IMG/VR virus record: IMGVR_UViG_3300008267_005788
Coordinates: 1 to 50,653 of that record
Source: a virus
DNA length: 50,653 bases
Reading direction: 5' to 3' (one strand)
Part shown: piece after piece, positions 1-50,653 of the stretch
Position numbering within the stretch: position 1 is the first letter of the stretch
Layout of the letters: every line of letters starts with the position of its first letter
Notes under the pieces: model-generated
Told to the model about the DNA's origin: nothing
Database searches by the model: none
What the model saw: the letters and a program-made list of their open reading frames with translations, nothing else
Program-made: the position numbers and the translations under genes

Positions 1-471
1 TTCATTCATGATTTCCTTCTCATCCGCCCGAGTTAACAATCTGAATGTTACTTGGGTTCCTGTTGGAAGTGTTAATTCGTATTCATTATTAGTTGGTAAT
101 TTAGTTGGTTCGATTGTATCCAATGTTGTTAAATCGATATTATGTGGGAATTTCACTCCACAGGTTCCACAACCTAATTCAATTGGATAATCCTTACCAT
201 ACGCTAAGATACGAGCCGCAACCATTACTGCATTCAAATCTCCAATCAATAAATCATCGGGTTTCACATTAGGTGTGACAATCAAACTTTCCATCAACTT
301 GTCAATAACTGTTCCCTTTTGGATAAGATTAGTTGAGGTCAAGATATCTTCTTCCTTAGCGGTCATATACTTAACGTCAATCTTCCCACTCCGTAACGGA
401 CTCCCTTCTGGATAGAACTTTCCACCACTTGGGAGGTCTATCGTTTCTGTAGGGAAATTGTATTCTGCCAT
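1..471 (-). CDS. T4-type baseplate hub protein (gp26-like family), 3' end outside window
   Basis: The minus-strand frame opens at an ATG at 471 and runs off the left edge after 157 codons without a stop, so only the N-terminal part is present. The start MAEYNFPTETIDLPSGGKFY, then a KYMTAKEEDILTS segment and later a LGCGTCG pair of cysteines, match the T4 baseplate/hub family (Pfam T4_baseplate) found in T4-like phages of cyanobacteria and other aquatic hosts. The protein should work in assembly of the central baseplate. An AAGGAG ribosome site precedes the ATG and the helicase gene ends 43 bases upstream. I am confident of the family, less of which T4 gene it corresponds to. Confidence 0.75.
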   Translation of the reverse strand, partial: MAEYNFPTETIDLPSGGKFYPEGSPLRSGKIDVKYMTAKEEDILTSTNLIQKGTVIDKLMESLIVTPNVKPDDLLIGDLNAVMVAARILAYGKDYPIELGCGTCGVKFPHNIDLTTLDTIEPTKLPTNNEYELTLPTGTQVTFRLLTRADEKEIMNE

Positions 472-514
472 AAATAACTCCTTAAACTATTTGGTTTTAC
501 CACCTATATACATA

Positions 515-2404
515 TCAATCGTCTATATTTTTAGTGGAAATATCTTCCCTATAGACCTGACTAATTTTAGATACAAATTCCTTAAAATACGACTTCGAAC
601 GTTCTGGTGTGACCAATGCTCCGTCCACAACCAAATCTGCGACCTTTTGTTTTTCTTTAAGGATATCCCGCATATATTCATCAATCGTATCAGCACATAA
701 CATATAATAAACTTGGACTTGACTCTTTTGACCGATACGGTGGGTACGGTCCTCTGCTTGTTCGTGGTTCGCCGGAACCCAATCACAATTCAGGAACACC
801 ACGGTATCTATCTGTTTCTGAAGTCCGTCAATACCCATACCTGCCGCTAAAAGACTGAATAATCCTACTTTAGCTTCCCCACTCGTCAAACGGTCAATAG
901 ACTTCTGACGTTCTTTACTATTCATTTCACCCGTCAAGATAGCTGATTTCTGTCCATAATGTTCTTCTAGGAACTTTAGTGGAGCGATATAATTACTGAA
1001 AATAAGGATGGGTTTATCGTTATCCAAGAATTCATCAATCATTTCCACCAATCGTGGCATCTTCTTTTCAATCAAGAATCCTTGGATTTTTGGCATGTGA
1101 CCGATGGTGGGTTTCTCAACCTTCCATCGGCCAAACACTTCTCGTAACATTTCTTTATATTGTTTCTGTTCGTCCTTCGTCAATTCCACGTACAGGTCAT
1201 TTCTCTGCTTTGCGGGAAGTTCGGTCAAGATTTGTTCTTTTTTTCTACGGATGACCAAATCTTTTGTACGGTCGTGAAGGTCTTGAAGATTACGTGGTGC
1301 CTCACCCTTCCATCCACCGTAGCGTTGGGTGAAATGGAAGAAGTTATTGAAACGGTCTTTGTCGAGGAAGTTTAACAAAGCAAATGCTTCAATAGGACGA
1401 GACATTACGGGCGTACCTGTAAGGAAGAGACAGTATTTGGTCTTGATACCAGGATACTTTCGTCGTTCCTTGTATGACCCTAAAATACTCTTTGCTCGGA
1501 TAGTTTGTCGGTTTTTAAGATAAGTAGCTTCATCACACACTAATAGGTCGAACTCTTGCTTTCGCAGGTCACCAACCACCTTACCAACGGCATCATAATG
1601 AACAATATGGAACTGGTTCTTTAGTTTTCCATCATAACTCTTACTATCCCAAATAGTCGCATCTTTACCAGTGAACTTTTTGATTTCACGTTGCCAGTTA
1701 ACCACCACAGAGAGTGGACAGACGATGATCGTCTTAAGATTCTTGTGTTGTGCGAATCCAATTGCTTGTGCAGTCTTACCCAATCCGGGCGCATCGGCAA
1801 TCAAACACCGACCATCTGCGCGTTCCACGAACTTGACACCTACTTTCTGATATGGATAGAGTTGGAGTTGCATCCCATCAATTGAGAAGTCCACATCTTC
1901 CTTAATCCGAATCTCATCTAAATCTTCTCTACGGTCACGTAATTTACTCAGTAGACTGAGTACTTTGTCATCACATTTAATATTTTGTTCTCCAAAGACA
2001 TTAAACGCCTTCGGAAGATGAACCGCAGGAAACTCCCACCACTTCTCATCCCCGTTCCACTTCCGTCCGTCCACTTCGTATTTGAACTTCGCCATCAAGT
2101 TGGGATTATACGGCATGACGACAACCGCAGTTTTACTATCCTTTAAGTGAATAGAAACTGTGGTGTCTGTAGAAACTTGTGGTGTGAATTGGGAAGTCGG
2201 ATTATTCGTCTTTGCGATTTTGAGGTGAGAGATGTCCTCACCCTTAAGTGTCAATGTTGCCGCTTCTTTCCAGACTTCAGGTATACCAACGGTTTGTGTC
2301 ATCCATTGTAAGTATGACTGATTGTTGTAGTATACGTGAGCGATTGAGTGTCCTTTAAACTTCCCAAATGTCAGTATCGCGTTATTCGCTGACGGGTGTA
2401 ACAT
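515..2404 (-). CDS. SNF2-family DNA helicase/translocase
   Basis: A 629-residue superfamily 2 ATPase. Residues 10-40 (LTFGKFKGHS...) resemble the small ExoX-like C-terminal domain, residues 94-140 (WNGDEKWWEFP) resemble a HARP-type substrate domain, and the SNF2 motor follows. Visible motifs are Walker A ADAPGLGKTAQ (Lys 210), motif II DEAT (291-294), motif III TGTPVMSRP and motif VI THRIGQ. The order resembles SMARCAL1-type annealing helicases. In a T4-like phage this protein could take the place of UvsW-type helicases in replication and recombination. It overlaps the preceding small gene by 23 bases and precedes the baseplate gene. Confidence 0.9.
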   Translation of the reverse strand: MLHPSANNAILTFGKFKGHSIAHVYYNNQSYLQWMTQTVGIPEVWKEAATLTLKGEDISHLKIAKTNNPTSQFTPQVSTDTTVSIHLKDSKTAVVVMPYNPNLMAKFKYEVDGRKWNGDEKWWEFPAVHLPKAFNVFGEQNIKCDDKVLSLLSKLRDRREDLDEIRIKEDVDFSIDGMQLQLYPYQKVGVKFVERADGRCLIADAPGLGKTAQAIGFAQHKNLKTIIVCPLSVVVNWQREIKKFTGKDATIWDSKSYDGKLKNQFHIVHYDAVGKVVGDLRKQEFDLLVCDEATYLKNRQTIRAKSILGSYKERRKYPGIKTKYCLFLTGTPVMSRPIEAFALLNFLDKDRFNNFFHFTQRYGGWKGEAPRNLQDLHDRTKDLVIRRKKEQILTELPAKQRNDLYVELTKDEQKQYKEMLREVFGRWKVEKPTIGHMPKIQGFLIEKKMPRLVEMIDEFLDNDKPILIFSNYIAPLKFLEEHYGQKSAILTGEMNSKERQKSIDRLTSGEAKVGLFSLLAAGMGIDGLQKQIDTVVFLNCDWVPANHEQAEDRTHRIGQKSQVQVYYMLCADTIDEYMRDILKEKQKVADLVVDGALVTPERSKSYFKEFVSKISQVYREDISTKNIDD

Positions 2405-2606
2405 TAGATTGTTCGGTCTTAACGTAAGTGAAATTGTCTAGGTCCAATCTCCATCCATCTTCTGGATTGAGATTTAGCATTCTCATCATTTCCTCATTAG
2501 CAACCATTACTTTATTAAGTAATTGTTCTTGATACGTTTTTAATAACTGGTTATTACTTTCAATCAAATGACGTAATGCTAACGGTACAGGAACCAGATG
2601 TTTCAT
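2382..2606 (-). CDS. Small hypothetical protein upstream of helicase
   Basis: A 74-residue protein with no domain I recognise. The first two thirds (LRHLIESNNQLLKTYQEQLL) look helical and could form a coiled coil; there is no signal peptide or membrane segment. It starts at an ATG after an AAAGG site, its 3' end overlaps the helicase start by 23 bases, and a possible promoter lies just upstream, so it is probably the first gene of a helicase and baseplate operon. The overlap and the ribosome site support it being a real gene. Confidence 0.6.
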   Translation of the reverse strand: MKHLVPVPLALRHLIESNNQLLKTYQEQLLNKVMVANEEMMRMLNLNPEDGWRLDLDNFTYVKTEQSNVTPVSE

Positions 2607-2633
2607 AAATTACCTTTGGTTAGTGTTTAATGA

Positions 2634-2662
2634 AATTTAAAATATAATTTATTATTTGTCAA
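2634..2662 (-). promoter_or_regulatory. Candidate sigma70-like promoter for the helicase operon
   Basis: On the minus strand a perfect TTGACA (2657-2662) overlaps the stop codon of the upstream structural gene. TAAATT (2634-2639) follows at 17 bases, and an AT-rich TATATTTTAAA run lies in between. It sits 28 bases before the ATG at 2606. The -35 box is perfect but the -10 box matches only 4 of 6. Confidence 0.35.
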
Positions 2663-3153
2663 GGTATAGGTGGTGATGTAATTCGTAAATAGTCTGGACA
2701 CCCTGCTTGTGCTTGAGCGGAACTACAAGTGGCTGGGACTTGCATACATACAATACTAAATTGTGACCCAGATGGTTGATAGTAATTTACACCATAGGTA
2801 ACACCATCATTATATTGTGCAGATAATGATACTTCCAATCCCATACAACGAACTGTTCCAGGCGGACAAGTTAATACGTCCGTTCCCTTTGAACCGGTTG
2901 GGCCTTGATTACCGGCTGCACCTGATACTAATAAGGAGGGGTTTAAACTTGCAGAAGTTTGGCAATCTGATAGTGTTTGACTTATCCCGGCGGTTCCGGC
3001 GGAAGGAGGATTAACGACTGTGGATGCGAAGGAAGCAGTTAACGCAGTTATTGTATTAACAACAGGTACACTAGCAGTAGTAGCAAGTAGTGAATGACTA
3101 ATACTTTGTATTGTCGTTGCTTGACTACCACCGAATGGAAAATAGTATGACAT
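2659..3153 (-). CDS. Small collagen-like tail/virion protein, Cys-rich
   Basis: A 164-residue protein. It starts MSYYFPFGGSQ, has a Ser/Thr/Ala-rich N-terminal half rich in TASVPVVNTITALTASFAS-type strands, a short Gly-X-Y stretch (GNQGPTGSKGTD) near residue 83, and a C-terminal domain with six cysteines. The N-terminus resembles the next two proteins upstream, so the three look like diverged copies of one fibre-type module. Probably a trimeric virion decoration or tail fibre accessory; there is no recognised receptor-binding domain. It sits 6 bases after its upstream neighbour. Confidence 0.55.
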   Translation of the reverse strand: MSYYFPFGGSQATTIQSISHSLLATTASVPVVNTITALTASFASTVVNPPSAGTAGISQTLSDCQTSASLNPSLLVSGAAGNQGPTGSKGTDVLTCPPGTVRCMGLEVSLSAQYNDGVTYGVNYYQPSGSQFSIVCMQVPATCSSAQAQAGCPDYLRITSPPIP

Positions 3154-3159
3154 AATTAA

Positions 3160-3795
3160 TTAAACCCCACTGTAACAGACGGCTGCCAGAGAAGATGAGG
3201 AGTTACTTTGTACTGCATAAACTGAGTTTTGTCCGTTTTCTGTGTGCGCCCCGACAGCGGCAGGGAAGGTTACAAGTCCACTAAGTGCTGATGCTAATGT
3301 ATCAGTACACGTATTATTTGTGTATAACGGGAATCCTGCACCAAAGTTTGCGTCCACTGCGGCTTGTGATGACCCGGAGGTAGTGTAGTATGTTATTGGA
3401 TTATATGGAGGGTTTGTAGAGAAATCACAAGTATAATTACCAAATACTTGATATGCTGAGTATAGGTTGACTGTCCAACAATTTGTTGGCGCAGGAGTGC
3501 TGCATGATGCACCCATTTTGGTTGCATCATGCCATGAACTGGATATAAGATATACACTATCACCCCGAGGACCAGTGACCCCTCGTATTCCTTGTGGTCC
3601 CTTCGGTCCAGCTAATGATGCACCAGTTCCGGCTGCTCCAGCTGACCCCGTTTGGTTAAGGGCTAGACTAGCGGTGTTCACTCTTGTAACTAAGATGGCG
3701 GAAAAATTAGCAATAAATGAACCAGTTCTTGCTATACTGGCACTTACTGCAAATCCAAGTTCATTTCCTGGAATATTATTAGGGTAAAATTGCAT
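3160..3795 (-). CDS. Collagen-like tail/virion protein
   Basis: A 211-residue protein, second of the tandem trio. It begins MQFYPNNIPGN, has a Ser/Ala/Thr beta-rich N-terminal region, a collagen-like Gly-X-Y segment at about residues 52-78 (GPKGPQGIRGVTGPRGD), and a C-terminal globular domain of about 130 residues with five cysteines and many Asn and Tyr. Gly-X-Y shafts in phage proteins normally hold trimeric fibres together. The C-terminal domain may bind a receptor, but I recognise no family. Confidence 0.55.
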   Translation of the reverse strand: MQFYPNNIPGNELGFAVSASIARTGSFIANFSAILVTRVNTASLALNQTGSAGAAGTGASLAGPKGPQGIRGVTGPRGDSVYLISSSWHDATKMGASCSTPAPTNCWTVNLYSAYQVFGNYTCDFSTNPPYNPITYYTTSGSSQAAVDANFGAGFPLYTNNTCTDTLASALSGLVTFPAAVGAHTENGQNSVYAVQSNSSSSLAAVCYSGV

Positions 3796-3807
3796 ATATT
3801 ATACCGA

Positions 3808-4071
3808 TTATGGTAGACCAATCACCGTAGAAACACCACCAGCAGAACCACCGAATCCTTGAAGTCCAATATCACCTGTTAATCCTGGTGTAAAACTACA
3901 CGTACCATTTGTCCCATTTACCCCAGGCACACCATTAAGTGCACGTGATGCACTCACCACTCTTAGTCCATAACTTGCAGATGCAGCGTAACTTGATATG
4001 GATGCAGTAGTTGCGGCGGCGGGATTGTATACTTGATTTAGTGAACTAGACCCGAATGGATAAAAACGCAT
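3808..4071 (-). CDS. Short collagen-like tail protein
   Basis: An 87-residue protein, first and shortest of the trio. It starts MRFYPFGSSSLNQ, closely like the other two starts, then has an Ala/Ser-rich strand region (AAATTASISSYAASASYG). It ends with a Gly-rich stretch (GVPGVNGTNGT, GLTGDIGLQGFGGSAGG) and no globular head. It might be a stub that lost its head domain or a small linker. It starts 1 base after the stop of the 470-residue structural gene. Confidence 0.5.
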   Translation of the reverse strand: MRFYPFGSSSLNQVYNPAAATTASISSYAASASYGLRVVSASRALNGVPGVNGTNGTCSFTPGLTGDIGLQGFGGSAGGVSTVIGLP

Positions 4072-4072
4072 A

Positions 4073-5485
4073 TTAATCTTCTAATGTGTAAATGGTAAGT
4101 GAAGAATTTAATGAACCAGAGTATACAGTTGTCACATCAGATAAGTTTTCTAGAATATAACTTGTTCGATTAACGCCTGGAATATAGTTTGGGTCTTCCC
4201 ATGTGTATGCTTCCAACACAGGTACTAATGGATAGTTGAAACTTGCGGAATCAAACATCATATCTGCAATTAATTTTGAACCAGAATTCGGTTGTGTTCC
4301 GAATGAACGTGTTCGTTCTGCTAAAGGTACATCAGACATATCGGTAGAATATATACGTAGTCTACTAGCGAAATCTGTTACATTTTCAACAGTAAATCCA
4401 GTAAACCATCCGTATCCTGGACACGTTAACGGGTCTTGATAATACGCACCAGAACATTCAGGTGACAACCCATATCCATTTGGATAAGTTGAATCTATAA
4501 ATGCTCCAATCAACACAGACGCAGTAGCTGCACTATTGATAGTAAATTCGTGTGACGCGTATTCCCATTGACCCGAGTTTCCACTACTGGTTGCAAACAA
4601 ATATGGATATATAGGATTACCACCAGAATCGGAAGGTAAAAGGATATATCCGCATCCAGTTACAGGATTTTGTGTAGTATTAGTACACCAATGCCATCCG
4701 GATACTCTATATGTTTCACCAGCGTCTACAGGTAAATAATAAAAATTACCATCTTTCCAAAATGTTCCTGTACGTGTTGCTATCTTTGCAGCGTAGAGTG
4801 TGGAATCAACGGGAATCTGAGGGAATTGTTGGGTAACATTCGTATCAATTGTATGTAATTCTCCTGTTAATTCTCTACCGTAATAAAATTCCCATCCACT
4901 CCCGTCACCGCTACTACCGAGAGCCCATTGTTGGTCTGGATTGAAATTATAGGTACTCTTTGCATTAAGAATTGCAAAGCTCTTTGGGGTATGGAAACTT
5001 CCACTTACTCCATAAAAAGACGCTGTGGTAAGGGGGACTTGTGACCCACTAAAGATAATCACTTCTTTATTTTCTTGACTGTCCCCGATGTCACTTAAGG
5101 TAAATGATGTCAGTTCAACGGTTTGTTGTAAACCAGACCCACTCATATTATACCATACTAAACCTCCACTTACTGCATGCCCAATGACTGGAGGAGCAAA
5201 TGTGAGAGTTTCTGCGGTGGTTAAATTTATGTCGGCAATCAATCCAACCGATTGTGAGAGATTGAAATTTCCTGGCGCACGGTTGGCGTCAACAATCATA
5301 CTATTTTGGTCGGTATATAATCGAATCCGTATCGGTGGGTTTTGGAGTAATTTTGCATCCAATAACACAAACGCTCCACCCATACTCTGGATGGAGGAAC
5401 TAGCGATATTAACACCGGCGTTCTTGGTGATATCCGTTTTTACTCGTTGATTTATATTACGAGAAAATTGATTTATAAATCCCAT
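4073..5485 (-). CDS. Phage structural protein, probable tail or baseplate component with beta-sandwich domains
   Basis: A 470-residue protein with no signal peptide. It is rich in Ser, Thr, Gly and aromatic residues. A stretch near residues 265-350 (YRVSGWHWCTNT ... GQWEYASHEFTINS) has the look of a carbohydrate-binding jelly-roll module. The C-terminal 90 residues hold another beta-rich part ending SLTIYTLED. It heads the four-gene structural block and has a TATATTTATA element 28 bases before its start. The structural role comes from composition and neighbours; the exact component is unknown. Confidence 0.55.
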   Translation of the reverse strand: MGFINQFSRNINQRVKTDITKNAGVNIASSSIQSMGGAFVLLDAKLLQNPPIRIRLYTDQNSMIVDANRAPGNFNLSQSVGLIADINLTTAETLTFAPPVIGHAVSGGLVWYNMSGSGLQQTVELTSFTLSDIGDSQENKEVIIFSGSQVPLTTASFYGVSGSFHTPKSFAILNAKSTYNFNPDQQWALGSSGDGSGWEFYYGRELTGELHTIDTNVTQQFPQIPVDSTLYAAKIATRTGTFWKDGNFYYLPVDAGETYRVSGWHWCTNTTQNPVTGCGYILLPSDSGGNPIYPYLFATSSGNSGQWEYASHEFTINSAATASVLIGAFIDSTYPNGYGLSPECSGAYYQDPLTCPGYGWFTGFTVENVTDFASRLRIYSTDMSDVPLAERTRSFGTQPNSGSKLIADMMFDSASFNYPLVPVLEAYTWEDPNYIPGVNRTSYILENLSDVTTVYSGSLNSSLTIYTLED

Positions 5486-5513
5486 ACGGTAATTTACTCT
5501 TAAAAGGTACGAC

Positions 5514-5522
5514 TATAAATAT
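5514..5522 (-). promoter_or_regulatory. Candidate late-promoter element ATATTTATA
   Basis: Minus strand reads TATATATTTATAG, 28 bases before the ATG at 5485. The same element occurs 24-29 bases before three tail genes at the other end of the window, which suggests a shared late promoter. No -35 box is visible. Confidence 0.4.
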
Positions 5523-5542
5523 ATAACTGATAATAAATTACC

Positions 5543-5782
5543 CTATTTCTCCCACTTTTCTTTAGGACATGCGGTTGGTCCTGGTGCAGGGCTATATACT
5601 TTTTTTGATATTGGACACCCACAAGCACCACATATATGTGTCATAATAAGCTTTTTAAATTCTTTATATTCACATGTGTCACAAATAGACGCACGATATT
5701 CTGCAATTTCTTTTTGTTCTGGGGTTGGGTTAGCTGCTCGGTGCCATGCAACTATAATTTCTTTTATATCAGGTATTTTCAT
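5543..5782 (-). CDS. Small zinc-ribbon-like protein
   Basis: A 79-residue protein with two cysteine pairs that could bind zinc: CDTC at residues 34-37 and CGACGC at 51-56, plus Cys near residue 72. The N-terminal half (TPEQKEIAEYRASICDTCEY) looks helical. Small proteins of this kind are common in T4-like marine phages and lack a known function. The start ATGA overlaps the stop of the upstream sulfotransferase gene, so the two are translationally coupled. This is the last gene of the accessory island. Confidence 0.6.
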   Translation of the reverse strand: MKIPDIKEIIVAWHRAANPTPEQKEIAEYRASICDTCEYKEFKKLIMTHICGACGCPISKKVYSPAPGPTACPKEKWEK

Positions 5783-6462
5783 GTTAAATATTGTAACGGA
5801 TAACCAAACAGTTTATAATCTATATAGTACATGTTTTCTATAGTTTTTACAAAATCTGGATTATTAAAATCTACATTTACCTTACCATCATTAGAACTTG
5901 CATTAAGTTTGGGTATTTCGTTTATGTTATATCCTAATGTGGTATCTATCCAATCGATAAATTCTTCTAATCTTTCGTAATGAAATATTTTTAATTTTGG
6001 ATGATATGCCCAAAATACTTGTGTTTTAAAAAATGCTGAGATAGCACCGTGATAGTTTACACTATCTTGTTTTCTTATATTTGTTTCGGTAAAAATAGTA
6101 GGAAGTGATCCGTGTTTAAGATGACAATTTGTATTAAATGTCGAGTTTAAAAAGTTCACACAACTTTCTGTTGATTGCCACAATAGGTTTACATCAGAAT
6201 CAACATCCATAAACCTATCAGCCAAATAATATATAATAGACTTAAATCTACTTAATGGATGTCGTACTACACTAACAGCAGGTAATACTTTTTTATACAT
6301 CTCACGCAATTCTACATAAGAATAATGATAGTGCTTACCATCTAGTGTATCAGGTTCTGGTTCATTATATTGTGTAAAAAATTTATTAAATGACTGTGTT
6401 GCGGTTCTTGGTACTTTTATCCAAAAATATTCTTGATTGTCAATTAATGATGTCAAAACCAT
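5779..6462 (-). CDS. Sulfotransferase-family protein
   Basis: A 227-residue protein. The N-terminal FWIKVPRTATQSFNKFF fits the 5'-phosphosulfate loop of PAPS-dependent sulfotransferases, and VVRHPLSRFKS near residue 80 fits the 3'-phosphate binding motif (Arg and Ser). The family moves sulfate from PAPS to hydroxyl groups, often on sugars. Three such proteins occur in this island, which fits decoration of a glycan. The acceptor cannot be read from sequence. ATGA overlap with the small zinc-ribbon gene downstream. Confidence 0.75.
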   Translation of the reverse strand: MVLTSLIDNQEYFWIKVPRTATQSFNKFFTQYNEPEPDTLDGKHYHYSYVELREMYKKVLPAVSVVRHPLSRFKSIIYYLADRFMDVDSDVNLLWQSTESCVNFLNSTFNTNCHLKHGSLPTIFTETNIRKQDSVNYHGAISAFFKTQVFWAYHPKLKIFHYERLEEFIDWIDTTLGYNINEIPKLNASSNDGKVNVDFNNPDFVKTIENMYYIDYKLFGYPLQYLT

Positions 6463-6474
6463 AAATAAAATTTA

Positions 6475-7980
6475 TTAGGATTGCGCACAACCGTAACCTG
6501 CACAACTACAAAATTTACCACCGTTATTGTTGCATGTTACATTACCCGTACAGAACCCACCACAGTAACTACGTAAAACTACTACAGTATCATCTTCACT
6601 TATTGTGTGATAAATGTATGTTTCATCGTCACTTAATTCTGTTACAGAGGTATTATATACCTTCATTATAATTAACGAATATCCGATGGAAGCCCCACTA
6701 GCATTTAGAATATCTATTTCCAAAACATAATTACCAGATTCTACTGATGTAGGTGGAGATATGGTTAATATGTTATCCGCTAAAGTAACCCAGTCCGGTG
6801 TGGTTTTTCGTTTTACCCCACGCATAAAATCGTAGATTTTTATAGATGCTGCGGGTGAAGCTAATTGAACTGGGATTGTAAATGTTGTTCCTTTTTGTAT
6901 CTCAATGATTCTATTTTCTTTTGGAGGTGATATAATTAATTCTGAATATGGAATGTATATCAATACGTTAGGTGTAGTTCCGTAAATAGTTTCATTTCTA
7001 AACAACATGTCGTATTTAGCACTTGTTAATATGATATTCTGTATTGTAGAAGCAGAACTTACAAGCGGATTGTCAACTATGAACTGACATACTGCACCAG
7101 ATACTATAGCCGCTGCTATGGATGTTCCAGATTTAGTTTCAATTTCTCCATTTACTGTTAGAACAGAAACATCTATTCCAGGAGCGGTAATATCTACATC
7201 TGGACCCCAATTACTTCCGGCACCAGTACCCCACGAAATAACTCTATCGTATGCGTCTGATGCAGCCACGCCTAACACGGTATTTAATCCTACCGGTGAC
7301 AAAGTATTTGCGTCTACCATATCGTTACCTGCTGCAGCAACAACCACTAATCCGTGATTTTGTAATTCTTGAATTTTACTATCCAGAATAAGACTTTTTG
7401 GTATGTTCCAAGAACAATTTACAACTTTAACTCCCGGAGTTAGTTGATGGTCACTTAATACAGCGTTAAATGCATTCAATAAAACGGAAATGGAAATTGA
7501 TTGTCCCAAAGGTATCTTAACACTTTTCAATGTAGCGTCCGACGAAACTCCTAATGTTTTACCGACTATAATACTTGCTAAAGCAGTTCCGTGTCCTTCT
7601 GTATCAGTAAAAATTCCATCCCAGCTCCAAAGGTGTTGGATATCTGCACTAGATAATTCTTCATGTGTAGTATTTACCCCAGAATCAACTAGATACACTG
7701 TACTTCCTACTCCTCTGTTTCTCGTAACATATACTTGTCTCATTGGTAACTGTTGACTACAAATTCTATTTAAATGCCATTGTTCGGCTACAGTTATTTC
7801 AGAATCAAGTTCGTAAGCCAGTACACCAGTAACAGAGGAAAATTCTGTGTTTGGGGATTCTAGTAAAATAACACCCAACGCAGTAAGTGTTTCATTAATA
7901 GTACATCCTGTAGCTATTAATGAAGATTGTAACGTAGATAAGTCTACATTTTTATCATAAGATATTACATATTTTGCCAT
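6475..7980 (-). CDS. Subtilisin-like serine protease (S8) with Cys-rich tail
   Basis: A 501-residue S8 peptidase. The catalytic triad is complete: Asp 99 in VYLVDSGVN, His 130 in EGHGTALAS and Ser 287 in SGTSIAAAIVSG, with oxyanion Asn 219 in AAAGND. Residues 1-65 look like an I9-type propeptide, which would be cleaved off. After the catalytic domain comes a beta-sandwich (about 345-455), then a C-terminal stretch with six closely spaced cysteines (from about residue 472) that could fold as a small disulfide knot. I see no classical signal peptide. A role in virion maturation or in cutting host surface proteins is inference. Confidence 0.9.
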   Translation of the reverse strand: MAKYVISYDKNVDLSTLQSSLIATGCTINETLTALGVILLESPNTEFSSVTGVLAYELDSEITVAEQWHLNRICSQQLPMRQVYVTRNRGVGSTVYLVDSGVNTTHEELSSADIQHLWSWDGIFTDTEGHGTALASIIVGKTLGVSSDATLKSVKIPLGQSISISVLLNAFNAVLSDHQLTPGVKVVNCSWNIPKSLILDSKIQELQNHGLVVVAAAGNDMVDANTLSPVGLNTVLGVAASDAYDRVISWGTGAGSNWGPDVDITAPGIDVSVLTVNGEIETKSGTSIAAAIVSGAVCQFIVDNPLVSSASTIQNIILTSAKYDMLFRNETIYGTTPNVLIYIPYSELIISPPKENRIIEIQKGTTFTIPVQLASPAASIKIYDFMRGVKRKTTPDWVTLADNILTISPPTSVESGNYVLEIDILNASGASIGYSLIIMKVYNTSVTELSDDETYIYHTISEDDTVVVLRSYCGGFCTGNVTCNNNGGKFCSCAGYGCAQS

Positions 7981-7998
7981 AGAGTTTCCTCTGAAAAT

Positions 7999-8574
7999 TT
8001 AAGAATCTATACCACAGGCTTCAAGACCCCAACTACGTTCCAAACAAAAGTAACAGTTACCACATGCTTCTTTCATACTATATCCACAGGAATAGGTCAT
8101 CTTTAATATATCTAATATATTGTATCGGATATAATAAGATATGATTTCACCTTTATCCATATCTATAAACGGCCGTATGTGAAACTCATTAAAGGATTTA
8201 CCTCTAACCGGTGGTGTATCTCCCTCAATATAATTAGTTGGTTTCAAAAAATCCAAAACTTTGTTACAACCAGAAAAAACACATCCAGGTTCAACCGACA
8301 GTATCATTTCTGCAAATTGTCTAAGAATAAATTTCTTATCAAAATTTTGGAACGGAATTTTTACGTCGAATCTTTGTTCTAACACATCTAAAATTTTACG
8401 ACATCTAATAAAACTTATATTAGATTTACTCATCAGCAAACCATAACACTTTATTTCTAAATCTGGACGTTGTTGTTTTTCTAACAGCAATAGATATAAA
8501 AGTAAGGTACTATCTACCCCACCAGAAAAGAGTACATGAATTTTTTTACAATTTTCTGGTATACGTATTTCCAT
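7999..8574 (-). CDS. QueC-like PP-loop enzyme (putative 7-cyano-7-deazaguanine synthase)
   Basis: A 191-residue adenine-nucleotide alpha-hydrolase-type protein. The PP-loop SGGVDS sits at residues 17-22. The C-terminal C163-x7-C171-x2-C174-x2-C177 followed by LER matches the zinc site of QueC. QueC turns carboxydeazaguanine into preQ0, and phages use preQ0 for queuosine or for modified DNA. The protein is shorter than typical QueC (about 220-230) and no queD, queE, folE or TGT-like gene is in this window, so another amide- or nitrile-forming PP-loop activity in the glycan pathway remains possible. Confidence 0.65.
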   Translation of the reverse strand: MEIRIPENCKKIHVLFSGGVDSTLLLYLLLLEKQQRPDLEIKCYGLLMSKSNISFIRCRKILDVLEQRFDVKIPFQNFDKKFILRQFAEMILSVEPGCVFSGCNKVLDFLKPTNYIEGDTPPVRGKSFNEFHIRPFIDMDKGEIISYYIRYNILDILKMTYSCGYSMKEACGNCYFCLERSWGLEACGIDS

Positions 8575-8585
8575 ATAAATATCAG

Positions 8586-8690
8586 TTATAACCCCATTTC
8601 CTTCCGAATTTGGGTGGCACTAATGGCTTCAGTTTGGGGGTCTAGGTCAATCTTTTCTACCTTATACCCCACATCCCGACCATAATATCT
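8586..8690 (-). pseudogene. Out-of-frame remnant of nucleotidyltransferase C-terminus
   Basis: In a different frame from the kinase gene, 34 codons read RYYGRDVGYKVEKIDLD, then a segment ending ISATQIRKEMGL and a stop. ISATxIR is the closing motif of NMN adenylyltransferase/NadM-type enzymes and YGRDVGY is typical of phage members. It starts where the kinase reading frame goes wrong, and only about 25 residues separate HDGH from ISAT instead of the usual 80 or more. I read it as the true C-terminus left after an internal deletion with a frameshift. Confidence 0.75.
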
Positions 8691-9189
8691 TCTCAAACAG
8701 TTTGAGATGACCATCGTGGAACGGCTGGAAACGACCAATCATCAACCCAGTCGGTGATTGATATTCAAACTTTACGTTCAACCTTTGAATCAGCTCTACA
8801 ATAGGTAATATCTGTTCTTCTACATTTCCCCATTGTCTGATAAGGAAATCCACATTATCTAGTTCTGGCCGTTCAAATACCTTATTAGTATCCTCAAATC
8901 GTCCAGACTCAATCGTATCCATAAAGATTGTAAGATGCGCATCAAATATCCGTCTAGTATGTTCTGTGGGACACACAAAATCTACGACAGATACCCGTGT
9001 GCCACTGATTTCACATAACTTACTCATTCGTTTAGCTTGTCTGGTACGACCGTCTTCGGAAAAGTCCCAATCGTTGAACATTTTTCGAACTTCATCTGCG
9101 TTGAAGTAAGCGGCACCTAACTTGTCCGCGAGTACTTTCGCTAACGTAGTTTTTCCAGACCCAGGCAATCCCATAACTAAAATTTTCAT
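8662..9189 (-). CDS. APS-kinase-like P-loop kinase fused to truncated NMNAT-like nucleotidyltransferase
   Basis: A 175-residue product. Residues 1-145 are a P-loop kinase of adenylylsulfate-kinase type: Walker A GLPGSGKTT at 7-15, and a lid-like region around RRIFDAHLTIFMDTIESGRF. Residues 150-168 (GLMIGRFQPFHDGHLKLFEK) open a nucleotidyltransferase domain with its HxGH-type HDGH, but the frame then breaks and stops after ILWSGCGV. The rest of that domain is missing except for a shifted remnant at 8586-8690. The kinase part looks whole, so it may still make PAPS or phosphorylate a sugar; the second domain should be dead. Confidence 0.75.
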   Translation of the reverse strand: MKILVMGLPGSGKTTLAKVLADKLGAAYFNADEVRKMFNDWDFSEDGRTRQAKRMSKLCEISGTRVSVVDFVCPTEHTRRIFDAHLTIFMDTIESGRFEDTNKVFERPELDNVDFLIRQWGNVEEQILPIVELIQRLNVKFEYQSPTGLMIGRFQPFHDGHLKLFEKILWSGCGV

Positions 9190-9198
9190 AACACCGTC

Positions 9199-9405
9199 CT
9201 ATTTTTTAATTCCATATGGTATCCATTTATACCAAAGTCGTTCATGAACAAAATATATAACTGGTTTTATTACCAACTCAATAAACCCCATACTACTCGC
9301 TATTGTTATATTTTTTGTAAATATATACGATATTATAACTGTTGTCAAGGTTCCTACTATTCTGTATGTTATTGTTTTTGCGATATGTCTTTTTACTTGA
9401 ATCAT
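9199..9405 (-). CDS. DUF2061 small membrane protein
   Basis: A 68-residue protein of the DUF2061 family, with the pattern KRHIAKTITYRIVGTLTTV ... IELVIKPVIYFVHERLWYK. It has two membrane segments, at about 13-30 and 36-52. DUF2061 proteins often sit near sulfate-activation genes; here it is 9 bases upstream of the APS-kinase-like gene and just after a sulfotransferase gene, which agrees. ATGA overlap with that upstream sulfotransferase gene. Function unknown. A second copy lies at 15955-16164. Confidence 0.8.
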   Translation of the reverse strand: MIQVKRHIAKTITYRIVGTLTTVIISYIFTKNITIASSMGFIELVIKPVIYFVHERLWYKWIPYGIKK

Positions 9406-10037
9406 AATAACTCGCTTGTAAATTGATTATATAATTGATTAAATTCGTTCACATCTATTAATAGATCTTCATCATTAACTATTGGAGGTATATGTCTATA
9501 TGTTATTCTGGTAGGTGGTAGTCCTAACGATTTTAGAAATTGTTGAGATTGATTTATAATGTATGTATCATAAAAACTATAATCGCTATACATTTCTAAT
9601 TTCATATGATTTTTGTACTCTATAAGTTTTTCTTTTATTTGTTCCTCCGTGAATCGTACACTACCTTTTAATTTAATTCTTTCAGTACGATTTCCAAATA
9701 AATTTTGGCTTACGTTCATTATTAACGAACGTAATATTTGCTTTCTAACATCGTTTGGTTTTAAAAATATTAACTTATATGTTGAACTTTTAAATAAAGG
9801 TATCACATCATAACTATAATTACTTAATATTTTTATTACTGGTAATGGTGTTTCTTGCAATATTGATTTATATATTTCTATATTTTGTTCTACCGTGTGC
9901 CCATATTTTAGATTAAATGGTTCACAATGTTCTATAGAAAAATTTGAGTATCTTGTGTCACTCAACAGCAAACTATTATTTATCAGACTCCATGCGAAAG
10001 TAGATGCTGTTCTAGGTAAAGAAATAATGCAATACAT
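9402..10037 (-). CDS. Sulfotransferase-like protein
   Basis: A 211-residue protein. The N-terminus IISLPRTASTFAWSLINNS fits the 5'-phosphosulfate loop of PAPS sulfotransferases, and a LIFLKPNDVRKQILRSL region near residue 88 sits where the 3'-phosphate motif should be, with Arg and Ser present but the usual RxP missing. It is followed by DUF2061 and the APS-kinase-like gene, so the three could supply and use activated sulfate. Diverged, so the reaction is less sure than for the gene at 5779. Confidence 0.6.
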   Translation of the reverse strand: MYCIISLPRTASTFAWSLINNSLLLSDTRYSNFSIEHCEPFNLKYGHTVEQNIEIYKSILQETPLPVIKILSNYSYDVIPLFKSSTYKLIFLKPNDVRKQILRSLIMNVSQNLFGNRTERIKLKGSVRFTEEQIKEKLIEYKNHMKLEMYSDYSFYDTYIINQSQQFLKSLGLPPTRITYRHIPPIVNDEDLLIDVNEFNQLYNQFTSELL

Positions 10038-10038
10038 T

Positions 10039-11958
10039 TTATTTTTTTCTTAGAAAGTTCTTACCAAAACTTCTTCGTCTTGCAAAAAATATACTTTCCA
10101 TAAACCACCCCAAATCTTTACTTCTAATTGGATCGTGTGGATATGTTACATTAACTACAACATCTTCTTTTTTTAACTTACTGTCTGTGTGTAGTATATA
10201 TTCCAATATATTATACTTTGTTTTAATTTCATAATTTATTAAGTTTCCTTGTTTCGCAACCACAGACTCATTTAACAGGATTAAGTCTGTATATATTTCA
10301 TTCGGTAAATTGAATGTCTTTAAGTACTCGTTTATTAAGCTGTACATTTTGTGGTACGTTCTATTTGAATGAACATTAAATAATGTTCTATACTGATTTG
10401 TAGACGCCGTTATTGTAACAGGTCCTAACTCTGATATAATTTGAGTGCCGTTAAGATACCACTCTTTTATAATATCAGTCATTGTGGTTTCTTGTTCATT
10501 CCAAAAACTATCATTTTGTAAAAAGTTTCTGAAACCATTATAAAACTGATTATATGAAACATTCAAATATTTCCTCAAGAACCTCGCTACATACTGTGAA
10601 AACCCACCAGTATGCCAAGTTATCAAGAACCAAGATAATTTATACCCTTCTACCATTTCATTTAAACTCATAGTAGATGTACTGGTTACTATCTCAGAGT
10701 ATTCTGGTGCTTCATTATCTACTCCATTTGGAAAGTAATCCAATACCTTTTGTCCTCGTATTTTAAATAAAGAACGTTGAGTTAAGTTCATCTCTGCATT
10801 TTCTAGTAGCTGTGCCTGCCAAACTTCAACACTATCATGCTGACCCACCTCAAATACTCCGTACATAGTATTTTCCCAACTCCGTAACGTTTCTCCAGGT
10901 AATCCCAAGATTAATTCAACATTTAATGGTACTCCATCTTTTCTACACTCACTAAAAATTTCATTAATTTTGTTAATACCCATATTGTTTCGTTTAATGG
11001 TTTTCAGAGTATTTTGGTCCATACTTTGTAAAGATATGGTCAAACCATTATTAAAGTGCCCACTCGTGATAAGTTTCTTTGCTATCTGTACCACTTCTGA
11101 TTGTTGGTTTTTTGCCCAACTCCATCCTGTACGATACGGATACCCATATTTGGTCTGTACTTCAATTAACTTATCTACAATTAGATTGTCTCTGTCTATA
11201 AAGATACCAAAGTTGGAATCTGCAACATCCATATATCCAATCTTGTTTTGAGCCATCCATTCTATTTCGTGAAATACCCGTGTCAGATTAAATTTCTTCA
11301 TCTTGGAGTACGTCAATGACCCCCAATCACAGAATGTACAATGATATGGACATCCTCTATTTGTTTCCACCACCGCATTCCATTCCGTTTCTAGTGGTAA
11401 TATAGTATCAAACACTCCACTTAAATACGGAGAAGGAATGGCGTCTAACTCATCAATCCGTTTACTTGTCCCCGTATCTTTACATTCACCGTTTTGATTT
11501 ATCAATAATCCAACAACGTCTTGGTAATCTTGATTATTAATCCAACGTTCTAACAGTTCCGTAAAAGCATATTCTCCTTCTCCTTTAACAATCACATCAC
11601 AGAACGGCATTACCTCTGAGAATATTTTAGGATTCGTAATTGGCGGTTCGGGTCCACCAAACACTATGAGTACATTAGGGTTTAATTTCTTAATGGTTTG
11701 TGCTAATTTAAAGTTGTAATTTCTATTCCAGACATATGTAGAAAACGCAACTATATCATTTTTTGCCAATGTACTTGCCAATTCTTCAATCGATTCTCTT
11801 TTATACACTAACTTATCTAATCGTAAATTATTTTTTATAATTTTATTAGTTAATGCATAAGACCACAACATACCAACACTATAAGGAAGATATGCTGCTA
11901 CTCCACCAGGTCCTTGTCTAAAGTTTGGTTGTACAAAAGAAATAGAATAACGTGTCAT
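10039..11958 (-). CDS. B12-binding-type radical SAM enzyme
   Basis: A 639-residue protein. Residues 1-150 have the Rossmann-like fold of a B12-binding domain (VFGGPEPPITNP, VKGEGEYAFTEL), but I do not see the DxHxxG motif, so any cobalamin binding would be of the non-canonical kind. The radical SAM cluster motif is C203-x3-C207-x2-C210 (CPYHCTFCDWG). The remaining 280 residues are a helical C-terminal domain. Such enzymes often methylate unactivated carbons or rearrange substrates in antibiotic and glycan pathways. Its ATG overlaps the stop of the 2OG oxygenase gene (ATGA). Confidence 0.85.
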   Translation of the reverse strand: MTRYSISFVQPNFRQGPGGVAAYLPYSVGMLWSYALTNKIIKNNLRLDKLVYKRESIEELASTLAKNDIVAFSTYVWNRNYNFKLAQTIKKLNPNVLIVFGGPEPPITNPKIFSEVMPFCDVIVKGEGEYAFTELLERWINNQDYQDVVGLLINQNGECKDTGTSKRIDELDAIPSPYLSGVFDTILPLETEWNAVVETNRGCPYHCTFCDWGSLTYSKMKKFNLTRVFHEIEWMAQNKIGYMDVADSNFGIFIDRDNLIVDKLIEVQTKYGYPYRTGWSWAKNQQSEVVQIAKKLITSGHFNNGLTISLQSMDQNTLKTIKRNNMGINKINEIFSECRKDGVPLNVELILGLPGETLRSWENTMYGVFEVGQHDSVEVWQAQLLENAEMNLTQRSLFKIRGQKVLDYFPNGVDNEAPEYSEIVTSTSTMSLNEMVEGYKLSWFLITWHTGGFSQYVARFLRKYLNVSYNQFYNGFRNFLQNDSFWNEQETTMTDIIKEWYLNGTQIISELGPVTITASTNQYRTLFNVHSNRTYHKMYSLINEYLKTFNLPNEIYTDLILLNESVVAKQGNLINYEIKTKYNILEYILHTDSKLKKEDVVVNVTYPHDPIRSKDLGWFMESIFFARRRSFGKNFLRKK

Positions 11959-12740
11959 TGTCCCTTTGGTTTATATCCATAATCTTCGCCACCTTGTCCT
12001 ACAAAATGTCCATCCCAATTTTCTTCTTCATATAATTTATGATGAGAATATTCATTGGATTTGTAAGTACTTCTGTGTGGCGGATTGTCCTTATCTGGTT
12101 CCGATGTACTAATGTAGTAAAAGAATCGAATTGCACACCGTCCAATATCCTCAGGAGCATTTACTGCACTCACCCGATGATAGGGTCCATGACGTACATT
12201 TTCATTGATAACAAATCTATTGAACCGTGGTGAAACGGATTCAATTAATGTTGCATCAGGATTAACATCAATATTATCTGTGTAGTATTGAATGTGTCCA
12301 CCCCATTCATCTTTCCAATCTGGTGTAATGTATAATAACGATGTTAACTTTCTGTGTAGACGGATTCTGTCGTTCCAGTTAAAGTCATAGTGACACCCAA
12401 GATTACTTCCATTTCGTATAATAGAATATCCCGCGCCCACCAAATGTGGGTCAGGAAGTAATCCAGTAATACCTGTCATCTGTTCTAGCTCATAAAGAAA
12501 TTCACCCGAATGCATGATGTCATATGTCACACGGTGTGCTGTTGGAAGAGAAATTAAATCATTGAATTCTTCCATACGTGAACCTGCGCGAGTGAATACT
12601 GTCCACCCACCCTTTGGAGCGTTTACACATTCTTCATACAGAGCGTAAACTGTATCTTCATCTAAAAAATTATCAATCTTTGTTTTACCGAATCCATATT
12701 TGGTTTTACTACTTTCCCATTCAGTCTTTTTATTAATCAT
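11955..12740 (-). CDS. 2-oxoglutarate/Fe(II) oxygenase (prolyl-hydroxylase-like)
   Basis: A 261-residue protein. The iron ligands are visible as HYDFNWN (HxD) and HGPYHRVS (distal His), and RCAIRFFYY supplies the Arg for the 2-oxoglutarate carboxylate. Between them, SLLYITPDWKDEWGGHIQYY is the usual family core. The enzyme would hydroxylate a sugar, peptide or small molecule with O2. It is followed directly by the radical SAM gene (ATGA). Confidence 0.85.
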   Translation of the reverse strand: MINKKTEWESSKTKYGFGKTKIDNFLDEDTVYALYEECVNAPKGGWTVFTRAGSRMEEFNDLISLPTAHRVTYDIMHSGEFLYELEQMTGITGLLPDPHLVGAGYSIIRNGSNLGCHYDFNWNDRIRLHRKLTSLLYITPDWKDEWGGHIQYYTDNIDVNPDATLIESVSPRFNRFVINENVRHGPYHRVSAVNAPEDIGRCAIRFFYYISTSEPDKDNPPHRSTYKSNEYSHHKLYEEENWDGHFVGQGGEDYGYKPKGQ

Positions 12741-12743
12741 AAT

Positions 12744-13091
12744 TTATTTCCAAAGTAAACTTACAAGAATTATTGTCAACGCAAGAAGTAATTGTACAAA
12801 TGTTTTTCCGGTAAATGGTTGGTTGAAGTGATATGGATATAGTGCCGCAGCGACAAGTATTCCCGTCACAAAGAATAAAAATCTATTTGACCACATTTCA
12901 CCATTAAACGCTTTTACTCCATAATGTGATGCGGAAATCCAGAAGAATGCAGATAGTGAAGCTAACAAATATGGCCATGGAGTTTTAATCCAATTAGGAT
13001 TTTTAAACTGCCAATACATTATATACCAATGTCCAAAAGAACCTAAAATGAATAAACCGAAAGAATAGAGAAAATGAAGTAAGTTTGTCAT
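12744..13091 (-). CDS. Small integral membrane protein with four helices
   Basis: A 115-residue protein starting MTNLLHFLYSFGL. I chose the ATG at 13091 because it lies 4 bases after the SGNH gene stop and follows GGTGAAAC; a longer frame from 13163 would overlap that gene by 68 bases. It has about four hydrophobic segments, and the ends look cytoplasmic. No family recognised. A small transporter, anchor or sensor role is possible. Confidence 0.6.
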   Translation of the reverse strand: MTNLLHFLYSFGLFILGSFGHWYIMYWQFKNPNWIKTPWPYLLASLSAFFWISASHYGVKAFNGEMWSNRFLFFVTGILVAAALYPYHFNQPFTGKTFVQLLLALTIILVSLLWK

Positions 13092-13095
13092 AGTT

Positions 13096-14130
13096 TCACC
13101 ATGATATGTTGTGTTTAATATTAGACCATCTATCGGTGAAATCAAACTGTAATTCTCCAACAAAAGGTTTTATTTTATCGTATATATAATCAATAAAAAA
13201 GTTAATGTACGCTGAGTGATGTGGATGTGCACCAAAAGAAGTTACATATCCGTCCTCTGGAATATCCCATTCGTTTGCCGAAGATGTATAGGCTATATGC
13301 CCATATTTTTCCATAGTATATTCATCAATTCCACCATAATTTATGTTGTCTGTCTTGTAGAAATGAAAATGTGTTAAATCAATCAAACTCCAAATCTTAT
13401 TAAGATAATCAGAAAAATCCTTTATATGGTGTAAATGCTTTATGTTAGGTACTATTATTTTTTCTTGCTGGATAAATTCATTGAGTTTATCATCGCTTGT
13501 AAAACTAGAAAAATTATTTTTATATCCTTCAAATGTATTATTCATTAAGAAAAACGAATATTGTATGCCGAACGATTTTAGGAAACTTTGAAGGTCCAAA
13601 ATATTAGTAAGATAACTTTCCAATCTATCAATTGGTTTGTTATTTATCGCTGCGTTGTCTACAAATTCTGTTATGTAGTGATGTAAATTTTTGTTTTCAA
13701 AAGAACTTAAATCAGAATGTTCTACATTAGCATATGCTCTGTCGCCAAACACCGTAGTAAGTGATTTGTACTTACCAATAAAATTATCTGGTACATCGTC
13801 CGAAATGTCATTGAAATTATTGTTCCAAATAAATGACTTTAACGTGTGCTTATCATCATTAAGAAGTTCTTTACAAAACTCTTGTGGTAATTCTATATGT
13901 AATCTATTAGGTTGCGACCATTCTGCAATTACATAAATGTCAGACGGAGATACACCTTTTTCAAAAAGTTTAGATACGGCATACATAACACTTCTTTTTG
14001 CGTAATCTGCACCAGTTGAATCACAATGTAAATCTATGATTCTAAAGTTATTATTATTACCTTTAGTAAATGCTTTAAAAGATACAAACATTACTCCATA
14101 GCTACAACCTGTATTTATTATGTATTTCAT
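13096..14130 (-). CDS. SGNH-hydrolase-like protein 1
   Basis: A 344-residue protein from the ATG at 14130. That ATG overlaps the stop of the aminotransferase gene (ATGA), so I prefer it to the longer frame. The N-terminus MKYIINTGCSYGVMF carries the GxS nucleophile block with Cys replacing Asp, VIAEWSQPNR fits block III, and GAHPHHSAYINFFIDYI near the C-terminus fits the catalytic His. It belongs to a set of six such proteins in this island. Members of the superfamily are esterases or acetyl transferases, so O-acetyl editing of a glycan is a fair guess. Confidence 0.65.
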   Translation of the reverse strand: MKYIINTGCSYGVMFVSFKAFTKGNNNNFRIIDLHCDSTGADYAKRSVMYAVSKLFEKGVSPSDIYVIAEWSQPNRLHIELPQEFCKELLNDDKHTLKSFIWNNNFNDISDDVPDNFIGKYKSLTTVFGDRAYANVEHSDLSSFENKNLHHYITEFVDNAAINNKPIDRLESYLTNILDLQSFLKSFGIQYSFFLMNNTFEGYKNNFSSFTSDDKLNEFIQQEKIIVPNIKHLHHIKDFSDYLNKIWSLIDLTHFHFYKTDNINYGGIDEYTMEKYGHIAYTSSANEWDIPEDGYVTSFGAHPHHSAYINFFIDYIYDKIKPFVGELQFDFTDRWSNIKHNISW

Positions 14131-14765
14131 AGGTATTCTGTATAAATCTTCTGTTGTCGTAAATCCTTGTACAACCAACTGCCACCCACAGATGGGTTAA
14201 TATCTTTAATCTTTTCAGAATGAAATATTTCCAATCCTCGTTTTGCTTGTTCTGGGGTCATATACATATGCCACCCGATACATCCAAACTCGTCATCATT
14301 ATACATGGTATATTTATGCCGACCATCATATATCATTGGTCGTGACCACTTTTCAAACGTTTCATCGTTGGTCAGTATCATCCCGCCTGTTCCTATGTTT
14401 AGTATTTTCTTTAGATGAAAAGACAATATCATAAATTTATCTTCATACCGATGTGACATCCCTTTCCATAACCCAGTAGCTGCATCTACTATGGGTGCTC
14501 CACCGAGTTCATAAATACCATCCCACTCATAATCTTCAAATTTAACTTTGTTACCACTTAGTATAATTTGATTAGGTACAGACACATATGTTCTCGCCGG
14601 AACTGTTATATCTTTACCTACGATACCTAAATAATGTAACACTAATTTTATAGCATTAGTATTAGAATCACATGCAATAGCGTGTTTATATCCAGTATAA
14701 TTTGCTAATTCTGATTCAAAATGGGTTACCCAATCCCAACTATCAGTTATTAAATAATCCTTCAT
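14127..14765 (-). CDS. Compact DegT/DnrJ/EryC1/StrS-type PLP aminotransferase
   Basis: A 212-residue protein. KHAIACDSNTNAIKLVLHYLG is the PLP-phosphate binding region, PIVDAATG holds the Asp that contacts the pyridine nitrogen, and MILSFHLKKILNIGTGGM includes the Schiff-base Lys in its usual place. The family adds an amino group to keto sugars. At 212 residues it is far shorter than the usual 370, but all active-site parts are in order, so it looks like a naturally compact phage form rather than a fragment. ATGA overlaps at both ends. Confidence 0.8.
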   Translation of the reverse strand: MKDYLITDSWDWVTHFESELANYTGYKHAIACDSNTNAIKLVLHYLGIVGKDITVPARTYVSVPNQIILSGNKVKFEDYEWDGIYELGGAPIVDAATGLWKGMSHRYEDKFMILSFHLKKILNIGTGGMILTNDETFEKWSRPMIYDGRHKYTMYNDDEFGCIGWHMYMTPEQAKRGLEIFHSEKIKDINPSVGGSWLYKDLRQQKIYTEYL

Positions 14766-15958
14766 ACATTATGCATTTGTTTTAATTTTAACTTAATTTG
14801 TGAAAGATGCGCATTTTTACTTCTAACGGTCAATGTATAAAAATTCTGTTCTACTCTTTCATAATTTTTAACATAGAATTTATGTAGTTCTTCAAGCGAC
14901 ATATTCTTAATTACTTGCAAATTTTTATCTAATTTTTTTAGAGTTGCCGCTTTATCATTAGTTACTGTGTTGTCAAATAAATCATCAAACATATCAAAAC
15001 CCAAATTCTTCAAATAATCAGTTATAGAAGGTTGTCCATAAATTAATGGAATGTTAAAGCCTGCAAATGCTTTAAATGATTTTTCAGACAATGATACTAC
15101 ATTAGAACTCTCTATATAATTTGTTTCCGACGTTATTGATATATAACTTTGCCAAGAATATATGTGCGGTGTAAGAAAGGGTATATAAAATATACCAGGT
15201 TGTGGTGTGGGTTCATAGGTTTCTAAAAGGTATGGAATTTCAAATGTAGACAAATGTGTTTTAAATTCATCTATCGACATATTTAACCATTCCGCCGATT
15301 CTTGCATATGCTCTTCTTTTTTTAAAAATCCAGGATAGTCCAAGTATGAAAAGAATCCTTCTTCTAAAAGATTATGTTTTTTTAATAATCCATAAGCAGC
15401 CAATCTGTGTGGCTTATGTATACCGTTAAGAAAGTTATACTTTTTGTGTTTTCTTAGTAGAGCATTACCCTTAAATATATTATGCATCGAAGAATAATTT
15501 TCTTGCAAGTATGAATTTATTAAGTAGTAAGGAAACACTTTATTTAATTGATTGGTGTCACTGGTACTAAAAGAATTCAACACGTATATTACATTATTAA
15601 TATTAGATGTTTTACTATTCAGTAACAGCGTCATATCCAATTCATGATAAAAAAATACAAACAAAACGTTTGGATATTTTTTACATATAACTTCATCATA
15701 CATCATTAGTGATTGCTTATGCTCAAAGCAATCCAAATTACAAGCAAAAATCTTAATGTCTTTATTTTCTGTTAGTAATTTATCAACAAATTCTATCGAA
15801 ACTTTATCGTTACCATCTTTTATTGTGTTAACTTGTATGTTATCGGATGCAAACATAGTTTTTATAAAATATTCCAAATCTATGTACTGATACGGAGTTG
15901 TGGGATTTGACCAAGTTGAATCAAAATGCCAAGTTTTTATGTCTAACACATAAATCAT
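14762..15958 (-). CDS. Putative GT-B glycosyltransferase, island family member A
   Basis: A 398-residue member of a five-gene family in this window. Shared parts are NFLNGIHKPHRLAAYGLL near residue 175 (pattern FLxxNRxxxxHR), TSETNYIESS, then LSEKSFKAFAGFNIPLIYG and LGFDMFDDLFD. The second half resembles the nucleotide-sugar site of GT-B enzymes such as GT10 fucosyltransferases (EKxxxxxxxxxxPIxxG). The N-terminal half would bind the acceptor. The DESYD motif of other members is changed to DNTVTND here, so this is the most diverged copy. ATGA overlaps link it to both neighbours. Confidence 0.5.
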   Translation of the reverse strand: MIYVLDIKTWHFDSTWSNPTTPYQYIDLEYFIKTMFASDNIQVNTIKDGNDKVSIEFVDKLLTENKDIKIFACNLDCFEHKQSLMMYDEVICKKYPNVLFVFFYHELDMTLLLNSKTSNINNVIYVLNSFSTSDTNQLNKVFPYYLINSYLQENYSSMHNIFKGNALLRKHKKYNFLNGIHKPHRLAAYGLLKKHNLLEEGFFSYLDYPGFLKKEEHMQESAEWLNMSIDEFKTHLSTFEIPYLLETYEPTPQPGIFYIPFLTPHIYSWQSYISITSETNYIESSNVVSLSEKSFKAFAGFNIPLIYGQPSITDYLKNLGFDMFDDLFDNTVTNDKAATLKKLDKNLQVIKNMSLEELHKFYVKNYERVEQNFYTLTVRSKNAHLSQIKLKLKQMHNV

Positions 15959-16164
15959 AATGTGTACCGTCCGTAGTTTATTTTACTCCACATTCTTTCA
16001 AAAAAATAAAATGCAAAAAATCCAGTAATATTCATGTAGATAGCATTAAGTAAATTACTATCAGTAATATGAATAGTTAACACTAAAAATGAGTTTAATA
16101 TCGCTATTAATCTCCAACTAACAGCTTTGAATATAGTTCTTTTTTTAGTTTCTATAATGCCCAT
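15955..16164 (-). CDS. DUF2061 small membrane protein, second copy
   Basis: A 69-residue protein from the ATG at 16164, which shares its A with the stop of the SGNH gene (TAATG). An in-frame codon 12 bases earlier is less likely. The pattern KKRTIFKAVSWRLIAILNSF ... AFYFFERMWSKI matches DUF2061, with two membrane segments. It is only loosely like the copy at 9199-9405, and its neighbours here are an SGNH gene and a glycosyltransferase rather than sulfate genes. Confidence 0.7.
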   Translation of the reverse strand: MGIIETKKRTIFKAVSWRLIAILNSFLVLTIHITDSNLLNAIYMNITGFFAFYFFERMWSKINYGRYTL

Positions 16165-17144
16165 TAAATAAACCAACCTTTGTTTAATAAATTTTTATGT
16201 AAGACATCTGCTATCAAGTTCATACCTAATGGTCCAGCGTGACCACCATCAATATTCCATTGTGTATCATGCTGTTTGAACTGATATAAACTCCATAGTA
16301 TGACATCATCTACTTTATACTTTATATCGATTGAATCAAATATCCATCCAGCTTGTATATTCTTAAAATCATATATCATTACATCATCTACATCAACTCC
16401 AACTGTGTTGGTTGACCAAAATTCTTTTACCATCTCATATTCATCATGAGTATCGTAGTAGTTTGTAAAATTTAATTTATAGGATAAGAACGGGGAGTAT
16501 CCATCAACGATAATGTGGTCTAGGTTTAAGTTTTTAAGGAACAAATGTAAAGAACTTATCCTCAAAGCCCAATGTAACATTAATTCTTGAAACTGTTCAT
16601 GAATGTACGGTGGATTTACATTATGGTTGTTTCCTATCTTCCATTGATTTCTAGAATTAGGGTAATGTTTATGCTCTGGAAAATAGGATAGGTCATTAAT
16701 AATATTGTGTGGTTCTATCCATGCACCTACGTTTTGTCTAAATGCCGGTTCGTCTGGCCACCATTCCGGCTTATGTTCTAGAAAATAATATTTTTTCCAG
16801 TCATTATATCCAAGACTAGCGACAGCAACCTGTGACAAATATTTTATATTCCACTTTTGCCAGACATCTGTTCTACACGTTGCAATTTCTTGGTAATTTA
16901 CTCTCCTATCCAACGCAGATTTTTGTAATATAAAAAAACACTCATCAAGTATGCTTCGATTATTATTAATAAAAGACATTAAACTTGTTTCTAATGCATA
17001 CCATCCGGACCCACAAACTGCTAAGTTTATTACCTCTAGTCCTAATTTTTTTCCTAATAGGTTCGGATATGTTTGACTGTGTTCACATCCTTGTCCGAAT
17101 GTCTGCGAACATCCTATAGTAACTAGATATTTATACTTTTTCAT
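16164..17144 (-). CDS. SGNH-hydrolase-like protein 2
   Basis: A 326-residue protein. LVTIGCSQTFGQGCEHSQTYP at residues 7-27 is the nucleophile block (GCS), NLAVCGSGWYALE fits block II, and WNIDGGHAGPLGMNLIADVL near the C-terminus holds the Asp/His pair. Of the six it keeps one of the clearest SGNH layouts. It is followed by DUF2061 through a TAATG overlap. Confidence 0.7.
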   Translation of the reverse strand: MKKYKYLVTIGCSQTFGQGCEHSQTYPNLLGKKLGLEVINLAVCGSGWYALETSLMSFINNNRSILDECFFILQKSALDRRVNYQEIATCRTDVWQKWNIKYLSQVAVASLGYNDWKKYYFLEHKPEWWPDEPAFRQNVGAWIEPHNIINDLSYFPEHKHYPNSRNQWKIGNNHNVNPPYIHEQFQELMLHWALRISSLHLFLKNLNLDHIIVDGYSPFLSYKLNFTNYYDTHDEYEMVKEFWSTNTVGVDVDDVMIYDFKNIQAGWIFDSIDIKYKVDDVILWSLYQFKQHDTQWNIDGGHAGPLGMNLIADVLHKNLLNKGWFI

Positions 17145-17145
17145 A

Positions 17146-17550
17146 TTACCAACTTATTTCCCAATCTTTGAAATCTGCGGCTAAACAATCAATCTTGTAA
17201 TCCTTTCTGCCACCAACAATTTCTTGAATCTTATTCTTTGCCGTATTACGAATACCATTTAATCCGTGTGTGAGTTCAAGATTGTTTCCATCCTTAATCC
17301 CCTTACGATAATTTGACTCGTTATGCCAGATGTGTAGATTCATCTGTGAAAGAACTACAATAGCACGAATAGTGTCTGCGGTAATCTTTCCATCTTGATT
17401 GTCAAGTAGCAGTTGAATATCATGAACGATATCTTGTATTTCTTTGGCGTATTCAACTTTATGTTCAGTAATGAACACTTCTTTTAGTTGAGCTATAGAT
17501 AATCTATCTACTAGTTCTGATAATGTGGGTAAATACTTTCTGTCTGTCAT
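17146..17550 (-). CDS. Hypothetical helical protein
   Basis: A 134-residue, mostly helical protein. The segment VVLSQMNLHIWHNESNYRKG loosely recalls DUF4254 (NxxIWxxED), but I would not assign it. Similar LSELVDRLSIAQLKEVF proteins occur beside glycan genes in other T4-like phages. It sits 1 base upstream of the SGNH gene and 7 bases after the carbamoyltransferase. Function unknown. Confidence 0.5.
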   Translation of the reverse strand: MTDRKYLPTLSELVDRLSIAQLKEVFITEHKVEYAKEIQDIVHDIQLLLDNQDGKITADTIRAIVVLSQMNLHIWHNESNYRKGIKDGNNLELTHGLNGIRNTAKNKIQEIVGGRKDYKIDCLAADFKDWEISW

Positions 17551-17557
17551 AAATTTC

Positions 17558-19189
17558 TCACTTTATTATAATAAAATTGTTTAATACTAATACGCCAATA
17601 TCGGTATTCATAAATGTATCATACGCCATCCTTGGTGTCAATACCATAGTTTGTCCTCTTACATTGAATGACGTATTTAATAAAATAGGGGGATTGTCTG
17701 TACTTTCTGAAAACTTGGTAAGCAATTTATGAATAGTCGGGTTTTGTTCTCTTGTTACACTTTGTATTCTAGCCGTTCCATCAACGTTTGATACTTCCTT
17801 TAATAAATTTCTATGTTCTTCTTTAACTTGAACTACCTGGTTCATATATGGAACATAATCCTCTTCTTTAAAGCACGTAGATTGTATGTCAAACCTAACC
17901 ATTGGTGCAAATGGGCGAAACCCTTCTCTCTTCTTAATAATACTATTTACTTTATCTCTGGTACCATCAATAAATGGATTTGCTAAAATTGACCGATGAC
18001 CTAATGCCCGTGCACCAAATTCAGACTTTCCACGTAACCAACCAACTACCTTTCCTTTTTGTAACTCTTGGGAAACTATTTCATATAATTTATCGTCACT
18101 AACCTTTTGTAATTGCACTTCTGGTAGCTGACTAATGATATCGTCATCAGAATACTCTGGTCCTAAGAACGGAGTTTCTTTTATGCGAGGAACAATCCCA
18201 TCTCGATGATGTAAATAACCCAATACCGCACCAACAGAAGACCCTGCATCTGATGGAGCAGGTGGAATCCATAATTCCATAAAGGGTGTATATTTTTTAA
18301 TTTTTCCGTTAGCAACACCGTTGTACGCACACCCACCACCTAGACATAAATTTCTGATGTCTGTTTCTTGTGCGATTTGATTTAACAAAGTAAATAGTTG
18401 TTCCTCGTATACTCGTTGAACCGCTGCGGCAATATCTTTATGAATTGGTAGTATTTCTTCTTCTGGTAATCGATTTGGTACACCTAATACTGCAGATAAG
18501 TTTTCGTTAAACATTACCTTATTTGATTTGTTCCAAACGAAATGGTCCATATTTAATTTGTTCACAATATTATAATACTTAGATGAGTCACCAAATCCTG
18601 CTAATCCCATCAGTTTATATTCACCATTATTTGGTTTAAATCCAAGGAACGAAGTCATAGCGGAGTAAAATAGTCCTAATGACTGTGGATATTTCATCAG
18701 AGGTTTGAATGTGAACTTACCATCCTCAACAATTGCCACCACCACTGTATCAGTTTCACCTACTCCATCTACAGAAACTACAACAGCATTATCAAACTTT
18801 GATGTGTAGTAAGAATAATATAAATGTGAATGGTGGTGTGGTTGATAATAGATATTTTTCCCGAACTTTTTCTCTAAAGTTCTGGTATTATCGTACAATG
18901 AGATTAATGCGTTTTTAGTGACGGAAATAGATGAGATTGGATTCTTAATGTAATTTTTAAGTATTCTGCTAAGTTTCAATAAAGGGGTTTCATAGAAGCA
19001 GAATTTTTCTATCTCATCTAGACCAATATTATAAGTGTCTAGTATGTATTTTAATCCGTTATACGGAAAGGATGAATCGTGTTTTTTACCTGTAAACCTT
19101 TCTTCTTCACAAGCAAAAACCAATTCACCGTTTTTAAACAAACAAATAGACGAATCGTGATAGAAACACGATATTCCGATTACGTACAT
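17558..19189 (-). CDS. O-carbamoyltransferase (NodU/CmcH family)
   Basis: A 543-residue, full-length protein. The N-terminal Kae1/YgjD-like domain has HHHSH (118-122), VSVDGVGETD (138-147) and LGGGCAYNG. The C-terminal carbamoyl-transfer domain has VGWLRGKSEFGARALGHRS and FRPFAPMV. The family activates carbamoyl phosphate with ATP and moves the carbamoyl group to a sugar hydroxyl, as in nodulation factors and antibiotics. It overlaps the end of the SGNH gene upstream by 10 bases, with GGAGG inside that gene. Strong support for decoration of a sugar. Confidence 0.92.
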   Translation of the reverse strand: MYVIGISCFYHDSSICLFKNGELVFACEEERFTGKKHDSSFPYNGLKYILDTYNIGLDEIEKFCFYETPLLKLSRILKNYIKNPISSISVTKNALISLYDNTRTLEKKFGKNIYYQPHHHSHLYYSYYTSKFDNAVVVSVDGVGETDTVVVAIVEDGKFTFKPLMKYPQSLGLFYSAMTSFLGFKPNNGEYKLMGLAGFGDSSKYYNIVNKLNMDHFVWNKSNKVMFNENLSAVLGVPNRLPEEEILPIHKDIAAAVQRVYEEQLFTLLNQIAQETDIRNLCLGGGCAYNGVANGKIKKYTPFMELWIPPAPSDAGSSVGAVLGYLHHRDGIVPRIKETPFLGPEYSDDDIISQLPEVQLQKVSDDKLYEIVSQELQKGKVVGWLRGKSEFGARALGHRSILANPFIDGTRDKVNSIIKKREGFRPFAPMVRFDIQSTCFKEEDYVPYMNQVVQVKEEHRNLLKEVSNVDGTARIQSVTREQNPTIHKLLTKFSESTDNPPILLNTSFNVRGQTMVLTPRMAYDTFMNTDIGVLVLNNFIIIK

Positions 19190-19902
19190 CTAACCTCCGT
19201 TAACAAAAACTCTGCCCACATTTTATGGGATACTTTATCGGGGTGATTTCTTGGGAGAAACCCACCACCACCCTCCTTTATATAATTATACATCGTTTTG
19301 TTTCTAAATGAGTTTGGCGTCCGTTTGAACAAAGATTTTAACGATAATTGGTACTTTTCTCTACCGAATGTATCTATTTTATCTGTAGGTTCCAGTGCGG
19401 TATCGTACTCGTAAAACACATTAAAAAAATAGTGAGGGATATTATTAATTGTGAGAAATGCATCCAGTGCGTTTACTTGGTTTAACGTTCTAATATACGA
19501 TGGAATGATTTCTGTCTGGTGTAGTACAAATTCATCTTCTGTAGTTCTATCTACGTCTGGTTGACCCCATTTATCGTATCCAATCCACAATCGTTCTTGT
19601 ACATACTTATTCCCATCCCACCACTCGAATCGTGTAGGTGCCGTCCATCCAATTATCACTATTATATCCTTAACAGTAATCCATCCCGATTCTTCACTCC
19701 ACATTTCTCCAGTGTCCAACCAATGTGATACATCTCGCATGGTTTGACGATAGATATAATCATTCGATACTCCAGCGGATGCATTATTGCAATCTACTCT
19801 ATCAAGTTCGGTTGACAAAATTTTAGAAAACCTTTCTTGTGTCTTGTTTTCTAATTCAGCTCCCCAAACCACGGAATCTCCATTAGTATATAAACATTTC
19901 AT
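19180..19902 (-). CDS. SGNH-hydrolase-like protein 3
   Basis: A 240-residue protein. The start MKCLYTNGDSVVWGAE holds a true GDS, NASAGVSNDYIYRQT is block II, VIIGWTAPTR block III, and HPDKVSHKMWAEFLL has the terminal His. Its 3' end carries the ribosome site (GGAGG) of the carbamoyltransferase gene. ATGA overlap with the next SGNH gene upstream. Confidence 0.7.
   Translation of the reverse strand: MKCLYTNGDSVVWGAELENKTQERFSKILSTELDRVDCNNASAGVSNDYIYRQTMRDVSHWLDTGEMWSEESGWITVKDIIVIIGWTAPTRFEWWDGNKYVQERLWIGYDKWGQPDVDRTTEDEFVLHQTEIIPSYIRTLNQVNALDAFLTINNIPHYFFNVFYEYDTALEPTDKIDTFGREKYQLSLKSLFKRTPNSFRNKTMYNYIKEGGGGFLPRNHPDKVSHKMWAEFLLTEVRCT
19193..19198 (-). promoter_or_regulatory. Strong ribosome site for the carbamoyltransferase gene
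   Basis: GGAGGT on the minus strand, 3 bases before the ATG at 19189 and inside the last codons of the upstream SGNH gene. It fixes the start and couples the two genes. Confidence 0.6.
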
Positions 19903-20813
19903 AATTTTAATAGTTTACACAATTCTGTATTTACAAATATTTCCATCATTTCAGCCGATGGATGTCCCCACTCATGACCAGAAACCTTTACATACTCGTC
20001 AAATGTATAAACTTTCGGTTCTTGAAACTCTTGGAACACGGGTATGTTATCGTTTCTATTATCTATAGTCCACTCTAACAAACCTTTATAATTTTTATAA
20101 TGCCAATATCGTTCGGAATTTATTGGTAATTTATCTAGATATGGTTTCAATACCTCCACATCATTCATCCAATTTTCTTTTGTATTCGGTTTTGGTTTTA
20201 AAAAATTATCACCGGACATATGAGAAAATATGTCACGCATACTCATATAATAAGCATCAATTCCTAACTCACTACATGTTTTTTCTAATAGTAACCAGGT
20301 TTCTAACCAATGCATGGTAGTATTTACGGTATTATCCCAAGTAATTTCTGCTTGCCAATAATGTATTGCGTTTTCTATATTAAAGAATTTTATAGCACTA
20401 TCTGGTCCCGTTGGCGGTTGAAACCCTCCTGTTAGATAAAAAACTCCAGGAGTTTTGTTCCAATTGTTGTGATATACTAGTGTATGCCCCATACCATGTG
20501 AATTTTCGTCCAGTGTCTTATGTAAATAAACAGACTGTCTTACTGCGGCTGACCACTGAATTATAACTGTTATATCTTTGGGATTTACATTTTCTTTTAT
20601 TAATCTATCCAAATGATATAGTATAATTCTACACATAGATACATTATCATTTGTAGCTACACCATAATTCATAACTTTATATTCTTTACCAAGTTTTTTT
20701 TGTAAATAATATGGCCATGAATTATGTACGTGTTGAGCCGGCTCAAAAACATTATCTGGATTTAGTCGTCGGTTATTTGTAAACGAACATCCTGTGGTTA
20801 AAATATATTTCAT
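19899..20813 (-). CDS. SGNH-hydrolase-like protein 4
   Basis: A 304-residue protein. MKYILTTGCSFTNNRRLNPD at the start is the GCS block, NYGVATNDNVSMCR block II, VIIQWSAAVR block III, and HEWGHPSAEMMEIFVN holds the catalytic His. It sits directly next to protein 3 (ATGA) and the two share the IxW block, so they may be an old tandem duplication. It follows the radical SAM gene, also by ATGA. Confidence 0.7.
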   Translation of the reverse strand: MKYILTTGCSFTNNRRLNPDNVFEPAQHVHNSWPYYLQKKLGKEYKVMNYGVATNDNVSMCRIILYHLDRLIKENVNPKDITVIIQWSAAVRQSVYLHKTLDENSHGMGHTLVYHNNWNKTPGVFYLTGGFQPPTGPDSAIKFFNIENAIHYWQAEITWDNTVNTTMHWLETWLLLEKTCSELGIDAYYMSMRDIFSHMSGDNFLKPKPNTKENWMNDVEVLKPYLDKLPINSERYWHYKNYKGLLEWTIDNRNDNIPVFQEFQEPKVYTFDEYVKVSGHEWGHPSAEMMEIFVNTELCKLLKL

Positions 20814-22066
20814 ATTTTTATAGATGTTATAGTTTTATAATCTGTGTCATTTAATACGTCGAGCTTTCTGGTGAGTTCTCCAACATACGTAGGTTCACAA
20901 TTCGAAGGACTGTTCATATAATTTATTAATGCGGTTATCTCATTTTTAGTTTTTTCAGAAGATAACGTTTTTATTTTTTCCGTGAATAATTTTGTTATTC
21001 TTTCTTTGTCCGACTCATTCATATTATTTAATGTAACGTATTTCGGACCCCATGCATAATAAAAACTAATACAATCTTCTTTATCGATGAATTTATTATT
21101 CATCATAAAATCAATAAAATCAAATATGTGTTCTATATTATAAATTGTAGTCGTATACTGAAAACTATATGAAATACCGTCTTGCGGTTCTGTTGTTGCC
21201 AGTGGTACCGCATGCTTCTTTAATTCGGTAAGATTTTTTACAAATGTATTATGGTTGAATCCTATCCGTTGGTACTCTCCTACTTCTCCAATTCCGTCAC
21301 AAGAAACTGCTAAATGAACTCGTTTAAATTTGTTCCAATATTTCACAAAATCATAATCACGATATTTTAGTACTGAAAGATTTGTATTATAATGCATGGT
21401 TAATCTTTTACGATTACCATAACCCGCAACAAAAGTATCTTCTAAATTTTCACTTAACCAAACCAACAATTCATAGTGTTGTTGATTAATTAATGGTTCA
21501 CCACCAGCAAAATACACACTTTTTACATTTTTAATATATGGTAAAATGTCTTGTATAATTGTATCACTAACTTGAATTACTTTAGTATCTTCTTGCGAAA
21601 TGTATGTAAACTCTCCATTTATTTTTATTTTTCTAGAGTCCTCATACCATTGAGAAGAAAACGCATGATTACACATTCTACACTTAAAATTACATAAATT
21701 AGAAAATCTAATATCAATGTGTTGAAATTCTATGGACGGAACGGAATAATCTTCGTTAAGTTTGGGCATTGACCAACTACAATCACCCTCAATACCCACA
21801 TTATTGTTGTACATATGCCGTGGAGAAAATTCACCAGCATCTTCTTTTTTATAACAAACATCGCATACTTTATTACGCTTTCCAGTCAACATATCCTTTC
21901 TAAGTTGATTATACTGGTCAGAGTTAAATATTTCCTCTATACTTTTATTTCGTAGAGATTGTTTTTCATCGAACCCTCCAGCGATACAGCATGGCTTTAC
22001 CTCACCATCAGGTTGCGTATAAAAATGTACAAATGGTAGTATGCAAAAAGTTTCTTTATTATCCAT
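20810..22066 (-). CDS. Twitch-domain radical SAM enzyme
   Basis: A 418-residue protein. An N-terminal cysteine-rich region (CC at 26-27, CDVC at 68-71) gives a twitch-type second cluster, and the radical SAM motif is C125-x3-C129-x2-C132 (CNFKCRMCNH). FAGGEPL is the SAM-binding GGE. Proteins of this layout are common in marine T4-like phages; some relatives act on peptides, others on sugars. The substrate here is unknown. ATGA overlap with the SGNH gene downstream. Confidence 0.85.
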   Translation of the reverse strand: MDNKETFCILPFVHFYTQPDGEVKPCCIAGGFDEKQSLRNKSIEEIFNSDQYNQLRKDMLTGKRNKVCDVCYKKEDAGEFSPRHMYNNNVGIEGDCSWSMPKLNEDYSVPSIEFQHIDIRFSNLCNFKCRMCNHAFSSQWYEDSRKIKINGEFTYISQEDTKVIQVSDTIIQDILPYIKNVKSVYFAGGEPLINQQHYELLVWLSENLEDTFVAGYGNRKRLTMHYNTNLSVLKYRDYDFVKYWNKFKRVHLAVSCDGIGEVGEYQRIGFNHNTFVKNLTELKKHAVPLATTEPQDGISYSFQYTTTIYNIEHIFDFIDFMMNNKFIDKEDCISFYYAWGPKYVTLNNMNESDKERITKLFTEKIKTLSSEKTKNEITALINYMNSPSNCEPTYVGELTRKLDVLNDTDYKTITSIKI

Positions 22067-22077
22067 TTCGTTAACCT

Positions 22078-22182
22078 TTAATGTTTGTATATAAACGGAT
22101 CTCGTTTTCTTAGTTCTTCTAATCGTTCTTTATATATTTTTTCTAACTTCTTTTTATTTTGTTTTTCTTTATACTTTTTATA
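22078..22182 (-). pseudogene. Out-of-frame tail of SGNH-hydrolase-like protein 5
   Basis: Between the SGNH gene and the radical SAM gene an open run of 34 codons reads YKKYKEKQNKKKLEKIYKER and goes on to RKRDPFIYKH, then a stop. It has no start codon and lies one base out of frame with the SGNH gene, whose stop TAA sits next to a run of five A. It looks like a Lys-rich helical C-terminus cut off by a one-base indel. Confidence 0.45.
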
Positions 22183-22837
22183 TTATGGAATTTGCTATAA
22201 CTTTGTGGCCATACATGCTGAAATGATTATCTGTTATTTGTTTATTTGTTTCTTTGGCGATACTAAGTTCACCCAGTATTGTACCAAAGTTATCATATGT
22301 ATTTCCTTCGTACAAAATTGGAATATGATTGTCAGGATATAATTCTTTCAATAAACTTCCAAGCGTTTCCTCCCACGATAATGCTAACCAATTTATTTTA
22401 AGACCGTTCAAATAAGTAGCTATTCTTACTATTTGGTTTACTATTTGTTCATCTATTGTTTCTTTTTTTACTTCAAGATTCTGTAAAATACTTCTTACCG
22501 GACTAGAAAATTGAATTACCATTAAAGATACATTATTTGGTGTCATTGAATACGGAAGTATATTTTTTAACGTTGTATATATACGATGGTTATCTCCTCC
22601 GTTTTCAAAAGTCAACAAATTAAACGGTAAATCAATTTGCTTAGAAACTAATGCTGGAAATCCATTTTGCTTTCTGAATTCGTCTACTTCAAACCCTAAA
22701 CTTTCAAATCGTTGTATGGGTCGTGATTTATAAAAGTTGTCACAGTCAGCCATCGACCAACCTTTGTTTTGCATCAATGGATAATATTGTAGTCCTTGTC
22801 CCCAAGTAAAACTATCACCAATAAATAAAGCAATCAT
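22178..22837 (-). CDS. SGNH-hydrolase-like protein 5 (GDS type), probably truncated at the C-terminus
   Basis: A 219-residue protein. MIALFIGDSFTWGQGLQYYP carries a classic GDS block, followed by LTFENGGDNHRIYTTL (block II), SLMVIQFSSPVR (block III) and DNHFSMYGHKVIANSI with the catalytic Asp/His. The frame stops right after that, next to an A-rich run, and about 34 more codons follow in a shifted frame (22078-22182). The active site is complete, so the enzyme could still work. ATGA overlap with the GT family gene upstream. Confidence 0.75.
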   Translation of the reverse strand: MIALFIGDSFTWGQGLQYYPLMQNKGWSMADCDNFYKSRPIQRFESLGFEVDEFRKQNGFPALVSKQIDLPFNLLTFENGGDNHRIYTTLKNILPYSMTPNNVSLMVIQFSSPVRSILQNLEVKKETIDEQIVNQIVRIATYLNGLKINWLALSWEETLGSLLKELYPDNHIPILYEGNTYDNFGTILGELSIAKETNKQITDNHFSMYGHKVIANSII

Positions 22838-23949
22838 ATTAAATCATTTTCTAATATGAAGTTTTTCAAAATAATATAACCTTCCATTTTTATAGTTTCG
22901 CATTGAATATTATTCTTAACAAATCTTGTGTGATTATCTTTATAAAACTGTACCAAATCCAATTCTAAAACCTTTTCCAATTGATCTACTGCTAACTTAA
23001 TTCTTTTTACCGGATCAGTCTCCGTATCATAACTATGGTCAATTATATCGTCAAACAAATCAAATCCCAAACTTCGTAAAGTTGAGACGCTCCCAGGTAT
23101 TCCTATATAAATTGGTACTTGATGTAATTTAAACGGTTTCCATGTTTTTTCAGTAAACGTGATAGTATCTGCATAAGTCATGCCACAGTCTATACCAACA
23201 ACATTTTCTGTAATTAAGCTTATTATTTTCTTAGAACTACCATCGTCAATTTTTAACGCTGGATTGTCTCCATTTTCGTCATTTAATTTTATTGGTAAGT
23301 ATTCCTTTATGTCCGTTAACAGTTTTATGTCATTTTCTGAAAAGTAAGGTAATGTGTTTACCATTACATCGTATTGTTCATAATCTATTTTTTCTGTGTT
23401 TGCATAAAACAAGAATGATACGCTAGAACTGTCTTTGTGTAACAAGTTTCTTTTTAGAAATTCCAATAACAATAGGATTCTATGAGTTCGCAATCTTCCA
23501 TTTAAACAAGAAAACCCATTTTCTTTTTTATAAACAAAAGGATAATTTATATTATAATGTTGATTATGTCTGCTATGTGAAAAGTTTTCAAAAAATGCTA
23601 ACGGTGATATTTTAAAAGAAGCACAAACTTTTACATTTTCATCAAAACTATCTGGTAGTTCGCAGTCAGCTATTAAGTAAAATTGAATGTTTGAATGCTT
23701 TTTGGTTATTTGATAAAATATTAACAAAAAATCTTCTATACAACCACTCTCAGCTACTATACTAACAATAACTTTTGTATGTTGACCGATGTGTGGTAAA
23801 ATGTCATCAAAATTATCTTGAATATTATCTCTGGATAATACTATTATATCATATATTCCTACGTGATTACTAAATCGTGTATCAATTTCTGTGTAGAACG
23901 TAGAAAATAAGTCTCCTGCTATGCAGTCATAATCTAAAATTCTTTTCAT
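22834..23949 (-). CDS. Putative GT-B glycosyltransferase, island family member B
   Basis: A 371-residue member of the five-gene family. SCLNGRLRTHRILLLLEFLKR near residue 143 is the HR motif. FTEKTWKPFKLHQVPIYIG and SLGFDLFDDIIDHSYD form the C-terminal signature. Members A and C-E have a TETxx/PETxx step before the EK motif which this copy lacks (GIDCGMTYADTITFTEK). GT-B donor-site similarity is the basis for the call; donor and acceptor are unknown. Confidence 0.5.
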   Translation of the reverse strand: MKRILDYDCIAGDLFSTFYTEIDTRFSNHVGIYDIIVLSRDNIQDNFDDILPHIGQHTKVIVSIVAESGCIEDFLLIFYQITKKHSNIQFYLIADCELPDSFDENVKVCASFKISPLAFFENFSHSRHNQHYNINYPFVYKKENGFSCLNGRLRTHRILLLLEFLKRNLLHKDSSSVSFLFYANTEKIDYEQYDVMVNTLPYFSENDIKLLTDIKEYLPIKLNDENGDNPALKIDDGSSKKIISLITENVVGIDCGMTYADTITFTEKTWKPFKLHQVPIYIGIPGSVSTLRSLGFDLFDDIIDHSYDTETDPVKRIKLAVDQLEKVLELDLVQFYKDNHTRFVKNNIQCETIKMEGYIILKNFILENDLI

Positions 23950-23954
23950 AATAT

Positions 23955-24719
23955 TTACTTTTTAATGTGGTACGCTTTATCATGTGAACGAATTCTAATT
24001 ATATCGTCACCAAAAAATTCTCGTACAACTTTCATAACTCCAGCATGAAATCTTGAACCGTCCTCAAATCTATATGTGTCTGATTCTATAATTTTATCTG
24101 GTGCATTTTTCAAATCGTACTTTTCGTAAAAGGAATCATCCCCACTTAAATCATCCAAAACCATTACGCCACCACGTTTTAGTTTATTATAGCCGTTTTC
24201 TATATCAGATTTTGCTATACTATACTCGTGCCCACCATCAATAAACACCATATCATAATAGTCATCTTTCATTTGATGTATTACTTGTCTTGAGTCACCT
24301 TCAAACACTGTGATAATATCATCTACTTTAAACTTCTTAGCTTCTGACCACAAGTGAAATTTCCAATAGTCTACGTTGTTTGGACTAAATGCCCATTCCT
24401 CTTCTTTATCCACAGTCAAATTACCCTTGAACCAATCAATAACGTGAAGTTCACCATTTATCATTGGTAGTTTTAATACTTTTGCAATCTCTACTGCATC
24501 ACCGCCCTGCGCACATCCAATTTGTAAAATTTTGGGACGTTCTTGTTGGTTATCGAATTCATTGTATCCGCAAAAGTTTGCTTTCATATGCGTATATACA
24601 AACATCGATATCCACGGAAAAGGTAATACCCATTCCGATGGCGAAAATGTATGCCGTTCCTCTTCCGTTACGAACCATTCTGAAAAATCCAACGGTGTAA
24701 TTTTATGAAATCTACTCAT
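23955..24719 (-). CDS. Class I SAM-dependent methyltransferase
   Basis: A 254-residue protein. ILQIGCAQGGDAVEIAKVL at about residue 64 is motif I, LHVIDWFKG motif II, and MVFIDGGHEYSIAKSDIENG with LKRGGVMVLDDLSGDD fits the Methyltransf_24/CmcI type, in which an Asp/His/Asp set holds a metal. Such enzymes often O-methylate sugars and small molecules. It starts within the end of the SGNH gene (8-base overlap). Confidence 0.85.
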   Translation of the reverse strand: MSRFHKITPLDFSEWFVTEEERHTFSPSEWVLPFPWISMFVYTHMKANFCGYNEFDNQQERPKILQIGCAQGGDAVEIAKVLKLPMINGELHVIDWFKGNLTVDKEEEWAFSPNNVDYWKFHLWSEAKKFKVDDIITVFEGDSRQVIHQMKDDYYDMVFIDGGHEYSIAKSDIENGYNKLKRGGVMVLDDLSGDDSFYEKYDLKNAPDKIIESDTYRFEDGSRFHAGVMKVVREFFGDDIIRIRSHDKAYHIKK

Positions 24720-25623
24720 AATTTTTATTCTCTAAAAATTGTATAATTGATTTTGCTACGTATTGATGTTGTTCTAATGACATATGGTCATTATTTGTTT
24801 TTGGAAAATCTGATATTATTCGAGTTTTACCGAAATGAGTTTCCCAATCATTATATCTTACATATTTTTCATTATCTTTACTGACTAATGGTATAAAATT
24901 ATTACGATATCTATGTATAAAGCTATTGTCAGTTGTAAATATGAAATCGCTTGTGTCTCGTTCCCAGGTATCTATAAAATAGATTTTTCTTTTACCGTCA
25001 GATTCCCATTCAATAATGGTATTAAAAAATATATAAAAAACAGATTCGTACCATTCGTATCTTTTCTTATTTAATACATTCAAAAATTCAGGATTATCTG
25101 TGTCCAATCCAGTTATTTTTTTATAGAAATCTAATAAATATGTTTCTTTGTCATTTAAACTTTCCTTCTGTAATACTTTAGTTAATACGTTATGCATTAA
25201 CCAACCCGAAAATGGACGGTTTATATCGCCGTTGCCATCTTCTCGGCCTAAGACACAAGTATCACACATACAATTAGACGTAAGATGCAATGCTTCTCTT
25301 GAAAATGAAGAAAATTGAATAATAATTGTATCAATATACAAATTAGGATTAAATAAAAATCTATGTGCTGTACTAATATTAGATGCTAAAGTTCCACCAT
25401 TATTAAGACTAACGAAGGAATGTTTATTAAAATGTTTAGCAACTAGTCCCGCAAATCTATTTTCTTCTCGAAAACTAACACCGTCCATATCTTGTTTATG
25501 CATTAATGCAGACCAAGTATTATCTTGAGTTCTTTCTGCAATCCACTTTGGAGTATTACAATAAAGCTCCAATCCTTCTCCCCAAGTAAAGCTATCTCCT
25601 AAAAATAAGATGCCGTGTTTCAT
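24712..25623 (-). CDS. SGNH-hydrolase-like protein 6 (GDS type)
   Basis: A 303-residue protein with a clear GDSFTWGEG block at residues 9-17, SLNNGGTLASNIST (block II) and TIIIQFSSFSR (block III). NNDHMSLEQHQYVAKSIIQF carries the terminal Asp/His. It is closest to protein 5, and both have a 50-60 residue insert after the first block. A middle CMCDTC pair (about residues 120-125) is unusual. It starts 1 base after the chimeric epimerase/E1-beta gene. Confidence 0.75.
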   Translation of the reverse strand: MKHGILFLGDSFTWGEGLELYCNTPKWIAERTQDNTWSALMHKQDMDGVSFREENRFAGLVAKHFNKHSFVSLNNGGTLASNISTAHRFLFNPNLYIDTIIIQFSSFSREALHLTSNCMCDTCVLGREDGNGDINRPFSGWLMHNVLTKVLQKESLNDKETYLLDFYKKITGLDTDNPEFLNVLNKKRYEWYESVFYIFFNTIIEWESDGKRKIYFIDTWERDTSDFIFTTDNSFIHRYRNNFIPLVSKDNEKYVRYNDWETHFGKTRIISDFPKTNNDHMSLEQHQYVAKSIIQFLENKNYE

Positions 25624-25624
25624 A

Positions 25625-26404
25625 TTAATATAATTCAGGATATTCGTTTATGATATAAACACCAGGTGTATTTATTGCTAAGTTATAATTATCTCGTACA
25701 CTCTCTGCGGTGGTACAGTCTAATAAAGTTACAGTCTTTAACATTTCACCGAAAGGTTTTATATAGTTTGCCTTGTGTTGATGTCCTGGGTCCAGTGGTT
25801 TATCGGAACCCTTACCTACCCGTACAATAACGTGTACTTTTTTACTCGTCATCAACTCATATTTATCCAAGTGATTAACCAATTGATTCATTGCGGAGAT
25901 TAAAAAATCCCACCGTGGATAGAAACTAACAACTAATTTTCCTGTCATCGCCATACCTAATGTCATACCCATTTGGGTTTCTTCCATAACAGGAGTTTCT
26001 ATCATTCGTTCTTTTGGTAATCCTTCAATTGTTTTTGACATAGGATTGCCATAATAATCGTACTTTGGGGTCCATCCCAAATTCTTTAACTTAGCATTAT
26101 CAAGTAATCTGACGGGTATCATTGGTGCCTTATTATTTACAAAACTAATAGGATTTGTGTTACCTTCAATTTCTTTGATGGCATTTAATACTTCCATTAC
26201 CGTGTACCCTTCTCCATAAGATACATTGTAAATATCATATGTGTTAACCTTTTCTGCGACCGTAATAAATCCACTTACCATATCGTCAACGTGGATAACA
26301 TCACGAACTTCAGTTCCATCTCCCCATACTGGAATAGGGTTTAGTCCGTCAGCAACCTTTTGGATTGTGAATTTGATTTGAGAAGAAATCACACAATGTT
26401 TCAC
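25625..26404 (-). CDS. Chimeric ORF: epimerase C-terminal part fused to thiamine-diphosphate E1-beta-like domain
   Basis: 259 codons from a GTG. Residues 20-115 (VWGDGTEVRDVIHVDDMVSG ... LKNLGWTPK) are the C-terminal substrate part of an extended SDR epimerase, in frame with nothing upstream but overlapping the damaged epimerase gene by 56 bases. From about residue 119 on, SKTIEGLPKERMIETPVMEE, GMAMTGKL and DPGHQH follow the transketolase pyrimidine domain of E1-beta (glutamate in the ETPVMEE block), lacking its normal N-terminus. Neither half is whole. The partner E1-alpha gene is at 32551. The fused product may not work. Confidence 0.7.
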   Translation of the reverse strand: MKHCVISSQIKFTIQKVADGLNPIPVWGDGTEVRDVIHVDDMVSGFITVAEKVNTYDIYNVSYGEGYTVMEVLNAIKEIEGNTNPISFVNNKAPMIPVRLLDNAKLKNLGWTPKYDYYGNPMSKTIEGLPKERMIETPVMEETQMGMTLGMAMTGKLVVSFYPRWDFLISAMNQLVNHLDKYELMTSKKVHVIVRVGKGSDKPLDPGHQHKANYIKPFGEMLKTVTLLDCTTAESVRDNYNLAINTPGVYIINEYPELY

Positions 26405-26870
26405 AATACCGCTTCATCCAACCAACTGCTTTATATACAGGAACGATATCTGGTGTTTGTACAACTGTATCTTCTCTGCAAGGAATGTCACCCATATCTG
26501 GATATGTGGTGTTCGAAGAAATAAAAATAAACTTACGAACCTTATTCTTCCAACTCTGTTCCATAAGGTTCACGTTCATTTCTATGTTTGGGGTAACGTG
26601 AAGGAGTGGGTTGAACTTTGTATCAAGAGCATTTGATGTATTTGCTGCACAATGGAATACAACGTCAACATCTTTGGATACTACTTCACAAAAATCTGCA
26701 TCTTGTAGATTTCCTTTAATGTGTTCTACGCCATCAAACGTGTCACGTAGTTCTCTATTCCAAGAGGTAGCACGTAGATTTGTGTATCCCGTTTCGTGTA
26801 ACATTTTTAATAAACGAGAACCGATGAATCCACTTGCACCAGTAACTAAAATTTTGTCTGTTTTTTTCAT
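26349..26870 (-). CDS. NAD-dependent epimerase/dehydratase, N-terminal part, frameshifted
   Basis: 173 codons. ILVTGASGFIGS (residues 7-18) is the NAD loop, VFHCAANTSN and FIFISSNTTYP the catalytic-Ser strand region, and KAVGWMKRYCETL the Lys helix. The frame ends after FFSNQIHNPKGC. The epimerase continues in another frame at 26404 but some 25-35 residues that normally follow (the LRPxNxYGP segment) are missing. So there is a deletion plus a frameshift, and this piece alone would not fold as a full enzyme. Confidence 0.75.
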   Translation of the reverse strand: MKKTDKILVTGASGFIGSRLLKMLHETGYTNLRATSWNRELRDTFDGVEHIKGNLQDADFCEVVSKDVDVVFHCAANTSNALDTKFNPLLHVTPNIEMNVNLMEQSWKNKVRKFIFISSNTTYPDMGDIPCREDTVVQTPDIVPVYKAVGWMKRYCETLCDFFSNQIHNPKGC

Positions 26871-26882
26871 TTATACCATCCT

Positions 26883-27893
26883 CTAGTTTGCCAAATTAAT
26901 GTAAAATGGACTATTTAAAAGTTCTAAGTATGTCAGATATTCGTGCTTTAAATATTCATCAATCAATGACGTAGGGTTACCAAATGAATATTCAAAGAAT
27001 TTATTTTTATTATATGCGTCTTTAATAGCATCATATAACCAAGTATTACTTTCTTTTGATTGATGATTAATTGTTTTCCTATACAGACCATCTTCGTTAT
27101 TCGCAAGTTTTGAAAAAAATAGTTCAGCTGTTGATGTTCGTAAGTGTGCCAAATCTACCACCTTAACTTTTGAATAATCTTTAATATTGTTTATCCATTC
27201 TCTAAAATGGACCAAATATGGTTCCGCATGAATATCCGAAATTATCAAATCCCATTTATATTTTAAAATAAATCTAAATAATGTTATCATATCTTCGTCT
27301 GCTACCAAAGGTACATAACCTGAATTTTCTCTTAGATGTACCCCTTGTGTAAACAAAGTAATCATTTTTTGTAGTTTTTCATCTGAAAATCCAGTCATTT
27401 CCTTTAAGTACTCGGTTTCAGATACACTTGCTTCTAATCCTGTGAGATACGCGAGCGTACATTGTGTGACCCCAGAAAAAAATCTGTCAAGTGGGTTTCT
27501 TATTATAAAGATGATATCTTTTTTATTTTCAAAGAACAACTCGGTATATGATTCTACCCCCATATCTGCTAAGAATGACTCATCATTCTTCCATTTTTCA
27601 AAAGAATCTGCTAGGTGCCCATTATCAAAACCATGCTCACTATAATGCCATGGTGCATATATGTGCCTAGTTAACCATCTGTAATGTATTTTATTATTAT
27701 ACCTTATATCAAACCGTGGATTAAGATGTATAATAAAATCTATCTGTTTATTTTTCGTATCTTGTTCCATAGAACCGCCACTGGCGAATTCACGCATGAA
27801 ACGTGTTCCTACTTTTTTATAATTAATCACCAATCCACCATCAAATACTGATACGGTTGGTTCAAATATTCTATCAGCTCGATGTTCAATCAT
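26883..27893 (-). CDS. Sulfotransferase-like protein
   Basis: A 336-residue protein. INYKKVGTRFMREFAS near residue 25 is a plausible 5'-phosphosulfate loop and FIIRNPLDRFFSGVTQ near residue 130 fits the 3'-phosphate motif (RNPxDRxxS) well. It is larger than the two other sulfotransferase-like proteins here. It starts by an ATGA overlap with the intact epimerase gene, so sulfation of the sugar that epimerase makes is an attractive guess. Confidence 0.65.
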   Translation of the reverse strand: MIEHRADRIFEPTVSVFDGGLVINYKKVGTRFMREFASGGSMEQDTKNKQIDFIIHLNPRFDIRYNNKIHYRWLTRHIYAPWHYSEHGFDNGHLADSFEKWKNDESFLADMGVESYTELFFENKKDIIFIIRNPLDRFFSGVTQCTLAYLTGLEASVSETEYLKEMTGFSDEKLQKMITLFTQGVHLRENSGYVPLVADEDMITLFRFILKYKWDLIISDIHAEPYLVHFREWINNIKDYSKVKVVDLAHLRTSTAELFFSKLANNEDGLYRKTINHQSKESNTWLYDAIKDAYNKNKFFEYSFGNPTSLIDEYLKHEYLTYLELLNSPFYINLAN

Positions 27894-28852
27894 ACTTTAA
27901 CGTGGGTTAAGTAGTAATCTATGGTTTCTCTCAATCCCTCTTTCAACAAGACTTTTTGTTGTATTCCAAAAGATTCTGCCCGTTCTGTACTCATAAGTCT
28001 CTTAGCGTCACCGTTTGGCTTCGTCGGATCCCATTCAATGTCAACTTTAACACCATACATTTCTTCGTAAAGTTCGACAAGTGTTTCAGCAAGTTGTTTG
28101 ATAGTTACTCCAGTACCACTCCCTAAATTAATTGGTTGAGTGATACGTTGTTCATATGCTTGAATGATACCATCCGCAACATCACCTGCGTAAATGAAAT
28201 CACGAATTGGTGACCCATCCCCCCAACATACAAGAGGATGTTCCTTTTCACCAAACAATCTTTTGATTAAAGATGCGATAACAGTTGATTCTGGGCCAAA
28301 GTTATCGTGGCGCCCATAGATATTGGCTGGGCGGACAACGGATGCCTTATTCCAGTTATATGATACTTGATATACTTCTGCTTGAAGTTCTCCTAGTCTC
28401 TTCGCCCACCCCGCATACTTGTCCTTTTCCGATGGGAAAGTTTTCCATACATCGTCCTCAATAAAGACTTCGGCAGGTTGATATACGCCAACAGTGGACG
28501 TAAAGACGTACCACTCGACATCTTCGAGTCGAGCGGCTTCCATCATATTTGTGTTGAATTGTAGCATAGGGACAAAATAGTCCGCTGGTTGTTCCATCGC
28601 CCGTTTAGGGGAACCTTTTACTCCGGCGATGTGAAATATAATATCTTGACCTTTAACAACATCTTTACATTGAGTAAATTCACGTAGGTCAGCTTGAATG
28701 AATTGATAGTTTTCTTTGTACTTCTTAATTTGGTTCGTTGGCTCTACAATATCTACCGCAGTAACAAACGCACCTCGTTCTATACATTTTTGAACCGCAT
28801 AATTACCAACAAGACCATTAGCGCCTGTAATCAAAACCTTTTTACCATTCAT
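27890..28852 (-). CDS. NAD-dependent epimerase/dehydratase (extended SDR)
   Basis: A complete 320-residue enzyme. VLITGANGLVGNY (residues 6-18) is the GxxGxxG NAD loop, IIFHIAGVKGS and YVFTSTVGVYQP follow the family, and VVRPANIYGRHDNFGP and VCWGDGSPIRDFIYAGDV form the substrate part. The catalytic Tyr/Lys motif reads YAGWAK, one residue longer than the usual YxxxK. Resembles GDP-fucose synthase and UDP-glucose epimerase types. Overlaps the upstream GT gene by 11 bases. Confidence 0.85.
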   Translation of the reverse strand: MNGKKVLITGANGLVGNYAVQKCIERGAFVTAVDIVEPTNQIKKYKENYQFIQADLREFTQCKDVVKGQDIIFHIAGVKGSPKRAMEQPADYFVPMLQFNTNMMEAARLEDVEWYVFTSTVGVYQPAEVFIEDDVWKTFPSEKDKYAGWAKRLGELQAEVYQVSYNWNKASVVRPANIYGRHDNFGPESTVIASLIKRLFGEKEHPLVCWGDGSPIRDFIYAGDVADGIIQAYEQRITQPINLGSGTGVTIKQLAETLVELYEEMYGVKVDIEWDPTKPNGDAKRLMSTERAESFGIQQKVLLKEGLRETIDYYLTHVKV

Positions 28853-30020
28853 TTTTTATTTCCTCGAAAATAACTTTTAATGTATCGTTCTTTAGACTAT
28901 AGAACAAATTTCTATTATATATACAAATATCTTTTGTACTCCTATAAATATCATTCAACTCTTCTATAGTCTTATTATTTAGGTGTTTCACCAAAGAAAT
29001 AAGCTTTTTTGCTCTCTCTACCGGGTCTTGTATATCATCATAGCTTTCATCCCAAAAGTCAGAAAACGTTTTAAACCCATATTTTTTTAGTTCTACTAAG
29101 TATCCATGTGGTCCAAATACAATAAACGGCTGATATCCAAGTATAGGTTTTAATATCTTTTCCGAAAGGAATAATTCATTGGTTGCAAATGTAGTCTCTG
29201 TGGCTATGTTTATACAACTATCCAAAAACAACTCTTTTTTGAGTGTATTGGATACCGCAAAACTAGTTTTATTTTCTACATTTTGTGTATCCAATTCGAT
29301 TGGAATATGCTTGTTGTAATTATAAATTTGGTCACTTGTTACGATGGTTTCAGTATAACTACTAAAAAATTCTTCGTTTTCAACAGGATAATCTATAGGA
29401 CGGAGGAAGCTAAAGTACGAATCAGTAAACGTACCTTTTAAAAATTCGTCCAATAATATAAATCTATGCGCTTTATTTAACGACCGATTAAAGCATAGGA
29501 ACTTTTTGTTTCTAAAAGTATTTATTTCACTTAACTCTATCTGTTTACTTATATAACCCAGTTCATTTTCATTATCATAAAAATGTTCTGTATTATGTAT
29601 TGCTTCTTCTATAAAAAAATTGAAAGTATATATCTTATGTTTGAATCCAGTGTCTATATCCTTCAATCTTATATTAGTGTCTATATAGATTAGTTTATTA
29701 AAATCTAAACCAAGTTTATTTAGATGTTCTAAAGAAAACCTATAAGCATCTTTTCCCGTGGGGTCCGGTAGTCCGAGTATTAGCAATTTTATATCATTTT
29801 CGTTTATAAATTGTATTAACCCAATTGGTATATCTCTTACACCATATCCACCTTTGTCTATTTCTATTGGTAATAAATTCTTAAAGCCGTCTTTTAATGT
29901 TCCATCCAAAGTGTAACTAAAATTGTGCTTTTTTATATAATCATTAAATGGTCCTTGGCGGGCAAACTTACCGTCCCCATTTGGTGTAAGTTCATTATTT
30001 AAAAATACAAAATTTATCAT
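28842..30020 (-). CDS. Putative GT-B glycosyltransferase, island family member C
   Basis: A 392-residue member with the full family signature: LCFNRSLNKAHRFILLDEF, NIATETTFATNELFLSEKIL, PFIVFGPHGYLVELKKYGFK and TFSDFWDESYDD. The Glu of TET followed by SEK resembles the nucleotide-binding loop of GT-B enzymes. The N-terminal 150 residues differ from other members, as expected for acceptor-binding halves. ATGA overlap with the HAD-like gene upstream. Confidence 0.55.
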   Translation of the reverse strand: MINFVFLNNELTPNGDGKFARQGPFNDYIKKHNFSYTLDGTLKDGFKNLLPIEIDKGGYGVRDIPIGLIQFINENDIKLLILGLPDPTGKDAYRFSLEHLNKLGLDFNKLIYIDTNIRLKDIDTGFKHKIYTFNFFIEEAIHNTEHFYDNENELGYISKQIELSEINTFRNKKFLCFNRSLNKAHRFILLDEFLKGTFTDSYFSFLRPIDYPVENEEFFSSYTETIVTSDQIYNYNKHIPIELDTQNVENKTSFAVSNTLKKELFLDSCINIATETTFATNELFLSEKILKPILGYQPFIVFGPHGYLVELKKYGFKTFSDFWDESYDDIQDPVERAKKLISLVKHLNNKTIEELNDIYRSTKDICIYNRNLFYSLKNDTLKVIFEEIKNEW

Positions 30021-30949
30021 ACTATTTTCCTAATATTATCACGAGCGTAGTAGTTATCGTGGTAAAATATATTCATCAATTCTTTGTTTTTTATAAAGTC
30101 CTTAGTACACATCAAATCAAAAATATAATCAGCATGTTCTATTGATGTTACATTTCCGTCCAATATAAACTGCTGAATTCCCTCTACTATTTTTTCTTTT
30201 TCCTCGAAAAATTGTATTTCTTTTTCAACAGTTTCGTTTATAAAGTTACCGTTCTTTATATCAACATAGGTACCAACTCTATCTATAAAAACAGATTCAA
30301 AAAATATAATATTTTGCGGAAATTTTGTGTTATTAAAGTCGTAGAGTCCTTTTACATCGGTTAGGTATGGATTACCTTTAAATGTAATATATCTTCCTTT
30401 AAATGTCAACCCATACGTTTTTTGAATATAATACTGCGTAGTTCCTTGATATCCGCTATCAATCATCAGTATATTTTTAAAATCACCCACAACATTAGAA
30501 ACATACTTACCATATTCATCTCTTACACGTTTTGCATTGTATAATATTTCTTCTGTATATTTGTCTAAGTTTGGTATAGTGTTACGTGTATCCAATAAAT
30601 AATCGGAATCAATGTGGGGGTTGATTCCGAATCTATCTAACAATAAATTTGATAATTTTCCTCTGTATCTATGCAAACTAAAGGTTTTGTATATGTCCTC
30701 TGGTTCTACTATAGAAGCTATAGTAGAAAGCTTCCGTGATGTCTTAAAATATATAGACTGAGGTAAGTCATACTCCTCTTGAAAATGCTTATACATTTTC
30801 TCTAGAAAAAATCCTTCACGTGAATTAAAAAATATTATATCAGAATTTACTACTTCTGTTTTTAACCAAGTAAAAAAATTAAAAAGTAATGGTCCGAAGT
30901 ATGTGTAACCAAGTTCCTCAAAAGAGTCAGGCTGTTTTATGTTGTTCAT
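30017..30949 (-). CDS. HAD-like protein of the capsule/polysaccharide biosynthesis type
   Basis: A 310-residue protein. IIFFNSREGFFLEKMYKHF, IYFKTSRKLSTIASI and ILMIDSGYQGTTQYYIQ resemble the HAD-like module seen attached to capsule glycosyltransferases (FxxRDGYFxxKxY, YxxxSRRxL, DxGWxGT). In this copy the usual Asp of ARDGY is changed to Glu (SREGF), so a phosphatase activity is unsure. Overlaps the small HAD gene upstream by 23 bases. Confidence 0.5.
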   Translation of the reverse strand: MNNIKQPDSFEELGYTYFGPLLFNFFTWLKTEVVNSDIIFFNSREGFFLEKMYKHFQEEYDLPQSIYFKTSRKLSTIASIVEPEDIYKTFSLHRYRGKLSNLLLDRFGINPHIDSDYLLDTRNTIPNLDKYTEEILYNAKRVRDEYGKYVSNVVGDFKNILMIDSGYQGTTQYYIQKTYGLTFKGRYITFKGNPYLTDVKGLYDFNNTKFPQNIIFFESVFIDRVGTYVDIKNGNFINETVEKEIQFFEEKEKIVEGIQQFILDGNVTSIEHADYIFDLMCTKDFIKNKELMNIFYHDNYYARDNIRKIV

Positions 30950-31379
30950 ACTCTATTTTAAAAGTTGGGATACCCAGAGACAACCACAAATCTACTATTT
31001 CATCTCTATCTTCAAATGCACAAAATACTTTATCATCGATGAATGTATCATACATTTTCTTTTTTAATTCTATCGCAGGTGTTGTATGATTCTCTACACT
31101 TCTCATATATAATGCATCAAATGGAATTCCGTGGGTGTGTAACCACAATTCAGTAGAACTTCTTACAGCCTCTGGTCTTGCTGTAAAAATTATTATTTTG
31201 AACTGCTTATCTTTGTATTTTTTCACATTATTTATGGTTTCCCATATAGGTTCATCTGACATAACATTATCGTGTGTATAAAATATATCCCAATGGAATA
31301 CACCGTGTATATCAGTTGCAATTTTTTCTCGTTTTTCGTGGGTACAGAGAGTACCATCTATGTCAACTATAACAATCAT
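30927..31379 (-). CDS. HAD-family phosphatase, PNKP-like
   Basis: A 150-residue protein. IVDIDGTLC (DxDGT, residues 5-10) is the nucleophile motif, IIIFTARPEAVR motif II and DTFIDDKVFCAFEDRDEIVDLW the acidic motif with the typical ending of the T4 polynucleotide-kinase 3'-phosphatase domain. No kinase domain is attached. In this island it may instead dephosphorylate a sugar phosphate. ATGA overlap with the radical SAM gene upstream. Confidence 0.75.
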   Translation of the reverse strand: MIVIVDIDGTLCTHEKREKIATDIHGVFHWDIFYTHDNVMSDEPIWETINNVKKYKDKQFKIIIFTARPEAVRSSTELWLHTHGIPFDALYMRSVENHTTPAIELKKKMYDTFIDDKVFCAFEDRDEIVDLWLSLGIPTFKIEYEQHKTA

Positions 31380-32566
31380 TTTCTGACACCTTGTTTTTCG
31401 TAACTTGTGGGTATTTTAATTCCAGTATTACATCCATTACAATTATCACAAAAAGTAATATATCCTAGTTGTGTGCGTCCTAAATCAAACTTTATAAGAT
31501 TTTCTTGTGATACCGAATCCAATTCTACATAATCGTTTTGATTTGATGGAAATAGTTTTGTTAATACTGCGCTAGTATTCAGGTGACAATAATAAAATTT
31601 ACCGTCATTTAACCCTCGAAATGGAGCAGTACAACTTTCAAAATGCTTGACCAATTCTTCTTCGGATAAGTTCTTTTTTACTCTCAAATCACCAAAGTCA
31701 TACCACTCAATATTATTTCTGACATAGTGTTGTATGCCATTTGATTGATAATACTCTATGTTTTTAGTTACCTTAGATTTTAAAGCTGATAACTTATCGG
31801 AGTAATTACTTACACTTAATATTATATCCTTGTTTTTTAACAGTTCTATTGTAGTATCTTTTGGAGTAGTTGTACCATTAGTTGTAATAATAAACTTGTC
31901 TATTTTATCTGCGTATTTTGTTGTGATATGATTTATTATGTTATCTATGTTGGGATATAAAAACGGTTCACCCCCAACCAAATGTAATATACTAACATAA
32001 TCTACCTTATTAAAAAACAAATCAACGTCATGTATAATAGTGTTTATATTTCTATGAACAGGTTCTTCATAATGTGGGATAAACATATTACAATGAGAAC
32101 AATTTAAATTGCATCTTTGTGTAACCAATATGTCTGTTTGGAATATGTGTGTCTTATTTTTATATTCAAACGGCCAAATTGATGCTATATTTTTATACCA
32201 AGTATACTTTACATTATGTGATTGTAAATATTTTTTATAATCGTTTCTAAATTCATCTGTAGTTATGATAACTTTAGCGTCGAATTCATTAAAATTATCT
32301 ATGTGTATTAGTTTTAAATCTTTTCTATTATTATCTACTTGCTTTGATTCTCTATAAAACGAACTTACTTCATTAATATTATTTGCCGTCATAGTGTCTT
32401 TTACATTATGGTCCACTATGTATTTTATTTTTAATGAATTTTCTCCTAATAAAAAATCCAAGCTTCTAATAAACTGAACACACTCTTTACTAGCTCCGAA
32501 CAGAACATATTCAGAATTTATATCCCATTCAGAAATAAAATCTTTGAAGTTTAAAACACTACCCAT
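31376..32566 (-). CDS. Radical SAM enzyme with N-terminal Rossmann-like domain
   Basis: A 396-residue protein. Residues 18-110 (YVLFGASKECVQFIRSLDF ... KVIITTDEF) look like a small nucleotide-binding domain of the kind linked to sugar-modifying proteins. The cluster motif is C152-x3-C156-x2-C159 (CNLNCSHC), then HLVGGEPFLYP. A C-terminal CDNCNGC suggests an extra cluster. Overlaps the E1-alpha gene by 16 bases. Confidence 0.8.
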   Translation of the reverse strand: MGSVLNFKDFISEWDINSEYVLFGASKECVQFIRSLDFLLGENSLKIKYIVDHNVKDTMTANNINEVSSFYRESKQVDNNRKDLKLIHIDNFNEFDAKVIITTDEFRNDYKKYLQSHNVKYTWYKNIASIWPFEYKNKTHIFQTDILVTQRCNLNCSHCNMFIPHYEEPVHRNINTIIHDVDLFFNKVDYVSILHLVGGEPFLYPNIDNIINHITTKYADKIDKFIITTNGTTTPKDTTIELLKNKDIILSVSNYSDKLSALKSKVTKNIEYYQSNGIQHYVRNNIEWYDFGDLRVKKNLSEEELVKHFESCTAPFRGLNDGKFYYCHLNTSAVLTKLFPSNQNDYVELDSVSQENLIKFDLGRTQLGYITFCDNCNGCNTGIKIPTSYEKQGVRK

Positions 32567-33183
32567 TTTCCTGTTCCGTAATGAGGATATTTAGACTTAT
32601 AATTGTAGTATATAACATCATCTGGAATATCCCGTAACACATATCCCCATGTTGCTTCTGTAGGTGTGTTGGTAGATACATGATTATCTTCGACTACAAA
32701 ATATAGTGGTAGATTATAATTTCTTGCGTACTTATGAACCTCATAAAATATACCACTCTCAAACGACATATCACCTATAAAACACCACACTTTATCGTTA
32801 CTACCATCCCGTTTAATTGCTGTAGCAACTCCGAGGGCAATAGAGAGAGTTCCACCAACTATGGCAGACGAATAAAATTTGTTGTCTATATTACACAGAG
32901 TAATAGATTTACCTTGGAGAATTTCAGATTCTATCCAGTCAGGTGATATACCTTTCAATAAAGCGTGATAATGCGAACGCCAGGTAGAAAACACCCAATC
33001 GGTAGTTTTTATACGAGTAAATATTTCAATGAGTTGTGTTTCATTTCCATTAGAAAGATGTATTGGTCCTCGTATTTTACCACCTTCCCAGTGCTCTACA
33101 ATTTTATTCTCAAAAGAAATTAAGCTTTCTGGAGTGTACTCTGGTTTTCTTATTACTGGATACTTTTCTATGTTGGTGACCAT
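32551..33183 (-). CDS. Thiamine-diphosphate dehydrogenase E1-alpha-like protein
   Basis: A 210-residue protein. STWRSHYHALLKG, GGTLSIALGVATAIK and FIGDMSFESGIFYEVHKYAR with VVEDNHVSTNT form the thiamine-diphosphate site (GD...ExxN) of E1-alpha. It is shorter than pyruvate dehydrogenase E1-alpha (about 330-360) but keeps the core and ends PHYGTGKWVVF. The E1-beta partner is only a fused fragment at 25625, 6.5 kb away. In known antibiotic pathways such a pair adds a two-carbon branch to a sugar (AviB1/AviB2), a fitting role here by analogy. Confidence 0.85.
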   Translation of the reverse strand: MVTNIEKYPVIRKPEYTPESLISFENKIVEHWEGGKIRGPIHLSNGNETQLIEIFTRIKTTDWVFSTWRSHYHALLKGISPDWIESEILQGKSITLCNIDNKFYSSAIVGGTLSIALGVATAIKRDGSNDKVWCFIGDMSFESGIFYEVHKYARNYNLPLYFVVEDNHVSTNTPTEATWGYVLRDIPDDVIYYNYKSKYPHYGTGKWVVF

Positions 33184-33194
33184 GTTTTCCTCTT

Positions 33195-33746
33195 TTAAGA
33201 ATCACGTTTTTGTATTATTGGATTTTTGGTGGGCCATTCCATATCAAAACGTGTATCATTCCATTTAATTACTTGTTGTTTGTCTACGTCCACAAAATCA
33301 CCCTCATAAAATAGATTATAACTAAATATACAATCTGTGAGTGCATAATGTCCATTTGCGAACCCAGGCGGAACCAATACTTGCATCTTGTTTGCTTCTG
33401 ATATAATGTAGGACTCCCATTTTCCATAGGTGAAAGAATCCTCTCTCATATCCAAAACAACTAGATAGATATCACCAACTAACGCTTGTACCATTTTCCA
33501 CGTTTTATGGTCATAGTGTAGTCCACGAAGGACACCCTTGTATGATCGTGAGTGTCTATCGTGAACAGTCAAATCTTTCATATACCCAATATATTGATTG
33601 ACTGGATGGTGTTTAGTATGGTAACTTGTCCAAATTTCTCCACGAAATTCTTGATACGATGTAGGAGAAAACATTGGAACTTCATCGCCAAATACCTTTG
33701 ACGGATGTATGTCAAAATCATACCATTTTGCGTATTTGTAATTCAT
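33195..33746 (-). CDS. RmlC-like dTDP-4-keto-sugar 3,5-epimerase
   Basis: A 183-residue protein from the ATG at 33746, 1 base after the upstream epimerase stop; a longer frame would overlap that gene by 65 bases. SYKGVLRGLHYDHKTWKMVQALVGDIYLVV is the cupin core (given here as a position: residues 92-121 of the long frame) with the catalytic His in RGLHYD. VPPGFANGHYAL also matches RmlC. The family epimerises keto sugars on the way to rhamnose and related sugars. Confidence 0.85.
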   Translation of the reverse strand: MNYKYAKWYDFDIHPSKVFGDEVPMFSPTSYQEFRGEIWTSYHTKHHPVNQYIGYMKDLTVHDRHSRSYKGVLRGLHYDHKTWKMVQALVGDIYLVVLDMREDSFTYGKWESYIISEANKMQVLVPPGFANGHYALTDCIFSYNLFYEGDFVDVDKQQVIKWNDTRFDMEWPTKNPIIQKRDS

Positions 33747-33747
33747 A

Positions 33748-34716
33748 TTATAAAGTGTTAGCGTACCCCAACGGGAATCCGTTTCTAAACTCAGATGACA
33801 TTCTGGGTACAATCATTTTATACGTATCTATTAGTTGTTGGATACCATCATCAATACTGTACTGCGGTTTCCATCCTGTCGCTTCAATCTTTTGATTAGA
33901 TACGATGTAATCTCGTTTATCAGGGTCTTCATAATAATCAGATACACTAATTGAAAAATCTGGTACGTATTTTTTAATCAGATTAACTAATTCTAATTTT
34001 GATAGATTAGCGTCCGATAACCCAACATTAAAGACTTCGTTTTTATACGTGTCATAGTTAGTAATCATAAATGAGAATACTTCCGCCACATCTTCAATAT
34101 GAATATAATTTCTTTTAAAGTGTGGTTCGAACAACACAATATATTTGTCTGTAATAGCTTTATATACGAACTCATTAACTAGTAAGTCCGTTCTCATTCT
34201 TGGTGATGGTCCAAACACTGTTGCAAGTCTAAAACATATTGCATCTGTATTTTGTAGTAAGAACCTTTCAGCATTTACTTTTGTTACCCCATAATGAGAA
34301 ATGGGATTAAGTGGACTAGTTTCGGAACATACTTGTCCACCTTCTGCAACACCATACCCACTATTTGTGTTAGGAAACAGTATCTTAGCTTTACCGTCTG
34401 CAAAATTTGCAACATCTACAATTTGTTCATAATTTAATTGTGTTGCGGTAATTGGGTCCGCATCACATGCCGGAAATCCGACTCTTGCAGCTAACGGAAT
34501 TATAATATCGTGAGAAGTAACCAACTTTTTAAGAAGGTCTTTATTTCTCGCATCACCGTAAATAAACTTGAAGTTTTTATTCTTAACAAACGGGAGCAAC
34601 GATAACTGGTTAAACTCCAAAGAGTCTAACACAGTTACCGAATACCCTTCATTAAGTAATTTATTAGTGATGGTAGAACCTAAATAACCAGCACCACCAG
34701 TCAATAAAATTTTCAC
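33748..34716 (-). CDS. NAD-dependent epimerase/dehydratase (extended SDR), GTG start
   Basis: A complete 322-residue enzyme starting at GTG (34716). LLTGGAGYLGS (residues 4-14) is the NAD loop, FPNTNSGYGVAE the Ser region and HYGVTK (Tyr 142, Lys 146) the catalytic pair. LATVFGPSPRMR and RNYIHIEDVAE are the substrate side. It looks like a UDP-glucose-4-epimerase or dTDP-sugar type. Sits just before the RmlC-like gene, so the two could work on the same nucleotide sugar. Confidence 0.88.
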   Translation of the reverse strand: MKILLTGGAGYLGSTITNKLLNEGYSVTVLDSLEFNQLSLLPFVKNKNFKFIYGDARNKDLLKKLVTSHDIIIPLAARVGFPACDADPITATQLNYEQIVDVANFADGKAKILFPNTNSGYGVAEGGQVCSETSPLNPISHYGVTKVNAERFLLQNTDAICFRLATVFGPSPRMRTDLLVNEFVYKAITDKYIVLFEPHFKRNYIHIEDVAEVFSFMITNYDTYKNEVFNVGLSDANLSKLELVNLIKKYVPDFSISVSDYYEDPDKRDYIVSNQKIEATGWKPQYSIDDGIQQLIDTYKMIVPRMSSEFRNGFPLGYANTL

Positions 34717-34717
34717 T

Positions 34718-35500
34718 TTAGAATCCCCAATGTTCCTTTCTCATTACGTACATATCAATCGGTTCACGCTTCATTTGGTTTCCAGATGCAAATGGTGCGC
34801 CCTTCTTTAAATAACCACCAATGAAATTACGGCGCATTCTGTTTGAACGATTTGTTTCCGACCCGTGAACAACGTGAGAATGGAGAATAGTCATTGTTCC
34901 CTTACGTTGATATCCTTCAACCTTTCTAAAAGTATGTCCTTCTGGCATTACACACGGCTTACCACGTTCGTTGTGCCAGAATGCAGGATTCGTCTTTGTC
35001 CGTTCTTCATCGACTTCAATTGGGAGAACTGGAAGAAGATGCGTACCTTCGTAATTCCAAACCGCTCCGTTTATTGGGTCGTGGTTATCAAGCGCAATTG
35101 CGACATTGATGATTTCATTTGGACCACACTTGGTATAAAATGCGTTTTGGTGTTGGTCCCGTCCAAGCTGACCGGGTGGCTTGAAGTATCCCCAACTTTG
35201 CATACCAATGATTTCCGATTGCATTAAGAATTCACACGCTTCAAGAATCTTTGGGTGAGAATATAACTTTGCTAATTTTGGAGATAACTTGTGTGGATAC
35301 GAGAATGGATCCCACTCACCCCATACCTTACCGTCTGGTGCGGTGGTTCCAGTTCTTTCTCTACGTAGTTTATCCATTTCTTCATTGACTTCATCTACCT
35401 CTTCTTCTGTAAGAAGTTCGAGATTAATGAATCCAATGTACCGCCATGCAAACAACATTTGCTGTTGTTCGTCAATCGTTAAGTACTTGTACTCTTTCAT
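34718..35500 (-). CDS. Phytanoyl-CoA dioxygenase (PhyH)-like protein
   Basis: A 260-residue protein. GRDQHQNAFYTKCGP is in the place of the iron-binding HxD, but Asn takes the place of Asp; ILHSHVVHGSETNRSNRMRR carries the distal His and the 2-oxoglutarate Arg. IALDNHDPINGAVWNYEGTH is family core. With HQN instead of HQD the iron may bind poorly unless another residue replaces it. A very good AAGGAGG ribosome site lies ahead, and the gene follows a weak promoter candidate. Confidence 0.8.
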   Translation of the reverse strand: MKEYKYLTIDEQQQMLFAWRYIGFINLELLTEEEVDEVNEEMDKLRRERTGTTAPDGKVWGEWDPFSYPHKLSPKLAKLYSHPKILEACEFLMQSEIIGMQSWGYFKPPGQLGRDQHQNAFYTKCGPNEIINVAIALDNHDPINGAVWNYEGTHLLPVLPIEVDEERTKTNPAFWHNERGKPCVMPEGHTFRKVEGYQRKGTMTILHSHVVHGSETNRSNRMRRNFIGGYLKKGAPFASGNQMKREPIDMYVMRKEHWGF

Positions 35501-35503
35501 ACA

Positions 35504-35511
35504 TCCTCCTT
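35504..35511 (-). promoter_or_regulatory. Strong ribosome site for the PhyH-like gene
   Basis: AAGGAGGA on the minus strand, 3 bases before the ATG at 35500. It is among the best ribosome sites in the window and sets this start. Confidence 0.65.
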
Positions 35512-35527
35512 GTAAGGTTCATCATTA

Positions 35528-35556
35528 AAACTAATTAATTGTAATTAATTTGTCAA
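35528..35556 (-). promoter_or_regulatory. Possible promoter upstream of the PhyH-like gene
   Basis: A perfect TTGACA (35551-35556) lies in the 59-base gap after the amidinotransferase stop and is followed at 17 bases by only TAGTTT (35528-35533). The same CCTTGACAAAT start also occurs at 2657-2664. The -10 is weak, so this is a possible internal promoter that would restart transcription of the left part of the island. Confidence 0.25.
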
Positions 35557-35559
35557 GGG

Positions 35560-36567
35560 TTATACCCGTTCAACATCTAGTGTAATACAATGTGGGCCAC
35601 CGCTTAATGTTCGTGCATGTCTTAATCTAACTGGTATAGATTCTATTCCTAATTTTTTTAGTAGTTTCATCAACATAATTTGATTCTGTTCCACCATAAC
35701 TAAGTTTTCATTGATAGAAAGAATATTCATACCTAACCACGGTGACGCAGGACACCAATCTGACATAACTTGAGTTGGATATGGTTCTGGTGCATTAATT
35801 TTAATCCAATTTCTTAAAAAATCAGGTGTATTGTATACGTTTACTCTGGATGGATTTACCAATACCAATCCTTCTCTTAAAAATACAAATGTGGTATCAA
35901 TATGAATGTACGCGTATATATTTTCTGCTAAATGTACTTTATAATGTTCTGATATGTTTTCCCGTAACCAGTTTTGTAGATATTCCGCCCCGACACGATT
36001 TCCTGTATTAGATACCAAATATAAAATATCGTAGTTTGCTTTAAGTACATTTGCTGCGTCAAATACAGGTTCACTATTCATCAATGTACTTCTGGACAAG
36101 TCACTACGGTCATATAAACTATCTTCTGCAACTGGTTTTGGGAACGTGACCCAACTTTCAGGTGTAAACAATTCCTTATATTTGTCCGCCTCATCTCGTC
36201 GTTGACGTAAGGTCATGGGAGTAGCTATGACTTTATCTTTAATTACTAACATCGAATCACGGGGACAATAATCATAATATGAGTCATTAAATGGTCTGTC
36301 TCCTGATATTCTTGGTGGCCTATATACTTCTACGCCTAAAGATATTAATACTCTTTCTATTTCTTCTAAATCTTCTTGTGTTTCTTCCAAGACTTGCGTA
36401 GGGTATGGGCCAGTTGGAATAGTGCTAAATTCTTCATCCGTATAGTGTGCGTAGTCTACACAGTGCAATGCCTTGTCTTTAATAGTTGGAATTTGTGCAC
36501 CACGGTGAGTTCCTAATATTATTTTTTTAAGTTGTCCCCACTCGTTATTTACATTAGGTGTTATCAT
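35560..36567 (-). CDS. Amidinotransferase-family protein
   Basis: A 335-residue protein. The triad is visible: Asp 170 in SEPVFDAANV, His 222 in AYIHIDTTF and Cys 327 in SGGPHCITLD, and YCPRDSMLVI holds the usual Arg/Asp. This set is seen in glycine amidinotransferase and in inosamine-phosphate amidinotransferase (StrB), which moves an amidino group from arginine to an amino sugar. Next to aminotransferase and glycosyltransferase genes, guanidino decoration of an amino sugar is plausible. Its start overlaps the upstream GT gene by 14 bases. Confidence 0.88.
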   Translation of the reverse strand: MITPNVNNEWGQLKKIILGTHRGAQIPTIKDKALHCVDYAHYTDEEFSTIPTGPYPTQVLEETQEDLEEIERVLISLGVEVYRPPRISGDRPFNDSYYDYCPRDSMLVIKDKVIATPMTLRQRRDEADKYKELFTPESWVTFPKPVAEDSLYDRSDLSRSTLMNSEPVFDAANVLKANYDILYLVSNTGNRVGAEYLQNWLRENISEHYKVHLAENIYAYIHIDTTFVFLREGLVLVNPSRVNVYNTPDFLRNWIKINAPEPYPTQVMSDWCPASPWLGMNILSINENLVMVEQNQIMLMKLLKKLGIESIPVRLRHARTLSGGPHCITLDVERV

Positions 36568-37990
36568 CTAAAACCTCAAACAAATTTTTTATAAAAAATT
36601 CTTTCATTAATTGTTGATTTGCATACGACAAAAATAATTCTTGATTAGGTACTAGGATTTCTTCAAAAATAGAATGATACCAGTTATGAATTTCTTCTAT
36701 TGATAATTTTGATAATCTTTCGATTTCATCTATTATCATTTTGAAACGCTTTGCATTATCCGTTTCATCGTCATAACTCTCATTTATAAACGGAGAGAAC
36801 GTTTTAAATCCAAACCTTCGTATTTCTTTAAGTCCATTTGCTGGACCCATAAAAATAAATGGTTGAAGGTGTCCAACAGGTTTCCAAGTTTTCTCTGAGA
36901 AATATCCACCGCTTTCAAAAAAGTTTGTTTCTGGAATTATGTGTATATAAGATTGTAAATATATTTTTTTATTTTCGAAGTTAAATCCCCACACTTCCTC
37001 TAAATTTTTATAGTCTACTGTACTAACTGGTTTTGTTTGCTTCATTTTTTCGTATTCATTTTTTACAATGTCATAGGAAATTTCATTACCTAGATGAAAT
37101 TCACTGTATGCATGTTCTTCTAAACTGAATACTTGCATAGTATTTAAATCATATGATACGGAAATATCGTCTATTATATTCAAATGATTAAATAATAATA
37201 CAGCATACAAACGATGTGGTCGTAATCTTCTATTTAACATCAAAAACTTTTTCTGTCGCAGTATTTTATCCGTTACTTCATTTTTAGATACAACACTACA
37301 TACATTTGCATTTTTTCCGAATGTAGTTTTTTCATTATTCAATAATTTTACAAACTCATTTGCTTTATCTTTTAGTGACCAAATGTGATACAATACCTTT
37401 ATCTTTGGTAAATTTTTATCTTTGACATCAGGTCTAGTTGTATAATTTTCATACCATTCGTCAAAGTTTTTTTGAATGTTATAATCCGACATACAAAATA
37501 TTATTTTTTCCAAAGGGAAGTTAAACTCTTCGGCGTCTTTATATATAACTTCAAAAAATTCATTATTCAATGTACCTTCATTTGAATAATTTATAAACAA
37601 ATAAAAATTTTTCTTATTTTTAATTAATACCTTTACTTTTTCTGGTATAAAATGTGTAAACGATCTATGCATGTGTAAACTTTCATGTAGACCAAAAGTA
37701 CAGCTACCTCCACCGAACGGAGATATTACATACAGATAAATACCATCTGTGTCGTGCAAATTTTCATAGACTTCGTGTGTAGAAACTTCTCCAGTAACAG
37801 CATATTCAATGGTTCCTTGTCCGTTCCACACAGAAACACCATCGTAGTATTTTTTTTCTAATTGTGATATAATACTATTTTGTTTATTAAAATCATTATC
37901 TACATAAGTGTAAAAATAATCAAAATTTAAACAATTTTCTAAAGGTCCATGCGGACCTATATAATCGTTAACTAAAAAGATATCTTTCAT
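36554..37990 (-). CDS. Putative GT-B glycosyltransferase, island family member D
   Basis: A 478-residue member with the full signature: LMLNRRLRPHRLYAVLLF at about 247, HIIPETNFFESGGYFSEKTW, QPFIFMGPANGLKEIRRFGF and TFSPFINESYDDETD. The longest of the five, with an extra N-terminal part of about 230 residues. Directly followed by the amidinotransferase gene (14-base overlap) and coupled to member E by ATGA. Confidence 0.55.
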   Translation of the reverse strand: MKDIFLVNDYIGPHGPLENCLNFDYFYTYVDNDFNKQNSIISQLEKKYYDGVSVWNGQGTIEYAVTGEVSTHEVYENLHDTDGIYLYVISPFGGGSCTFGLHESLHMHRSFTHFIPEKVKVLIKNKKNFYLFINYSNEGTLNNEFFEVIYKDAEEFNFPLEKIIFCMSDYNIQKNFDEWYENYTTRPDVKDKNLPKIKVLYHIWSLKDKANEFVKLLNNEKTTFGKNANVCSVVSKNEVTDKILRQKKFLMLNRRLRPHRLYAVLLFNHLNIIDDISVSYDLNTMQVFSLEEHAYSEFHLGNEISYDIVKNEYEKMKQTKPVSTVDYKNLEEVWGFNFENKKIYLQSYIHIIPETNFFESGGYFSEKTWKPVGHLQPFIFMGPANGLKEIRRFGFKTFSPFINESYDDETDNAKRFKMIIDEIERLSKLSIEEIHNWYHSIFEEILVPNQELFLSYANQQLMKEFFIKNLFEVLDDNT

Positions 37991-39363
37991 AAACTAATAA
38001 GATGTAAAAATTTGTTTCTAAGACGTTGTGTTTTTGTAAACTCTACTAGTAAATTTCTATTATGCACCAATTTAGGATATACAGAAAAATACAACTTATG
38101 TAAATCTTCTAAAGGTAAAGAACATAATTTTGTTACACTTCGCATGATTGAAGATAATCTTTCATTTTCATCTTCTATGGTATCATAGCTTTCATCAAAA
38201 ATTTCTGGGAATGTCTCGAATCCCATTTTATGTAGTTCTGCTAAAGTATTGGGATTCCCATATACTATAAACGGATGAAAGTATATCATCGGTCTTATCG
38301 TTTTTTCTGTAATAAATACTGGCCCACTCTTTACATCAGTTTCGGTTACAAGAGAAAAATATGTATCGTTCCACATATCTCGCTTAGTAAAGTAATTGTG
38401 CATATCTGCTACATAATCCGGATCATCATAATCTATAACAAATGGATATTTTTCTTTTATTAACAATTTGTATAGAACATTTTGTTCTTGTTCACAAAAT
38501 TTATCAAATTCTGGAGTTTTAAATAAAGATACCAATCCTTTATCAAATACATCACTTCCTATTAAGTCCAACACCAATTTTGGTCTGTGAAATCTACTGC
38601 TGTTTCTGTTCAGACATAGAAAATGCTTTTTACGTGTACCCCCGATAGTAGGTCTTGGGTCGATTGAATATTCCGTACCTCTTTCAACGATACTATTTAT
38701 TTCGTAATTATTCGTTGTTCCCTCATATCTAAGAATATTTTGTCCGGGATTATCATCTATACAAAAATTAATAGTATCACATGTCATAAATGAAGATACA
38801 TTATTTCTATTTAAGAAATCTTGATAAATTTGTTTTATATTAGATGTATTTGTTATAAAGACTATTTTATTCTCTTTAAGATTATGTTTGTTTGCGAACG
38901 ATTGAAATTTTTTAAAGAACTCATCTTCGTATATATAAGCCCCTTCCTTTTCATCAATAAAAACTAATCTTACACTATCATATTGTTTAAATATTGATAG
39001 TGTTTTTTTACTGAATAAATCATCTAAGTCTATGCTTTTAATATATTTCGTTATACCTTGCTCATGAACAGTAGTTATAACCAATATATTATAATCATCT
39101 CTGAGTTGCTCGACACTAATATCTTGCATCAACACTCTATGTGAGCAATCATTGATAGGTTCTGAAAGTACGTTAAACATATCTTCTGTACTATTTGATA
39201 CAAACACATTATCATCACGTACCATTCTTGTACTTACATTAGGTTTAATATCTAACCTATCATTAGTTTCACTAAAAATTATAGGAAGGTCTTTTTGCTG
39301 ATATCCTAACGGTAAATAACCGTTTGGTGTCATAAATTCATATAAAAAATTTATTTGTGGCAT
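37987..39363 (-). CDS. Putative GT-B glycosyltransferase, island family member E
   Basis: A 458-residue member: LCLNRNSSRFHRPKLVLDL, SLVTETDVKSGPVFITEKTI, HPFIVYGNPNTLAELHKMGF and TFPEIFDESYDTIED. Members D and E sit side by side and both have longer N-terminal halves than A-C, so they may come from a tandem duplication with later divergence. Starts 1 base after the radical SAM gene. Confidence 0.55.
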   Translation of the reverse strand: MPQINFLYEFMTPNGYLPLGYQQKDLPIIFSETNDRLDIKPNVSTRMVRDDNVFVSNSTEDMFNVLSEPINDCSHRVLMQDISVEQLRDDYNILVITTVHEQGITKYIKSIDLDDLFSKKTLSIFKQYDSVRLVFIDEKEGAYIYEDEFFKKFQSFANKHNLKENKIVFITNTSNIKQIYQDFLNRNNVSSFMTCDTINFCIDDNPGQNILRYEGTTNNYEINSIVERGTEYSIDPRPTIGGTRKKHFLCLNRNSSRFHRPKLVLDLIGSDVFDKGLVSLFKTPEFDKFCEQEQNVLYKLLIKEKYPFVIDYDDPDYVADMHNYFTKRDMWNDTYFSLVTETDVKSGPVFITEKTIRPMIYFHPFIVYGNPNTLAELHKMGFETFPEIFDESYDTIEDENERLSSIMRSVTKLCSLPLEDLHKLYFSVYPKLVHNRNLLVEFTKTQRLRNKFLHLISL

Positions 39364-39364
39364 G

Positions 39365-40777
39365 TTATAACTTACAAAAATGATAGAATGTCTCTAGTTC
39401 GGGAAAGGTATCTAAGAAGCTTGTGCCTCTACGTTGGTCATATTGGTCAATAAATGCAGCAAAATTCTTTCTTTGCTCTGCATTCTCGGGCTTATCAACC
39501 CCCATATTTTTCTGTACGAGGTAGTACAAACGTTCCATTCTGTGTATTTCGTGCTCATAGAATCCTCTAGTAGCCAATGGATACCATCTACCGAATTGCT
39601 GATTTTTATACATGAACGTTACACAATCTTCAATGTGCGACAAAAAGTTTTCGGTTAATATCCAAGCTGATAAGAACTGTGGATGTCTTAAATATGGTAC
39701 ATCTACTGCTATTGGGAGTTGTCGTTCTGTCTGGTGCGCATATCTTAATTTTAAATCCAACATATCTTTTAAGAAATCTAAGTATGAAGTCACCGACAAT
39801 AAGTTATATGTAGACATCATAGTTACTCTACTGTCCGGCACTTCACTTAGAATTCTATCTACGTTAGTTAACCAATAATTGTAATCTAATCCAAATCTGG
39901 CGTATTCAGCTCGCTTACCATGTGCTTCATTACTAGTAAATAATTTGAATTCCTTGACAGCCTTTTTATCTTGTATTATAGATATCTTTTCAATAAATTT
40001 GTCAACGAGTTCTTTTGGACCACCCAAGTTACTATTGATATTAAATTCCATTTGCGGTTGTGGGTTGTCTATTAAGTAATCCAATACTTTAAATGTATGC
40101 TTACTTAACAACGGTTCACCACCAGTAATTCTAAACGTATGGAGATGTCTTACTGCATCCGGCCACCATTTCCAGAATGCATCGATGTAAGGATTTTCTT
40201 CTGATTGAAGAATTGGTAACCCTTGACCTTTTTCTAAATGATCTATCCCATTAAATGTTGTCGTTGGTAACTTATATGGACCATGCTGTTTAATTTCTTG
40301 CATCCATGTAGTAGAATACAGTGGGGAGCAATATGCACACTTAAAGTTGCATGTAGTATCAAAGTCAATTTCCATATAAGATGGATTTACATTTACATCC
40401 CATGGCAACTTATCAAGTGTAGATATGTGAGGAAATGCCCATTCTTCGGAACTTTTTACAATTCTATCACTAAAAACTTCTCCATCATGTTCACCCTGAG
40501 GGTTATCTTCAACTCTCCAGCAATAATCACATTCGTCTGGTCGTTGTCCATCTAACATTTGCTTTCTTAATTCTTTCTTGTACTTTGTATTATGTAAAGC
40601 TGAAGGGTTTTTTACCAATTCTTCTAATGGAATTGGATGTACTTTTGGATGATGGCAACTATGTGTCGTTCCTGTCCCTAAATGGATAGTAACTTGTTGC
40701 CACTTTGCGGCACACATTGTTGGACTAATAACGGATAATTGCTTTTTTGCTGACCTAAATAAGTCTATTGCTGTCAT
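39365..40777 (-). CDS. Twitch-domain radical SAM enzyme
   Basis: A 470-residue protein. C143-x3-C147-x2-C150 (CNFKCAYC) is the radical SAM motif and RITGGEPLLSKH the SAM-binding part; upstream Cys 22, 41, 83 and 86 (CDYC) fit the second twitch cluster. The layout matches that of the gene at 20810, but the two share little outside motifs. Such enzymes often occur with glycan genes in T4-like marine phages. Substrate unknown. Confidence 0.85.
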   Translation of the reverse strand: MTAIDLFRSAKKQLSVISPTMCAAKWQQVTIHLGTGTTHSCHHPKVHPIPLEELVKNPSALHNTKYKKELRKQMLDGQRPDECDYCWRVEDNPQGEHDGEVFSDRIVKSSEEWAFPHISTLDKLPWDVNVNPSYMEIDFDTTCNFKCAYCSPLYSTTWMQEIKQHGPYKLPTTTFNGIDHLEKGQGLPILQSEENPYIDAFWKWWPDAVRHLHTFRITGGEPLLSKHTFKVLDYLIDNPQPQMEFNINSNLGGPKELVDKFIEKISIIQDKKAVKEFKLFTSNEAHGKRAEYARFGLDYNYWLTNVDRILSEVPDSRVTMMSTYNLLSVTSYLDFLKDMLDLKLRYAHQTERQLPIAVDVPYLRHPQFLSAWILTENFLSHIEDCVTFMYKNQQFGRWYPLATRGFYEHEIHRMERLYYLVQKNMGVDKPENAEQRKNFAAFIDQYDQRRGTSFLDTFPELETFYHFCKL

Positions 40778-40778
40778 A

Positions 40779-41408
40779 TTATTTATATCCTAGTGTCATA
40801 AATCGGTGAAATGGTTTTTCTGGTCCTCTACATTCTAATTGACCTGTAAAGATTATTTTACCCATGTAATTATTTTCATTAAACTCTTCTAATGTATCAT
40901 AACATCTGATATGGTCATAACAATCATAAAAATTATTTCCTTGAATTATAATTGGTACGTCATACGGTACGTTATGCATCCATTTATCATACGTTTCTTG
41001 GGTAATATGTTCTGTACTTGTATTAATTATTAGTTTGGGGTCTAAATAACTACTAAATTCCCCCATATCTCTTGTTAAAAAATATATTTTCCAATCGCTA
41101 TCCGACAGAGACTTACCATATCTAATACAATTCTCGTCCTTGTCAATATTAAATACAGAAGTTGGAAAATTATCAACTATAAGTTGAGATAATATACCAT
41201 ACCATCCTCCCATAATATAAACTCGGCCAGATAAATGCGGTATATGTGTCTTTAATGTGTTTATTATCCAAGATTTACTTCGAACTTGACTGTCCCAAAA
41301 ATTTTCAAGTAGTCTATATCTTTCTTCGTTAGAACAATCACGTATTACATTCATCCAATGTATTATGCGTGAAGAACTTATTTGTAGAACATCATCCATT
41401 TTGTCCAT
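40779..41408 (-). CDS. Class I SAM-dependent methyltransferase-like protein
   Basis: About 209 residues from an ATG at 41408 behind GAGGAA; an ATG at 41399 is also possible, and a TTG at 41420 is less likely. GRVYIMGGWYGILSQLIVDN is motif I and VFNIDKDENCIRYGKSL motif II, followed by LIINTSTEHI. The family is clear, the substrate not. Its start overlaps the upstream gene by 17 bases (or 8). Confidence 0.65.
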   Translation of the reverse strand: MDKMDDVLQISSSRIIHWMNVIRDCSNEERYRLLENFWDSQVRSKSWIINTLKTHIPHLSGRVYIMGGWYGILSQLIVDNFPTSVFNIDKDENCIRYGKSLSDSDWKIYFLTRDMGEFSSYLDPKLIINTSTEHITQETYDKWMHNVPYDVPIIIQGNNFYDCYDHIRCYDTLEEFNENNYMGKIIFTGQLECRGPEKPFHRFMTLGYK

Positions 41409-42510
41409 ACATTTCCTCAAAATGTTGTTCTAACCAAGTCCAACTGACCGTATTACGGAGTGCTTCTGGATTCTTTTCATGCTGCTGTGCATATTCATGT
41501 CCATCCTTGGCACCCTTCAATACCCATTCTGCGTTTTCCCCCTCCGCAAACGCCATCCATCGTTGTAACCAGAGGTGTGCATCCGTAGAATGTTGTAATG
41601 TCAACTTCACGGTTTCACGGAACGCGGTTCTCCATGCTTCTAACGGACTAGTTGCAAAGTGTGCTTCACTTACCGTAAGTGGAATGGAAACCGTTTTACT
41701 ATATTGGGTAAAGTCGAGTCCGAAATTAGCCGGCGTATTCAATACGAGATTAGTATTATAACAGACAATGCCCATATGTCCGTATTCTAATCTATTACTC
41801 ATATTCTTTGCTTGAAATACTACGTGCGCGTCGGGAATGGCGTGTACTGGATAATTAAATACCGTAACGTCTGTGAGGTAATTCTTTCCAGTAACTACGA
41901 AGAACTGTCGTGCCTCTCCTGCCAAATCTACACACCGATGAAACGCCTTTCTCCGTCCGTCAATATTACTAATACGAATTGCTTTAGGATATAATGTGGT
42001 TAAGTGTTGCCAATTCTTATCTGCGTTGGTTTCACCATTACTAATAAAGAATACAGGAATATCGGTTGCTCTTGGTTTACGAATTACCGATACAGTTCGT
42101 ACTGCCGATGCAGGATTAACTTCAATAATTATTTTTTCTGACCATTCCCACGGATTGTCACTTTCCTTCTTCATCTTTTCAATGATTTTCTTCTCTCCGG
42201 CCCATCCTGCAATAAACACTTGTTCGGCATCCTTACGAACGACAAACACTACAGGTCCAGAAATGTGTTCCCAAGTAGCGCCGTTAACACAACGATACAA
42301 TTTCTTTTCTGCAAGTGGCATATCTACTATTTGGACATAATCAAATACCGTGAGTTCTTTTTCACCTGCTTGTGCCCATCCGTCTGCATCCTTAACGGTT
42401 TCTATATAATCAGTAAACCATCCAAGACTCCGTACCCACGGTTTTGTTTCTATAATCCAATATTTCTTAAATAAATCACTATGTGCTAACCACGACTCAT
42501 TATTAACCAT
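41392..42510 (-). CDS. Conserved phage protein, glycosyltransferase-like C-terminal domain
   Basis: A 372-residue protein. From about residue 160 on, VFFISNGETNADKNWQHL, RISNIDGRRKAFHRCVDLA and FFVVTGKNYLTDVTVF match a protein often seen next to glycan genes in T4-like phages, with a layout like a GT-A enzyme that has lost its DxD (here VTGKNYL). The N-terminal 150 residues look like a diverged copy of the same kind of domain. I would not assign an activity. Overlaps the GT2 gene by 8 bases. Confidence 0.5.
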   Translation of the reverse strand: MVNNESWLAHSDLFKKYWIIETKPWVRSLGWFTDYIETVKDADGWAQAGEKELTVFDYVQIVDMPLAEKKLYRCVNGATWEHISGPVVFVVRKDAEQVFIAGWAGEKKIIEKMKKESDNPWEWSEKIIIEVNPASAVRTVSVIRKPRATDIPVFFISNGETNADKNWQHLTTLYPKAIRISNIDGRRKAFHRCVDLAGEARQFFVVTGKNYLTDVTVFNYPVHAIPDAHVVFQAKNMSNRLEYGHMGIVCYNTNLVLNTPANFGLDFTQYSKTVSIPLTVSEAHFATSPLEAWRTAFRETVKLTLQHSTDAHLWLQRWMAFAEGENAEWVLKGAKDGHEYAQQHEKNPEALRNTVSWTWLEQHFEEMYGQNG

Positions 42511-43027
42511 TCTTCTTTACCTTTTTTGTATGTCTCTTAATCCGTTGTTCTTGATTTACACCTAGATTTGGACCAAATGCCCATTGTCCAACGTGACGAA
42601 CTTGGAAACTAAGATTCATATCTACTAGAATCTTATATCCGGCTTTTCGTAGTTTACTTTGGAAGAAGAAATCTTCACCGTGCCATTCTTTATCTTTATA
42701 CTCAAACGCAAAATACGGAGGTACTATTTTGTTTAGCACTTCGGTTTTCATCATCATACATCCCATAAACATCATATCTGAGTCTAGCCACAATGCATAA
42801 TCAGATTTCATTAATAATGCTTGTTGTGCAAGACGTTCACGTTGAGTCAATAGGATAGTACTTTGGTCATATATTACATGAACATCAATTCCTGCCATAG
42901 TCGTAGTTTTCACCAGTTCTACTAAACATGCACTAAACAAACTGTATACTGTTTCTCTACATGGAACAAGAATTGCTAATTTAGTCGGTCTGGTATGCCA
43001 AATACTCATATCATAGATACTTTTCAT
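42503..43027 (-). CDS. GT2-like glycosyltransferase, probably with an internal deletion
   Basis: A 174-residue protein. LAILVPCRETVYSLFSACL and RERLAQQALLMKSDYALWLD are a GT-A start, DSDMMF (residues 82-87) the metal-binding DxD, then MGCMMMKTEVLNKIVPPYF and GEDFFFQSKLRKAGY the C-terminal motifs. Usual relatives have some 40-60 residues between DxD and the GCMxxxxxVF step; here they adjoin. The reading frame is kept. The protein could be a natural short form, but an in-frame deletion is more likely. Confidence 0.7.
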   Translation of the reverse strand: MKSIYDMSIWHTRPTKLAILVPCRETVYSLFSACLVELVKTTTMAGIDVHVIYDQSTILLTQRERLAQQALLMKSDYALWLDSDMMFMGCMMMKTEVLNKIVPPYFAFEYKDKEWHGEDFFFQSKLRKAGYKILVDMNLSFQVRHVGQWAFGPNLGVNQEQRIKRHTKKVKKNG

Positions 43028-43482
43028 AATCCTGCTACTCCAGACGCTAATGTAATTGCTTGACTTGTGATTTCTCGAATCATTGTGGTAATTTCTTGTA
43101 CTCGTTTGACAAACAGTTGATAATCCGCTAATGGAAATTGAGTAACTGTATTTAATGTTTCAATACTATATTTGTCAAAAATAAGAATTTCCATTGCTCC
43201 TTTACGTGACCATTTTTCAATCATCGCAAATCTAGCGGTATTTGGGTCGTTATTTAATAAATTCAATAGGTGTTGAGGATTATGTTGTGCTAGAACTTTT
43301 TCTAGAAATGTAATACGTTCTGGCCACTCACCCTTTTCTTTCAGATATTGTAATTCATATAACAATTCACAAAGAGCTTTTTTGTCATAACCAATAGAAA
43401 CCCACCGGACATACCTTTCTTCGTAGTCCGATGGGTTAGTATTAACTGCTGCCAATAATGTTTCAAATGTTATTTCACTCAT
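43024..43482 (-). CDS. Hypothetical helical protein, first gene of the accessory operon
   Basis: A 152-residue, Leu- and Glu-rich helical protein (ALCELLYELQYLKEKGEWPE, ITFLEKVLAQHNPQHLLNLL) with no family recognised. A sigma70-like promoter and a dyad lie upstream, so it is the likely first gene of the 38-kb island. Its stop overlaps the start of the GT2 gene (ATGA). Confidence 0.6.
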   Translation of the reverse strand: MSEITFETLLAAVNTNPSDYEERYVRWVSIGYDKKALCELLYELQYLKEKGEWPERITFLEKVLAQHNPQHLLNLLNNDPNTARFAMIEKWSRKGAMEILIFDKYSIETLNTVTQFPLADYQLFVKRVQEITTMIREITSQAITLASGVAGL

Positions 43483-43515
43483 AAAATATAACCCCTTAGT
43501 TTATAACCGTTTTTA

Positions 43516-43544
43516 AATATATATTACACTATAAGACTTGTCAA
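43516..43544 (-). promoter_or_regulatory. Sigma70-like promoter for the glycan island
   Basis: On the minus strand: TTGACA (43539-43544), a 17-base spacer, then TATATT (43516-43521), 33 bases before the ATG at 43482. This is the best promoter match in the window: six of six for -35 and five of six for -10. It would drive the island from its right end. Confidence 0.55.
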
Positions 43545-43551
43545 GTCCTTA
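43532..43551. promoter_or_regulatory. Dyad overlapping the -35 box (possible operator)
   Basis: TAAGACTTG and CAAGTCCTTA are near-perfect inverted arms around a single T (the core GACTTG/CAAGTC is perfect; one extra C in the second arm). The dyad is centred on the -35 box of the promoter, where a repressor would block it. I see no regulator gene in the window. Confidence 0.35.
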
Positions 43552-43553
43552 TA

Positions 43554-43733
43554 TTATGCATAATCGTTTGGAGTTGTTCTTCCACCAAAATCAATAGATA
43601 ATCGAATTTGACCAGTAGTAATACCAATTTGCGCACCCAGATCGGCACGTAGTTCAACTGCACCAGTTAATCCATATGCGTTTCTGACCTTACCCATTGC
43701 GATTTCCGACCCGGTTGCTGGTATAATACCCAT
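43554..43733 (-). CDS. Small structural-type protein
   Basis: 59 residues, starting MGIIPATGSEIAMGKVRNAY. The pattern (an IPATGxxIxMGxVxxxxG start, a middle turn-rich part and an end rich in Gly/Ser) is that of small phage virion proteins that occur beside tail fibre genes. It sits between the tail fibre stop (43746) and the island promoter. Only one gene of this type here, and no direct partner known. Confidence 0.6.
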   Translation of the reverse strand: MGIIPATGSEIAMGKVRNAYGLTGAVELRADLGAQIGITTGQIRLSIDFGGRTTPNDYA

Positions 43734-43745
43734 ACCGTACTCCCG

Positions 43746-45885
43746 TTAACCTTTATTATTTGTTTCAAGCAACTTAATTCTTTCTTGTAATTCTTCAATA
43801 GTACGTTGTTGTTCTTTGGGAGCGACCACTTCAGGAAGAACAGCTTGAACTTCTTGTGCACTTACACCAACTTGCATTGCATCTTTATTAAATCCTAGTG
43901 ATTTAGCTACTTCATTTTCTGTAAAGTAGTATCCATTAAGTGCTAGTACTTTCTTCACTGCATCCTTAATTGTCCCGTGGAAATCCTTTAGTCGTGCATC
44001 CGATGCGTATGCGGTAATTTCATTAGTTGCACGAATTTCTCCGTTTGTCCACCCCAATGCTGGGTCTGTTCCTACACCCAATGCATTATTGATACCGATA
44101 CCATAATCACCAATAACTGTTCTTCTTCCTGATGAGGTATAACCTTCGATGACATTACCGGGGGCACCTCTCCAATACCGTGCTGTATCAGTAAAATAGA
44201 TTCTACTATCATCATTACCAGAATTTAGGTAAATGTTTGGACTATCACCAGCAACAGTTAATCGTGGGTAGACATATAACAAACTTGCATTACTAGTAAG
44301 TGTAGTGGTTCCAGAGAAAAACGCAACACGGGTATCTGCTCCCAGTTGCACCATTTGCTCCACTTGTTCCAGAACTACCCGATGTACCTGCACTACCAGA
44401 AGTTCCGTTTGCTCCAGATGTTCCAGAACTACCAGCTGTTCCTGAAGTTCCTGCACTTCCGCTTGTTCCTGTAGTTCCTGATGACCCAGATGTTCCTGTT
44501 GAGCCAGAACTACCTGATGTACCTGTGGTTCCTGAACTTCCCGTTGTTCCTGAAGAACCAGATGTTCCAGATGACCCAGAAGTACCAGTACTACCAGATG
44601 AACCAGATGTTCCTGTTGAACCTGAACTGCCTGCGGTTCCAGATGAACCACTAGTACCACTACTACCTGCAGTTCCACTTGTTCCTGCTGGAGTTAATGC
44701 AAACGATGCGGTACCAAAGAATCCAACTCCGTTTACGATAGAACTAGTGAAGGATGATGCAGAAACTGTTCCTGCCACGGTAATTTGTGACCCGTTATCT
44801 GTAATAATAGAGTCTGTTACGTGCTCTAGTCCGTCAGACTTTAATACTTTATTCTTTGTTAATAATGTTTCATTTCCTACATTATTAAATGTCTGTGGAC
44901 CCATCAATGCTACAGAAGATGTAATACCATTTCCTGCGTCTTGATGGACCATAATCCATTGGTCATTGGCAGAATCAAATAGGAATGACCCACTGCGTAC
45001 TGGTGATGATGAAGCCGAATCAATTACCGCCAATCCACCAAGACGTACTCCTGGTAGGTCTGTATTGACTGTAATAAGATTTGTTGCAACATTAAGTGTA
45101 CTTTGTGACACATAACTGATGGATGATGAACCTAGTACAGTTAAGTTTCCTGTAATCGTATGGGAACCGGATACAACACTATTACCGATGACGGTTAGTG
45201 TTGACCCATCAAAGGTAAGATTACTTTCAACCGATGCGTTAGGAGCACTACCGTTGAGAGTAATTAAACCATTATCGGTCGTACCCGTAAGTGTTAATGT
45301 ACCAGAGGTTCCGGATGAACCTGCGGTGCCACTTGTACCAGAACTGCCCGATGTACCAGTGCTTCCACTACTTCCAGATGTTCCACTACTTCCTGCCGTA
45401 CCTGATGTACCCGATGACCCCGAAGTACCAGTACTTCCAGAAGAGCCGGATGTTCCGCTACTTCCAGATGTACCAGAAGAACCTGATGTTCCGGTAGACC
45501 CACTACTACCTGAGGTTCCTGTACTTCCTGATGAACCAGATGTTCCTGTACTTCCTGAAGAACCTGAAGTTCCGGTGCTACCTGATGACCCAGATGTACC
45601 AGAACTACCACTAGTTCCAGATGAACCACTAGTACCTGATGTTCCTGCGGTACCAGCTGGTGTTAACGCGAAGTCGGCAGTAGTTGCATAACTAGCAGTT
45701 CCAAATAATGAACCTGTGAATGAGCCAGTAAACGATCCGGTGTTAATCTGTGCCGAACTACTAACAGCACCAGAAGGTAGTCCCGAAGTTATTTGTGCGG
45801 AACTAGAGACAACCCCGCCACTTAATGCAGTAGTGGGAATACTTCCACTTTTAATTAATACACCCGTAAGTCTCGTTGTTGCCAT
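43746..45885 (-). CDS. Collagen-like tail fibre with S74 chaperone domain, split by a one-base frameshift
   Basis: The first 515 codons from 45885 are in one frame: an N-terminal SSSAQI region, two GTSGSSG blocks (about 45300-45660 and 44345-44685), and between them a beta domain also seen in the 46771 gene. That frame runs off at 44343 as GATGSRYPCC and ends at 44293. With one G removed from GGG at 44341-44343 it reads on as GATGADTRVAFFSG and through to the end, including ASDARLKD (S74 self-cleavage Ser/Asp) and GVSAQEVQAVLPEV. S74 domains trimerise fibres and then cut themselves off. As given, the chaperone would not be made. Confidence 0.8.
44345..44685 (-). repeat. Collagen-like GTSGSSG coding repeat, block 2
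   Basis: About 38 tandem Gly-Thr-Ser/Gly-Ser-Ser triplets in the C-terminal half of the split fibre gene. At DNA level the plus strand repeats CCAGATGTTCCTGATGACCC-like units with many silent changes. Such a repeat is prone to slippage and to assembly errors. Confidence 0.7.
45300..45660 (-). repeat. Collagen-like GTSGSSG coding repeat, block 1
   Basis: About 40 tandem GTS/GSS/GST triplets in the N-terminal half of the same fibre protein. Repeats of this kind make the triple-helical shaft. Together with block 2 and the edge block, the window has three such arrays. Confidence 0.7.
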
Positions 45886-45914
45886 TATATAATCTCTAAA
45901 AATGAGTTATCTGA

Positions 45915-45923
45915 TATAAATAT
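45915..45923 (-). promoter_or_regulatory. Candidate late-promoter element ATATTTATA
   Basis: Minus strand reads TTTATATTTATATC, 29 bases before the ATG at 45885. Same element and spacing as at 5514, 49083 and 49730. Confidence 0.4.
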
Positions 45924-45957
45924 AAAGAAAGTCTATTAAAACCCTCTTTATTCACTA

Positions 45958-46749
45958 CTATGCCAGACTTAATCTGATACCTTTTACTAATATGTTTGAT
46001 GCGCTTGGCGGCGCAATAAGAAATGATAACTGTGTTCCAGTTACTGTGTAATCTTCTGTTAATGCGTTCACTAGACCATCTGTTGATACTGTTAATATCG
46101 CTGGACTATATGATTGCGATAATGTGTAATTGATTGTGGTGCCATCACCAACAAATAAATGATTGTCAGCAACAATACTAATATTTGGTAATTGAGTAAA
46201 CGTGCCAGTGAATGAACCAGAAAATGAACCCGTGAACGAACCAGATGGGTCATCTCCTGTATTTTTTAATCCCTTGATGTATATGACTGATTCTGATGGT
46301 GGGGCGGAAGTAAATGTTACAGTAGAACTAGAAATAGAATAGTCGCCTGGTGAATTAAATCCTAATCCATCTACTGTGATGAATAGTGACGCATTTCCAT
46401 ATGAACGACTTAAAATATAATCTACTGTACTACCGTTACCAATAAATTCGTATGTGTCAATAGCAACTGCCGATATAGAACCAATACCAGTAAGTTGACT
46501 ACCATCGCCTTTAAAAGAAGAAGCAGTCACCGCCTGGGTTACATTAAGTGACCCGGTGATGACTGCACTTCCACTGAAGGGGAATCCGCCGCCTGACCCT
46601 GCGTTCATCGCATAGGATGCGGTGGTTGCAAATGAGGAACTTACCGCTTGACTTGCAGTTCCATAAAAATTAAATGCGGTAACCGAACCCGAAACATTAA
46701 TACTGCCAGAAGATATCAGTCCCTTTCTGGCTATAAATTCATTTGCCAT
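45958..46749 (-). CDS. Tail fibre-type protein with tandem beta repeats
   Basis: A 263-residue protein starting MANEFIARKGLISSGSINVS, the same start as the 761-residue fibre upstream. It has GDGSQLTGI near residue 86 and then two copies of a domain of about 63 residues: YEFIGNGSTVDYILSRSYGN ... YIKGLK and HLFVGDGTTINYTLSQSYSP ... LVKGIR. The copies are separated by a GSFTGSFSG linker. Probably a fibre or adhesin part; the shared start suggests the same attachment point on the virion. Confidence 0.65.
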   Translation of the reverse strand: MANEFIARKGLISSGSINVSGSVTAFNFYGTASQAVSSSFATTASYAMNAGSGGGFPFSGSAVITGSLNVTQAVTASSFKGDGSQLTGIGSISAVAIDTYEFIGNGSTVDYILSRSYGNASLFITVDGLGFNSPGDYSISSSTVTFTSAPPSESVIYIKGLKNTGDDPSGSFTGSFSGSFTGTFTQLPNISIVADNHLFVGDGTTINYTLSQSYSPAILTVSTDGLVNALTEDYTVTGTQLSFLIAPPSASNILVKGIRLSLA

Positions 46750-46770
46750 AATTCCCCTTTTTCACATATT

Positions 46771-49056
46771 TTATAATGCGCGAACAGCTGTCTTAATAAT
46801 CCAGTTATCCGTTGATACTGTTGCCTTGAGTCGTGCGGTTGCAGAAAGTATGTCTACTGTGAATACCACATCTCCAGTATTTCCTAAATCATTGGTTGAT
46901 GTATCGGTAAATTCAACATTAGTTGTACCTGCTTCCCATACTGCCATCACGGTACCTGCACGATAGTTTGAACCTTGCTTGACGACATAATCAAAGAATG
47001 CCGCGTCATAACTACCAGTTTGTACGGTTGCAACTACTTCAGTACCCGTGTCTACGTCTGCATTACTACCTGAACTGTAGAGAACGCCGTGGATGACTGC
47101 TCCACCATTTAGTACAACTTGGTCTGCAGTGGTAGCACCTTGTGAGGTAATGTTAGCAAGACCGAATGAATAACTTGAACCAAGATTGAGTGGAACACTG
47201 TTGAAGGTAATTGGGTTCGCACTTACTTCACCACCAGTAACGGTGAAGTTTGAACCCGTGAATGATGCAACACCCTTTGCAGTAGTTGTTGCGTTACTAC
47301 CACTAATGGTAATAGTTTGACCACTGACTGTGGCGGTAAGACCATTAGTACCATCAATGGTGAGTGCTTGTGTCTTAAGAGATACAGTACCAGTACCACC
47401 ATCTGAACCTGTGATGTTAAGGTTGGTGACAATACCAGTAAGTTGACTACCATCTCCGGCAAATGCTGATGCGGTTACTGAACCAGTGATGTATACATTA
47501 CCTTCTGCATGTAGCGTAGTTCCTTCTACACGGAGTGGGGTAAGTAACGGATTGGTATCAATATTGTGTTGACCGGATGCAACTGGAACACGACCAGTTA
47601 TCAATCCAACTTCATTACCTAATGAACCGGTGTTCTGTGGACCTGCGATAAAATATGCACTTTCGTATGCAGAACCACTTAACGTGTCATATATGAAGTG
47701 ATGATTTTGACTATCCCAGAGGATGGATGCGGTTGTTTGACTTGAACCAGAGTCAATAATTGACAACCCTGCGAAACGTACAACGTCATCATCGTTGAGA
47801 ATAATGCGGCTGGTACCGATTGTAAGTTGCGATGAGGTTACGTATTGTGTAGAAAGTGATACTGCTGTCAATACGCCGTCTACTGTCAAACTACCAGAGA
47901 TGTATACATCCTTAGCAATACCAACACCACCTTGTACAACTAGTGAACCATTAGTATAATTTGTACTGTTGGTAGTATTACTAATAGTTTGGACACCAGT
48001 AAAGGTATTTGAACCAGTTGTTGCGATAGTTGTGATACCAGTGGTGTTTCTGACATCCACTTGACCAGATGATGATACGGTTCCTGCTGGTAGTAGTGAA
48101 GTGACTTGTGCACTACTTGATACAACCCCGTTGGTTGAAAGGATTGAACCAGTAATACCACCAGTTACATTTAGTGAACCAGTGATACTAGTGACACCAT
48201 CTCTACTTACTTCAAGTCTATTGGTAAAGGTTGAACCATCGAATCCTGCGATACGGAATCCACCACCACTGTTTCTGGTGTCAAATACGAATTCTGCACT
48301 ACCACGTTGGTTTGTAGATGCGTGGTTGTTACCCCACATTTGATAGTATGCACCAAGGATATTACTACCATCATAGAATCCAAAGAGTGTACTATTTGTA
48401 GTACTTGGGATACGAATTTGTCCGTCTGACCCAAGTGAAATATTCCCGCTTACAATTTGATTACTGGTAAAGGTATTTGAACCAGTAGTTGCAATAGTTG
48501 CAATACCAGTAGTTTGGCGAACGTCAGTTTGAATTGAACTACTAAATACCCCATCTGCATTTAGTTTAGTTTTGACACCACTAGTGAAGTGTCCAGACGA
48601 AGTATCAAGTGCTACATCGTCTGCATTAACCGTGATACCGTTTCCTGCACCGACCGCGAGAGCGGAACCTGCACCACCAGTTAAACCCGAACCAGCTGCT
48701 GAAGCTGCGATTCTAATAGTTCCTGCATTTGCTTCAAGTCCTGTTCCTGCAAGTGGTGTGGAGAGTTGACTGACGTTGATACGACCTTCGGTACCAGCGT
48801 CAGAGAGAATCATCTTATCAGTACCGGCAACGGTAATACCCGTAAGGTCTGAACCGAAATTGTCAATATCAAGACCCGTTGCTGTTACGCCAGTAAGTTG
48901 ACTACCATCACCATAGTATATGGAGGCACTTACTGATGAAGCACTAACGTGATATCCGATTGCATTAACATTACCTTGGACCAATAATGATCCAGTTACT
49001 TTTGCACCGTTAGCAAGGACTATCAGCCCCTTACGTGCAATAAATTCATTCGCCAT
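46771..49056 (-). CDS. Long tail fibre protein
   Basis: A 761-residue, beta-rich fibre protein. It starts MANEFIARKGLIVL and holds two GDGSQLTG steps and two TIATTGSNTFT repeats. A segment around SSQLTIGTSRIILNDDDVVR ... IIDSGSSQTTASILWDSQ is also found in the collagen-like fibre downstream. Its end (about residues 655-761, VDTGTEVVATVQTGS ... NWIIKTAVRAL) resembles the end of the 49103 protein and may be the head domain. A TATATTTATA-type element lies 26 bases before the start. Confidence 0.7.
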   Translation of the reverse strand: MANEFIARKGLIVLANGAKVTGSLLVQGNVNAIGYHVSASSVSASIYYGDGSQLTGVTATGLDIDNFGSDLTGITVAGTDKMILSDAGTEGRINVSQLSTPLAGTGLEANAGTIRIAASAAGSGLTGGAGSALAVGAGNGITVNADDVALDTSSGHFTSGVKTKLNADGVFSSSIQTDVRQTTGIATIATTGSNTFTSNQIVSGNISLGSDGQIRIPSTTNSTLFGFYDGSNILGAYYQMWGNNHASTNQRGSAEFVFDTRNSGGGFRIAGFDGSTFTNRLEVSRDGVTSITGSLNVTGGITGSILSTNGVVSSSAQVTSLLPAGTVSSSGQVDVRNTTGITTIATTGSNTFTGVQTISNTTNSTNYTNGSLVVQGGVGIAKDVYISGSLTVDGVLTAVSLSTQYVTSSQLTIGTSRIILNDDDVVRFAGLSIIDSGSSQTTASILWDSQNHHFIYDTLSGSAYESAYFIAGPQNTGSLGNEVGLITGRVPVASGQHNIDTNPLLTPLRVEGTTLHAEGNVYITGSVTASAFAGDGSQLTGIVTNLNITGSDGGTGTVSLKTQALTIDGTNGLTATVSGQTITISGSNATTTAKGVASFTGSNFTVTGGEVSANPITFNSVPLNLGSSYSFGLANITSQGATTADQVVLNGGAVIHGVLYSSGSNADVDTGTEVVATVQTGSYDAAFFDYVVKQGSNYRAGTVMAVWEAGTTNVEFTDTSTNDLGNTGDVVFTVDILSATARLKATVSTDNWIIKTAVRAL

Positions 49057-49082
49057 ACAGTTCTCCCAACGGGGTTATAGTA

Positions 49083-49091
49083 TATAAATAT
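49083..49091 (-). promoter_or_regulatory. Candidate late-promoter element ATATTTATA
   Basis: Minus strand reads TTAATATTTATATAC, 26 bases before the ATG at 49056. Confidence 0.4.
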
Positions 49092-49102
49092 TAAATACTT
49101 TT

Positions 49103-49705
49103 TTAAGGATTCAAATTTGGAAACAATTTAAATAGACTTTGTACAGTCCAGGCTCCACTTCCGGACCCTGCACTATTGACCCGTAACCGTAATTCATTTG
49201 AAGCACTTAGGAACATAAACGATATATCTGATGTGTCTCCAATATCTGTAGTGGAAACATCGGTAAATGTAATACTTCCGGTGTTTAACCACGATGCCAT
49301 AATAATACCCATTCTACATGCCCCAGGTCGTTGAGCAAGATACTCTACGGTCATTCCTGAGTAATTGGTAGTAGAAATATATGGTTGAACGTATTCTGTT
49401 GCCCCAAAGATACCTGTATTTATCGACCCTGTAAATATCATATTCACCGTTCCTGCGTCTAATCTAAATTCATTAGATTTGACAATTGCAGGTTCAATGG
49501 TGGTGTCTACTAGTAGTCCAACAACTTGAGTACTACTGGATACGAAATTCGTATAGTCGTTCAGTGCGACAATAGCAGACCCACTTTTGGTATACAGTTT
49601 TCCATCGGCAATATTGACCGCAAGTTCACCATCGTACATGGCACTTGCGGTTGGTACTGCTCCGTATTGACTATTGTATAAAGGTATAAAACGATTTGCT
49701 GGCAT
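49103..49705 (-). CDS. Tail fibre-type protein sharing a head domain with the long fibre
   Basis: A 200-residue protein. The N-terminal PLYNSQYGAVPTASAMYDGE with AVNIADGKLYTKSG is a module common at the start of phage fibre proteins, and the C-terminal 110 residues (MIIMASWLNTGSITFTDVS and after) follow the end of the 761-residue protein (VMAVWEAGTTNVEFTDTS). It probably binds the same baseplate ring and displays a variant head. A TATATTTATA-type element lies 24 bases before the start. Confidence 0.65.
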   Translation of the reverse strand: MPANRFIPLYNSQYGAVPTASAMYDGELAVNIADGKLYTKSGSAIVALNDYTNFVSSSTQVVGLLVDTTIEPAIVKSNEFRLDAGTVNMIFTGSINTGIFGATEYVQPYISTTNYSGMTVEYLAQRPGACRMGIIMASWLNTGSITFTDVSTTDIGDTSDISFMFLSASNELRLRVNSAGSGSGAWTVQSLFKLFPNLNP

Positions 49706-49729
49706 CTGAACCCCTAAGGTTATAACTCT

Positions 49730-49738
49730 TATAAATAT
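49730..49738 (-). promoter_or_regulatory. Candidate late-promoter element ATATTTATA
   Basis: Minus strand reads TTAATATTTATAAGAG, 24 bases before the ATG at 49705. Confidence 0.4.
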
Positions 49739-49749
49739 TAACTAAATGA

Positions 49750-50214
49750 TTAACTAAATGCTAAAGTAATTGTTTGAGTTGGTGCGTTTACTGTTGTACC
49801 GTTTACACCTCCCCAATTTAAATTATTAATCATCGGTCTTAATGCATAGGTACTGGCTGCCGAACAACTACCAATATTTGAAAATTCTACCGCTACACCA
49901 CCTATCTTTGGTGTACCACAACCAGTGCCAACTCTCCAACTAACTCCACCTATTGTAACAGCGGTTATTGTAGCAGTTCTTAATCCGTTTGCTAATGATT
50001 GTACTGCGGAAGCATCTGTAACCGTAACTCCTGCATTTAAATTACTAAAAAATCTAAACGTGGTATATGTTCCAGTTAGACTGGCTCTAAACGTATTCCA
50101 CGCAGTTTCCATCGTAGTAGTTGGTGCTACGCCTTGAGTGAATAACTGTGAAAATGTAGTAGATACCGTTGGTATATTTCTTACATTAATACCGTTCGTA
50201 AACGTTATTGTCAT
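49750..50214 (-). CDS. Hypothetical virion protein
   Basis: A 154-residue, Thr/Asn/Gly-rich protein (MTITFTNGINVRNIPTVSTT ... APTQTITLAFS) with two cysteines (GTGCGTP, GSCSAAS) that could pair. No family recognised. Position between two fibre genes and its beta-rich composition suggest a virion surface protein. Starts 3 bases after the stop of the edge gene. Confidence 0.5.
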   Translation of the reverse strand: MTITFTNGINVRNIPTVSTTFSQLFTQGVAPTTTMETAWNTFRASLTGTYTTFRFFSNLNAGVTVTDASAVQSLANGLRTATITAVTIGGVSWRVGTGCGTPKIGGVAVEFSNIGSCSAASTYALRPMINNLNWGGVNGTTVNAPTQTITLAFS

Positions 50215-50217
50215 ATA

Positions 50218-50653
50218 CTATACCAAACTTGCACTACGATACTGTGTTCCCGTATACACATAAATGAATGACCCACTAAAATACATCGACCCAGTTCTTG
50301 GTGAAGCAGGTGCACTGGTGGGTAATATAAAACTACCCGTTATAGCAAGTGACCCAGTAACTTCTACTATAGCATTATTTTGTACATACAAATTACTACC
50401 ACTCGTCAGATATAATGACGAACTATTTGCCGTCATCGATGTAGCAACAATACTACCAGTTGCAATTGTCAATGACCCAGTAATAGTTTGGTCACCAACA
50501 AATGTATTAGAACCAGTTGTTGCTAGTGAACCAGTATTAACTAAGGGTGATGTTCCTGAAGTTCCTGATGACCCACTTGTTCCTGTTGAACCGGAGGTAC
50601 CCGATGAACCAGATGTACCTGAACTACCTGATGTTCCTGATGACCCCGTAGTA
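50218..50653 (-). CDS. Collagen-like tail fibre, 5' end outside window
   Basis: An open frame from the right edge to the stop at 50218, about 145 codons. The edge part has GTSGSSGTSG repeats, followed by SPLVNTGSLATTGSNTFVG, which links to the GSLTIATGS part. The end is a compact head (SFILPTSAPASPRTGSMYF). The upstream part proves that the apparent internal TTG start at 50472 is not the true start. It shares the ATTGSNTF element with the long fibre. Confidence 0.7.
   Translation of the reverse strand, partial: TTGSSGTSGSSGTSGSSGTSGSTGTSGSSGTSGTSPLVNTGSLATTGSNTFVGDQTITGSLTIATGSIVATSMTANSSSLYLTSGSNLYVQNNAIVEVTGSLAITGSFILPTSAPASPRTGSMYFSGSFIYVYTGTQYRSASLV

Follow-up and report, generated by a model that had tools for sequence, protein, structure and literature searches.

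T4-like phage sugar islands have been seen since cyanophage genomics, and their function was left open between stuffer DNA and a change of the host surface (PMC3037559; available part of PMC7029224). Two of these systems resemble the locus presented here. The host recognition cluster (HRC) of pelagimyophages is, in the available text of PMC7029224, a hypervariable island of tens of kb in the structural region of T4-like genomes, combining tail fibres with glycosyltransferase and radical SAM genes. The LPS clusters of the cyanophages P-SSM2, S-SSM7 and S-SM2 (PMC3037559) are likewise large T4-like sugar-gene clusters, and S-SM2 carries an E1-type gene together with phosphoheptose isomerase and nucleotidyltransferase genes. 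A third counterpart is bacterial: in the accessible parts of PMC10680097 and PMC7949155, the Campylobacter jejuni pathway of Cj1427, MlghB/DdahB and MlghC/DdahC has a dehydrogenase, a 3,5-epimerase and a C4-reductase, homologues of which are clustered here as well.

The window, i.e. the whole analyzed stretch of 50,653 nucleotides (IMG/VR record IMGVR_UViG_3300008267_005788), was originally predicted to hold a 38-kb minus-strand island of glycan genes between fibre genes. We could confirm this island as g07-g47 (positions 5779-43482), consisting of approximately 41 ORFs which mostly overlap or abut, with fibre-type genes on both sides (g03-g06 and g48-g51). Its G+C content is approximately 0.29-0.37 compared to 0.40-0.44 in the flanking fibre and baseplate genes. 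Families, folds, gene order, selection and the absence of upstream and export genes were computed; the features are listed in Table 1.

Table 1. Features of the island and its upstream border, in order of position.
Feature	Positions	Strand	Basis
g07, sulfotransferase-like	5779..6462	-	Pfam Sulfotransfer_2 5e-4, score 20.9 vs cut-off 22
g08, subtilase with Cys-rich tail	6475..7980	-	Pfam S8 1.5e-25
g09, QueC-like PP-loop protein	7999..8574	-	Pfam QueC 9e-10
g10, APS-kinase-like P-loop kinase + nucleotidyltransferase, truncated in window	8662..9189	-	relatives 254-256 aa
g11, possible sulfotransferase	9402..10037	-	N-terminal LPRTAST (P-loop-like) motif only
g12, B12-binding radical SAM, KedN5-like C-methyltransferase family	10039..11958	-	NF033712 4e-76, under cut-off
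g13, 2OG-Fe(II) oxygenase	11955..12740	-	Pfam 2e-12
g14, small membrane protein	12744..13163	-	sequence
g15, SGNH-like	13096..14178	-	motif only
g16, minimal DegT-type aminotransferase (212 aa)	14127..14765	-	Pfam 7.5e-20
g17, GT-B-like glycosyltransferase	14762..15958	-	aligned g41-family motifs
g18, SGNH-like	16164..17144	-	Pfam Lipase_GDSL_3 5e-4, under cut-off
g19, DUF7783-like protein	17146..17550	-	41/80 E1-bearing phage loci
g20, O-carbamoyltransferase	17558..19189	-	Pfam 2e-62 / 1e-58, both domains
g21, SGNH-like (DUF6071)	19180..19902	-	Pfam 1e-7
g22, SGNH-like (DUF6071)	19899..20813	-	Pfam 4e-5, under cut-off
g23, twitch radical SAM protein	20810..22066	-	NF033640 3e-94
g24, SGNH-like	22178..22837	-	motif only
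g25, GT-B-like glycosyltransferase	22834..23949	-	aligned g41-family motifs
g26, SAM methyltransferase	23955..24719	-	Pfam Methyltransf_24 1.4e-15
g27, SGNH-like	24712..25623	-	GDSFTWGEG + late His motif only
g28, E1 beta (Transket_pyr), fused to g29 tail in window	25625..26404	-	Pfam
g29, second C4-reductase-like SDR, broken in window	26349..26870	-	intact G003 copy
g30, sulfotransferase-like	26883..27893	-	Pfam Sulfotransfer_1 5e-4, score 19.9 vs cut-off 22
g31, GDP-fucose-synthase-family SDR	27890..28852	-	PDB GDP-L-fucose synthase family 1.7e-26
g32, GT-B-like glycosyltransferase	28842..30020	-	g41 family
g33, conserved protein	30017..30949	-	kept in cassette order; no Pfam or PHROG match
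g34, HAD (PNKP-type) phosphatase	30927..31379	-	Pfam HAD_PNKP 3e-20
g35, radical SAM protein	31376..32566	-	Pfam Radical_SAM 1.5e-12
g36, minimal E1 alpha TPP enzyme subunit (210 aa)	32551..33183	-	Pfam E1_dh 3e-15
g37, GDP-4-keto-heptose 3,5-epimerase-like, RmlC superfamily	33195..33812	-	PDB 7an4/7m14/8db5
g38, GDP-heptose 4-dehydrogenase-like SDR (Cj1427-like)	33748..34716	-	PDB 6vo6/6vo8
g39, PhyH-type 2OG oxygenase	34718..35500	-	Pfam PhyH 4e-18
g40, inosamine-phosphate amidinotransferase-like (StrB1)	35560..36567	-	PDB 1bwd E=1.2e-78
g41, GT-B-like glycosyltransferase	36554..37990	-	AlphaFold2 + Foldseek
g42, GT-B-like glycosyltransferase	37987..39363	-	alignment + motifs common to g41 family
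g43, twitch radical SAM protein	39365..40777	-	NF033640 E=2e-94
g44, possible SAM methyltransferase	40779..41420	-	sequence only; no Pfam match
g45, C-terminal GT-A glycosyltransferase domain, DxD degenerate in window	41392..42510	-	model, Foldseek
g46, GT-A glycosyltransferase (GT2/GT62 Anp1-like, DxD)	42503..43027	-	Pfam Anp1
g47, conserved protein (152 aa), first island gene	43024..43482	-	no Pfam or PHROG match
sigma70-type promoter TTGACA-N17-TATATT, 33 nt before g47	43516..43544	-	sequence, relatives
g48, Ser/Thr/Gly-repeat tail fibre with S74 chaperone C-terminus, frame-broken in window	43746..45885	-	candidate acceptor

Most of the enzyme families named in the original prediction hold by profile. 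This applies to the keto-sugar epimerases/dehydratases (three SDR-type genes: g29, g31, g38), the RmlC-like g37, the DegT aminotransferase g16, E1 alpha (g36) and beta (g28), the carbamoyltransferase g20 with both domains, the amidinotransferase g40, the 2OG oxygenases g13 and g39, and the four radical SAM proteins g12, g23, g35 and g43 (the last via NCBIfam). Other calls stood in part: two of the three proposed sulfotransferases (g07, g30) fall just under the Pfam cut-off and g11 has the P-loop-like motif only; the six SGNH proteins divide into weak profile matches (g18, g21, g22) and motif-only calls (g15, g24, g27); of the two methyltransferases g26 is backed by a profile, but g44 is not. 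At least five GT-B-like and one GT2-like glycosyltransferase had been proposed; five GT-B-like genes and the GT2/GT62-like g46 agree with this, but the GT-A gene g45 had been missed.

Of the C. jejuni-type pathway for GDP-heptose modification, homologues of the C4-dehydrogenase (g38), C3/C5 epimerase (g37) and C4-reductase (g31, g29) are present. The g38 product matches the Campylobacter GDP-heptose 4-dehydrogenase Cj1427 (PDB 6vo6/6vo8) with E=7e-110, the next best match being 3e-24. Its neighbour g37, which starts approximately 22 aa later in relatives than in the window, reaches E ~1e-38 to the Campylobacter GDP-keto-heptose 3,5-epimerases (7an4/7m14/8db5) compared to 5e-24 for RmlC, about 14 orders apart. 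Judged by its family, g31 is likely a GDP-4-keto-heptose C4-reductase (1e-37 to NF047922, under that model's cut-off), and the orthologue of g29, with 327 aa in relatives, is intact in the related contig G003 (2.7e-29 to GDP-fucose synthetase). A rhamnose or 6-deoxyhexose pathway was rejected, as there is no recognizable 4,6-dehydratase in the window and the RmlC-like g37 is nearer to the heptose epimerases. A GDP-heptose derivative, and not a 6-deoxyhexose, is the most likely sugar, with substrates assigned by homology.

The E1 alpha subunit g36 shares 64-88% identity with the copies of other phages. E1 beta has 171 aa in relatives and has lost its N-terminus in the window copy. Compared to their orthologues, g10, g28/g29, g46 and the neighbouring fibre gene g48 are affected by deletions or frame breaks in the window; the ORF read as E1 beta is therefore E1 beta joined to the tail of a broken epimerase.

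Among the tailoring enzymes, g16 is similarly short in relatives (209-213 aa), g40 retains the catalytic Cys, PAPS-type motifs were seen by eye in g30, and the metal motif of g39 reads HQN in place of HQD, as checked in homologues. This set of amidinotransferase, carbamoyltransferase, sulfotransferase and oxygenases is similar to antibiotic clusters, with g40 being StrB1-like and g20 matching novobiocin carbamoyltransferase, GdmN and TobZ in the PDB (novobiocin, geldanamycin and tobramycin enzymes). A diffusible aminoglycoside-like small molecule instead of a polymer-linked glycan is nevertheless quite improbable, given that approximately seven glycosyltransferases are present, that neither a scaffold synthase nor a transporter was found, and that bacterial loci of the surface-polysaccharide type have the same core.

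The predicted glycosyltransferases are g17, g25, g32, g41 and g42 (GT-B-like) and g45 and g46 (GT-A). The five GT-B-like genes have no Pfam or PHROG match. Structure prediction on g41 supported the GT-B fold: the AlphaFold2 model has a pLDDT of 90.3, and the top Foldseek matches are GT-B enzymes with probabilities up to 0.99 (E ~1e-3, TM 0.33-0.44). By this model the g41 family has a GT-B fold of two Rossmann-like domains with predicted transferase activity, and the g41-type genes point to an uncharacterized GT-B family widespread in uncultured phages. The C-terminal half of g45, modelled mostly at pLDDT 70-90, matches WrtF, SunS/ThuS and a PBCV-1 capsid glycosyltransferase with a probability of approximately 1.00. 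For g46 the Anp1 match was obtained in an intact relative; the window copy is without 57 aa found in relatives. Phage glycosyltransferases of other groups do modify DNA (cited in the available part of PMC12619734). Hypermodified bases as the target are the least credible reading here: an enzyme of the thymidylate-synthase family, on which the usual base precursors depend, is absent in 19 of 21 records, among them every clade record tested, and the island sits with virion genes. This alternative was rejected because the enzyme is missing in the clade records tested.

Gene-neighbourhood comparison showed that the genes are not scattered singly. Three contigs of related phages have collinear orthologues at this site (38/38 in G007, 34/35 in G003, 33/33 in G029), an order not reached by chance in any of 2000 shuffles, and a second T4-like lineage keeps an 11-gene core in order. 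Among single genes, g14 (approximately 115 aa in relatives) is 87-89% identical in three relatives, g47 is 87-93% identical in close relatives, and g08 recurs at the far edge of the island. The median pN/pS of 0.18 (116 comparisons) indicates purifying selection, as low as in virion genes (0.21). A passing collection of host genes or stuffer DNA without joint function, the option left open for the cyanophage LPS clusters by Sullivan et al. (PMC3037559), could be suspected from the several broken genes in the window copy; it is highly improbable and largely refuted by pN/pS and collinearity. The gene set is supported as one conserved, selected and functionally coherent glycan cassette. Content at the site is hypervariable between related phages: it differs in G004, G005 and G006 although the helicases are 91-92% identical, and in cassette-less relatives other glycosyltransferases occupy the same site.

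The window is a fragment without capsid gene, but a Gp23-type major capsid protein is found in the relatives G005, G008, G010 and G029, that of G008 being 55% identical to Flavobacterium phage immuto. By these capsid relatives the phage groups with Far-T4-like/Flavobacterium immuto phages and not with marine cyanophages; hosts of Flavobacterium type are a first guess from the capsid relative.

The original prediction of a full pathway was not borne out, as searches for a sugar nucleotidyltransferase, GmhA and a flippase gave nothing. Profile searches gave neither SIS (GmhA) nor NTP_transferase in cassette phages of the window's clade, no sugar NTP-transferase in cassette phages, no flippase (Polysacc_synt, Wzx-type) in any of 15 records, and no GHMP kinase among the Pfam matches in the window, whose profile matches also include neither an exporter nor a polymerase or priming transferase. 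The island does not hold the genes of a complete surface-polysaccharide locus (Wzx/Wzy or ABC type). Bacterial loci carry the same E1/SDR/RmlC set; two of them, partly annotated, both have a GHMP kinase, and one has a GmhA-like SIS protein, an NTP-transferase and a Wzt ABC exporter. The nucleotide sugar would therefore come from the host, presumably as GDP-heptose. The missing flippase and sugar NTP-transferase fit a host-fed, cytosolic protein glycosylation.

A further hint arises from the location. In the window's clade the cassette lies between fibre genes; in lineage two it has a giant fibre-like gene on one side and terminase/capsid genes on the other. Fibre proximity of E1 loci was judged on stretches longer than 10-kb flanks. 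Inside the clade, fibres with Ser/Thr-Gly repeats go with the cassette, with G028 having such a fibre without a detected cassette. Outside the clade only 3 of approximately 48 cassette phages tested have one, and the repeat fibre was discarded as a general partner.

In G003, G007, G008, G029 and G006 the same promoter sequence precedes the g47 orthologue by 31-33 nt, which together with the window makes six phages. The fibre genes have a different, late-like TATTTATA element upstream. A T4-type late promoter TATAAATA was not enriched; its reverse complement, the element just named, appeared before fibre genes. This difference suggests that the island may be expressed early and uncoupled from the fibres.

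An own promoter of sigma70 type is also an argument for the main rival, in which the glycosyltransferases act early in infection, adding or altering sugars on lipid-linked O-antigen or capsule units of the host, so that the receptor is hidden and competing phages are kept out. Capsules are a typical setting for GDP-heptose chemistry, the bacterial homologues lie in polysaccharide-type loci (the Wzt exporter mentioned above included), and in the available text of PMC7029224 the pelagimyophage authors propose such a change of the host surface for their host recognition cluster. The product would have to be accepted by host export machinery, as no flippase or exporter was found, and two lineages have the island within their region of virion genes. 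Alteration of host glycans is somewhat unlikely on this balance. A virion target is favoured because of gene location and missing export genes, and we give about an even chance to cytosolic glycosylation of the phage fibres with a remodelled, decorated GDP-heptose glycan on a putative acceptor.

For fibre glycosylation we infer every reaction, the order of the steps and the acceptor. The TPP enzyme g36/g28 may add a two-carbon branch or supply a heptose precursor. The sugar or sugars would then be aminated by g16, guanidinylated by g40, carbamoylated by g20, sulfated by g07 and g30, methylated by g26 and g12 and oxidized by g13 and g39. The glycosyltransferases would join the modified sugars, most likely on the phage's own fibre protein, e.g. 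the Ser/Thr-rich g48. The result could be a serotype-like coat differing among related phages. The complete scheme, namely that a T4-like phage group coats its fibres with a guanidinylated, carbamoylated, sulfated and perhaps C2-branched heptose glycan which the phage specifies and which is made in the cytosol from host GDP-heptose, and swaps cassettes in a serotype-like manner at one fibre-linked site, is doubtful as a whole.

The Chlorella virus PBCV-1 encodes nucleotide-sugar enzymes and several soluble glycosyltransferases, without export. The fold of the g45 GT-A domain resembles its capsid glycosyltransferase; PBCV-1, however, is a eukaryotic dsDNA virus with other sugars, and the likeness is a functional analogy without kinship, the acceptor in the window being putative. 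The PDH E1-like AviB1/AviB2 and Pau11/Pau12, associated with C2-branched sugars (PMC4425429), are likewise E1 alpha/beta pairs within clusters of sugar genes; compared by description, Pau11 and Pau12 have 325 and 345 aa, in contrast to 210 and 171 aa (the two-domain minimum) for the g36/g28 type. The C. jejuni pathway differs in its product, a capsule, and in its start from sedoheptulose 7-phosphate, for which it has four more enzymes; the enzymes from this precursor to GDP-heptose were not found in the window cluster, and the accessible parts of PMC10680097 and PMC7949155 describe no E1 pair or StrB1-like gene. The cyanophage LPS clusters lie near tRNAs/hli03/phoH and not at fibres, with their function left open (PMC3037559); they gave no g42 or g43 match in the phage collection, and the upstream heptose genes of S-SM2 have no counterpart in the window island. 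The HRC belongs to a different phage lineage whose freshwater members are reported without LPS or radical SAM genes, and the available text of PMC7029224 does not mention a GDP-heptose dehydrogenase/epimerase/E1 core, guanidinylation or an order-conserved cassette. No phage GDP-heptose cassette was found in the open-access literature searched. The island is a variant of the known HRC/LPS islands of T4-like phages, for which gene order and selection argue for a real function. The lack of upstream and export genes leads to a clear prediction testable on virions and single purified enzymes. As far as found, it is the predicted GDP-heptose remodelling chemistry with a Cj1427-like dehydrogenase that is new in T4-like phages, and that makes the chemistry of such a sugar island specific.

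The search with the SDR g38 against the PDB returned 6vo6/6vo8 at E=7e-110 across nearly its full length, with the second-best match at 3e-24; we take these structures to be Cj1427. Cj1427 is described in PMC10680097 and PMC7949155 as a GDP-heptose C4-dehydrogenase. The RmlC-like g37 is closest to the Campylobacter GDP-4-keto-heptose epimerases 7an4, 7m14 and 8db5 (about 1e-38, compared to 5e-24 for classical RmlC), and the GDP-fucose-synthase family of SDRs, to which the C4-reductases of C. jejuni belong, also takes in g31 and the intact g29 orthologue. These four genes likely represent a core for remodelling GDP-heptose, a function which, like all others in the island, is predicted by homology.

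A full pathway, as originally predicted, was not found. SIS-type GmhA was absent from the clade, with three weak matches elsewhere (32 records, many of them fragments), and neither a sugar NTP-transferase in any cassette phage searched nor the Wzx family in 15 records could be found, again with many fragments among them. The Pfam matches in the window contain no polymerase, exporter or priming enzyme. As the upstream genes are missing, the cassette presumably starts from host GDP-heptose, and a change of the host surface, if any, must depend on host export.

The TPP subunits are minimal and two-domain organized, with 210 aa for g36 (E1 alpha) and 171 aa for E1 beta in relatives. Among 80 phage loci chosen by g36, g37 occurs in 78, E1 beta in 66, g31 in 65, g29 in 63, and g38 and the glycosyltransferase g32 in 61 each; among 23 bacterial loci E1 beta occurs in 22, g29 in 15, and g31 and g37 in 14 each. 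One bacterial locus also contains a GmhA-like SIS protein, an HddA-like kinase, an HddC-like NTP-transferase and a Wzt exporter (L311), another an HddA-like kinase and a GDP-mannose-dehydratase-like SDR (L318), which places the E1/SDR/RmlC set in the context of heptose and surface polysaccharide. The E1 pair could either branch the sugar, as in the E1-type branching by AviB1/B2 (PMC4425429), or make a precursor. A contig in a Pelagibacterales MAG bin carries a phage-type cassette (L309; E1 alpha identity 79%) and is probably a phage contig within that bin. The DUF7783-like g19 stands alongside the E1 core in 41 of the 80 phage loci.

The window is a linear IMG/VR record of 50,653 bases. Neighbouring island genes mostly abut or overlap by a few bases, with a G+C content of 0.29-0.37 compared to 0.40-0.44 in the flanks, and Pfam bore out most of the gene families predicted for the island. 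Deletions or frame breaks at four places represent either assembly error or real decay.

Features of the island and its flanks
Feature	Position	Kind	Remark
g07-g47	5779-43482	island	all minus strand
g48-g53		fibre genes	upstream of island in transcription direction
g03-g06		fibre-like genes	downstream of island
g02		SNF2-type helicase	downstream of island
g01		T4 baseplate protein	downstream of island; Pfam T4_baseplate 1e-11
g08	6475-7980	subtilase
g16	14127-14765	DegT aminotransferase
g19	17146-17550	DUF7783-like
g39	34718-35500	PhyH-type oxygenase
g10	8575-9189	break	relative to G003/G007/G029 orthologues
g29/g28	25625-26870	break	relative to G003/G007/G029 orthologues
g46	42503-43027	break	relative to G003/G007/G029 orthologues
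g48	43746-45885	break	relative to G003/G007/G029 orthologues
TATTTATA	5514-5521, 45915-45922, 49083-49090, 49730-49737	sites before fibre genes	minus-strand reading

The helicase g02 was used to gather 79 related loci. The neighbourhood comparison proposed with the original prediction found the island order kept in the contigs G007 (38/38 orthologues collinear), G003 (34/35) and G029 (33/33), matched by none of 2000 shuffles. G008 shares 20/22 island orthologues; G004, G006 and G016 retain the edge genes with different genes in the middle, and the island is absent from G005, G010 and G021, the site in the latter two holding other glycosyltransferases (GT17, GT2, GlcNAc-type) among its contents. 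In lineage two, a second T4-like group, an 11-gene core keeps the same order (g43-g38-g37-g36-g35-g34-g33-g32-g31-g29-g28), with a giant fibre-like gene on one side and the genes for terminase and capsid on the other, on the same strand; the capsid of this lineage compares to that of G008 at 56-61%. A third phage lineage has a rearranged cassette adjoined by eight twitch radical SAM (g23-like) copies (G035 1-96000, L369-L373). The median pN/pS was 0.18 for the island (116 comparisons) compared to 0.21 for structural genes, values that are rough as dS is often near saturation, the low ratios nonetheless being general.

The five genes predicted to be GT-B-like do form one divergent family. The g41 model (pLDDT 90.3, pTM 0.91) has GT-B enzymes as leading structural matches, and since these reach only E about 1e-3 and TM 0.33-0.44 it suggests a distant GT-B family; its matches in the viral library include many uncharacterised phage proteins. 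A C-terminal GT-A domain in g45, previously without assignment, raises the island to about seven glycosyltransferases. Among the decorating enzymes, g40 is predicted to be inosamine-phosphate amidinotransferase-like, StrB1 (1bwd, 1e-78) being far nearer than other PDB amidinotransferases (about 1e-38). The g39 metal site reads HQN where HQD is expected; close homologues retain HQN and more distant ones have HQD. The g16 protein has only 212 aa, without the C-terminal half of its family, and its relatives are equal in size.

Within the clade, the fibre adjoining the island is rich in (Gly-Ser/Thr-Ser/Thr)n in 5/5 cassette phages counted as independent, and in few of their relatives; beyond the clade, cassette phages rarely have such repeats (3 of about 48). 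We regard this fibre as a candidate acceptor in this clade and not as a general rule. The subtilase g08 has a complete catalytic triad and ends in a Cys-rich region; it recurs at the island edge in relatives and may be a fibre-maturation protease.

The first island gene, g47, is preceded 31-33 nt upstream by TTGACA-N17-TATATT in the window and five relatives, and g39 by a perfect TTGACA-N17-TATAAT in G003 and G007. As such sites are no commoner window-wide than in shuffles, the promoter call draws its weight from the conserved position. The motif TATTTATA lies about 30-43 nt upstream of fibre and baseplate genes, the four window sites in the table being about 25-37 nt ahead of fibre genes; in relatives it chiefly precedes virion genes, and it may serve this phage group as a late promoter. 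The most parsimonious interpretation gives the island a separate predicted promoter, probably acting earlier than that of the fibre genes, which weakens the idea of a glycan put on the phage's own fibres; the sugar enzymes may also be made ahead of their acceptors, which is compatible with it.

For the capsid, the likening to marine T4-like phages did not carry over: its relatives come from Flavobacterium immuto, from a Microcystis phage and from Rhodothermus RM378. T4-like phages with sugar islands have been described before: LPS clusters of T4-like cyanophages are of undecided function (PMC3037559), pelagimyophages have a host recognition cluster with fibres, glycosyltransferases and radical SAM genes (PMC7029224), and cyanophage S-SM2 has an E1-type gene alongside heptose genes. 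As far as found, and judged from sequence, what is new here is the specific predicted core for GDP-heptose remodelling and the order it keeps from one lineage to another, together with the StrB1-like step and the family of GT-B-like enzymes.
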